A stretch of DNA of 35,390 nucleotides, from positions 1 to 35,390 of the forward strand of contig PLTZ01000063.1 in NCBI GenBank assembly GCA_003164715.1, read 5' to 3'. This DNA is from Opitutaceae bacterium (GTDB lineage: Bacteria; Verrucomicrobiota; Verrucomicrobiia; Opitutales; Opitutaceae). Made by a program: the position numbers and the translations under genes. The notes below the pieces were generated by a model, which made no database searches, was not told the origin of the DNA, and saw nothing but the letters and a program-made list of their open reading frames with translations. Of this stretch, positions 1 through 35,390 are shown one piece after another (within the stretch, counting starts at the first letter, position 1; each line of letters begins with the position of its first letter).

Positions 1-50
1 GACTGAACATTTTGGGGTGTGGGAGTTTGGGCCTATTGGGTTGAATACTG

Positions 51-86
51 AATCTACCTCACTGCCACCCGGGGCACTATGGGGTG
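51..86 (-). promoter_or_regulatory. Shared-box promoter reading off the left edge
   Basis: On the minus strand CACCCCAT (79-86) is followed after exactly 22 bp by TAGATT (51-56). This is the same box plus YAnnnT arrangement found throughout the window. The upstream half of the box is degenerate (TAATT in place of GGGTNA). The gene it serves must start at or beyond the left edge; a minus-strand ATG at 8-10 is a possible start. No gene body is visible here. Confidence 0.6.
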
Positions 87-347
87 AATTATGTATCCGG
101 TTCCCGGCACGGATAGGGCCTCGCCGGCTCTCTCCCGGCGGTGTCCTATGCGATCCACCCGCAGTGGCGTAGCCGCATTTCCAACGCATCAATATCAACC
201 GGGCCCGCATTGGCCGGCGCATGGACTCAGGAGGCCTGCGCGAAGGCACATTCCCGGGGGCGCCATTCCCCGGGGGACGGGAATCATCCGGCACGAACCA
301 AAGTGACTGAGCCTCTTTGCCGGTCGGCCGCGCCTTATGCGCACTCG
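87..347. other. No gene recognised
   Basis: Short open frames occur on both strands, but none has a recognisable domain, a convincing start or neighbour support. Apart from the left-edge promoter and the hairpin at 348-370 I see nothing in this stretch. Confidence 0.5.
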
Positions 348-370
348 CCGCGGCGCCCGGGCCGCCGCGG
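348..370 (-). terminator. GC-rich hairpin after the 376-1154 gene pair
   Basis: A perfect 8-bp stem (348-355 with 363-370, CCGCGGCG/CGCCGCGG) closes a 7-nt loop immediately downstream of the minus-strand stop codon at 376. There is no clear T-run, so it may be a transcript-end stabiliser or a non-canonical terminator. Confidence 0.4.
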
Positions 371-375
371 GGGGG

Positions 376-693
376 CTAGCGCCCGAACCGCTCCCAAGGG
401 TAATATTCCGCCTCGATGGGCATCGTATCCCATTCGAGAGCGTCCGGCGGGGAGGACTCGCAGATCGCTTTCCACGCGTTCTCCAGCTTGGTGAAACTGG
501 ACCATTTGCCTTCGGGCGACTTTGAAACGATGACGGCATTCGCGCCCGACCGCTCGATCAGGGACGCATAGGCCTCGGGGCCGCCCTTTGCGCCAAACTG
601 GTCCCACGGGATATGCACCACGATGATCGGGAGCTCGGAGGTCCATGACTTCCTCGCAACGGTCACCGCGAATTTTTTCATTGGAGCGGTCAT
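376..693 (-). CDS. Small protein of unknown function
   Basis: A 105-residue soluble protein (101 if translation starts at the second Met, 681, which gives MKKFAVTVARKSW). I do not recognise the family. It has no signal peptide or membrane segment. The middle (VHIPWDQFGAKGG, then YASLIERSGANAVIVSK) reads like alternating strand and helix of a small alpha/beta domain, and the C-terminal part is rich in Trp, Pro and Glu. It starts 11 nt after the stop of the secreted-protein gene at 705-1154, so the two are almost certainly co-transcribed from the promoter at 1165-1208. A GC hairpin follows its stop. Frame, spacing and composition support a real gene; function is unknown. Confidence 0.65.
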   Translation of the reverse strand: MTAPMKKFAVTVARKSWTSELPIIVVHIPWDQFGAKGGPEAYASLIERSGANAVIVSKSPEGKWSSFTKLENAWKAICESSPPDALEWDTMPIEAEYYPWERFGR

Positions 694-704
694 CGGCTAA
701 AAGG

Positions 705-1154
705 TCAGGAGGTGATGGTCGCGTTCATCTTATCGACGGCGCCCTGTGCGCGCTTCCACGCCTCGCCGATCTTGTCCTTTGCCGCGTTCCATGTATCCGG
801 GGTCGTCGCCTTCGCCAGTTCGCTGGTGCAACTCGTGAGGTAAGATCGGGAGTCGTCGACCTCCTTCATGGCAAAGTCCCAGTCCTTCATGTCCTTTGTC
901 ATGCTCGCCCGCTTGGCCTTGAGGACGCCTATCTCCCGATCAAGCCGGGCCGAGAGGCGCTCGACCCCTGCCGCGAAATGCGCCCTCTGGTCGTAGCCGT
1001 CGTTCTTGATCTCGGCCCAATGGGCTGCGGACCCTCCGTCCGAGGCGGCGACATTGATGACCTGGGCAGGCGCCCGGGAAATGGTCCCGACCGCGGCCGC
1101 GGCAAGCAATCCGAATGCGATCCCCATCCGGCCCATGCAGTATGCGGTATTCAT
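705..1154 (-). CDS. Secreted helical protein of unknown function
   Basis: A 149-residue protein whose start is placed at the ATG at 1152-1154 because it gives a standard signal peptide: basic start, hydrophobic GIAFGLLAAAAVGTI, then a likely signal peptidase site near APAQ. The frame is open upstream to 1310 but that extension is Arg/Pro-rich noise and crosses the promoter. The mature part (about residues 35-149) is predicted helical with heptad-like Leu/Ala spacing (GVERLSARLDREIGVLKAKR) and could form a periplasmic helical bundle. The -10 of its promoter ends 10 nt before the ATG, so the mRNA has almost no leader. First gene of a two-gene unit with 376-693. Family not recognised. Confidence 0.75.
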   Translation of the reverse strand: MNTAYCMGRMGIAFGLLAAAAVGTISRAPAQVINVAASDGGSAAHWAEIKNDGYDQRAHFAAGVERLSARLDREIGVLKAKRASMTKDMKDWDFAMKEVDDSRSYLTSCTSELAKATTPDTWNAAKDKIGEAWKRAQGAVDKMNATITS

Positions 1155-1164
1155 GATGATGTGA

Positions 1165-1208
1165 ACAGTAGCCCCCGGGCGCCCGATGCGCCATGGGTTC
1201 AACCCCCC
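1165..1208 (-). promoter_or_regulatory. Shared-box promoter for the 1154-376 unit
   Basis: On the minus strand a GGGTTGAACCCAT box (1193-1205) is followed after exactly 22 bp by TACTGT (1165-1170). GGGTTGAACCC is a nearly perfect inverted repeat, a compact form of the box. The start codon at 1154 lies only 10 nt beyond the -10. A second, perfectly palindromic copy of the half-site lies about 60 bp upstream at 1253-1270. Confidence 0.75.
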
Positions 1209-1252
1209 ATACCTCGCGCAGGATCGCCCCAAGGCGCATCGCGGATGCGGCA

Positions 1253-1270
1253 ATGGGGTGCTTACCCCAT
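1253..1270. promoter_or_regulatory. Perfect 18-bp palindromic operator
   Basis: ATGGGGTGCTTACCCCAT is a perfect inverted repeat: 7-bp arms ATGGGGT/ACCCCAT and a self-complementary-spaced centre. The arm equals the most conserved half of the promoter box seen across the window. No YAnnnT sits 22 bp away on either strand, so it is better read as an extra regulator-binding site than as a core promoter. It lies about 60 bp upstream of the box for the minus-strand unit and about 280 bp upstream of the response regulator gene. The ACCCCAT arm resembles the NarL-type heptamer (TACYNMT). Confidence 0.65.
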
Positions 1271-1551
1271 CGACTCGGGGTCGCCGCTGTGAGACGGTAA
1301 ACCTGGTCAATTCAGTAGGCGCCTCGTGAGTGGTGGCGTCTTTCTTTCTTGGTGGAACCTCCGTCTACACTGATTCTCAAAAGCCATTTGTTGAACTTCG
1401 TGATTCCCAATACCCGCAGCCCGGTCGCAAGAGGGCCGGATGGAGCTGTGCAACCGGCGATGCGGAGCGGCGCGATGCTTGCGCAAGGCGAAGAAATCGG
1501 AAATACTGTGGTCCCCGGCGTGACTCAAGGCGCGCGGCGCCCGATGAATCT
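1271..1551. other. Upstream region of the response regulator, no gene seen
   Basis: Open frames run through this stretch, one ending in an ATGA overlap with the response regulator start at 1552, but none encodes a recognisable domain. No copy of the shared box plus -10 arrangement points at 1552, so the promoter of the regulator gene is not identified. Confidence 0.4.
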
Positions 1552-2229
1552 ATGAAACCCATCAACACCCTGCTGGCCGACGATCATACGATTGTTCGGG
1601 AGGGCCTGCGGGCCCTGCTGCTTGCCGACGGCGGCATCAACGTCGTCGGGGAGGCCCGCAATGGGCGCGAGGCCGTGGAGCTTTCGGTGGAGCTTCGTCC
1701 CGACGTCGTTGTCATGGACATCGCCATGCCGCTTCTCAATGGACTCGAGGCCACGCGCCAGATCGTGGCCGCGGTGCCGAGCATCAAGGTGCTCATCCTT
1801 TCGGCGCACAGCGACGACGCTTACATCGACAGGGTAATCTCGGTGGGCGCCGTCGGCTTTCTGATCAAGCAGACCTCGGCCCAGATCCTGGCCAAGGCGA
1901 TCCACGAGATCATGGGGGGGAACACGTTCTACAGCCCGCAGGTGTCAAAGCGCCTGCGCGACCACTACCACAAGCCGGAGAAGGCTGGGGGGCTGATGGT
2001 AAAGAAGGCGACCGGTCTGACTTCGCGCGAACTGGAGGTCATCCAGCTGGTCGCCGAGGGCCAGGCCAACAAGCAGGTCGCGGCCGGGCTCAACATCAGC
2101 ATCAAGACGGTCGAGAAGCACAGGCAGCACCTGATGGACAAGCTGAACATCCACGATACGGCCGGCCTCACGCGCTACGCCATCGCGCGGGGCATCATCG
2201 AGAGCAGCGTCCAGGTCACGATCGTCTGA
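1552..2229 (+). CDS. NarL/FixJ-family response regulator
   Basis: A 225-residue two-domain regulator. The receiver domain (about 5-120) has the acidic pair D10/D11, phosphoacceptor D56 in VVVMDIAMP, the switch Ser in LILSAHS and K106 in FLIKQ. A LuxR/GerE-type HTH follows (about 155-215: LTSRELEVIQLVAEGQANKQVA, with the recognition helix around SIKTVEKHRQHL). The ATG at 1552 is chosen because the receiver begins at once; the frame upstream is open but unlike any family. No histidine kinase lies nearby, so in this window it is an orphan. It faces the ECF sigma gene convergently with a 40-bp gap. Because NarL-family proteins bind heptamers like the ACCCCAT half-site, it is the best local candidate for the regulator of the shared promoter box; this is inference. 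Confidence 0.95.
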   Translation: MKPINTLLADDHTIVREGLRALLLADGGINVVGEARNGREAVELSVELRPDVVVMDIAMPLLNGLEATRQIVAAVPSIKVLILSAHSDDAYIDRVISVGAVGFLIKQTSAQILAKAIHEIMGGNTFYSPQVSKRLRDHYHKPEKAGGLMVKKATGLTSRELEVIQLVAEGQANKQVAAGLNISIKTVEKHRQHLMDKLNIHDTAGLTRYAIARGIIESSVQVTIV

Positions 2230-2269
2230 CGGGTGTGCAGGCGCGGCGCCTCGGCGCATGCGCGCGCCC

Positions 2270-3022
2270 TCAGGCGCAGGCGACGGCGATGTGCCCCGAG
2301 GGGCGGATGGGCCCGAACCAGCCGGTGCCGGGGGTCTCGGAGGCCCTCTCGGGATACGCCTCCGAAAGGAGCACGCGCAGGTTCTCCCGGGCGCGCCCGA
2401 TGCGGCTCTTCACGGTGCCGATGTTGATCCCCAGCGTCTCTGCGATGTCGGCGTAGGACTGGCTCTGGCCGTTGCGAAGCACGAGGATCTCGCGCTGGCT
2501 GGCGCCGAGCCTGTCCATGCACTCGGCGACGATCTCGGAGAATTCGCAGGAGGTTGCCTCGCGGGCGGGACTCGGGCCATCGCACGCGATCAGGTCGGCA
2601 AAGGTCTCCCTGTTGTCGTCGCTATACGAGCAGTCGAGCGAGAGGGTGGCATGGCGGCGCCGGCTGAAGTTGTGCTTGTGGCGGTTGCGGGACAGATTGA
2701 AGGCGATCCTGTGCAGCCACGTCGCAAGCGAGGAATCCCCGCGGAAGCGCGCCAGCCCGCGATGGGCCCGGATGAAGGTGTCCTGGGCTATCTCCTCGGC
2801 GTCGGCGTAATTGTGCAGGTGGCCGAACGCGACGGAGAACATCCTCTCCCTGTAGCGGGCGACGATCGCGACGAACGCGTCCTCGTCCCCGAACCTGAAG
2901 CGGCGCACCAGGTCGGCGTCATGGATGGCGGCCTGGCTTGAAATCGTCTCGCGCGCGGTGCGACCGGGCCTGCCGGAAGGGGCCTGGAGCGTGGAACCGT
3001 AATCTGAGTTAGTTGCGACCAT
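2270..3022 (-). CDS. ECF RNA polymerase sigma factor (sigma-E-like)
   Basis: A 250-residue sigma-70-family factor of the extracytoplasmic type. Region 2 (about 44-115) contains DAFVAIVARYRERMF and the core-binding/-10 segment NYADAEEIAQDTFIRAHRGL, with DSSLATWLHRIAFNLSRN after it. Region 4 (about 167-222) contains LGASQREILVLRNGQSQSYA and the HTH GINIGTVKSRIGRARENL. The roughly 40-residue N-terminal extension is low complexity. No other good in-frame start precedes region 2. No anti-sigma gene is adjacent on either side. The -10 of its promoter ends 10 nt before the start codon, so its mRNA is nearly leaderless, and the promoter carries the shared box. It is divergent from the BON-domain gene, whose box lies 40 bp away. 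Confidence 0.93.
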   Translation of the reverse strand: MVATNSDYGSTLQAPSGRPGRTARETISSQAAIHDADLVRRFRFGDEDAFVAIVARYRERMFSVAFGHLHNYADAEEIAQDTFIRAHRGLARFRGDSSLATWLHRIAFNLSRNRHKHNFSRRRHATLSLDCSYSDDNRETFADLIACDGPSPAREATSCEFSEIVAECMDRLGASQREILVLRNGQSQSYADIAETLGINIGTVKSRIGRARENLRVLLSEAYPERASETPGTGWFGPIRPSGHIAVACA

Positions 3023-3032
3023 TGTGGGCGGG

Positions 3033-3074
3033 ACACTACACGCGAAACATGCGGGCCCAAATGGGGTGAAGTAC
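3033..3074 (-). promoter_or_regulatory. Shared-box promoter of the ECF sigma gene
   Basis: Minus-strand CACCCCAT (3061-3068, preceded by a degenerate upstream half GTACTT) is followed after exactly 22 bp by TAGTGT (3033-3038). Only 10 nt separate the -10 from the ATG at 3022, so the transcript would be leaderless or have a leader of a few nucleotides. Confidence 0.7.
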
Positions 3075-3102
3075 TATCGGGCGGGCGCACCGCTCGGCAT
3101 GC

Positions 3103-3144
3103 GCTGAACACCCCATAGCGGCTGCGGGCCGCGTCTGGTAATGT
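3103..3144 (+). promoter_or_regulatory. Shared-box promoter of the BON-dps unit
   Basis: TGAACACCCCAT (3105-3116) is followed after exactly 22 bp by TAATGT (3139-3144). It is back to back with the sigma-factor promoter. The predicted transcript start near 3151 leaves about 150 nt before the BON gene, and an ATG lies right at that predicted start (3152). Confidence 0.75.
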
Positions 3145-3151
3145 TGGTCCC

Positions 3152-3247
3152 ATGGCGTCAACAGGCACACGGACACGGGCTCATCCGCACATGGCGGCCG
3201 CCAGGGATCCAAGTGCGCTGCCAGGTCGCAGGGAGGATCGGCGGTAG
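3152..3247 (+). CDS. Possible 31-residue leaderless leader ORF
   Basis: An ATG at 3152 begins 7 nt after the -10 hexamer, so it would be at or next to the mRNA 5' end. It opens a 31-codon frame (MASTGTRTRAHPH..., ending RREDRR) rich in Arg, Ala and Pro. There is no homology I recognise. It is listed only because its position matches the leaderless starts seen at other promoters of the same type; it may be chance. Confidence 0.2.
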   Translation: MASTGTRTRAHPHMAAARDPSALPGRREDRR

Positions 3248-3300
3248 ATCCCCTCCCATGCCCCGGCCATAATAAACAATACGTATCAATTTGCTCCACA

Positions 3301-4056
3301 ATGATTAACGAAATGACAACATACACACGCATCGCGCTGCTACTCGCCGCGGCCCTTCCGGTCGCGTTATTCGCCTCCTCAACCAACGACGGCAAGATCC
3401 AGGACGCCGCGAAGGATTCCTACAACTTCCGCACGGTCCTTAACGACCGCGTAACCGCAAACGTGAACGACGGCGTCGTCACGCTGACGGGCACGGTACA
3501 GGACAAGGACGACAAGGCCCTGGCCGAGGACACCGTGGAGAACCTCCCGGGAGTCGTAAAGGTCGACAACCAGATCAACGTCAAGGCGGACTATCCCGAG
3601 CATTCCGATGAATGGATCGCGCTCAAGATCCGCAGCAGGCTGCTCGTGAAGGCCAACGTGAGCGCCACCGCCACGACGGTCAACGTCAAGGACGGTATCG
3701 TCACGCTGACAGGCACCGCGATCAACGGGGCCCAGAAGGACCTCACCGAGGCCTATGCGAAGGACATCGACCACGTGAAGGCCGTCAGGAACGAGATGGT
3801 TGTCGAGTCATCGGCCCCCGTCGCAAGCACGGTTGGCGAGACGATTGACGACGCGTCGATCACCTCCCAGGTGAAGTTCGCGCTCCTAAGCCACAGCTCG
3901 ACGAGCGCTCTCTCGACAAAGATCATCACCGAGAACGCCGTCGTCAGCATCACGGGCGTCGCAAAGTCTGACGCTGAAAAGTCCTTTGTCACCAAGCTCG
4001 CCCAGGACACACGCGGGGTGAAGTCGGTGGTGAACGACATGACGGTCAAGATCTGA
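3301..4056 (+). CDS. Secreted triple BON-domain protein
   Basis: A 251-residue exported protein with a signal peptide (hydrophobic IALLLAAALPVALFASS) and three BON domains in tandem: about 30-100, 103-172 and 180-251. Each shows the family pattern of an N-terminal helix, then a glycine-containing hairpin (NDGVVTLTGTV, KDGIVTLTGTA, ENAVVSITGVA), then a helix ending in GVV/HVKAV/GVKSVVN and a final strand. BON proteins such as OsmY sit in the periplasm and bind membrane or envelope partners under osmotic and stationary-phase stress. ATG 3313 (MTTYTRIALL) is an equally good start. First gene of a likely unit with dps and two small membrane-protein genes, under a shared-box promoter. Confidence 0.9.
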   Translation: MINEMTTYTRIALLLAAALPVALFASSTNDGKIQDAAKDSYNFRTVLNDRVTANVNDGVVTLTGTVQDKDDKALAEDTVENLPGVVKVDNQINVKADYPEHSDEWIALKIRSRLLVKANVSATATTVNVKDGIVTLTGTAINGAQKDLTEAYAKDIDHVKAVRNEMVVESSAPVASTVGETIDDASITSQVKFALLSHSSTSALSTKIITENAVVSITGVAKSDAEKSFVTKLAQDTRGVKSVVNDMTVKI

Positions 4057-4105
4057 GAAGCTCGTCATTTAACTGGCCCGCAAAAAGGCCAAGTGTTGTT
4101 GAAAA

Positions 4106-4133
4106 CGCGCGGCCGGCTCATGCCGGCCGCGCG
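4106..4133 (+). terminator. Strong GC hairpin between BON gene and dps
   Basis: A perfect 12-bp stem (4106-4117 CGCGCGGCCGGC with 4122-4133) closes a TCAT tetraloop. No T-run follows, and the dps start codon is only 12 nt downstream. It is more likely an attenuator, mRNA processing or stability element that separates the levels of the two genes than a full terminator. Because dps has no visible shared box of its own, read-through is probably needed. Confidence 0.5.
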
Positions 4134-4144
4134 ACTTACCAAGC

Positions 4145-4645
4145 ATGAAAACCAATATCGGATTAAACGACGAGGCCCGCCTTGAGGTGGGCCAGATCCT
4201 CAACCTCATTCTTGCGGACGAATTCGTCCTCTATGTGACCACGCGCGACTATCACTGGAACGTGACCGGGCCCGATTTCCGAAGCCTTCACCTGGAATTC
4301 GAGACCCAGTATGAGCAGCTGGCAAAATGGATCGACGACGTGGCCGAGAGGGCCCGGTCAATCGGGGTGGGCGCAAGGGGCAACCTCGCCGACCTCGTGA
4401 AGTCGGCGCGTTCCTCGGCGGACCCCGGCGTGGACCTGCCGGGCGAGCACATGCTCTCCGAGCTGCTCGCCCTGCACGAGGAGCTCATCGTGCAGCTTCG
4501 CACCGACAGCGACGCCTGCATCGAGCGCTTCGGGGACGCGGGCACCGCGGACTTCCTCACCGGCCTGATGGAGCGCCACGAGAAGGCCGCATGGATGCTC
4601 AGGGCGCAGCTTGAGACCGAGGAGGCGGAAGTTTCCGAGAAATGA
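4145..4645 (+). CDS. dps: Dps/ferritin-like DNA-protection protein
   Basis: A 166-residue four-helix Dps protein. The intersubunit ferroxidase ligands are in place: H37 in YHWNVTG, H49 in SLHLEFE, and D64/E68 in WIDDVAERA, matching the H-x11-H...D-x3-E spacing of the family. Dps dodecamers oxidise Fe(II) with hydrogen peroxide, store the iron and coat DNA in starved or oxidatively stressed cells. There is no Lys-rich N-terminal tail of the E. coli type. It lies 88 nt after the BON gene with a strong hairpin between them, and 4 nt before the DUF3185 gene, so expression is probably shared with both. Confidence 0.95.
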   Translation: MKTNIGLNDEARLEVGQILNLILADEFVLYVTTRDYHWNVTGPDFRSLHLEFETQYEQLAKWIDDVAERARSIGVGARGNLADLVKSARSSADPGVDLPGEHMLSELLALHEELIVQLRTDSDACIERFGDAGTADFLTGLMERHEKAAWMLRAQLETEEAEVSEK

Positions 4646-4649
4646 CACC

Positions 4650-4856
4650 ATGAACAAACTCGTCTCGATCGTGCTCCTCGTCGCGGGCATTACCCTGATC
4701 GTTTACGGCCTCGCCGCCTCCAATTCCTTCGGCTCGGGCGTCTCCCGGATGTTCACGGGCGCGCCGACCGACAAGACGCTTTGGCTCCTGATCGGCGGAG
4801 GGGCCGTGGCGCTGGTAGGCCTGTTTGGCGTGCTGCGGGGATCGAAGCCAGTGTAG
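4650..4856 (+). CDS. DUF3185 small membrane protein
   Basis: A 68-residue protein with two transmembrane segments (about 3-22 and 44-63) joined by the family-typical stretch SNSFGSGVSRMFTGAPTDKTLWLLIGG. This is the pattern of DUF3185, a family of small inner-membrane proteins of unknown function often found beside stress genes. The ATG at 4650 is chosen because it gives the standard short N-terminus; it is 4 nt after the dps stop, which implies translational coupling. Confidence 0.85.
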   Translation: MNKLVSIVLLVAGITLIVYGLAASNSFGSGVSRMFTGAPTDKTLWLLIGGGAVALVGLFGVLRGSKPV

Positions 4857-4871
4857 CCTCGTTTCGCCCCC

Positions 4872-5030
4872 ATGCTTTACTACGCCATCACCTTCCTCAT
4901 TGTTGCCATCATTGCCGGGATCCTCGGCTTCGGCGTGATTGCCGGCACGGCGGCCATGATCGCGAGGTTTCTCTTCGTGGTCTTCCTGGTCCTCTTCCTC
5001 GCTTCGTACTTTAGGGGCAGGAAGGCATAG
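4872..5030 (+). CDS. DUF1328 small membrane protein (YtjA-like)
   Basis: A 52-residue protein, [20 protein letters not shown] onward, with two hydrophobic helices (about 3-26 and 30-47) and a basic end RGRKA. Size and sequence match DUF1328, the YtjA-like family of small inner-membrane proteins. It follows the DUF3185 gene by 15 nt and is the last gene of the BON-dps unit, just before a convergent hairpin. Function is unknown. Confidence 0.85.
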
Positions 5031-5033
5031 GCC

Positions 5034-5068
5034 GGCTGCCGCCGTTCGCGGCGCAACCGGCGGCAGCC
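5034..5068. terminator. Hairpin between convergent units
   Basis: A perfect 11-bp stem (5034-5044 GGCTGCCGCCG with 5058-5068) with a 13-nt loop lies between the DUF1328 stop (5030) and the minus-strand glgP stop (5081). It can serve as a terminator in both directions. On the plus strand a short T-containing stretch (GTTATTTCTG) follows some distance away, inside the end of glgP. Confidence 0.6.
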
Positions 5069-5080
5069 TCCGAAGCGGCG

Positions 5081-7615
5081 TTATTTCTGCCAGAGGATCT
5101 CGCAGGCCTCCAGCGGCGTCACGAGGCCCTTGCATCGCGGCACCATCCGGGCCGTGTAGTCCGCGGCGGGACGGGCTGCGGACACCGTCGCGCTATAGAG
5201 GCGTGTGCCGTTTCCGGACCCCGCTCCCTCCAGAGGCGTCATTTCCTGGCTTTCCGGGCCGCCGCCGTTGCGTCCATCGGCATAAAGCTCGACCCTGACC
5301 CTGTCCGGGGCGAGATCCGCCAGGAAGGCCTTTGCCGTGATCACGTGCTTTCCCGCCCGGGTCTCGACGGTCCTGGCCCCGAAGCGGATCGAGTCCCAGG
5401 CTGCCGCCAGCGCGTCCCGCGCCTCCACGAGCGTCCTCGCCCCCGAGCCCTTGCCAGCGGCGCGCGCCCGGTACGCGGCGGCAGAGGGAAGGTAGTGCTG
5501 CTCGGTGTAGTCGCACACGGCGCGGCTGGCGGCGAACCGTGGGGTCAGTCGCGCCATGCTTTCCCGTATCCGTGCCACCCATGCGGCGGGAACGCCCTTT
5601 TCGTTTCGCGAGTAGAATTCCTGCGTCACGGCCTGCTCCAGATTCTCATACAGCGCCTCCGCCTCGGCGGCGTCCCATGCGGGGTCTTCGCCATGCTCCT
5701 TGCCATCACCCAGGGCCCAGCCGACCTCCGGCGCGTAGGCCTCGGCCCACCAGCCGTCCAATTCGGAGAGGTTCAAGCCGCCGTTGACGAGGACCTTCAT
5801 GCCGCTTGTGCCGCAGGCCTCCCACGGCCGGCGGGGCGTGTTGATCCACACGTCGACCCCCTGCACCATGCGTTCGGCCAGGAGCATGTCATAGTCGGCC
5901 AGGAACACCACCGGCGGATTCGCATCGTTGTGGCGGATGAATCGCATCCATTCCTGGATCAGCGCCTGGCCGGCCTGGTCGGCGGGATGCGCCTTGCCCG
6001 CCAGGATGAGCTGCGCCGGGCGCTGGGGGTTCTTGAGGATGCGTATCAGCCGGGCGGGATCGTGCAGCAGGAGGTTGGGCCTCTTGTAGGTCGCGAAACG
6101 CCGCGCGAAGCCCAGCGTCAGCACCTCCGGGTTCAGGCGGGCCTGGGCCCGGGCCCGCACCTCTTGGTTCACTCCGGCGGCGGCCAATTGCCGGCCCACC
6201 CGCTCCAGGGCGAATTCAACCAGCGACCTGCGGCTGGTGCAGCGCAGGGCCCAGAGCTTCTCGTCGGAGATCCGGCGGACGTTGTCCTCCAGCGTGGACG
6301 ACGGCCCGAGCCACCGGTCCTTGCCGCAGGCCTCGGTCCAGACGAGATCGGCTGCCGCCGAGTCCCACGTCGGCATATGCACGCCGTTGGTCACGTGGCC
6401 GACCGGCACGTCCTCCTCAGGCCACCTCGGGAAGAGCGGTGCGAAGATGTGGCGGCTCACGCATCCGTGCAGCCGGCTCACCCCGTTGGTCGCCGTGCTC
6501 CCGCGCAGCGCAAGGTAGGCCATGTTGAAGGGCTCGTCCGCGTCGTCGGGGTTCTGGCGCCCGAGCGCCAACAAGTCGCGCAGCGGCAGGCCGAGGTCGT
6601 CATGCGCATACCGGCCTAGGTACTGCTCCATCAGCGGCGTCTGGAACAGGTCGAAGCCCGCGGCAACCGCGGTGTGGGTGGTGAAGAGGTTGCCCGCTCG
6701 CGTGGCCATGAGGGCCCCGGGAAACGGGCAACCGGCCTCCTGCATGAAGCTGCGGGCGCGCTCCAGGAGCGCAAACGCCGCGTGCCCCTCGTTCAGGTGG
6801 CAGACCTCCGGTTTGATCCCGAGGGCGGCGAGCAGCCGCCAGCCGCCTATCCCGAGGACGATCTCCTGCTTGAGGCGCAGCTCCGGGCCACCTCCGTACA
6901 GCTCGCTCGCTATCCCGCGGTCCACCGGTGCGTTGGCCGGATCGTTCGTGTCGAGCAGGTAGAGCCTCGCCCGTCCCACCTGGACCTGCCACGCGCGCAG
7001 CCAGACGGCGCCGTCGGGAAGCGCGACCTCGACGCGCAGCCATTCGCCGTTCGGCCGGCGCACCGGCGTCACCGGCAGCTGGCCGGGGTCGTTGTAGGGA
7101 TAGAGCGCCTGCTGCGCCCCGTCCCGGTCGATCGCCTGCCGGAAATATCCATGCTGGTAGAGGAGGCCGACGCCGATGACCGGCACGCCCAAGTCGCTGG
7201 CGGCCTTGAGCTGGTCGCCGGCCACGTTCCCAAGGCCGCCGGAATAGATCGGGAGCGCCTCGCTCAGCATGAATTCCATGCAGAAGTAGGCGACGCAGGT
7301 GAGGGGGGCTTGGGGATGGTTCTGCTGAAACCAGGCGGGCGCAGCCGCCGCATCCCGCTTCGCCTGCACCAGGCCGCCGAGCAGGCGGGAGAATTCGGGG
7401 TCGGCCAGCGCGCGGTCGAGCCTGTCGCGGGAGACCGCCTGGAGCACGACGTTGGGATGATGGGTCTGCGCCCAGAGGTCGGGATCGAGCCGTTTCCAGA
7501 GCTCGTCCGAGCAGTGGTTCCACGACCAGCGCAGATCCATGGCCAGCTCGGTGAGGGCTTCAAGGCCCGCTGGGGGGCGGGGTGGAGGGGGGCTGCCGGT
7601 TGCGGGTTCGCTCAT
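5081..7615 (-). CDS. glgP: Alpha-glucan (glycogen/maltodextrin) phosphorylase
   Basis: An 844-residue GT35 phosphorylase of the bacterial AlgP type, with an N-terminal DUF3417-like part (LAMDLRWSWNHCSDELWKRL). It releases glucose-1-phosphate from stored glucan with phosphate and pyridoxal phosphate. Visible motifs are HLNEGHAAFALLERA, TTHTAVAAGFDLF, GHVTNGVHMPTWDS, RFATYKRPNLL, ILAGKAHPAD and the PLP site EACGTSGMKVLVNGGLN, where the Lys of GTSGMK binds the cofactor. The length is normal for this branch. It is the last gene of the six-gene minus-strand operon, 28 nt after pgm, the enzyme that uses its product. A hairpin lies after its stop. Confidence 0.95.
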   Translation of the reverse strand: MSEPATGSPPPPRPPAGLEALTELAMDLRWSWNHCSDELWKRLDPDLWAQTHHPNVVLQAVSRDRLDRALADPEFSRLLGGLVQAKRDAAAAPAWFQQNHPQAPLTCVAYFCMEFMLSEALPIYSGGLGNVAGDQLKAASDLGVPVIGVGLLYQHGYFRQAIDRDGAQQALYPYNDPGQLPVTPVRRPNGEWLRVEVALPDGAVWLRAWQVQVGRARLYLLDTNDPANAPVDRGIASELYGGGPELRLKQEIVLGIGGWRLLAALGIKPEVCHLNEGHAAFALLERARSFMQEAGCPFPGALMATRAGNLFTTHTAVAAGFDLFQTPLMEQYLGRYAHDDLGLPLRDLLALGRQNPDDADEPFNMAYLALRGSTATNGVSRLHGCVSRHIFAPLFPRWPEEDVPVGHVTNGVHMPTWDSAAADLVWTEACGKDRWLGPSSTLEDNVRRISDEKLWALRCTSRRSLVEFALERVGRQLAAAGVNQEVRARAQARLNPEVLTLGFARRFATYKRPNLLLHDPARLIRILKNPQRPAQLILAGKAHPADQAGQALIQEWMRFIRHNDANPPVVFLADYDMLLAERMVQGVDVWINTPRRPWEACGTSGMKVLVNGGLNLSELDGWWAEAYAPEVGWALGDGKEHGEDPAWDAAEAEALYENLEQAVTQEFYSRNEKGVPAAWVARIRESMARLTPRFAASRAVCDYTEQHYLPSAAAYRARAAGKGSGARTLVEARDALAAAWDSIRFGARTVETRAGKHVITAKAFLADLAPDRVRVELYADGRNGGGPESQEMTPLEGAGSGNGTRLYSATVSAARPAADYTARMVPRCKGLVTPLEACEILWQK

Positions 7616-7643
7616 GATCTTGACTGTCCAGAGGGGACCACCC

Positions 7644-9380
7644 TCAGTTCGGATCGCCCTCGTTTCGCCACGCGGCCACCGCTTCGCAGTCCGCCTTCCG
7701 GTCTATTGCCTGCTCCGCAGGCCCCGCGTCCTTTCCGGGCGCCCCGAGCGCCGCGCCGACAATCGCCTGCGCCTCCTCCAGGATCCGGCGCAGGTGCGAC
7801 TCCGAGCGGAAGCTCTCGGCGTAGATCTTGTAGATGTCCTCGGTGCCCGACGGGCGCGCGGCGAACCATCCGCCTTCGGTAACGGCCTTGAGTCCGCCGA
7901 TGGATTCGTCGTTGCCCGGGGCCCTGGTGAGGACGGATTGGATCTTTTCGCCCGCCAGGTCCGCGAGCTTGAGCCGGTCAGGGGAGAGCCCGGCCAGGGC
8001 GGACCTCTCGGCCGCCGTAGCGGGAGCGTCCACACGGTCATAGAACGACTCCCCGAATTCCTGGGTGAGCGTCGCGTAGGCCTCGCCCGGGTCGCGGCGC
8101 CCCCGGGCCGTGATCTCCGCTGCGAGCAGACACGGGATGAACCCGTCCTTGTCCGTCGTCCATACGGCGCCGTCCAGGCGCAGGAAGGACGCGCCCGCGC
8201 TCTCCTCCCCGCCGAAGCCGAGCGAGCCGTCCAGAAGGCCGCCCACGAACCATTTGAAGCCGACCGGGACCTCGTAGAGTCTCCTGCCCAGTTTTGCCGC
8301 CACGCGATCGATCATCGCGCTGCTCACAACGGTCTTTCCAACCGCCGCCGCCTTGTGCCAGCTCGGGCGGTTCTGGAAGAGATGGGACACGCAGACCGCG
8401 AGGAAGTGATTGGGCGGAAGCAGGCCCTCGCCCCTTGTGACGATCCCGTGCCGGTCGTGGTCGGTGTCGCACGCGAACGACAGGTCAAAGCGGTCCTTCA
8501 TGCCGATCAGCCGCCGCATCGCGTAGGGCGACGACGGATCCATCCGGATCTGGCCGTCCCAATCGACCGTCATGAACCGGAAGGTGGGGTCGACGGTGTC
8601 GCTGACCACGGTCAGGTCCAGGCGGTGGCGCTCCGCAATCCGGCCCCAGTAATGGACGCCGGCGCCTCCGAGGGGGTCGACGCCGAGGCGGATCCTCGAG
8701 CTGCGGATGGCCTCCAGGTCGACCACGTTGCAAAGGTCGTCCACATAGGCGCCCAGGTAATCGTGCCGGTGGGTTGTCGGGGCGCGAAGGGCCCGGTCGT
8801 AGGGCGTTCGCTTCACGCCCTCGAGCCCTGCCTCGAGGATCGCGTTCGCCTTTGCCTCGATCCAGCCCGTGACGGCGCCGCCGGCCGGTCCGCCATTGGG
8901 CGGGTTGTACTTGAATCCGCCGTCATGTGGAGGATTGTGCGACGGCGTGATGACGATGCCGTCCGCGAGTCCGCTGGTTCGCCCGCGATTGTAGGCCAGG
9001 ATAGCATGGGAGATCGCCGGGGTCGGCGTGAATTCGCCGCCTTCGGCGATCATGGTCTCGACCTCGTTTGCGGCCAGCACCTCGAGGGCGGTGGCGAAGG
9101 CCGGGACGGAAAGGGCGTGGGTGTCGATGCCGATGAAAAGCGGGCCGGAAAACCGCTGCCGGGCGCGGTACAGGCAGATTGCCTGGGTGATCGCGAGGAC
9201 GTGCCACTCGTTGAAGCTCCGCTTGAGGGACGAGCCGCGGTGGCCGGAGGTGCCGAACACCACGCGCTGCGCCGGGACCGAGGGGTCGGGCGTGTCGGTA
9301 TAGTAGGCGGTGATGAGCCTGGGCACGTCGACCAGGATTCCCAGGGGTGCGGGTTTTCCCGCGAGGGGACTTGTCTTCAA
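7644..9380 (-). CDS. pgm: Phosphoglucomutase (alpha-D-glucose type)
   Basis: A 578-residue phosphohexomutase that interconverts glucose-1-phosphate and glucose-6-phosphate. The active-site Ser is S147 in TPSHNPP, the Mg-binding loop is DTDHDRHG (about 305-312), the sugar-binding loop is GGEESAG (about 390-396), and the phosphate-binding end is AARPSGTEDIYKIYAES. The early VVFGTSGHRGSSLKRSF segment is typical of the E. coli Pgm group. It starts with TTG, and TTGA overlaps the rpiB stop, which implies translational coupling. It lies directly upstream of glgP, so the two convert stored glucan to glucose-6-phosphate. Confidence 0.95.
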   Translation of the reverse strand: MKTSPLAGKPAPLGILVDVPRLITAYYTDTPDPSVPAQRVVFGTSGHRGSSLKRSFNEWHVLAITQAICLYRARQRFSGPLFIGIDTHALSVPAFATALEVLAANEVETMIAEGGEFTPTPAISHAILAYNRGRTSGLADGIVITPSHNPPHDGGFKYNPPNGGPAGGAVTGWIEAKANAILEAGLEGVKRTPYDRALRAPTTHRHDYLGAYVDDLCNVVDLEAIRSSRIRLGVDPLGGAGVHYWGRIAERHRLDLTVVSDTVDPTFRFMTVDWDGQIRMDPSSPYAMRRLIGMKDRFDLSFACDTDHDRHGIVTRGEGLLPPNHFLAVCVSHLFQNRPSWHKAAAVGKTVVSSAMIDRVAAKLGRRLYEVPVGFKWFVGGLLDGSLGFGGEESAGASFLRLDGAVWTTDKDGFIPCLLAAEITARGRRDPGEAYATLTQEFGESFYDRVDAPATAAERSALAGLSPDRLKLADLAGEKIQSVLTRAPGNDESIGGLKAVTEGGWFAARPSGTEDIYKIYAESFRSESHLRRILEEAQAIVGAALGAPGKDAGPAEQAIDRKADCEAVAAWRNEGDPN

Positions 9381-9841
9381 CGCGATCCCTTCAGCGCCCC
9401 GCGCTCGATCTCCAGGATCTTCGCCAGGCGGCGGCGATGGCGCTCTTCCCCGCTGAAGCGCGCCTCAAGAAAGGTCCGGACAAGTTCCCACGCGGCCGCG
9501 TGTCCGACGACAAGGCCCCCGAGGCAGAGCATGTTCAGGTCGTCGTCCTCAACGCCCTGGTGGGCCGAGAACGTCTCATGGATGAGACACGCGCGCACCC
9601 CGGGCACCTTGTTGGCGGCCACGGACGCTCCCACTCCGCTGCCGCAGATGCCCACCCCGCGGGCTATCGTGGCGTCGGCGACCGCATGGGCCAGCGGCAC
9701 GATGAAATCCGGATAGTCGTCGGCGGCCTGCAGGCTGGCGTCCCCGAAATCAACCACCAGATAGCCCGCCTCGGTGAGCCTCGAAGAAAGGTGTTGCTTC
9801 AGCTCAAAACCCCCGTGGTCCGCGGCGATCCCGACCCGCAT
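9377..9841 (-). CDS. rpiB: Ribose-5-phosphate isomerase B
   Basis: A 154-residue RpiB/LacAB-family isomerase (166 residues if the upstream ATG at 9877 is used). It interconverts ribose-5-phosphate and ribulose-5-phosphate. Motifs are the N-terminal IAADHGGFELKQ, the D-YPDF segment, the active-site Cys region GVGICGSGVGASVAANK and the later DDDLNMLCLGGLVVG. The canonical CGTG is CGSG here, a mild change. The ATG at 9841 is preferred because family members start a few residues before the first strand. It sits between the aldolase gene (9894) and pgm (TTGA overlap) in the carbon operon. Confidence 0.9.
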   Translation of the reverse strand: MRVGIAADHGGFELKQHLSSRLTEAGYLVVDFGDASLQAADDYPDFIVPLAHAVADATIARGVGICGSGVGASVAANKVPGVRACLIHETFSAHQGVEDDDLNMLCLGGLVVGHAAAWELVRTFLEARFSGEERHRRRLAKILEIERGALKGSR

Positions 9842-9893
9842 CGGGCTGGTCCCCGGGACTGTTCGTTCGTTGGGCATGGGTCCGTACGGCTTT

Positions 9894-10904
9894 TCAGTCG
9901 ATCAGGCGTTCGCGTTCGGCCCTTGCCGTGTGCTTTCCCTGGACGGCCAGGCCGTTGCAGGAGGCGCGGTGGCGAAGGGCCTCTTGCGCGGCCGCGGCGT
10001 TTGCGGTCAGGCCCCGCCAGGCTCCCAGCGCGTCGTCCTGGAGCGCGCGGCCGAACGAGAAGCTCAGGATCCAAGGGGAGCCGGATATGCCGCAGATGGC
10101 GTTCAGCCTCTGAGTCGCCTCCACGCCGGTCTGGCCGCCCGAGAGGAACACGATTCCGGGGACCGCGGCCGGCACCACGCGCCGCAGGCAGCGGATCGTT
10201 GCCTCGGCCACCTCCCCCGCGGCGGGCTGCTGCGGGCAGTCCTTGCCCGGGAGCACCATGTTCGACTTGAGCAGCATGGTCTCCAGCCGGACCCGGTGCT
10301 CAAAAAGCGCGGCAAACACGGTCTTAAGGACGCCCGCGGTGACCTCGCCGCAGCGCGCGAGCGTATGGTCCCCGTCCATCAGGACCTCGGGCTCCACGAT
10401 AGGCACAAGCCCGGCCTCCTGGCTCAACGCGGCGAAGAGCGCCAGCGCATGCGCGTTGGCTCCGATGCAGGCCGGCGTCGGGAGCCCGTCGCCCACGGCG
10501 ATCACCGCGCGCCATTTGGTGAATCGGGCGCCCATCTGCCGGTACTCCGCGAGGCGTTCACGGAGGCCGTCGAGCCCCTGCGTGACCTTCTCCCCTTCGA
10601 AGAAGGGCAGCGCCGCAGTTCCCTTGTCCACCTTTATTCCGGGAATGATCCCCTTCCTTGCCAGGGCGCGGGGAAACGGTTCGCCGCCGGTGCTCTGGCG
10701 GATCGTCTCGTCAAAAAGGATCGCTCCGCTGATGTGGTCGGCCAATCCGGGCGTCGTGAACAGCAGCTCCCGGTAGGCCCGGCGGTTCTCCTCCGTGGAC
10801 GCGATGCCGAGGGCCTCGAACCGCTTGCCGATGGTCCCAATGCTCTCATCCGCAGCCAGGAGGCCCTTGCCGGGTGTCAGAAGGGCTTTGACTGCCGATT
10901 CCAT
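9894..10904 (-). CDS. Class I fructose-bisphosphate aldolase
   Basis: A 336-residue Schiff-base aldolase cleaving fructose-1,6-bisphosphate to two trioses. Counting from a possible TTG start at 10928, the catalytic set matches rabbit aldolase: D27 in LLAADES, K99 in GIKVDKG, K138 in FTKWR, E179 in IVEPE, and the Schiff-base Lys K221 in LLKSNMVLPGK. ATG 10904 is chosen over the TTG, which would add eight residues. It follows the reductase gene closely and precedes rpiB. A class I enzyme needs no metal, which suits stress conditions. It might also work in the gluconeogenic direction. Confidence 0.93.
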   Translation of the reverse strand: MESAVKALLTPGKGLLAADESIGTIGKRFEALGIASTEENRRAYRELLFTTPGLADHISGAILFDETIRQSTGGEPFPRALARKGIIPGIKVDKGTAALPFFEGEKVTQGLDGLRERLAEYRQMGARFTKWRAVIAVGDGLPTPACIGANAHALALFAALSQEAGLVPIVEPEVLMDGDHTLARCGEVTAGVLKTVFAALFEHRVRLETMLLKSNMVLPGKDCPQQPAAGEVAEATIRCLRRVVPAAVPGIVFLSGGQTGVEATQRLNAICGISGSPWILSFSFGRALQDDALGAWRGLTANAAAAQEALRHRASCNGLAVQGKHTARAERERLID

Positions 10905-10937
10905 TGCCGTCTCGCGGTTGGTCTCCAAAGTCGCCGA

Positions 10938-11948
10938 TCAGGTCAGCTTCACGATCATCTTGCCGATGTTCCCGCCGTGGAAGAGGCCGATGAACGCATC
11001 CGCCGCCTTTTCGATTCCAAAAACCACGGTCTCTTTGTTCTTCACTTTTCCGGCCCGGAGATACCCCACCATCTCCCTTTGAAACGCGCCGTGGCGATCG
11101 CGCCAGTCGCTGACGATCATCCCCTTCATTGTCAGGCGCTTGCCGACGATGTTGATCATATTGGAAGGGCCGGGCCGCGGCTTCTCGTCGTTGTAGCCGG
11201 AGATGCCGCCGCAGGCGATGATGCGGCCGTGGTTTCGCAGGACCGACAGCGCCGCCTCGAGCGTTGGCCCGCCCACGTTGTCAAAGTAGACGTCGATCCC
11301 CTCGGGAGCCTCGAGCCTGAGCTGCTCGACCACCGGGCCGACGTTGTAGTCGAACGCAACGTCAAAGCCGCATTCGCTCCGCAGGAACCTGACCTTTTCC
11401 GGCGAGCCGGCGGACCCGATGACGCGGCACCCGCGCAACTTGGCCAGCTGCCCGGCGACGCTTCCCACGGCGCCGGCGGCTCCCGAGATATAGATGACCT
11501 CCCCTGCCTTCACCTCCACGAGATTGAGCCCGACCCAGGCTGTCATGCCCGTCATCCCGAGCGCCCCGAGATAGACCGAGAGCGGCTGAATCTCGCCGCC
11601 CAGGGCAAGCAGTTCCTTGGGCGATGCGATGAAGTACTCGCGCCAGCCGTAGGAGGAGGAGACGCAGTCGCCGGGCTTGAATTCCGCGGCGTTCGACTCG
11701 ACGACCGTGCCGACGGCGCCCCCCTCGAGCGGCTGCCCCAGGGCGAACAGCGGGACGTAGGAAGGGCCATCGTTCATCCTGCCGCGCATGTACGGGTCCA
11801 CTGAAATGAAGGCGTTGCGGACAAGTACCTGCTGGTCCCCCGGCGGCCCGAGCTCGGCTTGTGCCAGCGCGAAGTTGGCCGGGGTGGGCACGCCCTTTGG
11901 ACGGGAAACCAGACGGACCTCCCGGCTGACTATTGGAGCGCGCGCCAT
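10938..11948 (-). CDS. CurA-like NADP-dependent MDR reductase
   Basis: A 336-residue zinc-independent medium-chain reductase of the CurA/leukotriene-B4 12-hydroxydehydrogenase group. The N-terminal part has RLVSRPKGVPTPANF and the diagnostic VDPYMRGRMN. The Rossmann motif is GAAGAVGSVAGQLAKLRGC (about 157-175), followed by the NADP-type segment and YFDNVGGPTLEAAL. Such enzymes reduce the double bond of alpha,beta-unsaturated carbonyls and so detoxify reactive aldehydes and ketones; the substrate here cannot be told. It begins 3 nt after the stop of the PRC-barrel gene and is the second gene in the operon. Confidence 0.9.
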   Translation of the reverse strand: MARAPIVSREVRLVSRPKGVPTPANFALAQAELGPPGDQQVLVRNAFISVDPYMRGRMNDGPSYVPLFALGQPLEGGAVGTVVESNAAEFKPGDCVSSSYGWREYFIASPKELLALGGEIQPLSVYLGALGMTGMTAWVGLNLVEVKAGEVIYISGAAGAVGSVAGQLAKLRGCRVIGSAGSPEKVRFLRSECGFDVAFDYNVGPVVEQLRLEAPEGIDVYFDNVGGPTLEAALSVLRNHGRIIACGGISGYNDEKPRPGPSNMINIVGKRLTMKGMIVSDWRDRHGAFQREMVGYLRAGKVKNKETVVFGIEKAADAFIGLFHGGNIGKMIVKLT

Positions 11949-11951
11949 GGT

Positions 11952-12671
11952 TCAGTCCTGGAAGGTGGCCACGGCGGACTTTCCGGCGCCGGCCAGCTGG
12001 TTCGCTGCGGTCTGCCGGATGTCCTCCTTGGTGAGGCTCACAAAGACCTTCGATTCCTCGTAGCTGATCCGCTCGATCTTGCTGGGCGCGATGAGGACCT
12101 CCTTGCCCGAATACCAGTGGCCGGCTTCCACAACGAGCTCGTGGATCCTCCAGCTCTGGTCGTCGACCATCAGGCCGCTCACCTGGCCGATTGTTCCGTC
12201 GGTCGTCTGGATCTCATAGCCGTTTATCTCATGGGTGCTCCGAAGGTGCTTGTCGTCCCTGGGATGGGGCTCGAGCCGGTCCGCCATCTCGTCCTTTGAG
12301 GGCGTGGAGGCCAAGGGATACGCTCCCATGCCCCACAAAGCGCCGCCGTTCCAATAGGCCGGCCAGCCATAGTAGCGATAATAGTCGATCTCGTATTGGC
12401 GCGAGACCGGCTTGTGCGACTCGATGGACGGGCTCTTCTCGATCTGCGAGCGGGTGAGGCCTAAGTGCAGCACCTTCCCTCTCTGGTTGAAGCGTCCGAA
12501 GGCATGTGGCGAAACCAGCACAAGGCGCCCGGTCAGCCATTGGGCCGTGTCGGCGACCAGGTAGCGGATGACCCACGACTTGTCGTCGAAGTAGAAGTCT
12601 TTGACATGCCCGATGTCGCCGTCGAGGGCGGCGAGCCTGCCGCCGTACATTTCCTTGATGTTTTTTAGCAT
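11952..12671 (-). CDS. Double PRC-barrel protein
   Basis: A 239-residue protein with two PRC-barrel domains: about 5-80 (GGRLAALDGDIGHVKDFYFDDKSWVIRYLV) and about 150-225 (GYEIQTTDGTIGQVSGLMVDDQSWRIHELVV). A Tyr/Trp-rich linker (about 92-125) joins them. PRC barrels are small beta-barrels found in the photosynthetic reaction-centre H subunit and RimM; stand-alone double forms are common in stress loci but have no defined activity. There is no signal peptide. First gene of the six-gene carbon operon, with a 5' leader of about 60 nt from the shared-box promoter at 12741-12782. Its role beside sugar enzymes is not evident. Confidence 0.9.
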   Translation of the reverse strand: MLKNIKEMYGGRLAALDGDIGHVKDFYFDDKSWVIRYLVADTAQWLTGRLVLVSPHAFGRFNQRGKVLHLGLTRSQIEKSPSIESHKPVSRQYEIDYYRYYGWPAYWNGGALWGMGAYPLASTPSKDEMADRLEPHPRDDKHLRSTHEINGYEIQTTDGTIGQVSGLMVDDQSWRIHELVVEAGHWYSGKEVLIAPSKIERISYEESKVFVSLTKEDIRQTAANQLAGAGKSAVATFQD

Positions 12672-12740
12672 AGAGTGGTCGTTCCGGCGCGGACCGTGAG
12701 CTCCGAACCGGAGACAATCACCCTGATCCGCATGTTAGGT

Positions 12741-12782
12741 AGCGTAGGCTGAAAGCCCGCGGCGAACCATGGGGTGTTACCC
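12741..12782 (-). promoter_or_regulatory. Shared-box promoter of the carbon operon
   Basis: Minus-strand GGGTAACACCCCAT (12769-12782), an exact match to the strongest form of the box, is followed after 22 bp by TACGCT (12741-12746). It is the only promoter seen for the PRC, reductase, aldolase, rpiB, pgm, glgP series, about 7.6 kb. Confidence 0.85.
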
Positions 12783-13095
12783 GCCCGGCGGCTCGCCCCG
12801 TGGCGGTTTGCGCGTCCCGTTTTGCCGGAAACGCGCCTGTCAAGGGGGTCCGGCTCGGCCCAATTGCCGCGCCGGAACCGTTGGCGGCCTGCGCCACGTT
12901 GACGGAGGGATGATGGCGCGAGTGGAAGGGAACACGGCGCCGGGGTGAAGGACAGGGCTCCGGGCCGAGTTGGCGAAGACCGGCGGCGGACGAGTTCTTG
13001 GCGAACGTGTTCATGCGCTGCCGACGGCGCGCCGCCAAAACCCGGCCCTGGACCGAGTGGCCCTCCAAAGGAAACGTGCGAGGGGCAGGCTGGGA
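12783..13095. other. Intergenic between divergent promoters, no gene seen
   Basis: This stretch separates the divergent promoters of the carbon operon and of the first VOC gene. Frames are open by base composition only, without domains or plausible starts. Confidence 0.5.
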
Positions 13096-13137
13096 GGGTA
13101 AGACCCCATTCCCAATTTGGGCTAAAGGGGGCATTTT
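13096..13137 (+). promoter_or_regulatory. Shared-box promoter of VOC gene 1
   Basis: GGGTAAGACCCCAT (13096-13109), one base away from the best box, is followed after exactly 22 bp by CATTTT (13132-13137). The predicted transcript start is about 20 nt before the VOC start at 13165. Confidence 0.75.
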
Positions 13138-13164
13138 CTTTCAGCAGGCAAGCCCCTCCATCCT

Positions 13165-14067
13165 ATGCACATGAAATCCGTTCGCCGCCTCGCGCCAATT
13201 CTCGCCGCAGCTGCAATGCTAGCCGTTGCGTGTCCGCCCTCAGCCAAGGCCGCGAAATTTCCGCCCCTCAATAACCCCGCGACCACGGAGCACCTTCCCG
13301 GGAAGCTCGTTTGGGCCGATCTGATTACGACCAATCCCGATGCGGCCACAAAATTCTACTGCGGGCTGCTGGGTTGGACCGCGGCGCCTCTGGAGCAGAA
13401 GGGGAAGGGCTACACGGTCTTTAGCAACAATGGCACACCGGTTGCGGGCCTTGCGCCCCGAACCGCCAGGGGCGAGAGCCACCCGTCCCGGTGGATCGGC
13501 TTCTATGCCGTGACGGATATTGGGGCCACCCTTGCGCTGGTGACCAAATACGGAGGAACCGTGCGCGTTGGATCCCGCAATTTTCCCGACCGAGGTTACC
13601 AGGCGATTGTCACGGACAAGGACACCGTCCCGATCGGCATTCTTCAATCGGGCTCGGGTGACTCCCCCGATGGCGAGCCCGCGCCCGGAGATTGGAACTG
13701 GTTCGAGTTGTACGTGAAGAGCCCGAAGGACACTGCGGAGTTCTATCACTCGGCAATCGGCTTCGATTTTGCTCCCGATACAAGCACCGACCGGAAAAGT
13801 GACCTCGTCCTTTCCAGCGAGGGGCGGGCGCGCGGAGGCGTAGCCCCGCTAAGTGGCGAGAATCCGAAACCCAGCTGGCTTGGCGTCATCCGCGTCGCCG
13901 ACCTCGACGCGACGCTCGCCAAGGTCCCGGGCCTAGGCGGCGAGGTGCTACTCGCCCCCCATCCAGTCGAATTCGGAAGCCGCTTTGCCATCATTCTGGA
14001 CTCCACCGGAGGCACCGTCGGTCTCGTGCAATACGCCGACAACGCAAACCCCGCAAACAACCCATGA
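13165..14067 (+). CDS. Secreted double-VOC (glyoxalase-fold) protein, copy 1
   Basis: A 300-residue protein with a signal peptide (ILAAAAMLAVACPPSAKA) and two vicinal-oxygen-chelate domains: about 45-155 (LVWADLITTNPDAATKFYCG through IGILQSG) and about 170-295 (WNWFELYVKSPKDTAEFY through GTVGLVQYAD). The arrangement resembles the CFP-30B/27-kDa-antigen type of VOC protein. The usual His/Glu metal ligands are not all evident, so enzymatic activity is doubtful. Export is unusual for this fold. Its stop overlaps the next gene's start (ATGA). A paralogue of the same length and in the same gene pair lies at 28195-29097. The start may be the third residue Met instead. Confidence 0.88.
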   Translation: MHMKSVRRLAPILAAAAMLAVACPPSAKAAKFPPLNNPATTEHLPGKLVWADLITTNPDAATKFYCGLLGWTAAPLEQKGKGYTVFSNNGTPVAGLAPRTARGESHPSRWIGFYAVTDIGATLALVTKYGGTVRVGSRNFPDRGYQAIVTDKDTVPIGILQSGSGDSPDGEPAPGDWNWFELYVKSPKDTAEFYHSAIGFDFAPDTSTDRKSDLVLSSEGRARGGVAPLSGENPKPSWLGVIRVADLDATLAKVPGLGGEVLLAPHPVEFGSRFAIILDSTGGTVGLVQYADNANPANNP

Positions 14068-14393
14068 AACCTACAAGAATAATCCTTCTTGGCACTCTCG
14101 TACTCGCCGGCCTGCAGTTCGCCGGGACAGGCTGCATAGGGGTCGGCGGAGGCGGGGGGGTTGCCTATGGCGACGGCGATGTGTGGTTTGGCGACAGCGG
14201 CTGGATCGACGGGGGAGGTCGTGGATCATATGGGGATCGTGGCGGTGGCGCATATGTTCATCCAGGTAACGGAGGTAGTCGGGGCGGCGGGAGCGGCCAC
14301 AGCAGCGGCGGGGGCGCACGCAGCAGCGGCGGGAGCGGCCACAGTGGTGGTGGTGGCGGCAGTCACGGCAGCGCCGGAAACGGTCGTAAGTGA
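14064..14393 (+). CDS. Glycine/serine-rich lipoprotein, copy 1
   Basis: A 109-residue lipoprotein: basic start, hydrophobic stretch, lipobox ending at C24 (FAGTGC), then a mature part made almost wholly of Gly, Ser, Asp and His with GGG runs and SSGGGARSSGGSGHSGGGGG-type repeats. The sequence is probably disordered. The start overlaps the VOC stop by ATGA, implying coupled translation. The partner at 27989-28198 shares the signal sequence pattern and has its lipidated Cys at the same residue number. Family not recognised. Anchoring to a membrane is expected; function is unknown. Confidence 0.75.
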   Translation: MKPTRIILLGTLVLAGLQFAGTGCIGVGGGGGVAYGDGDVWFGDSGWIDGGGRGSYGDRGGGAYVHPGNGGSRGGGSGHSSGGGARSSGGSGHSGGGGGSHGSAGNGRK

Positions 14394-14503
14394 CTTTGCC
14401 TCGTGCTGGATGGTGGCCTTCCAAGGCAGCTCACCGGGCCGACGCACCGGCACTGCGCCATGATCGGAGAATGAAACGGAGGCAGTGATCAAAGAGAACG
14501 GCC

Positions 14504-14983
14504 GTGAAAGCCAATGACCCCCGATTCGCCGCCGAGAGAATGGCGAATGAAGGTCCTGCCGGTGGTCGCCCGTTTCTAGCGCATCCGGCACTGGCCGCAG
14601 GCCAATGCGCAACGAAACGTATCCTCATTGCAAACGGTGATTCTTTGGTTTGCGGGATGCTGGCCGCCTCGTTGGAGGACGCCGGGTATCAGGTCAAAAC
14701 GGCAATAGACGGCGAAGCTGCCTGGGCGGAGTTGCTGGCCAGTCGCTACGACCTGCTGATAACCGACGACATCATGCCCAAAGCCTCCGGGTTGGCCCTG
14801 GTCCGTCGCATCCGAGTGGCCTCCATGGCGTTGTCTGTCATCGTGGCTTCAGATAGGTTGGATGCCGACGATGTTGCGAAACTGAATCACGATCCATGGG
14901 CACGGTTCGATGCCTTCGTCCGCAAGCCGTTCACTACCTCCGAATTGCTGGCGGTAGTGTACAGGGTACTGGCGACGAAGTGA
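14504..14983 (+). CDS. Receiver-only response regulator
   Basis: A 159-residue single-domain regulator starting at GTG 14504 (ATG 14540 would also work). A roughly 36-residue N-terminal tail of low complexity precedes the receiver (about 37-159): strand KRILIANGD, phosphoacceptor D88 in LLITDDIMP, VIVAS at the switch position and K141 in RKPF. The usual acidic pair before the loop is reduced to N-G-D, so metal binding may be changed. No output domain is present, so it would act by protein contact, as CheY or Spo0F do. It lacks a shared-box promoter, unlike most units here, and no kinase is nearby. Confidence 0.85.
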   Translation: MKANDPRFAAERMANEGPAGGRPFLAHPALAAGQCATKRILIANGDSLVCGMLAASLEDAGYQVKTAIDGEAAWAELLASRYDLLITDDIMPKASGLALVRRIRVASMALSVIVASDRLDADDVAKLNHDPWARFDAFVRKPFTTSELLAVVYRVLATK

Positions 14984-14997
14984 GCCGACTGGCTCAC
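14980..14997. terminator. Short hairpin between convergent genes
   Basis: A 7-bp perfect stem (14980-14986 GTGAGCC with 14991-14997) and a GACT loop overlap the stop codon of the receiver gene and precede the minus-strand oxidoreductase end at 15020. Probably a weak bidirectional terminator; no T-run. Confidence 0.4.
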
Positions 14998-15019
14998 CAG
15001 CGAGGCTTCACTACATTGC

Positions 15020-15958
15020 CTAGGCCACCCGCAGCACAATCTTGCCCCTCGTGTGTCCGCGCTGGCTGAGCTCCTGTGCCCGCGTGGCGTCGGACAGGGG
15101 AAGGATCGTCTCGACTATTGCCTTGAGCTTTTCGGCGTCCGCCAGCTTGGCGATTTCCGCGAGCTGTGGGGCGCTCGGCTTGATAAAGACGAACGCCTGG
15201 CGCACCCCATGGGCCGACGCGGCCTCGGCTGACGGAGGGCTGACGACCGAGACCAGGATGCCGCCGGGCTTGAGGACCTTCCAGGAGCGCTCCTGCGTGT
15301 CGCCGCCCATGGTATCCAGGACAACATCAACCGGCTGCACCACCTCCTCGAAGCGCTCGGTGTTGTGGTCGACGACCTGGTCGGCCCCGAGCTTGCGCAG
15401 GAATTCGTGATTGTGTTCGGACGCCGTGCCTATGACGTGGGCCCCCTTCCATTTCGCCAGCTGCACCGCCAGGCTCCCGACGCCGCCGGCCGCCGCGTGG
15501 ATCAGGACCCGCTGGCCCGCGGACAAGCCGCCGGCGTCAAAGAGGGTCTGCCAAGCCGTGAGTCCGGCAAGGGGGAGGGCGGCGGCGTGAATGTGGTCTA
15601 TAGACTTGGGCTTCAGCGCCACCTCGGATTCCCTGATGACGATAAATTCGGCGTAGGCCCCGTCGCGGGAGATGTCGGGGCGGCTGAAGACCTCGTCGCC
15701 GACGCTCAGGCGGGTGGTGTTGGCGCCGAGGGCCTCGACAACGCCGGAAACGTCCCAGCCGAGCACGAGCGGGAGGGTGTGGTGGAGCATCTCCTTTAGG
15801 TGGCCCTCTCGGATCTTCCAATCGACCGGATTGACCCCCGCGGCGTGGACCCTAACCAGAACCTCGCCGTCTCCCGGGAGCGGGCGAGGAGCATCCTCGT
15901 AGACGAGGACGCCGGGGCCGCCGTAGGAATAGATGCATACTGCCTTCATCGTTCTCAT
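15020..15958 (-). CDS. NADP-dependent MDR oxidoreductase (quinone reductase-like)
   Basis: A 312-residue zinc-independent medium-chain oxidoreductase. The N-terminal catalytic part begins MKAVCIYSYGGPGVL (second Met, 15949) and contains VHAAGVNPVDWKIREG, the motif of quinone-oxidoreductase-like enzymes. The cofactor domain has IHAAAGGVGSLAVQLAKWKG (about 152-171) and an LDTMGGDTQERSWKVLKPGG segment. It likely reduces quinones or unsaturated carbonyls with NADPH. The ATG overlaps the stop of the upstream gene by ATGA, so it is the second gene of a two-gene unit driven from 16709-16750. It is a different subfamily from the CurA-like protein at 10938-11948. Confidence 0.9.
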   Translation of the reverse strand: MRTMKAVCIYSYGGPGVLVYEDAPRPLPGDGEVLVRVHAAGVNPVDWKIREGHLKEMLHHTLPLVLGWDVSGVVEALGANTTRLSVGDEVFSRPDISRDGAYAEFIVIRESEVALKPKSIDHIHAAALPLAGLTAWQTLFDAGGLSAGQRVLIHAAAGGVGSLAVQLAKWKGAHVIGTASEHNHEFLRKLGADQVVDHNTERFEEVVQPVDVVLDTMGGDTQERSWKVLKPGGILVSVVSPPSAEAASAHGVRQAFVFIKPSAPQLAEIAKLADAEKLKAIVETILPLSDATRAQELSQRGHTRGKIVLRVA

Positions 15959-16647
15959 ACCTGGGAGGCCTGGGCGTTTTCGTAGAATTCCCGTGCCTTC
16001 GCGAGGAGCTGGTCCACGGTCAGGTGGCTCTCATTGACCACCAGCGAGCCGATGATTCGCGCCGCCAGCTCCGGGTGACGCAGTTTGAGCCATGCGACGA
16101 ACTGGAACATCTCGCTGCCCGTTCCCGTGCCCGTGCCGAAGATGAGGATGCGCCCGGCGGCGTTGAGGGCGCGGGCCACCGGCTCAAAGAAGCTGTTCGG
16201 GTCAGGTTTTTCCTGGCCCCTCGAGAAATCCCTCGAGTGATGGGCATGGCGGAAAAAATCATCCGGCTTGTGCGGCAGGATCTGCTGCGGAACCTCGCCG
16301 CGCATCTCCGAGCGGAAGATCCGCGCCTCGTGGTGGTCGATCACGAGCAGCAGGTGAGGCCTCTCGCTGTCGGCGCCGGGTTCCGTGGCCTCGGTGCCCT
16401 CGAGAAAGTGGCGCACGGCCATGATCTCCTCGATCTCGGCGGTGTCCTTCGGGCGGTGCGGGTGCAGGACCAGCGACTGTCCGTTGCGCGTCAGCTTCAC
16501 GCCGCCATTGTGCTCCTCCTCGACCTGGCCGAGGTGCCGGAACATGCGGCAGATCTCGTGCCATGCGAGAATGTGCGAGACGGGATGCTGGAAGATCCTC
16601 TGGTAGGTGCGCAGTTGCGTTCCGGTGAGTGACGCTGGGGAATTCAT
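15955..16647 (-). CDS. Possible eRF1-like (baeRF-type) protein
   Basis: A 230-residue soluble protein. The N-terminal third (YQRIFQHPVSHILAWHEICRMFRHLGQVEEEHNGGVKL) resembles a DNA- or RNA-binding helical unit followed by a beta strand. The C-terminal two thirds (LLVIDHHEARIFRSEM, NSFFEPVARALNAAGRILIFGTGTG, VVNESHLTVDQLLAKAREFYEN) have the alpha/beta pattern of bacterial eRF1-like or host-attachment-type proteins. The family call is tentative. The ATG at 16647 (MNSPASL) is used because the longest frame begins inside the -10; ATG 16695 would lie 13 nt from the -10. It overlaps the oxidoreductase gene by ATGA. Confidence 0.7.
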   Translation of the reverse strand: MNSPASLTGTQLRTYQRIFQHPVSHILAWHEICRMFRHLGQVEEEHNGGVKLTRNGQSLVLHPHRPKDTAEIEEIMAVRHFLEGTEATEPGADSERPHLLLVIDHHEARIFRSEMRGEVPQQILPHKPDDFFRHAHHSRDFSRGQEKPDPNSFFEPVARALNAAGRILIFGTGTGTGSEMFQFVAWLKLRHPELAARIIGSLVVNESHLTVDQLLAKAREFYENAQASQV

Positions 16648-16708
16648 GTTATTGGTGCTTGAGAAGGATGGGTCCTGGCCGCCGAAACGGGGCATTTTCC
16701 CACAACCC

Positions 16709-16750
16709 ATAGTGCGCTCGGGGTGCGGCGCGGATAATGGGGTGTAACCC
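16709..16750 (-). promoter_or_regulatory. Shared-box promoter of the 16647-15020 unit
   Basis: Minus-strand GGGTTACACCCCAT (16737-16750) is followed after exactly 22 bp by CACTAT (16709-16714). The site lies just beyond the terminator hairpin of the upstream ABC operon. Confidence 0.8.
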
Positions 16751-16767
16751 TATCGATATTTCCCTCC

Positions 16768-16792
16768 GGCCGCGGTTTGGTCGCCCGCGGCC
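16768..16792 (-). terminator. Terminator hairpin of the ABC exporter operon
   Basis: An 8-bp perfect stem (16768-16775 GGCCGCGG with 16785-16792) and a 9-nt loop lie 26 nt past the permease stop at 16818. On the minus strand the stem is followed by GGAGGGAAATATCGATA, moderately A/T-rich. Confidence 0.55.
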
Positions 16793-16817
16793 TCTCCCTG
16801 GATCGGCGCAGGGTGGG

Positions 16818-17960
16818 CTAGCCCCTGAAGATGTCGAAGGGCTCGACCTTCAGGACCTTTCGCACCCCCACGTAGCTGGAGATCCCGGCGATCAGCAGGA
16901 CCATGCCGAAGGCCAGACCCAGGTTCCAGAACGTGATCATCGCCGCATAGTTGGGCAGACGGTACCTCGCGATCGAGATCATGAGCGTCACCAGGCCGAC
17001 TCCCAGCCCATAGCCGGTCAGCGCCGTGAAGGTCGCCATGAACAGGATCATGTACACCAGCTCGCGCCCCTTCGCGCCGATGGCCTTGAGCGCGCCGAAT
17101 TTCTCGAGGTTCTCCAGGATGAAGGTGTAGAAGGTCTGGCCCGAGATCGACAGGCCCACGATGAAGCTGATCACCGTCATCAGGAGGATGTTGGTGCCAA
17201 TCCCCGTCTTGTAGGTGTAGAAGTCGGAGATGCGCTTGTTGAACTGGTCCTTGGTGAAGGCCACGTAGCCCAGCTTGGCGACCTGCTGCTGGATCCCGGC
17301 GATGGCGGCGTCGCTCTTCGGCTGCACGAGAATGTAGGAGATGGTGAAGCGCGTCGACGGGATGTACTCGATCGCGCGGTTGTACGTCGTGTAGAGCGTG
17401 GGCACGCCGTTCAGCCCGTTCGAGGCGACCCGGGCGATGCCCACGATGGTGCCGCGGTGGTCGTTGAGCTCGAAGGACGTGCCGATCTTCGGGTTCTCCA
17501 GTTTCTCGAACTCGGCGTCGTCGACCGCGAAGAACGTGTTGTCGTTGTAGATCTCCTGGATGTTACCCTGCTCGAGCTCAGGCCGGCCGAACAGGCTTTC
17601 GTCGTCAAGGCCGACGACGCTGACCGACTGGAAGGTGCCGTCCTCGAGCTTGACCATGGCGCCGCCGATGAAGAGCGGCACCGCGTAGCTGACCCCGTCC
17701 ATGCTGCGCACCGCGTCCAGCAGATAGTCGGGCACGGGAATGGCGCTGGAGGCGGTGTTGACGGCAGGGTCCATGACCCACATTGCGGCTCCGATGTTGG
17801 TAACGGTGGAGAATGCGCGGTTCATGATGCCGGCGAACATCGCGGTCATCTGCATCATGAGGAACACGGCGAAGGTGATCCCGATAAGCAGCGCCGAGAA
17901 CTTGCCCTTGTCATTGACCAGCAGCTTGAAGCCAATCCGCAGGATGCCGCTGTACTTCAC
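16818..17960 (-). CDS. ABC exporter permease (DevC/MacB-FtsX type)
   Basis: A 380-residue permease with four membrane segments in the FtsX/MacB layout: about 20-45 (FSALLIGITFAVFLMMQMTA), a large periplasmic domain (about 50-255), then three helices around 262-285, 310-340 and 350-370. The end KVLKVEPFDIFRG is typical of DevC-like permeases. It starts at GTG 17960, which overlaps the outer-membrane-factor stop as GTGA; the frame extends further upstream but there it only runs antisense-like through the preceding gene. Last gene of the ATPase, adaptor, outer-membrane, permease set. Substrate unknown; glycolipid, peptide or drug export are possible. Confidence 0.9.
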   Translation of the reverse strand: MKYSGILRIGFKLLVNDKGKFSALLIGITFAVFLMMQMTAMFAGIMNRAFSTVTNIGAAMWVMDPAVNTASSAIPVPDYLLDAVRSMDGVSYAVPLFIGGAMVKLEDGTFQSVSVVGLDDESLFGRPELEQGNIQEIYNDNTFFAVDDAEFEKLENPKIGTSFELNDHRGTIVGIARVASNGLNGVPTLYTTYNRAIEYIPSTRFTISYILVQPKSDAAIAGIQQQVAKLGYVAFTKDQFNKRISDFYTYKTGIGTNILLMTVISFIVGLSISGQTFYTFILENLEKFGALKAIGAKGRELVYMILFMATFTALTGYGLGVGLVTLMISIARYRLPNYAAMITFWNLGLAFGMVLLIAGISSYVGVRKVLKVEPFDIFRG

Positions 17961-19453
17961 GGCGCCCCGCCCTCCGCCGCCGGACCCTTCCCGTTCCACC
18001 AGCCCCCTCCCAGGGAGACAAACAGGGCGATGGTGTCCTGGTGGCGCTGGGCTACGGCCTGCAGATAGCCGAGGGTCGCCTGGTGGGCCTGCACGTCCGC
18101 CACCAGCACGTCCGCGTAGGAGACCAGGCCCGCGCGGTAGTTGGCCTGAAGCAGACCCAGGGCCTCGTCCGCGTCGCGCCGGGCGTCGACCTGCGCGCCG
18201 AGTTCCTCGGCGTCGTGCTCCAGCGCCTTCAGCGAGTCCGCGACCTGCCCGAACGCGCTGAGGACGGTCTGCCGATAGTTTGCCTGCGCCTGCTGGAAGG
18301 CGTCGATTGCCGCCTTCCTGCCGTACCACAGGGTGCCGCCCTGGAAGAGCGGGATCGTGGCCGACGGGCCGAGGCTCCAGAACCTTCCGCTGGCTGCGGA
18401 AAGATTGCCAAAGCTGGAGCCGGAGCCGCCGTAGGTGCCGCTCAGGCTGAAGCTGGGGAACATCGCGGCGGTCGCGACGCCGATTTCGGCGCTGGCCGCA
18501 TGCAGCAGCGCCTCGGCCTCCAGGATGTCGGGACGCTGGCGCACCAGATCCGAGGGCACGCTCACCGGCAGGTCGAGCGGCAGCGAAAGCGAGGCCAGCT
18601 CGATGTCGGGCAGCGCGGCCTTGGAGGGCACCACGCCCTCCAGCGTCGCGAGCAGGTCGTCGGCCTGGCTGGCCTTTTGCCGCAGCGGCGCCAGCAGTGC
18701 CTCGTTCGCGGCGATCAGCCCGCGGACGCCGAGCACGCTCGAATACGGGGCCGTCCCGGCGCGGACCTGCGCCTCGGTGAGCTGCAGCTGCTGCCTTTCC
18801 AGGTCGACCAGCTGCTCGGTCGCCCGGATCTGGGCCGTGTAGGCCGCGCGCGCAATGCCGGTGTTGGCGACGTTAGCGGTCAGCGCCAGGTAGGCCGCCG
18901 TGGTCGCGTAGCGCTGGTAGTCGGCCTGGGCCCGCAGCCCCTCCACCTTCCGGCGCTCGCCGCCGAACACGTCGAGCGCGTAGCTGACGGTGCCGCTCAA
19001 CGTCACTAGGTCGAAGGTGGAGCTCGGTGTGCGCAGGCCCTGCTGGGAATCCCCGGTGTGCTGGCGGCTGGCATCCAGTTGCGCGCTCGCATTGGGGAAA
19101 TACACGCCATAGCCGGCGCGCAGGTTGTCCTGGCTCTGGCGCAGGCTGGCCTGCGCCGCCTGGAGGGTCGGGCTGTTCGCGACTGCCTGCTGGACGACGC
19201 CGTCGAGCTGCGCCGAGCCGAAGAGGCGCCACCAGTCGGCCGTCAGCATGGCGTTCGGCGCCAGATTCTGGGCCTTGCCGTCCGCGGCCGCCATCGCCGC
19301 GGGAAGCGGCTCGCGAGTGTAGCGGTCCGCATCGGGCGGTGCCGGGCGAACGAAATCGGGGCCGACCGCGCACGCGCTGAGCGCCGCCATCAGGAGGCCG
19401 AGGCCGGCGGCTCGCTGCGCTGATGGTCGAAGGCCGCTCATCATATTGTCCAT
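17957..19453 (-). CDS. Outer-membrane efflux lipoprotein (NodT/TolC family)
   Basis: A 498-residue outer-membrane factor. The start at 19453 gives a lipoprotein signal with the lipidated Cys at residue 28 (LSACAVGPDF), as in NodT/OprM proteins. Two OEP repeats follow, rich in Ala, Gln and Leu helices (QAAQASLRQSQDNLRAGYGVYFP early, QQAQANYRQTVLSAFGQVADSL late). The DWWRLFGSAQLDGVVQQAV segment is typical of the family. It forms the trimeric channel through the outer membrane for the exporter encoded around it. Placement between the adaptor and the permease genes, with a GTGA overlap to the latter, is notable. Confidence 0.92.
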   Translation of the reverse strand: MDNMMSGLRPSAQRAAGLGLLMAALSACAVGPDFVRPAPPDADRYTREPLPAAMAAADGKAQNLAPNAMLTADWWRLFGSAQLDGVVQQAVANSPTLQAAQASLRQSQDNLRAGYGVYFPNASAQLDASRQHTGDSQQGLRTPSSTFDLVTLSGTVSYALDVFGGERRKVEGLRAQADYQRYATTAAYLALTANVANTGIARAAYTAQIRATEQLVDLERQQLQLTEAQVRAGTAPYSSVLGVRGLIAANEALLAPLRQKASQADDLLATLEGVVPSKAALPDIELASLSLPLDLPVSVPSDLVRQRPDILEAEALLHAASAEIGVATAAMFPSFSLSGTYGGSGSSFGNLSAASGRFWSLGPSATIPLFQGGTLWYGRKAAIDAFQQAQANYRQTVLSAFGQVADSLKALEHDAEELGAQVDARRDADEALGLLQANYRAGLVSYADVLVADVQAHQATLGYLQAVAQRHQDTIALFVSLGGGWWNGKGPAAEGGAP

Positions 19454-19479
19454 TTCGGATGTCGGGTCCGGCCGGGGCG

Positions 19480-20901
19480 CTACTTCTTCCCTATGTAGAC
19501 GTCCACGAGCTGACCGGGATATACCGGGATGTCCTGCTTCTGGAACCGGAAGAGCACCGGCAGCACCCGCAGGTCGACCTTCTCCTGGCGCTCGTTGGAT
19601 AGCTCGATCTTCGGCGAGACATAGGGCTGCACCCGGACAAACTCGAGCGGCACCTTGATGTCGGTGCCGGTAACGGTCATCTGCGCCGTGATATGCCACT
19701 TGGACGGCAGGCGCGAGACCATGATCTCGTCTACGAAGCAGCGCACGGCCAGGTAGTCCTGCGGCGGCCCCATGATCACCAGCTGGTCAAATGCCTGCGT
19801 GTAGGGGTCGTAGGCGCCCTGCGGCGACACGTAGCTGCCGGCCGCGGCATACACGGAGAGCACGACCCCCGCGATGGGCGCCTTGACCGAGTACTTGAGC
19901 AGGAGGGCGTTTGCCGCCTGATAGGCCTGCCTCAGGGCCTCGTACTGGCTCTCCTGGTTGGCGATATCGTAGCTCCACGTGCCGGCCTTGGTGAGGTCGA
20001 ACTGCTTGCGGGCCACGTCGAGGCTGGACGCCCCCTGCCTTACGGCGTCGTCCGCGGTGTCCAGCGCGTCCTTGCTGATCGACTTCGGGTCGATGTCGTA
20101 GGACGCGCGGTCCTTGTCATCCTGGTCGCGGACGGCCTTCAGGTTGGAGTCCGCCAGGCCCACCTGTGCCTCGGCGACCGCCAGCGTCTCCGGCCTCGGC
20201 TGCGCCTTGAGCTCGTTCAGAAGCGCCAGGGAGGCCTCGGCCTGCAGGCGCAGCTGCTCCGTGACGGCCCGCTGCACCGAATCGTCGATGGCGAAGAGCG
20301 GGTCGCCGGCCGCCACCTCCTGGCCCTCGTGCACCAGCACCTTGGTGATGGGGCCCGAGACCTCGGGATAGATGTTGATGTTTGAGCCGCTCGACTGGTC
20401 GCTCTCGATGATGCCGTTCGCGTAGATGGCCGAGTCATAGGGGCTGCTGACCGGCGGGAACGCGGGGGGCTGGGCCTTTCTCTCTATGCCAAAGATATAG
20501 GCCGCCACGATTGCGGCCAGGACGCCCAGTATCGAGAGGCCGAAGATGATCTTGTTCCTGGCGTCGAACCTGGGCTTCGACGCGTTCGCTGCGGGCTCCG
20601 CGGCGTTGCCGTTCGCCTTTGTGCCGGCCGGCATTGCGGCGGGCTTGGCAAGCTCAAGGGCCTTGGGATCCGGCTTGGGCTTCGCTGCCTTGTCGTCGGG
20701 CTTGGTATCAGCCGCCTTTGCCTCGGGCAGGGCGGGCTCCGCGGCCTTCGCGTCCGGCTTGGGCTCGGCCGCCTTGGCAACGGGCTTGCCTTCCGATGAG
20801 GCTGCCTCGGGCTTGGGCTCGGCTGGCGCTTCGGCCTTGGGCGCCGCCTTTGCATCGGGCGTGGCCGCCTTGGTTTCGGGATCAGGTTCGGTGGCGCTCA
20901 T
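19480..20901 (-). CDS. HlyD/MacA-type membrane-fusion adaptor
   Basis: A 473-residue periplasmic adaptor. Residues 1-110 form an unusual low-complexity Ala/Lys/Pro/Glu arm with repeated AEPKPDAKAAEP-like units, which would be cytoplasmic. One transmembrane helix follows (about 117-138, IIFGLSILGVLAAIVAAYIF). Then come the biotinyl-lipoyl-like half (SDQSSGSNINIYPEVSGPI, VLVHEGQEVAAGDPLFAID), a long alpha-hairpin (about 210-320), the second half (KAPIAGVVLSVYAAAGSYVS) and a C-terminal beta domain ending in YPGQLVDVYIGKK. It links the ABC permease to the outer-membrane factor. The start overlaps the ATPase stop (ATGA). Confidence 0.92.
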   Translation of the reverse strand: MSATEPDPETKAATPDAKAAPKAEAPAEPKPEAASSEGKPVAKAAEPKPDAKAAEPALPEAKAADTKPDDKAAKPKPDPKALELAKPAAMPAGTKANGNAAEPAANASKPRFDARNKIIFGLSILGVLAAIVAAYIFGIERKAQPPAFPPVSSPYDSAIYANGIIESDQSSGSNINIYPEVSGPITKVLVHEGQEVAAGDPLFAIDDSVQRAVTEQLRLQAEASLALLNELKAQPRPETLAVAEAQVGLADSNLKAVRDQDDKDRASYDIDPKSISKDALDTADDAVRQGASSLDVARKQFDLTKAGTWSYDIANQESQYEALRQAYQAANALLLKYSVKAPIAGVVLSVYAAAGSYVSPQGAYDPYTQAFDQLVIMGPPQDYLAVRCFVDEIMVSRLPSKWHITAQMTVTGTDIKVPLEFVRVQPYVSPKIELSNERQEKVDLRVLPVLFRFQKQDIPVYPGQLVDVYIGKK

Positions 20902-21620
20902 TCGGTGCCTTTGTTGTCTGATGCGGAGAGATGCCCGTCCTCCATATGGAGGATCCGGTCGGCATATTCATTTATGCGCGCATCATGGGTGACGATCAGG
21001 ATGCAGCGGTTCTCATTGAGGATCTGCTCCTTCACGAAGGAGATGATTGTTCTGCCCGTGTCGCCGTCCAGGGAGGCGGTCGGCTCGTCGAGGATCAGGA
21101 TCTGCGGGCTGCCGACGATGGCGCGGGCGATCGCCACACGCTGCTGCTCACCGCCGGAGAGCTTCACGGGGAGGATCTCGCTGCGGTTCTTCAAGCCGAC
21201 GATCTCGAGGTATTTTCGCGCTTCGCCGATCGATTCGTCCCAGTCGCGCTGCTTCAGGATCAGGGGAATCGCCACATTCTCGGCCGTGGTCAGCCGTGGA
21301 AACAGATGGTAGTCCTGGAAAACGAAGCCGACCGTGTTGAGCCGGAAGTCGGCAAGCTGGTCATTGTTCAGCGTCCAGATGTCGGCTCCCTTGACCATGA
21401 CCTTGCCCGAGTTGGGGCGAAGGATGCCGGAAAGCATGCTTAGGAGCGTGGTCTTGCCGCTGCCCGAGGGGCCGACAATGAACAGCATCTCGCCAAAGTG
21501 GGCGACAAGACCGACGTCGTTCACGGCCGTGACCCTGGTCTCGCCCTCGCCGAACCATTTTGTCACGCCGGATGCGACGATTGCCTCGACTCCGGGCGGC
21601 GGTGTGTTTTCAGAGACCAT
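20898..21620 (-). CDS. ABC exporter ATPase (MacB/DevA/LolD type)
   Basis: A 240-residue nucleotide-binding protein: Walker A GPSGSGKTTLLS (about 54-65), Q-loop VFQDYHLFPRLT, signature LSGGEQQRVAIARAIV, Walker B ILILDEPTASLD, switch His in VTHDARI. The family is the MacB/LolD/DevA group that powers tripartite exporters through mechanotransmission. It opens the four-gene exporter set and overlaps the adaptor gene by 4 nt. The 122-nt gap to the upstream DUF2934 gene holds no shared box, so transcription may come from the promoter at 22005-22047 through that gene. Confidence 0.95.
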   Translation of the reverse strand: MVSENTPPPGVEAIVASGVTKWFGEGETRVTAVNDVGLVAHFGEMLFIVGPSGSGKTTLLSMLSGILRPNSGKVMVKGADIWTLNNDQLADFRLNTVGFVFQDYHLFPRLTTAENVAIPLILKQRDWDESIGEARKYLEIVGLKNRSEILPVKLSGGEQQRVAIARAIVGSPQILILDEPTASLDGDTGRTIISFVKEQILNENRCILIVTHDARINEYADRILHMEDGHLSASDNKGTE

Positions 21621-21742
21621 CTGTTTCAGGAGTTGCGGGGCATTGGAACGGGATGACCTTGGGTCGGCCTGAGAGGGGAGCGCGGCCTGGCATCCGGGGC
21701 TATTCTTGAGATCCGCACGGACGCGGCCGGGAGCCTGGGGCC

Positions 21743-21955
21743 CTATAGCCCATTCAGGTGCCGATGGAGGCGGGTTCTCGACACATTCGAGGGAATGTTC
21801 GCCTTCAGACAGGCCTTGGCCTCCAGCCAGTCGTCGGTGTCGTGGCCGGCAGCACGGCTGCCTTGCAAGTAGAGGTGGTAGGCATAGGCGCGAATGTCGT
21901 TTTCGGCGGGTTCGGAGCGAACGCGTGGGCTTTTTGCCATGGTTTTGTTCTTCAT
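21743..21955 (-). CDS. DUF2934 small protein, copy 1
   Basis: A 70-residue basic protein with the DUF2934 signature: IRAYAYHLYLQGSRAAGHDT then DDWLEAKACLK. Family proteins are short, contain the I-x-x-x-A-Y-x-L-(W/Y)-x-x-x-G core and the D-W-x-x-A-E end, and have no known function. It follows the shared-box promoter at 22005-22047 with a leader of about 40 nt, and is upstream of the exporter genes in the same direction. A second DUF2934 protein is at 30158-30469. Confidence 0.85.
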   Translation of the reverse strand: MKNKTMAKSPRVRSEPAENDIRAYAYHLYLQGSRAAGHDTDDWLEAKACLKANIPSNVSRTRLHRHLNGL

Positions 21956-22004
21956 ATGAGTGCAGACCCCCTCCGACGTGAGGAGGCGATCCTTCCTGGC
22001 CGAC

Positions 22005-22047
22005 AGTCTAGCCTGCCGTGACCCGGCAGGACTATGGGGTGTTACCC
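22005..22047 (-). promoter_or_regulatory. Shared-box promoter of DUF2934 and probably the ABC exporter
   Basis: Minus-strand GGGTAACACCCCAT (22034-22047), an exact copy of the best box, is followed by TAGACT (22005-22010). The spacing is 23 bp, one of two exceptions to 22. Confidence 0.8.
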
Positions 22048-22072
22048 GACGCCCGAGAGCGTCTGCGCACGC

Positions 22073-22588
22073 CTAAATGTCGCGGCTCCATGCGCCCTCG
22101 GACCAAGTGTCGCCCAAAAAGGCGAGTTTGATCCGCATGCGCTCGCATTCGCGTCGAAGCTGGCAAATCAGCGGCAGCGCGCGGCGGTGCACGCCGAGAT
22201 ACCGCCGGTAATGCTCAATCCGGCTGATCTCCTCCACGGCATCGTTGTCGAAGGTCGGCTCCCGGGTCACCGGGTCCGGTCGGGCGTCGAGCAGGCCGAG
22301 ACGGCAGTAGTACCGGAGCATCTCCGGGTGCACGCCGGTCAGATGGGCGGCGTCCCAGAGCGAGTGGCGCGGCGCGGGGCCCGGGGGCAGGCAGACGAGG
22401 GTCAGCTCTGCGCACGTGTAGAGGACGAAATTCGCCGGGAACTGCCCCGGCGGCCTTGCGGCGGATGGCGCCCGGCGCCCCGGCTGGGGGCGGTTCGTGC
22501 GCGGCCCGCGGTTCTGCGAGCCTTTGGGCGCGGGTTTGGCGGTGCCACTGCCCGAAGGCGATGCGGTGTGCGGCGCGGGAGAATTCAT
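22073..22588 (-). CDS. CbpM/MerR-like HTH protein
   Basis: A 171-residue protein (187 residues from an upstream ATG at 22636). The first about 60 residues are a disordered Pro/Ser/Arg-rich tail. The core has a MerR-like HTH (SLWDAAHLTGVHPEMLRYYCRLGLL, then EPTFDNDAVEEISRIEHYRR) and a C-terminal helix (YLGVHRRALPLICQLRRECERMR). This is the order seen in CbpM, the modulator of the DnaJ-like co-chaperone CbpA, but also in short MerR regulators. No cbpA gene is nearby. It is divergent from the ATPase gene, with back-to-back shared-box promoters. Confidence 0.7.
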   Translation of the reverse strand: MNSPAPHTASPSGSGTAKPAPKGSQNRGPRTNRPQPGRRAPSAARPPGQFPANFVLYTCAELTLVCLPPGPAPRHSLWDAAHLTGVHPEMLRYYCRLGLLDARPDPVTREPTFDNDAVEEISRIEHYRRYLGVHRRALPLICQLRRECERMRIKLAFLGDTWSEGAWSRDI

Positions 22589-22663
22589 GTATTTACTGCG
22601 TAATGGCGACAGGCGGGCGGGGCCCGACCGAGGCAACTTGATTTGCTATTTCTCGACCGTTTT

Positions 22664-22706
22664 AGGATGCGCCTAAGGTCCCGCGCTGGATATGGGGTGT
22701 AACCCC
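22664..22706 (-). promoter_or_regulatory. Shared-box promoter of the CbpM/MerR-like gene
   Basis: Minus-strand GGGGTTACACCCCAT (22692-22706) is followed after exactly 22 bp by CATCCT (22664-22669), one of the weaker -10 hexamers. Confidence 0.7.
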
Positions 22707-22735
22707 TCCCGGCATGCGTTGGCGCGGCTCCCCTT

Positions 22736-22779
22736 GGGTGGAACACCCCATTGTCGAGTCGTCGGCGACCCGGCAGGGT
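22736..22779 (+). promoter_or_regulatory. Shared-box promoter of the proton ATPase
   Basis: GGGTGGAACACCCCAT (22736-22751) is followed after exactly 22 bp by CAGGGT (22774-22779). An ATG begins 8 nt after the -10 (22788). The box lies 30 bp from the box of the divergent promoter. Confidence 0.7.
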
Positions 22780-22787
22780 GCGGCGTG

Positions 22788-22895
22788 ATGACCGAGTTCA
22801 ACCCCGACAGGCTGGCGGCCGGATTAGGGGCGGGAGCCTGCCCCTTGAAACTCGATTCGGGGCCGCGGCGAGCCTCTCGGGGGGCTCTCCCGTGA
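22788..22895 (+). CDS. 35-residue leader ORF coupled to the ATPase, or its shifted N-terminus
   Basis: The ATG at 22788 is 8 nt from the -10 hexamer and opens a 35-codon frame (MTEFNPDRLAAGLGAGACPL..., ending RGALP). Its TGA at 22893-22895 overlaps the in-frame GTG (22892) of the ATPase as GTGA, a classical coupling arrangement. It may be a leader peptide that loads ribosomes on a leaderless mRNA. Alternatively it may be the original N-terminus of the ATPase, separated by a frameshift or a sequencing error. Confidence 0.45.
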   Translation: MTEFNPDRLAAGLGAGACPLKLDSGPRRASRGALP

Positions 22896-25231
22896 CCCCG
22901 GGCTCGCCCGCCAAGGGAGCACCCTCGGCCGCGGGCCTCACGGGCGCTGAGGCGCGCCTGCGGCTTGAAAAGTTTGGCCCGAACACGATACCCGACACGA
23001 CCCTGCGTCCGATTCGCCGGGCGCTGGCGAAATTCTGGGCTCCGGTCCCGTGGATGCTCGAGGCGGCGATCGTGCTCGAGCTTGCCCTCGGCAAGGCCGT
23101 CGAGGCCTCGATCATCCTGGTTCTCCTGGCCTTCAACGCGGTCCTCGGGTTCCTCCAGGAGGGAAGGGCGCAGGCGACCCTTGCCGCGCTGAGGTCGCGG
23201 CTCGCCCTCAGCGCGTCGGTGCTGCGGGACGGTGCCTGGGCGACCGTGGCCGCCTCGCAGCTCGTCCCCGGCGACAGCGTGAAGCTCTCGGTCGGCGCCG
23301 TGGTGGCCGCCGACGTGCGCATCACCGCGGGCGGGGTCCTGCTCGACCAGTCGATGCTCACCGGAGAATCGATACCCGTCGAGGCCGGTCCCGGGCTCCA
23401 GACCTATGCGGGCGCGCTCGTGCGCCGCGGCGAGGCCGTGGCCGAGGTCACCGCGACCGGGTCGCGCACAAAGTTCGGGCGCACTGCGGAACTGGTGCGG
23501 ATCGCGCACGTCGAGAGCACGCAGCAGAAGGCGGTCGTTCGCGTCGTCCGAAACCTCGCCATCTTCAACGGCGCCGTGATCGCGGTCATGGGGGGCTACG
23601 CCCACGTCCTGCACCTGCCGCCCGGCGAGATCATCCCGCTGGTGCTCACGGGCATCCTGGCCTCGATCCCGGTGGCGCTGCCGGCGACCTTCACCCTGGC
23701 GGAGGCTCTCGGCGCCCGGAACCTGGCGCACCGTGACGTTCTTCTGACCCGGCTTTCCGCCGTCGACGAGGCGGCGAGCATCGACGTGCTGTGCGCGGAC
23801 AAGACGGGCACGCTGACCCTCAACGAGCTGAAGGTTTCCGTCACGCGCCCGATGCCGGGCTTCGACGAGGCGCACGTCCTCGGGATGGCCGCCCTGGCAA
23901 GCTCCGAGGGCGGGCAGGACCCCGTGGACAACGCCGTTTGCGCTGCGGCTGCGCCGTCCCCTCCTTCCGACCTGCCGAAGCGGGTCACGTTCGTGCCCTT
24001 CGACTCGGCCACCAAGATGTCCGAGGCGACGGCGCTGGACGCTGGCGGCGCAACCGTGCGCGTGGTGAAGGGGGCTTTTGAGGCCGTCGTGGTCCTCGCG
24101 CAGCCGTTGCCGGAGGCGAGCGCGATCGCAAGCCAGATGGAGGCGCAGGGGATCAGGGTCCTGGCCGTGGCGATCGGCCCGCCCGGGGCGCTCAGGCTCG
24201 CCGGCATGATTGGCCTCGGCGACACGCCCAGGGCGGATTCCGCGGCGCTCGTGACCGAGTTGCGCACGCTGGGCGTCCGCACGATCATGATCACGGGCGA
24301 CGCCCCCGTGACGGCCGCGATCGTGGCGCGCGCCGTGGGCCTTGACGGGCCGGTCTGCCCGCCCGGGCCGATCCCCGAAAAGGTGCGGGCCGAGGATTTC
24401 GCGGTCTTCGCCGGCGTGCTGCCCGAGGGGAAATTCGACCTCGTGAAGGCGTTTCAGAGGGGCGGCCACACGGTCGGCATGTGCGGCGACGGCGCCAACG
24501 ACGCGCCTGCGCTCCGCCAGGCGCAGATGGGGGTTGCGGTCTCCACGGCGACCGATGTCGCCAAGTCCGCGGCCGGCGTCGTCCTGACGAAGCCCGGGCT
24601 CGGGGGGATTGTCGCCTCGGTGAAGGAGGGCCGCATGGCGTTTCAGCGCATCCTCACCTATGCGCTCAACTCCGTCACCAAGAAGACCGTGCAGATCCTC
24701 TTCCTCGCCGTGTGCCTCGTCATGACCGGGCACGCGATCCTGACCCCGATGCTGATGGTGATCATCATGCTGACCGGCGACCTGCTCGGCATGTCGCTGG
24801 CCACGGACAACGTTCAGCCGTCGCCGCTGCCAAATGCCTGGCGAATCGGCACGTTGACGGCCGCGGGCGTCGTCATGGGAGTCGCCGAACTGATCTTCTG
24901 CGCCGGCGCCGTCGCGGTGGGGAAATACCGCCTGGGCCTCGGTCTCGAGACGCTCCGGACCCTGGCGTTCGTGGCCATCGTGTTCGGCAACCAGGCGACG
25001 ACGTACACGAACCGGGAGCGCCGGCACCTATGGCGTTCCCGCCCAAGCCCATGGCTGGTCGGATCCTCCGCCGTGGACGTTCTCATCGCCTCAACGCTCG
25101 CAGCCTGTGGATTGGCGATGGCCCCGCTTCCCCTCTCCTTGGTGGTGGGCCTGCTTCTGGGCGCGGCCCTCTTCGCCGTCCTCCTCGACTTTGTGAAGGT
25201 GCCGGTGCTCAGGCGCCTCAGGATTGGGTAG
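22892..25231 (+). CDS. P3A-type (plasma-membrane H+-ATPase-like) P-type ATPase
   Basis: A 779-residue P-type ATPase from GTG 22892. Domains in order: N-terminal GLTGAEARLRLEKFGPN, TM1-2, actuator loop with LTGES, TM3-4 with the ion-site PVALPATFTLAEALGA, the phosphorylation motif CADKTGTLT, the nucleotide domain, TGDAPVTA, the hinge GDGANDAPALRQAQMGVAV, and TM5-10. The PVALPA motif and short ends match the P3A proton pumps of fungi, plants and some archaea and bacteria. It would extrude protons with ATP, useful when respiration stops. A longer start in the same frame (22751) overlaps the promoter and is unlikely. See the leader ORF at 22788. Confidence 0.9.
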   Translation: MTPGSPAKGAPSAAGLTGAEARLRLEKFGPNTIPDTTLRPIRRALAKFWAPVPWMLEAAIVLELALGKAVEASIILVLLAFNAVLGFLQEGRAQATLAALRSRLALSASVLRDGAWATVAASQLVPGDSVKLSVGAVVAADVRITAGGVLLDQSMLTGESIPVEAGPGLQTYAGALVRRGEAVAEVTATGSRTKFGRTAELVRIAHVESTQQKAVVRVVRNLAIFNGAVIAVMGGYAHVLHLPPGEIIPLVLTGILASIPVALPATFTLAEALGARNLAHRDVLLTRLSAVDEAASIDVLCADKTGTLTLNELKVSVTRPMPGFDEAHVLGMAALASSEGGQDPVDNAVCAAAAPSPPSDLPKRVTFVPFDSATKMSEATALDAGGATVRVVKGAFEAVVVLAQPLPEASAIASQMEAQGIRVLAVAIGPPGALRLAGMIGLGDTPRADSAALVTELRTLGVRTIMITGDAPVTAAIVARAVGLDGPVCPPGPIPEKVRAEDFAVFAGVLPEGKFDLVKAFQRGGHTVGMCGDGANDAPALRQAQMGVAVSTATDVAKSAAGVVLTKPGLGGIVASVKEGRMAFQRILTYALNSVTKKTVQILFLAVCLVMTGHAILTPMLMVIIMLTGDLLGMSLATDNVQPSPLPNAWRIGTLTAAGVVMGVAELIFCAGAVAVGKYRLGLGLETLRTLAFVAIVFGNQATTYTNRERRHLWRSRPSPWLVGSSAVDVLIASTLAACGLAMAPLPLSLVVGLLLGAALFAVLLDFVKVPVLRRLRIG

Positions 25232-25328
25232 CCCCCGGGGGGATCCGGCGGGGTCCGCAGCTGCCGTGCGGCTTCCCGCGCGCCCCCCCAGAAAGGCGTT
25301 CGGAGCATGGCATCCGGCCTTGGCGTTC

Positions 25329-25370
25329 GGGTTACACCCCATGTCGCGCATGCGCGCCCGAGGATAGAGT
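25329..25370 (+). promoter_or_regulatory. Shared-box promoter of phosphoketolase
   Basis: GGGTTACACCCCAT (25329-25342) is followed after exactly 22 bp by TAGAGT (25365-25370). The predicted start near 25377 gives a leader of about 95 nt. Confidence 0.85.
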
Positions 25371-25471
25371 CACTTTCAATCTGGCCCGGTCTGAGCGCCG
25401 CGGTGACGGGCGGGTTGCGCCCATCGGCCGGCTGCGCGATACTGCGCGCCGGCAACGGGGCGAACCAATCT

Positions 25472-27856
25472 ATGAGCACGAATTCCAACACCCAGACACT
25501 CACGGCCGACGAGGTGCACCTGATCGATTCCTACTGGCGGGCCGCCAATTACCTTTCGGTAGGCCAGATCTATCTCTTCGACAACCCGCTCCTGAAGCGG
25601 CCGCTGACGCTGGCGGACGTGAAGCTCATGCTCCTCGGCCACTGGGGCACGACCCCGGGGCAGAACTTCATCTACGCGCACCTCAACCGGGTGATCAAGA
25701 AGTTCGACCTCGACATGATCTACGTCTCGGGCCCCGGGCACGGCGGCCCGGCGGTGGTGGGCAACACGTACCTCGAGGGCACCTACAGCGAGATCTATCC
25801 CGACATCAGCCAGGACGAGGCGGGGCTGCGCAAGCTGTTCCTCCAGTTCTCGTTTCCCGGCGGGATCCCAAGCCACGCCTCCCCGGAATGCCCGGGCTCC
25901 ATCCATGAGGGCGGTGAGCTCGGCTACTCCATCAGCCACTCGTTCGGCGCGGTCTTCGACAACCCCGACCTGGTCGTCGCCTGCGTCGTGGGCGATGGGG
26001 AGGCTGAGACCGGGCCGCTCGCGACCGCCTGGCACTCGAACAAGTTCCTCGATCCGGTGACGGATGGCGCGGTGCTTCCGATCCTGCACCTAAACGGCTA
26101 CAAGATCTCCAATCCGACCGTGCTCGCCCGCATCACGCACGAGGAACTTGAGCAGCTTCTTCGGGGGTATGGGTGGGCGCCTCTTTTCGTCGAGGGGCAC
26201 GAGCCGGCGCCGATGCACGAGGCCATGGCCGCCGCCCTGGACGCGGCGGTCGGGCGGATTAAGGACATCCAGGCGGACGCCCGAGTCCGCGGAAACATGG
26301 TGCGCCCGCGCTGGCCCATGATCGTCCTGAATTCGCCCAAGGGATGGACCGGACCGAAGGTGGTCGACGGACTGCAGGTGGAGGGCACGTTCAGGGCGCA
26401 CCAGGTGCCACTAATCGTGTCGCCCGCGTCCCCCCCGGAGCATCTCAAGCAGCTCGAGGACTGGCTGAGGAGCTATCGGCCCGAGGAGCTCTTTGACGGG
26501 GCGGGCCGCCTAAAGCCGGAACTGTCGGAGCTCGCGCCGAAGGGCGAGCGGCGCATGGGCGCCAATCCCCACGCCAACGGGGGCATCCTGCTGCGCGACC
26601 TGAGGATGCCCGACTTCCGCGACTACGCACAAGCCGTGCTGGCCCGGGGAGCCCCGGGCCCCGGGGACACGCACGTGCTCGGGCGTTTCCTGCGCGACGT
26701 GACGAAGCTCAACGAGGAAAAGCGCAATTTCAGGGTCTTCGGCCCGGACGAGACGCTCTCCAACGGGCTGGAGTCCCTCTTCGAGGTGACCCGCCGGCAG
26801 TGGGACGCGGCGACGCAATCCAACGACGAGTTCCTGGCCCCCACCGGGCGTGTCATGGAGATGCTCAGCGAGCACCAGTGCGAGGGATGGCTTGAGGGCT
26901 ATCTCCTCACGGGCCGGCACGGGCTCTTCAACTGCTACGAGGCGTTCATCCACATCGTGGACTCAATGTTCAACCAGCACGCCAAGTGGCTCAAGGTCAC
27001 CTCCCACCTGCCGTGGCGCCGGAAGATATCATCCCTGAACTACCTGCTCTCCTCGCACGTATGGCGCCAGGACCACAACGGCTTCACGCACCAGGACCCG
27101 GGGTTCATCGACCACGTGGTCAACAAGAAGGCCGAGATTGTCCGGGTCTACCTTCCACCCGACGCGAACTGCCTGCTGTCGGTCATGGACCACTGCCTGC
27201 GCAGCCGCCACTACGTCAACGTGGTGGTCGCGGGGAAGCATCCATCGCCCCAGTGGCTCACGATGGACGCGGCCCTGAAGCACTGCACCGAGGGCGTCGG
27301 CATCTGGCAGTGGGCCAGCAACGATCAGGGCTCCGCGCCCGACCTGGTCATGGCCTGCTGCGGCGACGTGCCGACGCTTGAGACGCTTGCGGCGGTCTCG
27401 ATCCTGCGCGAGCACCTGCCGGAGCTGAAAGTGAGGGTGGTGAACGTGGTCGACCTGTTTAAGCTGGAGCCGCAGACCGAGCATCCCCACGGGCTGAGCG
27501 AGACGGACTTTGACGAGCTCTTCACCCGGGACAGGCCGGTCATCTTCGCCTTCCATGCGTACCCCTGGCTCATCCACCGTCTGACGTACCGGCGCACGAA
27601 CCACGTCAACTTCCACGTCCGCGGCTACAAGGAGGAGGGCACGATCACCACGCCGTTCGACATGACGGTCCTGAACGAGATGGACCGCTTCCACCTAGTG
27701 ATGGATGCCGTCGACCGTCTGCCGCAGACGGGCGCCAAGGGCTCCTACCTGAAACAGCAGCTCAAGGACAAGCTGGTCGAGCACAAGCAGTACATCGACA
27801 AGCACGGAGAGGACCTGCCTGAGATCCGCAACTGGACGTGGGGCGTCTTCAATTGA
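25472..27856 (+). CDS. xfp: Xylulose-5-phosphate/fructose-6-phosphate phosphoketolase
   Basis: A 794-residue thiamine-diphosphate enzyme that splits xylulose-5-phosphate (and usually fructose-6-phosphate) with phosphate into acetyl phosphate and an aldose phosphate. Visible motifs: [60 protein letters not shown], the cofactor-binding [20 protein letters not shown], and the C-terminal [14 protein letters not shown]. Length matches the family. The start at 25472 (MSTNSN) is used; the frame is open upstream but crosses the promoter. No acetate kinase gene is adjacent. With glgP, pgm and rpiB it would complete a route from stored glucan to acetyl phosphate. Confidence 0.96.
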
Positions 27857-27988
27857 GCGCCCGCGCTCGGTTGCCGAGGGCAGCCGGGCCAGGCGCCGCG
27901 GTCTGCCCCTCGCCATGGCTTAAGGCCGCGCTGGCCGCCAGATCGCCCGGCGAGGATCGTCCTCTGCGGGGCGGGAACCCAACAACCG

Positions 27989-28198
27989 TCAGCGCCTGAA
28001 TCCCGGCGGGTGCAGGTCCAAGCCCACTCCGCCGCGCCCACCGCCCCAGCGGCCGCCGTCCATCCAACCGCCGTCGTGGTACCAGCCGCCGCGATAGCCT
28101 CCGCCTCCGACGCCCACGTCTGCGACGCAGCCGGCGAGTGCGAATTGAACGCCCGAGAGAACAAGGGCAGCGAGAACGATTTTGTAGGTGGTTTTCAT
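27989..28198 (-). CDS. Glycine-rich lipoprotein, copy 2
   Basis: A 69-residue lipoprotein with the same plan as the one at 14064-14393: basic start MKTTYK, hydrophobic stretch with the shared LVLSGVQF core, lipobox ending at C24 (LAGC), then a Gly/Trp/Asp/Arg-rich mature part (GGGGYRGG, DGGWMDGGRWGGGRGG). It overlaps the stop of the VOC gene upstream by ATGA. It is shorter than copy 1, lacking the Ser/Gly/His repeats. Function unknown. Confidence 0.75.
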   Translation of the reverse strand: MKTTYKIVLAALVLSGVQFALAGCVADVGVGGGGYRGGWYHDGGWMDGGRWGGGRGGVGLDLHPPGFRR

Positions 28199-29097
28199 GG
28201 GCGGGTGGCCGGATTGGCGTTGTCGATGTATTGCACGATGCCGACCGTGCCGCCCGTTGGGTCGGCGATCACGGCGAAGCGGCTTCCAAATGCGGCGTTA
28301 TGCGGTGGGACCATGACTTCCCCTCCCAGCGACGGAACGCGCACTAGGGTCTCGTCGAGGCTGATGACGCGCACGACGCCGAGCCATCCGGGCTTGGCGC
28401 CTTCGCTATCAGGCATGACGGACACGCCCCCGCGATTCACGCCGCCCGTCGACAGGAGCAGCTCGCTCCCGCTTCCGGTGCGGGAATCCGGCGCGACCTC
28501 GTAGGTGAAGACCTGGCGGTAGAATTCCGCGGCGGCCTTCGGGTTCTTGACAAAGAGATGGCTCCAGTTCCATCCGCCGTTCGTCGGCTCGTTGTCAGCT
28601 GAGTCGCCTGAACTCGACTGGAGGAGGCCGAAGGGCGAGCCCTCGTTGTCGGTTGCGATGGCGAGCGAACCCAGGTTGGGGAACTTGCGGGCGGGCGCGC
28701 GGACCTCGCCGCCCGCCTTTGCGACGACTGAGAGCGCCGCGTCGATATCGGTCACCGAGACGTAGTGGATCCAGCGGGCGGGGTGGCCCGGCTTCGCCAC
28801 GGTGCGCTGCCTCAAGCCCGCGACGGGATGGCCGTCATTGCTGAATACCGTGTAGGCGTCGCCGTGCTCCACGACCGTGGCGGCCGTCCAGGAGAACACC
28901 CCGGTGTAGAACTTGGTCGCGGCCGCGGCATCGGACGTGAAGAGTTCCGCCCAGACGAATTTCCCGGCGTGCGTCTCGCCCGACTTGGGATCGTTGAGGG
29001 CCGGGAAGCTTGCGGCGCGGGCTGGGGTTATGGACGCGATTGCCATCATCGCCAGGGAGAGGACTGTCGCCAGTCTGCAAGGGAGGGTTTTATTCAT
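28195..29097 (-). CDS. Secreted double-VOC protein, copy 2
   Basis: A 300-residue protein, the same length as copy 1 (13165-14067) and similar throughout. It has a signal peptide (LATVLSLAMMAIASITPARA), then VOC domain 1 (about 45-155, FVWAELFTSDAAAATKFYTG) and VOC domain 2 (about 170-295, GGWNWSHLFVKNPKAAAEFY to GTVGIVQYIDNANPATRP). Both copies end with the near-identical GTVG(L/I)VQY-DNANPA. The gene is coupled to the glycine-rich lipoprotein gene by an ATGA overlap, exactly as in copy 1. Its shared-box promoter is at 29172-29213. Metal-ligand positions are not clearly kept, so a binding rather than catalytic role is possible. Confidence 0.88.
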   Translation of the reverse strand: MNKTLPCRLATVLSLAMMAIASITPARAASFPALNDPKSGETHAGKFVWAELFTSDAAAATKFYTGVFSWTAATVVEHGDAYTVFSNDGHPVAGLRQRTVAKPGHPARWIHYVSVTDIDAALSVVAKAGGEVRAPARKFPNLGSLAIATDNEGSPFGLLQSSSGDSADNEPTNGGWNWSHLFVKNPKAAAEFYRQVFTYEVAPDSRTGSGSELLLSTGGVNRGGVSVMPDSEGAKPGWLGVVRVISLDETLVRVPSLGGEVMVPPHNAAFGSRFAVIADPTGGTVGIVQYIDNANPATRP

Positions 29098-29171
29098 GGT
29101 GTTAATTGGCGCGGGCGCCGCGAATCCGTTCGATTGACCACTAGGTCGTTTCTTGGTTCATCCGAGCCGCC

Positions 29172-29213
29172 ACCATAGCGTACGACCTCCTGCGGCAGAA
29201 TGGGGTGTTACCC
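29172..29213 (-). promoter_or_regulatory. Shared-box promoter of VOC gene 2
   Basis: Minus-strand GGGTAACACCCCAT (29200-29213), an exact best box, is followed after exactly 22 bp by TATGGT (29172-29177). The leader to the ATG at 29097 is about 70 nt. Confidence 0.85.
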
Positions 29214-29372
29214 GCCCCCGCCGTTCAGGGAGGGGGACCTGGGGCGCGCTGTCCCGCCGGGCCAAGCGCGACCCGCGGTTCGCGGGTTCGACAAGGTGCG
29301 CCCGGCCCGGCGCCGCCCCGCTCCCAAAGGGGCGGAATCGCGCGCGGAAGTTGCGGAAGGTTCTCCAATCTT

Positions 29373-29416
29373 GGGTTGAACACCCCATGGCGACGGGGCG
29401 GCGGCCGGAATATGGT
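29373..29416 (+). promoter_or_regulatory. Shared-box promoter of the WXXGXW lipoprotein
   Basis: GGGTTGAACACCCCAT (29373-29388) is followed after exactly 22 bp by TATGGT (29411-29416). The ATG at 29423 starts only 6 nt after the hexamer, so it coincides with the expected transcription start: a clear leaderless case. Confidence 0.85.
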
Positions 29417-29422
29417 GGGCTC

Positions 29423-29950
29423 ATGAGAAATCCTATTCTTGGTGTTCCGTCGCCAGCGGCCTCCGCTCGCGCCGCGCGGTCGCTCGCTCCTCTTCTCGCA
29501 TGCTGTGGGGCCCTCGGCCTTTTCATGGTCGGCTGCTCAACCGAGCCCGAATCGCATGTCGTCTCCGCGCCGCCTCCTCCGGGCCCCAATCGGGCTGTGA
29601 CGACGACGACGGTCGTGTCGAGTCCCGCCATGGTGCAGAATCCCACGGTGGTCGTCGCGAACCCCGGCTACGGGACCCCCGCCTATGTGACAACCACCCA
29701 AGCAGCCCCTGCCACGAACACGATGATCGTGACCCAGCAGGCTCCGCCCGCGTTGCAGCAGGAGGTCGTCCTCTCGCAGCCGACGCCGCAGCATGTCTGG
29801 CTCGCTGGCTTCTGGACGTGGCGCAACGACAGGTACGAGTGGATGGCTGGCCACTGGGAACTGCCGCCGAACTCAGGATCAGTTTGGGTTTCGCCACGCT
29901 GGGAGCAGCAGGGCAACGCCTATAGGTTCTACGAAGGCTACTGGAATTGA
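29423..29950 (+). CDS. WXXGXW-repeat lipoprotein
   Basis: A 175-residue lipoprotein. The long signal (ARSLAPLLACCGALGLFMVGC) has its lipidated Cys at about residue 38. A Thr/Val/Pro-rich linker (about 45-115) leads to a C-terminal Trp-rich domain (HVWLAGFWTWRNDRYEWMAGHWELPP, WVSPRWEQQGNAYRFYEGYWN) of the YXWXGXW/BcpO type, a beta-rich repeat with unknown role in the outer envelope. The start at 29423 follows from the signal peptide and from the -10 ending 6 nt upstream. In-frame upstream sequence would cross the promoter. A pair of hairpins follows its stop. Confidence 0.85.
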   Translation: MRNPILGVPSPAASARAARSLAPLLACCGALGLFMVGCSTEPESHVVSAPPPPGPNRAVTTTTVVSSPAMVQNPTVVVANPGYGTPAYVTTTQAAPATNTMIVTQQAPPALQQEVVLSQPTPQHVWLAGFWTWRNDRYEWMAGHWELPPNSGSVWVSPRWEQQGNAYRFYEGYWN

Positions 29951-29991
29951 AGCGGGCCGGGCCCGTTGCCGGGCCGACCCGGCTCCTGCGC

Positions 29992-30010
29992 CCCCGGATT
30001 CAATCCGGGG
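29992..30010 (+). terminator. Hairpin after the WXXGXW lipoprotein gene
   Basis: CCCCGGA (29993-29999-ish) and TCCGGGG form a near-perfect stem round a TTCAA loop, about 45 nt past the stop codon. No T-run; it probably acts together with the next hairpin. Confidence 0.45.
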
Positions 30011-30033
30011 AAGAGTCTAGGAGCCAAGACCTC

Positions 30034-30070
30034 GGGGCGGGTGATGAACTCTCATCCCCGCCCCTTCTAT
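30034..30070 (+). terminator. Intrinsic-type terminator
   Basis: An 8-bp perfect stem (30034-30041 GGGGCGGG with 30057-30064) is followed by TTCTATTG, the closest thing to a T-tract in the window. It would end the lipoprotein transcript and separates it from the DUF2934 gene at 30158. Confidence 0.6.
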
Positions 30071-30157
30071 TGAAACCTGGAGCCGTTGGACGTGCGCCGC
30101 GAAGGCGGCGCGCCCTGAAGGCCATCACCGCAAACCCGGCCAAGCGGAAGCTTTAAC

Positions 30158-30469
30158 ATGAAAAAAAGGAAACCTGTAACGTCACCCCAATATTCGGCAG
30201 GCCAACGCCTGCGTCCCACCCACCTGGAGATCGCCGCGGAGGCGGAGGTGCTCTGGAGGCAAAAGGGATGCCCCCAGGGCGCCGACAAGGAGATATGGCT
30301 TGAGGCCGAGCGCCAGCTGCACCACGTGCCTCGGCTTGCGAAGGACGAGGCCGACATGATTGCCCTCGACGACCCCCTGTCCCGCCTGGACAGGAAGAGC
30401 GACGATGTGATGGGGGAATTGGAAGAACTGTTCCCTTCGCAGACGGGCAAGTCGGAAACGTCGCTGTAG
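30158..30469 (+). CDS. DUF2934 protein, copy 2
   Basis: A 103-residue protein with a DUF2934 core (about 20-55): IAAEAEVLWRQKGCPQGADKEIWLEAERQL, followed by an acidic tail ending near DDVMGELEELFPS. The core matches copy 1 at 21743-21955 (small, G-x-D-x-x-(D/I)WLEA). No shared box precedes it, unlike copy 1; about 90 nt before the start the upstream transcript should end at 30064, so its promoter is unidentified. A GGAAG sequence just upstream of the ATG can serve as a ribosome-binding site. Function unknown. Confidence 0.8.
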   Translation: MKKRKPVTSPQYSAGQRLRPTHLEIAAEAEVLWRQKGCPQGADKEIWLEAERQLHHVPRLAKDEADMIALDDPLSRLDRKSDDVMGELEELFPSQTGKSETSL

Positions 30470-30529
30470 TGGCACCGGGTGCGGGTCCGGCGGCCCGTGC
30501 CTGGGGCGCTGCCTACCGGCTGCAACGTC

Positions 30530-30571
30530 GGGTAACACCCCATACCGCGGGCATAGGGCTCGGAGTAGCTT
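30530..30571 (+). promoter_or_regulatory. Shared-box promoter of the membrane coiled-coil protein
   Basis: GGGTAACACCCCAT (30530-30543), an exact best box, is followed after exactly 22 bp by TAGCTT (30566-30571). The ATG at 30581 lies 9 nt beyond the hexamer, so the leader is about 2-3 nt. Confidence 0.85.
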
Positions 30572-30580
30572 AATTTCACC

Positions 30581-31258
30581 ATGCCCGACGCTCCCATACC
30601 TGCCCCGGAGAATACGCCCGCCCAAGTGAAACCCGCGGCTGCCGCCGCCAGCACCGCCAAGGCGCCGGCTCCCGCCGCAAAGCCCGCGGCTCTCGCCGCC
30701 CCCGTCCCGGCGAAGAGGCCCGTACTGGCCATCGCCTTCGGCGCGCTTTCGGCGGTCCTCCTGGTTGCCGTGCTCCTGTTCTGGAGCCAGCTCGCCGACC
30801 GGAACCAATCCATCGTGCAGGGCCAGAACCGGCTGAACCAGGCTCAGGCCGCCGTCCTCGTCCTGCAGACGCAGCTTAGCGAGGCCAAGGCGGCCACGGC
30901 CCGGATCCAGAAGCGGATGGATGAGGTCAAGGTCGAGTCAACCCAGCGCCAGACCGACCTGGACAAGGTCAAGGCCGGCGATGTCGACCTCCAGGCGGAC
31001 CTGGACAAGAGCCGGGCCATAGCGACCGATTTCCAATCGCAGATGGAGGATGCCAAGGTCGTCTCCATCAAGCACCAGGGTGAGGTGGAGATAGCCCAGG
31101 CCCAGGCGAAGGTGATGCTGGAGCAGCTGAACGAGGCCAAGGCCGACAGCGTGGAGCTCCAGGCGCAGCTGGCCGATTCCAAGGCGTCGGCCGCCGACCT
31201 TCAGACGAAGCTCGAGGCGGCTGAGAAGCTGATCGCGAAGCTGCAGACCAAGACCTAG
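30581..31258 (+). CDS. Membrane-anchored coiled-coil protein
   Basis: A 225-residue protein in three parts: an Ala/Pro/Lys-rich N-terminal arm (1-45, APAAKPAALAAPVPAK), one transmembrane helix (about 48-67, VLAIAFGALSAVLLVAVLLF), and a long heptad coiled coil (about 72-223) with repeated LQTQLSEAK, LQADLDKSR, LQAQLADSK, LQTKLEAAEK units. A type II topology with a periplasmic coiled coil is likely. The low-complexity arm is like that of the HlyD adaptor at 19480-20901. I do not recognise a named family; it may act as a scaffold or tether in the envelope. Nearly leaderless by the promoter geometry. Confidence 0.75.
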   Translation: MPDAPIPAPENTPAQVKPAAAAASTAKAPAPAAKPAALAAPVPAKRPVLAIAFGALSAVLLVAVLLFWSQLADRNQSIVQGQNRLNQAQAAVLVLQTQLSEAKAATARIQKRMDEVKVESTQRQTDLDKVKAGDVDLQADLDKSRAIATDFQSQMEDAKVVSIKHQGEVEIAQAQAKVMLEQLNEAKADSVELQAQLADSKASAADLQTKLEAAEKLIAKLQTKT

Positions 31259-31279
31259 GCGCCGCCCTTCGCACCCGGA

Positions 31280-31918
31280 TCAGGCGCCGGGGCCGTCCCG
31301 GGAGTCCGGTGCCGCCGCGGCGGCCGCGGGTGATTCAATATCCCCGTAGGCCCGGCGGACCTCCTCTACGTGCTCCCGGTATCCCTCGGCGTCGCCAAAA
31401 TCGACGAACTTCTTGTAGCGGCTGTGGGCGCACTTGGAGCAGTTGGCGTGCTTGATGGGGCAAAAGTGCTGCTCGGTGCGCGCGGCGATCTCGGTGAAGT
31501 AGGCGAGTATCCCGTTCGCATACGCACAGTATTCGCAGTTCATCTTCTCGGCCAGGTTCAGGTAGGTGAGGCGGTGGCGGTCGAACGCGATGTACTCGCT
31601 GCGGCGGACCTTCGGGATCCCGTAGATCGGAAAGCAGATTGCCTGGTAGACGGAGGCAACCAAGTCGGAGAGGAGGATGGGCACTGCGCACATCCAGATC
31701 ACGGGCGACGTGATGACGACCAGGAACCGGGAATGGAGCAGGTAGTGATGGAAGCCGATGCGAAGGCGCCGGTGCTCCACCTTTACAGCCTCGGTGAAAT
31801 GGGCCTTCCGTTCCTTGAAGGTATAGCAGAACTGCTCCCCCTTCTTGTGGGTCTCCTCAATGATTTCCTTTTCCAGTTGCCGCATTTGGCCGAGCAGGGT
31901 GTCGAGTCTGTCGTTCAT
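31280..31918 (-). CDS. Membrane protein with a Cys-rich cytosolic or periplasmic cluster
   Basis: A 212-residue protein. A charged helical N-terminus (1-60) leads to a hydrophobic segment (about 65-95, VVITSPVIWMCAVPILLSDLVASVY). The C-terminal half has a Cys/His cluster: C128 and C131 (CEYC), C153 and H157 (CPIKHA), C160 and C163 (CSKC), H165. It could bind zinc, haem or an iron-sulfur cluster. An Ala-rich tail ends the protein. The ATG at 31918 is used because the upstream frame crosses the promoter. It resembles conserved hypothetical proteins with a C-x2-C...F-C-P-I-K motif, but I cannot name the family. The promoter box is at 32063-32076. Confidence 0.75.
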   Translation of the reverse strand: MNDRLDTLLGQMRQLEKEIIEETHKKGEQFCYTFKERKAHFTEAVKVEHRRLRIGFHHYLLHSRFLVVITSPVIWMCAVPILLSDLVASVYQAICFPIYGIPKVRRSEYIAFDRHRLTYLNLAEKMNCEYCAYANGILAYFTEIAARTEQHFCPIKHANCSKCAHSRYKKFVDFGDAEGYREHVEEVRRAYGDIESPAAAAAAPDSRDGPGA

Positions 31919-32033
31919 GGTGGTGGGTGGGGACTGGGAGGGGCCTGATTCGGCCGTTAAAAGGACCGGAGCTGAAATGCCGCGTTTGGGCGCGGCAGCG
32001 GCGGTGCCACGGCGGGTGTGCCCCGGGCGGCCC

Positions 32034-32076
32034 AATGTAGGGCAATACCCGCACCTTGGTCTGTGGGGTTAAACCC
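32034..32076 (-). promoter_or_regulatory. Shared-box promoter of the Cys-rich membrane protein
   Basis: Minus-strand GGGTTTAACCCCAC (32063-32076), a two- to three-base variant of the box, is followed after 23 bp by TACATT (32034-32039). One of two sites with 23-bp spacing. Confidence 0.65.
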
Positions 32077-32142
32077 TACGGCCGGGGCCGGCTTGCGGAG
32101 GCGGCACTCGGCCGTGGTCGTGCGCCGCGGGACAAGGCAACT

Positions 32143-32186
32143 GGGAGGAACACCCCATACCGCTCCCCGACGCGGTGGCGCACAAT
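32143..32186 (+). promoter_or_regulatory. Shared-box promoter of the cyclic glucan synthase
   Basis: GGGAGGAACACCCCAT (32143-32158) is followed after exactly 22 bp by CACAAT (32181-32186). The leader to the ATG at 32404 is about 210 nt and holds no recognised element. Confidence 0.7.
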
Positions 32187-32403
32187 CAGGGCAAATTGAG
32201 AGCTCTCCCTTCGTGCAGGCCAATTGGCGCCGTTTCCCTCCATTTCCGCCGGCACCGGGGGGCGAATGGGGCCGGTCGGCCGGCGCGCGGTGAGTGTCAG
32301 CAGGCAGGCGCCGGGATATCGAGGCAATTGCCGCCCGTTTAACCGGACTGAATCCGGGACGGGCGGGCCGACTGCCGGGATTTGACCGGAAACAAAGTAC
32401 CCA

Positions 32404-35390
32404 ATGCAGAGTCCCTCGTCACCCTGGCAGACCTGGATCGCCAAGCAGACCCGTCCGCGCCCGCGCGCGAGCGAGCCTCCTCTGCGGGCCGAGCTCTTCA
32501 GCGTCGAGCAGCTTGCGCGCCACGCAAGGACGCTGGCCGCGGAGCACCGAGCCGCCATACGGCCCGGCTCCAACCGCCTGCTCGCGCGGCTTGGGACAAA
32601 CGAGCAGGGCCTTCGGGCCTTCAACCGCGCAACCCTTGCCGTCGACCCGAGCCGGCGCATCACGCCCGCAGCCGAGTGGCTCCTGGACAATTTCTATCTC
32701 ATCGAGGAGCAGATCCAGATGGCGCGCCGGCACCTGCCGCGGGGCTACAGCCGGGAGCTGCCGCGCCTGCTGGGCGGCCCGTCGGCGGGCCTCCCGCGGG
32801 TCTATGACATCGTGCTCGAGATGATCGCGCACGTGGACGCTCAGATAGACACGGCGCCGCTAAGCGCCTTCATCGCGGCCTATCAGGGCGTCAATTACCT
32901 CAAGCTCGGCGAACTGTGGGCCATCCCCATCATGCTGCGCCTCGGCCTCATCGAGAACCTCCAGCGCATCACGGCGCGGCTGACCCTGGGCCGCCAGGAC
33001 CGCGACCTTGCCGACATGTGGGTGGACCGCCTGCAGGAGATGGCGGAGAAGAGCCCGTCCCACCTGGTGATCGTGGTGGCGGAAATGGCCGGCTCCGACA
33101 TTCCGCTGACAACCTCGTTTGTCGCCGAATTCAACCAACGGCTTTCGCGGCAGAGCCCCGTGCTGCACCTTGCAAGGGGCTGGCTCGAGCAGCGGCTGGC
33201 GGAGGAGGGGCTGTCCTTGGAGCAGCTGGTCCAGCGGGAGAGTCAGAACCAGGCGGCCGACCAGGTCTCCATCAGCCACAGCATTGCCAGCCTGCGCCTG
33301 CTGAGCGCCACCGACTGGAAGGAATTCGTCGAGACGCTGAGCCTCGTCGAGAAGACCCTGCGCTGCGACCCGGCCGGGGTCTACGGCGCGATGGATTTCG
33401 CCACGCGCGACCGCTATCGCCACGCGGTCGAGTTCTTTGCCCGGCATGGCCGCCTTCCGGAGGCGGACGTCGCGCGACAGGCGGTCCAGCTCGCGGCAGA
33501 GAGCGCCCAGCAGCTGGGGCGCTCGGACCGGAGCGCCCATGTCGGCTACTACCTGATCGACAAGGGCCGGCCCGAGCTGGGGCGCCGCGTGGATGTCCGC
33601 TGGCCGGGGCGCTCGGTCATCGAGAGGACCATACACCGGTTTCCGCTCGCGTTCTACGTTGGCGGAATCGGGCTGGTGACCGTGCTGGCGACGCTCGGGC
33701 CGGTCCAGCTGGCGCGCGCTCCGGAGGTGCCCGCGTGGAGGCTCGCGCTGCTTGCCGTGGTGCTGGCCGTCTGCGCGAGCCAGCTGGCCGTGGCCCTGGT
33801 GAACTGGCTTTCCACGCTTCTGGTGAAGCCGAGCCTGCTTCCCCGGATGGATTTTTCCGCCGGCATCCCTGCCGACTGCAGCGCCATGGTGGTCGTCCCG
33901 ACGATGCTCTCGAGCGTGGAGGGGGTCGACCGACTGATCGAGATTCTTGAGATCCACCATCTCTCGAATCGCGACAAGCACCTCCACTTCGCCCTGCTGA
34001 CCGACTTTCGGGACGCCGCTGAGGAGATCCTGCCGGGCGACGCTCCGCTGCTCGAGAAGGCGAGGGCGGGGGTCGAGATGCTCAACCGGAAATACCTGTC
34101 CGCGGCGCAGGATCTCTTCTTCCTATTGCACCGCCCGCGCCGCTGGAGCGCCGGGGAGGGCCTGTGGATGGGGTACGAGCGCAAGCGGGGGAAGCTCGCG
34201 GAGTTCAACGAGCTGCTCCGGGGCGGCGGCCGGGAGAACTTCCTGGCGATCGTGGGGAACGCCGCCGTCTTCCCCTCCATCAAGTATGTCATCACGCTCG
34301 ACACGGACACGCAGCTTCCGCGCGACGCCGGACGCCAGCTCGTCGGGACGATCGCGCATCCGCTCAACCGCCCCGTGTTCGACGAGGCCCGCGGGATCGT
34401 CGTCGAGGGGTACGGGATCCTGCAGCCTCGGATAGGTGTCAGCCTGCCGAGCGCCCGGAGATCCTGGTTCGTCCGCCTCTTTGCGGGAAACGCGGGGATC
34501 GACCCCTACACGCGCGAGGTGTCCGACGTGTACCAGGACATCTTCCGGGAGGGCTCCTTCATCGGCAAGGGGATCTACGACGTCGACGCGTTTGAGAAGG
34601 CCATGGGCGGGCGTTTCCCGGAGAACACCATCCTGAGCCACGACCTGCTGGAGGCGTGCCACGCCCGCTCGGCGCTCGTGAGCGATGTCGAGTTCTACGA
34701 GGAGCACCCCTCGCGCTACAACGTGGACATCGACAGGCGCCACAGGTGGATTCGCGGCGACTGGCAGATCACCCAGTGGCTCCTGCCGAGGGTCCCGGGA
34801 GCGGACGCCCGTCGGATCGCCAACCCGCTTTCCGCGCTTTCGAAGTGGAAGATCTTCGACAACCTGAGGCGAAGCTTGGTCCCGGCTGCACTGGTGCTGC
34901 TGCTGCTCGGCAGCTGGGTCCTCCTTCCCGAGTCCGGGGCCCTGGGGACCCTGCTGGTGCTCGCCGTCCTCCTCGTCCCCGGGCTACTGGCCGTGGGGGC
35001 CGATGTGCTGCGCAAGTCGGCCGACCTGCCGCTGACGATGCACCTCGGCCTGGCGCTGGGTGCGGGAGCCCGGCAGCTTGGCCAGATCTTCCTCACGCTG
35101 GCGTTTCTGCCCTATGACGCGTTCATCAGCATGGACGCCGTCGCCAGGACGCTCCTTCGGCTGCTGGTGACCCACAAGCGGCTTCTCGAATGGCAGACCT
35201 CCAAGGACTCGGAGGAGACGCCGAGGGCGGATCTTGCGGGCTTTTATGCGACGATGTGGATCGCGCCGGCGGTCGCCATTCTGGGCGGCTGCCTTCTGGC
35301 GCGGCTTGAGCCGGCACAGCTGCGCATGGCCGCGCCCGTCCTCGGCCTCTGGCTTGCGGCTCCCTGGATTGCCTGGTGGATCAGCCAGCC
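32404..35390 (+). CDS. Cyclic beta-1,2-glucan synthase, 5' part
   Basis: The first 995 residues of an NdvB/ChvB-type synthase (family length about 2,800), cut by the window edge. It makes periplasmic cyclic beta-1,2-glucan used in osmoadaptation and envelope stress. The N-terminal part (to about 400: LLDNFYLIEEQIQMARRHLP, GWLEQRLAEEGLSLEQLVQ, YGAMDFATRDRYRHAVE) is followed by two membrane helices (about 415-460), and the GT84 glycosyltransferase domain with SIKYVITLDTDTQLPRDAG, REGSFIGKGIYDVDAF, SHDLLEACHARSALVSDVEF and HRWIRGDWQITQWLLP, then further membrane helices. The in-frame stop at 32383 makes ATG 32404 the first possible start. Confidence 0.93.
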   Translation, partial: MQSPSSPWQTWIAKQTRPRPRASEPPLRAELFSVEQLARHARTLAAEHRAAIRPGSNRLLARLGTNEQGLRAFNRATLAVDPSRRITPAAEWLLDNFYLIEEQIQMARRHLPRGYSRELPRLLGGPSAGLPRVYDIVLEMIAHVDAQIDTAPLSAFIAAYQGVNYLKLGELWAIPIMLRLGLIENLQRITARLTLGRQDRDLADMWVDRLQEMAEKSPSHLVIVVAEMAGSDIPLTTSFVAEFNQRLSRQSPVLHLARGWLEQRLAEEGLSLEQLVQRESQNQAADQVSISHSIASLRLLSATDWKEFVETLSLVEKTLRCDPAGVYGAMDFATRDRYRHAVEFFARHGRLPEADVARQAVQLAAESAQQLGRSDRSAHVGYYLIDKGRPELGRRVDVRWPGRSVIERTIHRFPLAFYVGGIGLVTVLATLGPVQLARAPEVPAWRLALLAVVLAVCASQLAVALVNWLSTLLVKPSLLPRMDFSAGIPADCSAMVVVPTMLSSVEGVDRLIEILEIHHLSNRDKHLHFALLTDFRDAAEEILPGDAPLLEKARAGVEMLNRKYLSAAQDLFFLLHRPRRWSAGEGLWMGYERKRGKLAEFNELLRGGGRENFLAIVGNAAVFPSIKYVITLDTDTQLPRDAGRQLVGTIAHPLNRPVFDEARGIVVEGYGILQPRIGVSLPSARRSWFVRLFAGNAGIDPYTREVSDVYQDIFREGSFIGKGIYDVDAFEKAMGGRFPENTILSHDLLEACHARSALVSDVEFYEEHPSRYNVDIDRRHRWIRGDWQITQWLLPRVPGADARRIANPLSALSKWKIFDNLRRSLVPAALVLLLLGSWVLLPESGALGTLLVLAVLLVPGLLAVGADVLRKSADLPLTMHLGLALGAGARQLGQIFLTLAFLPYDAFISMDAVARTLLRLLVTHKRLLEWQTSKDSEETPRADLAGFYATMWIAPAVAILGGCLLARLEPAQLRMAAPVLGLWLAAPWIAWWISQ

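Follow-up and report, generated by a model that had tools for sequence, protein, structure and literature searches.

A palindromic DNA box that leads nearly every transcription unit in the stretch of Opitutaceae DNA analyzed here (35,390 nucleotides, hereafter the window) is probably the operator of the NarL-family response regulator (RR) encoded at 1552–2229, which would activate a stress-type regulon from a YAnnnT −10 hexamer. On sequence evidence, the box is real regulatory DNA and its most likely reader is this RR. The predicted targets include genes for an ECF sigma factor, BON and PRC-barrel proteins, a phosphoketolase and a P-type ATPase.

Results

Box and promoter architecture in the window

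Every ACCCCAT, AACCCAT and ACCCCAC was listed on both strands of the window, giving 26 places. A YAnnnT hexamer follows 16 of these box-like strings, at 22 bp in 14 cases and at 23 bp in two (hexamers 22005 and 32034), as the original prediction had it for both the number of boxes and the gap (Table 1). Its further claim that each box is aimed at the first gene of a unit holds for the 15 gene starts inside the window, while the site at 79 points past the left edge; placing "nearly every unit" under one box was a fair description. The start at 16647 was preferred over the ORF-list start at 16710, which falls inside the hexamer, because the homologues begin like 16647. Site 1193 is the least certain of the 16. 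A 17th box, absent from the original prediction, lies upstream of the RR gene (ATGGGGTGCTTACCCCAT), with a degenerate hexamer.

The box is a palindrome, TGGGGTG-NN-CACCCCA or a form 1 bp shorter, that ends near −35 (consensus GTNGGGTTACACCCCATAGC; second form TGGGGTGAACACCCCAT), with about half of the boxes having 1 bp less between the arms. Two palindrome spacings 1 bp apart are unusual for one dimer, and we counted this against the RR reading.

A pattern drawn up from the window sites once they were known, and so not blind, matched 16 times in the window, compared with a mean of 0.14 and a maximum of 2 in 300 first-order simulations. Genome-wide, the exact box GGGTNNCACCCCAT is present at 11 places, seven of them in the window, and its reversed form at none.

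Table 1 Boxes and selected genes of the window. The box end is the one facing the hexamer; "Model" refers to the genome-wide search described below; fractions are homologues of the led gene with a box upstream.
Feature	Positions	Strand	Box end; gap; hexamer	Model	Gene led and remarks
Box 79–92	51..92	−	79; 22 bp; TAGATT (51–56)	hit, E 0.14	off left edge
Compact box GGGTTGAACCCAT, 1193–1205	1165..1205	−	1193; 22 bp; TACTGT	no hit	gene 705–1154
Palindromic box ATGGGGTGCTTACCCCAT, 1253–1270	1253..1298	+	22 bp; GACGGT (1293–1298)		upstream of RR gene
NarL/FixJ-type RR, receiver + GerE HTH, 225 aa	1552..2229	+			proposed box-binding activator
ECF-type sigma factor	2270..3022	−			conserved putative target; Pfam sigma70 r2/r4
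Box 3061–3074, left arm degenerate	3033..3074	−	3061; 22 bp; TAGTGT	no hit	near-leaderless ECF sigma gene 2270–3022; 11/20, box at −40 to −79
Box 3101–3116	3101..3144	+	3116; 22 bp; TAATGT	hit	BON-domain gene 3301–4056; 8/22
BON-domain protein, three BON stretches	3301..4056	+			nearest NCBIfam model OsmY, below cut-off
Box 12769–12782	12741..12782	−	12769; 22 bp; TACGCT	hit	run 12671–5081 (PRC-barrel/ADH/FBA/RpiB/PGM/glucan phosphorylase); PRC gene 7/11
Box 13096–13109	13096..13137	+	13109; 22 bp; CATTTT	no hit	glyoxalase-fold gene 13165–14067; 4/6
Box 16737–16750	16709..16750	−	16737; 22 bp; CACTAT	hit	conserved unknown gene from 16647 and downstream ADH; 6/7 (two of the six are one contig twice, one has a GAnnnT hexamer)
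Box 22034–22047	22005..22047	−	22034; 23 bp; TAGACT	hit	DUF2934 gene 21743–21955; 3/3
Box 22692–22705	22664..22705	−	22692; 22 bp; CATCCT	hit	MerR-like gene 22073–22588; 0/3
Box 22736–22751	22736..22779	+	22751; 22 bp; CAGGGT	hit	P-type ATPase gene 22892–25231; 0/3
Box 25329–25342	25329..25370	+	25342; 22 bp; TAGAGT	hit	phosphoketolase gene 25472–27856; 2/2
Box 29200–29213	29172..29213	−	29200; 22 bp; TATGGT	hit	glyoxalase-fold gene 28195–29097; 4/6
Box TGGGTTG-AA-CACCCCAT	29373..29416	+	29388; 22 bp; TATGGT	hit	gene 29423–29950, ATG 6 nt past hexamer; 3/4
Box 30530–30543	30530..30571	+	30543; 22 bp; TAGCTT	hit	gene 30581–31258, ATG 9 nt past hexamer; 2/3
Box 32063–32076, ends CCCCAC	32034..32076	−	32063; 23 bp; TACATT	no hit	gene 31280–31918; 1/3, final C identical (L153)
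Box 32143–32158	32143..32186	+	32158; 22 bp; CACAAT	hit	long gene from 32404 off contig, weak glycosyltransferase match; 1/2, with GAnnnT hexamer

An assignment of the P-type ATPase as a calcium pump was rejected, as the top NCBIfam model is the proton-efflux type, with a score under the model's cut-off.

The response regulator and its link to the box

The ORF at 1330–2229 carries the Pfam domains Response_reg and GerE (E 7.7e-26 and 3.2e-18) that place it in the NarL/FixJ class, and its HTH is nearly invariant among orthologues. The original prediction had named no regulator. At least two boxes are present in 16 of the 26 relatives that have the RR versus 4 of the 69 that do not (p = 2.8e-8), in 19 of 33 phylum genomes with an RR orthologue versus 5 of 160 without (p = 2.7e-13) and, outside the bacterium's own family, in 16 of 23 versus 5 of 151, where these statistics ignore shared ancestry, the relatives and phylum sets overlap in part, and RR presence was scored on the 15 or 31 top-ranking candidates of each genome. 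The exact box is missing from 5 of the 26 relatives with the RR, and several genomes hold at least two RR copies.

Boxes also cluster around RR genes, 28 of 105 lying within 20 kb of one compared with 1.55 expected. In the RR loci, the first kb after the RR holds 0.32 sites per kb, the 3 kb before it 0.12–0.15 and the stretches at 8–10 kb 0.03–0.11, and no box site was found in 55 kb of RR coding sequence. Only 14 of 88 RR genes are preceded by a box-like string at a distance of up to 700 bp; in two congeners the box before the RR has GACGAT and GAGATT hexamers. Autoregulation of the RR through the box at 1253–1270 is possible.

Binding by another factor, such as the MerR-like protein or one encoded beyond the window, with the RR as a co-inherited neighbor or a target, seems unlikely. 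It would accommodate the nine genomes that have at least two boxes and no RR match at threshold (relatives G003, G006, G009 and G013; phylum genomes G097, G193, G196, G203 and G247), the possibility that the RR gene itself is box-led, and the position of the MerR-like gene inside the island. Among these genomes, G013 (98% complete) has five sites and G006 (97%) three, all with fitting −10s, and an HTH-only search of both returned only remoter paralogues, the two inspected having a different recognition helix; G009 matches RR residues 4–135 only. However, the MerR-like protein was rejected as the box reader, being matched in only 10 of 95 relatives and, among the 20 that have at least two boxes, in 6, while the dimeric HTH of the RR family suits a 7-2-7 palindrome and the linkage of boxes to RR genes holds phylum-wide.

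In ECF promoters, the −35 is short and about 16 bp separate it from the −10. It is very improbable that the box serves as a −35 element for an alternative sigma factor such as the one at 2270–3022, an ECF factor that would drive its own regulon, even though this gene is linked and box-led and ECF presence associates with boxes by itself (15/33 versus 5/62, p = 4e-5). With 14–16 bp and a distance of 22 or 23 bp to the hexamer, the palindrome exceeds both the length and the spacing expected of a sigma −35, and YAnnnT is a housekeeping-type −10. As a box reader, the ECF factor shows the weaker association, which is not significant once the RR is given: it adds nothing significant within genomes that have the RR (p = 0.23), whereas the RR does within genomes that have the ECF factor (p = 0.0025).

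A different RR-ECF pair, found in at least 20 of 61 family genomes, was also set aside: no box with a fitting hexamer was present at its loci in G000 (C78), G013 (C8) and G006 (C34), and its RR in G013 and G006 has another recognition helix.

Conservation of the gap, the palindrome and the start position

Eighty loci were fetched by the RR alone, not by the box. In these, YAnnnT follows CACCCCAT at 22 bp in 76 of 179 cases and at 23 bp in 27, compared with 0–9 at each other gap from 8 to 37. Gap-22 sites number 84 across the 80 loci, versus 0–3 in ten simulations and 2 in a separate single run; 44 loci have at least one and 36 have none. A GGGT arm stands 2 or 3 nt before CACCCCAT (51 and 50 cases) and at most seven times at any other distance, and the logo of the RR-locus sites has no separate conserved −35.

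An ATG lies 5–9 nt past the hexamer at 31 of 192 sites, the other 5-nt bins holding 0–10 each, and GTG and TTG have no peak past the hexamer at these 192 sites. Because of this ATG peak, the hexamer seems to act as a −10, and some of the targets appear to be leaderless; since the peak falls at the predicted +1, it also suggests that regulated leaderless mRNAs are regular in Verrucomicrobiota. The peak was counted on ATG positions only; an earlier short-leader count was possibly biased by start choice, and its control found an ORF within 350 bp of random places in 77% of trials.

Of 100 homologues of 15 box-led genes (RR left out), 54 are preceded by a box, versus 1 of 47 homologues of 11 control genes from the window. 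Given the strict 22/23-bp gap across many genomes, the palindrome and the ATG peak, the arrangement first suggested, an activator box over the −35 region and a housekeeping-type −10, fits best. A role of the box in repression, or one that has nothing to do with activation, is very unlikely: the sites do overlap the −35 region, where repressors bind too, but exact phasing to the −10 with no separate conserved −35 is typical of activator-dependent promoters, and the element keeps a fixed orientation relative to the gene, 31 of 192 sites having an ATG where the start is predicted.

Distribution in the genome and beyond

Nearer to a blind test comes a sequence-only model whose 64 training sites all lie outside the genus; at E ≤ 10 it gave 36 hits in the genome, 13 of them on the window's contig (0.93% of the genome). 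These 13 comprise 12 of the 16 sites and the palindrome before the RR gene, read on the other strand. Sites 1193, 3061, 13109 and 32063 were not reported by the model, the last three being backed by boxes before homologues. The regulon had been described as concentrated in the window, which it is, but it is not confined to it, 23 of the 36 hits lying on other contigs. Seven of these 23 are on contig C11, which holds a second RR copy; a perfect palindrome there (L206/L209) lacks a fitting hexamer on both strands.

The Verrucomicrobiota set yielded 131 box matches versus 19 in the reversed control (control tallied by hand). A PVC-group-wide regulon was rejected: G270 came into the analysis by way of a locus titled Phycisphaerae, and across 148 genomes from its phylum the box is at background (37 versus 39 reversed, tallied from the table), with single matches except in G270, G386 and G409. 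Sporadic transfer or contig misbinning may account for the loci from Phycisphaerae, Planctomycetes, Kiritimatiellae and Lentisphaerae.

Discussion

Box, gap, palindrome, ATG peak, conservation before homologues, and co-occurrence and linkage with the RR were computed; we infer binding, phosphorylation, activation rather than repression, the signal and the role of the ECF factor. The RR would be phosphorylated by a kinase and bind as a dimer to TGGGGTG-NN-CACCCCA or the 1-bp-shorter form, centered near −43.5 and ending at −35. Bound RR might replace or assist sigma region 4, bringing housekeeping RNA polymerase to the YAnnnT −10. The resulting stress-type regulon would comprise the roughly 16 units of the island here and about 16 to 23 more sites elsewhere in the genome, with about one in six targets made as leaderless mRNA. 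The ECF sigma factor among the targets could form a second regulatory layer, and the RR gene itself would possibly be a target through its weak −10.

A broader proposal, plausible though short of probable, is that the RR and the box lie at the center of a general stress or dormancy response, so far undescribed, across Verrucomicrobiota, with tens of operons, many of them leaderless, and a second-tier ECF factor, like DevR in mycobacteria and RpoS, SigB or EcfG elsewhere. The genes in such a reading would be those for glucan phosphorylase and phosphoketolase (reserve use), envelope BON/PRC proteins, Hsp70 and an ATP synthase alpha/beta-type protein.

The original prediction did not recognize the box from any described system. 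Among the titles that literature searches listed, none describes such a box or regulon; for Verrucomicrobiota, the listed titles and abstract starts of the open-licence literature gave no regulon or operator of this type; and a letter search for ACACCCCAT returned, among the matches listed, only papers unrelated by title. The analysis yields an operator with its candidate regulator, a rule that predicts start sites and a set of targets, all of which can be sought in any Verrucomicrobiota genome, that of the strain Geminisphaera colitermitum TAV2 (L098) among them, and it would assign several unknown proteins to one response.

Comparison with known systems

The plan resembles the DevR/OsdR and NarL systems, and the box differs. 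By sequence, the closest solved structure to the RR is VraR of Staphylococcus (131 bits, residues 4–216), which belongs to a different phylum and has other targets and another binding site. The RR stays below the NCBIfam NarL/NarP equivalog cut-offs, with 121.8 bits versus 250 (NarL) and 119.7 versus 343. NarL heptamers read TACYYMT-N2-AKRRGTA, whereas those here point outward (GGGGT..ACCCC), the reverse of NarL's. According to excerpts on E. coli yeaR and ogt, NarL uses inverted heptamers with a 2-bp spacer just upstream of or abutting −35; a single 7-2-7 site just upstream of −35 suffices for activation at yeaR, and the NarL II site of ogt is centered at −44.5 (PMC7419079). This layout fits one box form, the other having its arms 1 bp closer.

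DevR/DosR of Mycobacterium and OsdR of Streptomyces coelicolor are likewise NarL-subfamily RRs with a palindromic GGG...CCC box. In excerpts on these systems, the start-proximal DevR/DosR box overlaps the −35, as here (PMC3029386), and OsdR has a stress-gene island around its box-led regulator gene, with 20 of 22 genes near osdR (PMC5069765). An island of predicted targets around the regulator is found here too. No universal stress protein, nitroreductase or kinase, which are DevR/OsdR features, was seen among the window proteins scanned, and the box here, GGGGTG-NN-CACCCC, departs from the DevR/OsdR consensus AGGGCCGATCGGCCCT. In contrast to DevR/OsdR, the proposed regulon would have an ECF sigma factor as a core target and leaderless targets, and it belongs to another phylum.

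Box promoters in the window and across the genome

All 16 boxes of the original prediction, in both gap classes (22 or 23 bp to the YAnnnT hexamer), are present in the window, which is the entire contig C29 (35,390 bp) of a 3.79-Mb assembly in 92 contigs. Simulated sequence gave a mean of 0.14 matches to the pattern, which had been composed with the sites already in view, and chance is no explanation for the 16. Boxes followed by a hexamer at 22/23 bp reach 39.6 per 100 kb in the window versus 2.45 per 100 kb in 326 kb of sequence from the same genome, picked for holding four exact boxes and a second NarL-type response regulator (RR) gene.

The own genome was scanned at E ≤ 10 with a sequence-only model built from 64 sites outside the genus; the best 150 of 599 candidates were scored, and weak sites may be absent. 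At least 36 hits were obtained (at least 13 on the window contig, at least 7 on contig C11 and at least 16 scattered on further contigs), and 26 of the best 150 of 599 candidates, 10 of them in the window, reached E ≤ 0.05. The second RR, on C11 (locus L146), is 58% identical to that of the window, with nearly the same recognition helix; with its seven or more hits, this contig probably represents either a further island or a part of the window's island that the assembly separated. Among 18 fetched hits of the at least 23 outside the window, 16 have a hexamer at 22 bp, as partly expected of a model trained on that gap, and the remaining two are the two strands of one C11 palindrome and lack it. 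Seven of ten script-picked candidate targets of the outside sites matched a family: one is an Hsp70, two are PRC-barrel proteins, and the others are a receiver protein, an ATP synthase alpha/beta-type protein, a member of the MCRA family and a protein weakly resembling a glycosyl hydrolase. The remaining three matched nothing.

Features with coordinates in the own genome
Feature	Contig	Coordinates	Strand	Hexamer
Box ahead of RR	window (C29)	1253-1270	+	GACGGT
Gene for conserved protein	window (C29)	15955-16647		
Second RR	C11	40203-40865		
ECF match of the other RR-ECF pair	C78	80712-81302		

The response regulator as candidate reader of the box

With RR orthologues called at E ≤ 2.2e-56 in 95 relatives, two or more exact boxes were found in 16 of 26 genomes with RR versus 4 of 69 without (p = 2.8e-8, uncorrected for relatedness). 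The same held for 193 genomes of the phylum, a set that partly overlaps the first and is likewise uncorrected (19/33 versus 5/160, p = 2.7e-13), and for those outside the own family (16/23 versus 5/151). Within RR-carrying genomes, 28 of 105 exact boxes lie at most 20 kb from an RR gene, where at most 1.55 would be expected.

As a test independent of the box, 80 loci were taken by RR similarity alone (best 80 of 570), the box playing no part in their selection. The nearest three RR relatives come from Opitutaceae MAGs (Verrucomicrobiota), most likely the family of the source as well. These loci hold 84 sites with a 22-bp gap, spread over 44 of the 80, versus 0-3 in each of ten first-order simulations and 2 in one separate run. 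Sites are densest within 1 kb downstream of RR (0.32/kb); their density falls irregularly on the upstream side (0.12-0.15/kb in the 3 kb upstream) and is 0.03-0.11/kb at 8-10 kb; no site was found within RR coding sequence (55 kb). Of the 179 occurrences of CACCCCAT across the loci and the window, 76 are followed by YAnnnT after 22 bp and 27 after 23 bp, and each remaining gap in the range 8-37 accounts for 0-9; the left arm GGGT precedes it by 2 nt in 51 cases and by 3 nt in 50. In the window RR and its 80 orthologues, no position of the recognition-helix region KTVEKHR falls below 95% conservation.

Against the RR as reader stand nine genomes (G003, G006, G009, G013, G097, G193, G196, G203, G247) with two or more boxes but no RR above the threshold. 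Two of the nine, G006 and G013, are nearly complete and have well-formed box promoters; all matches of an HTH-only search in these two were more distant paralogues. The ECF sigma factor was rejected as reader: its association with the box is weaker (15/33 versus 5/62) and, given RR, not significant (p = 0.23), while that of RR persists among ECF-carrying genomes (p = 0.0025). The MerR-like protein, present in 10 of the 95 relatives, was also rejected.

A further RR-ECF pair, its genes close together, occurs in no fewer than 20 of the 61 genomes of the family, G013 C8, G018 C17 and G037 C113 among them. Its members share about 38% (RR) and 46% (ECF) identity with those of the window, which suggests that the island's pair came from duplication of a family-wide module. 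Many ECF matches of this other pair, including one in the own genome (see table), contain one in-frame TGA in the aligned stretch, perhaps an alignment overrun past the end or a conserved feature.

Conservation of the box ahead of genes

In a scan of one locus set for targets and controls alike, which also took GAnnnT hexamers, included some loci fetched by box coordinates and counted one contig twice (L021/L150), 54 of 100 homologues had a box within 420 bp upstream when the window gene was box-led (15 genes, RR excluded), versus 1 of 47 when it was one of 11 controls, also from the window and mostly located inside runs. None was found ahead of the homologues of the MerR-like gene or the P-type ATPase gene (three each). 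Three genomes of the same genus (G004, G008, G010) share the RR-ECF-BON triad, again with a pair of divergent promoters separating ECF from BON; in a fourth triad (G035) a single fitting box faces ECF, and box pairs at the ECF-BON position also occur in G002 and G005.

Homologues of RR itself have a box within 420 bp in 7 of 116 cases, and a box-like string lies within 700 bp upstream of 14 of 88 RR genes. The GAnnnT form seen in the window recurs ahead of RR in L186/L020 (GACGAT) and L154/L022 (GAGATT), the two handles of a pair standing for a single contig. Judged from these sequences, RR autoregulation through a weak -10 element is at most plausible.

The window gene at 15955-16647 and its homologues (L020, L021, L149, L153, L164), mostly box-led, encode a conserved protein for which neither Pfam nor NCBIfam gave a match.

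Promoter anatomy and functions of candidate targets

The 64 non-redundant sites from outside the genus were selected for a 22-bp gap and a left arm containing GG; their gap-free alignment shows two main forms, GGGT-NN-YACCCCAT and a near-perfect palindrome TGGGGTG-NN-CACCCCA (a 7-2-7 arrangement). Boxes of the two forms, whose palindrome spacings are 1 bp apart, divide differently between the 22- and 23-bp gaps (75:10 and 39:17).

No conserved -35 hexamer was seen between box and YAnnnT in the 80 loci and the window. An ATG opening a frame of at least 100 codons lies 5-9 nt past the hexamer at 31 of 192 sites versus 0-10 in every other 5-nt bin from -40 to +119, as expected of a -10 element with the transcript starting at the gene's first base; GTG/TTG showed no peak there at the same sites. 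The same holds in the window for the gene starts at 29423 (6 nt past the hexamer) and 30581 (9 nt), and nearly for that at 3022 (10 nt).

Among 116 first genes after boxes (80 loci and window), the most frequent Pfam domains are receiver (8) and ECF sigma region 4 (7), then BON, PAS, HATPase_c and PRC (6 each) and Ice_binding and AI-2E (4 each). Box-led units of the window encode ECF, BON, PRC, phosphoketolase, P-type ATPase, two glyoxalase-fold proteins and a MacB-type export set, and the PRC-led run also includes ADH, class I aldolase, RpiB, phosphoglucomutase and alpha-glucan phosphorylase. The scanned window proteins included no kinase. The box-led genes look like a stress or energy-limitation response.

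Range and comparison with known regulons

A wider spread was rejected: in 148 genomes from the same phylum as G270, a genome reached via a Phycisphaerae-titled locus, the box does not rise above background, which limits the claim to Verrucomicrobiota, with sporadic finds beyond. Geminisphaera is one cultured member of Verrucomicrobiota that has both the orthologue and boxes. Four loci titled Planctomycetes or Phycisphaerae (L034, L042, L062, L087) carry close RR orthologues and boxes, which, given that background, would reflect transfer or misbinning.

We found no description of the box, the regulator or the regulon in the open-licence literature, searched at the level of listings. The plan of RR, box and island is that of known NarL-family regulons, a kind already known. 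By likeness to DevR and OsdR (PMC5069765), hypoxia may be the signal. If transcription begins 7 nt past the hexamer, the centre of the palindrome falls at about -43.5, close to the NarL II site of Escherichia coli ogt at -44.5 and similar in placement to the single NarL site at yeaR (PMC7419079). It likewise matches the proximal DevR box, which overlaps the -35 region (PMC3029386).
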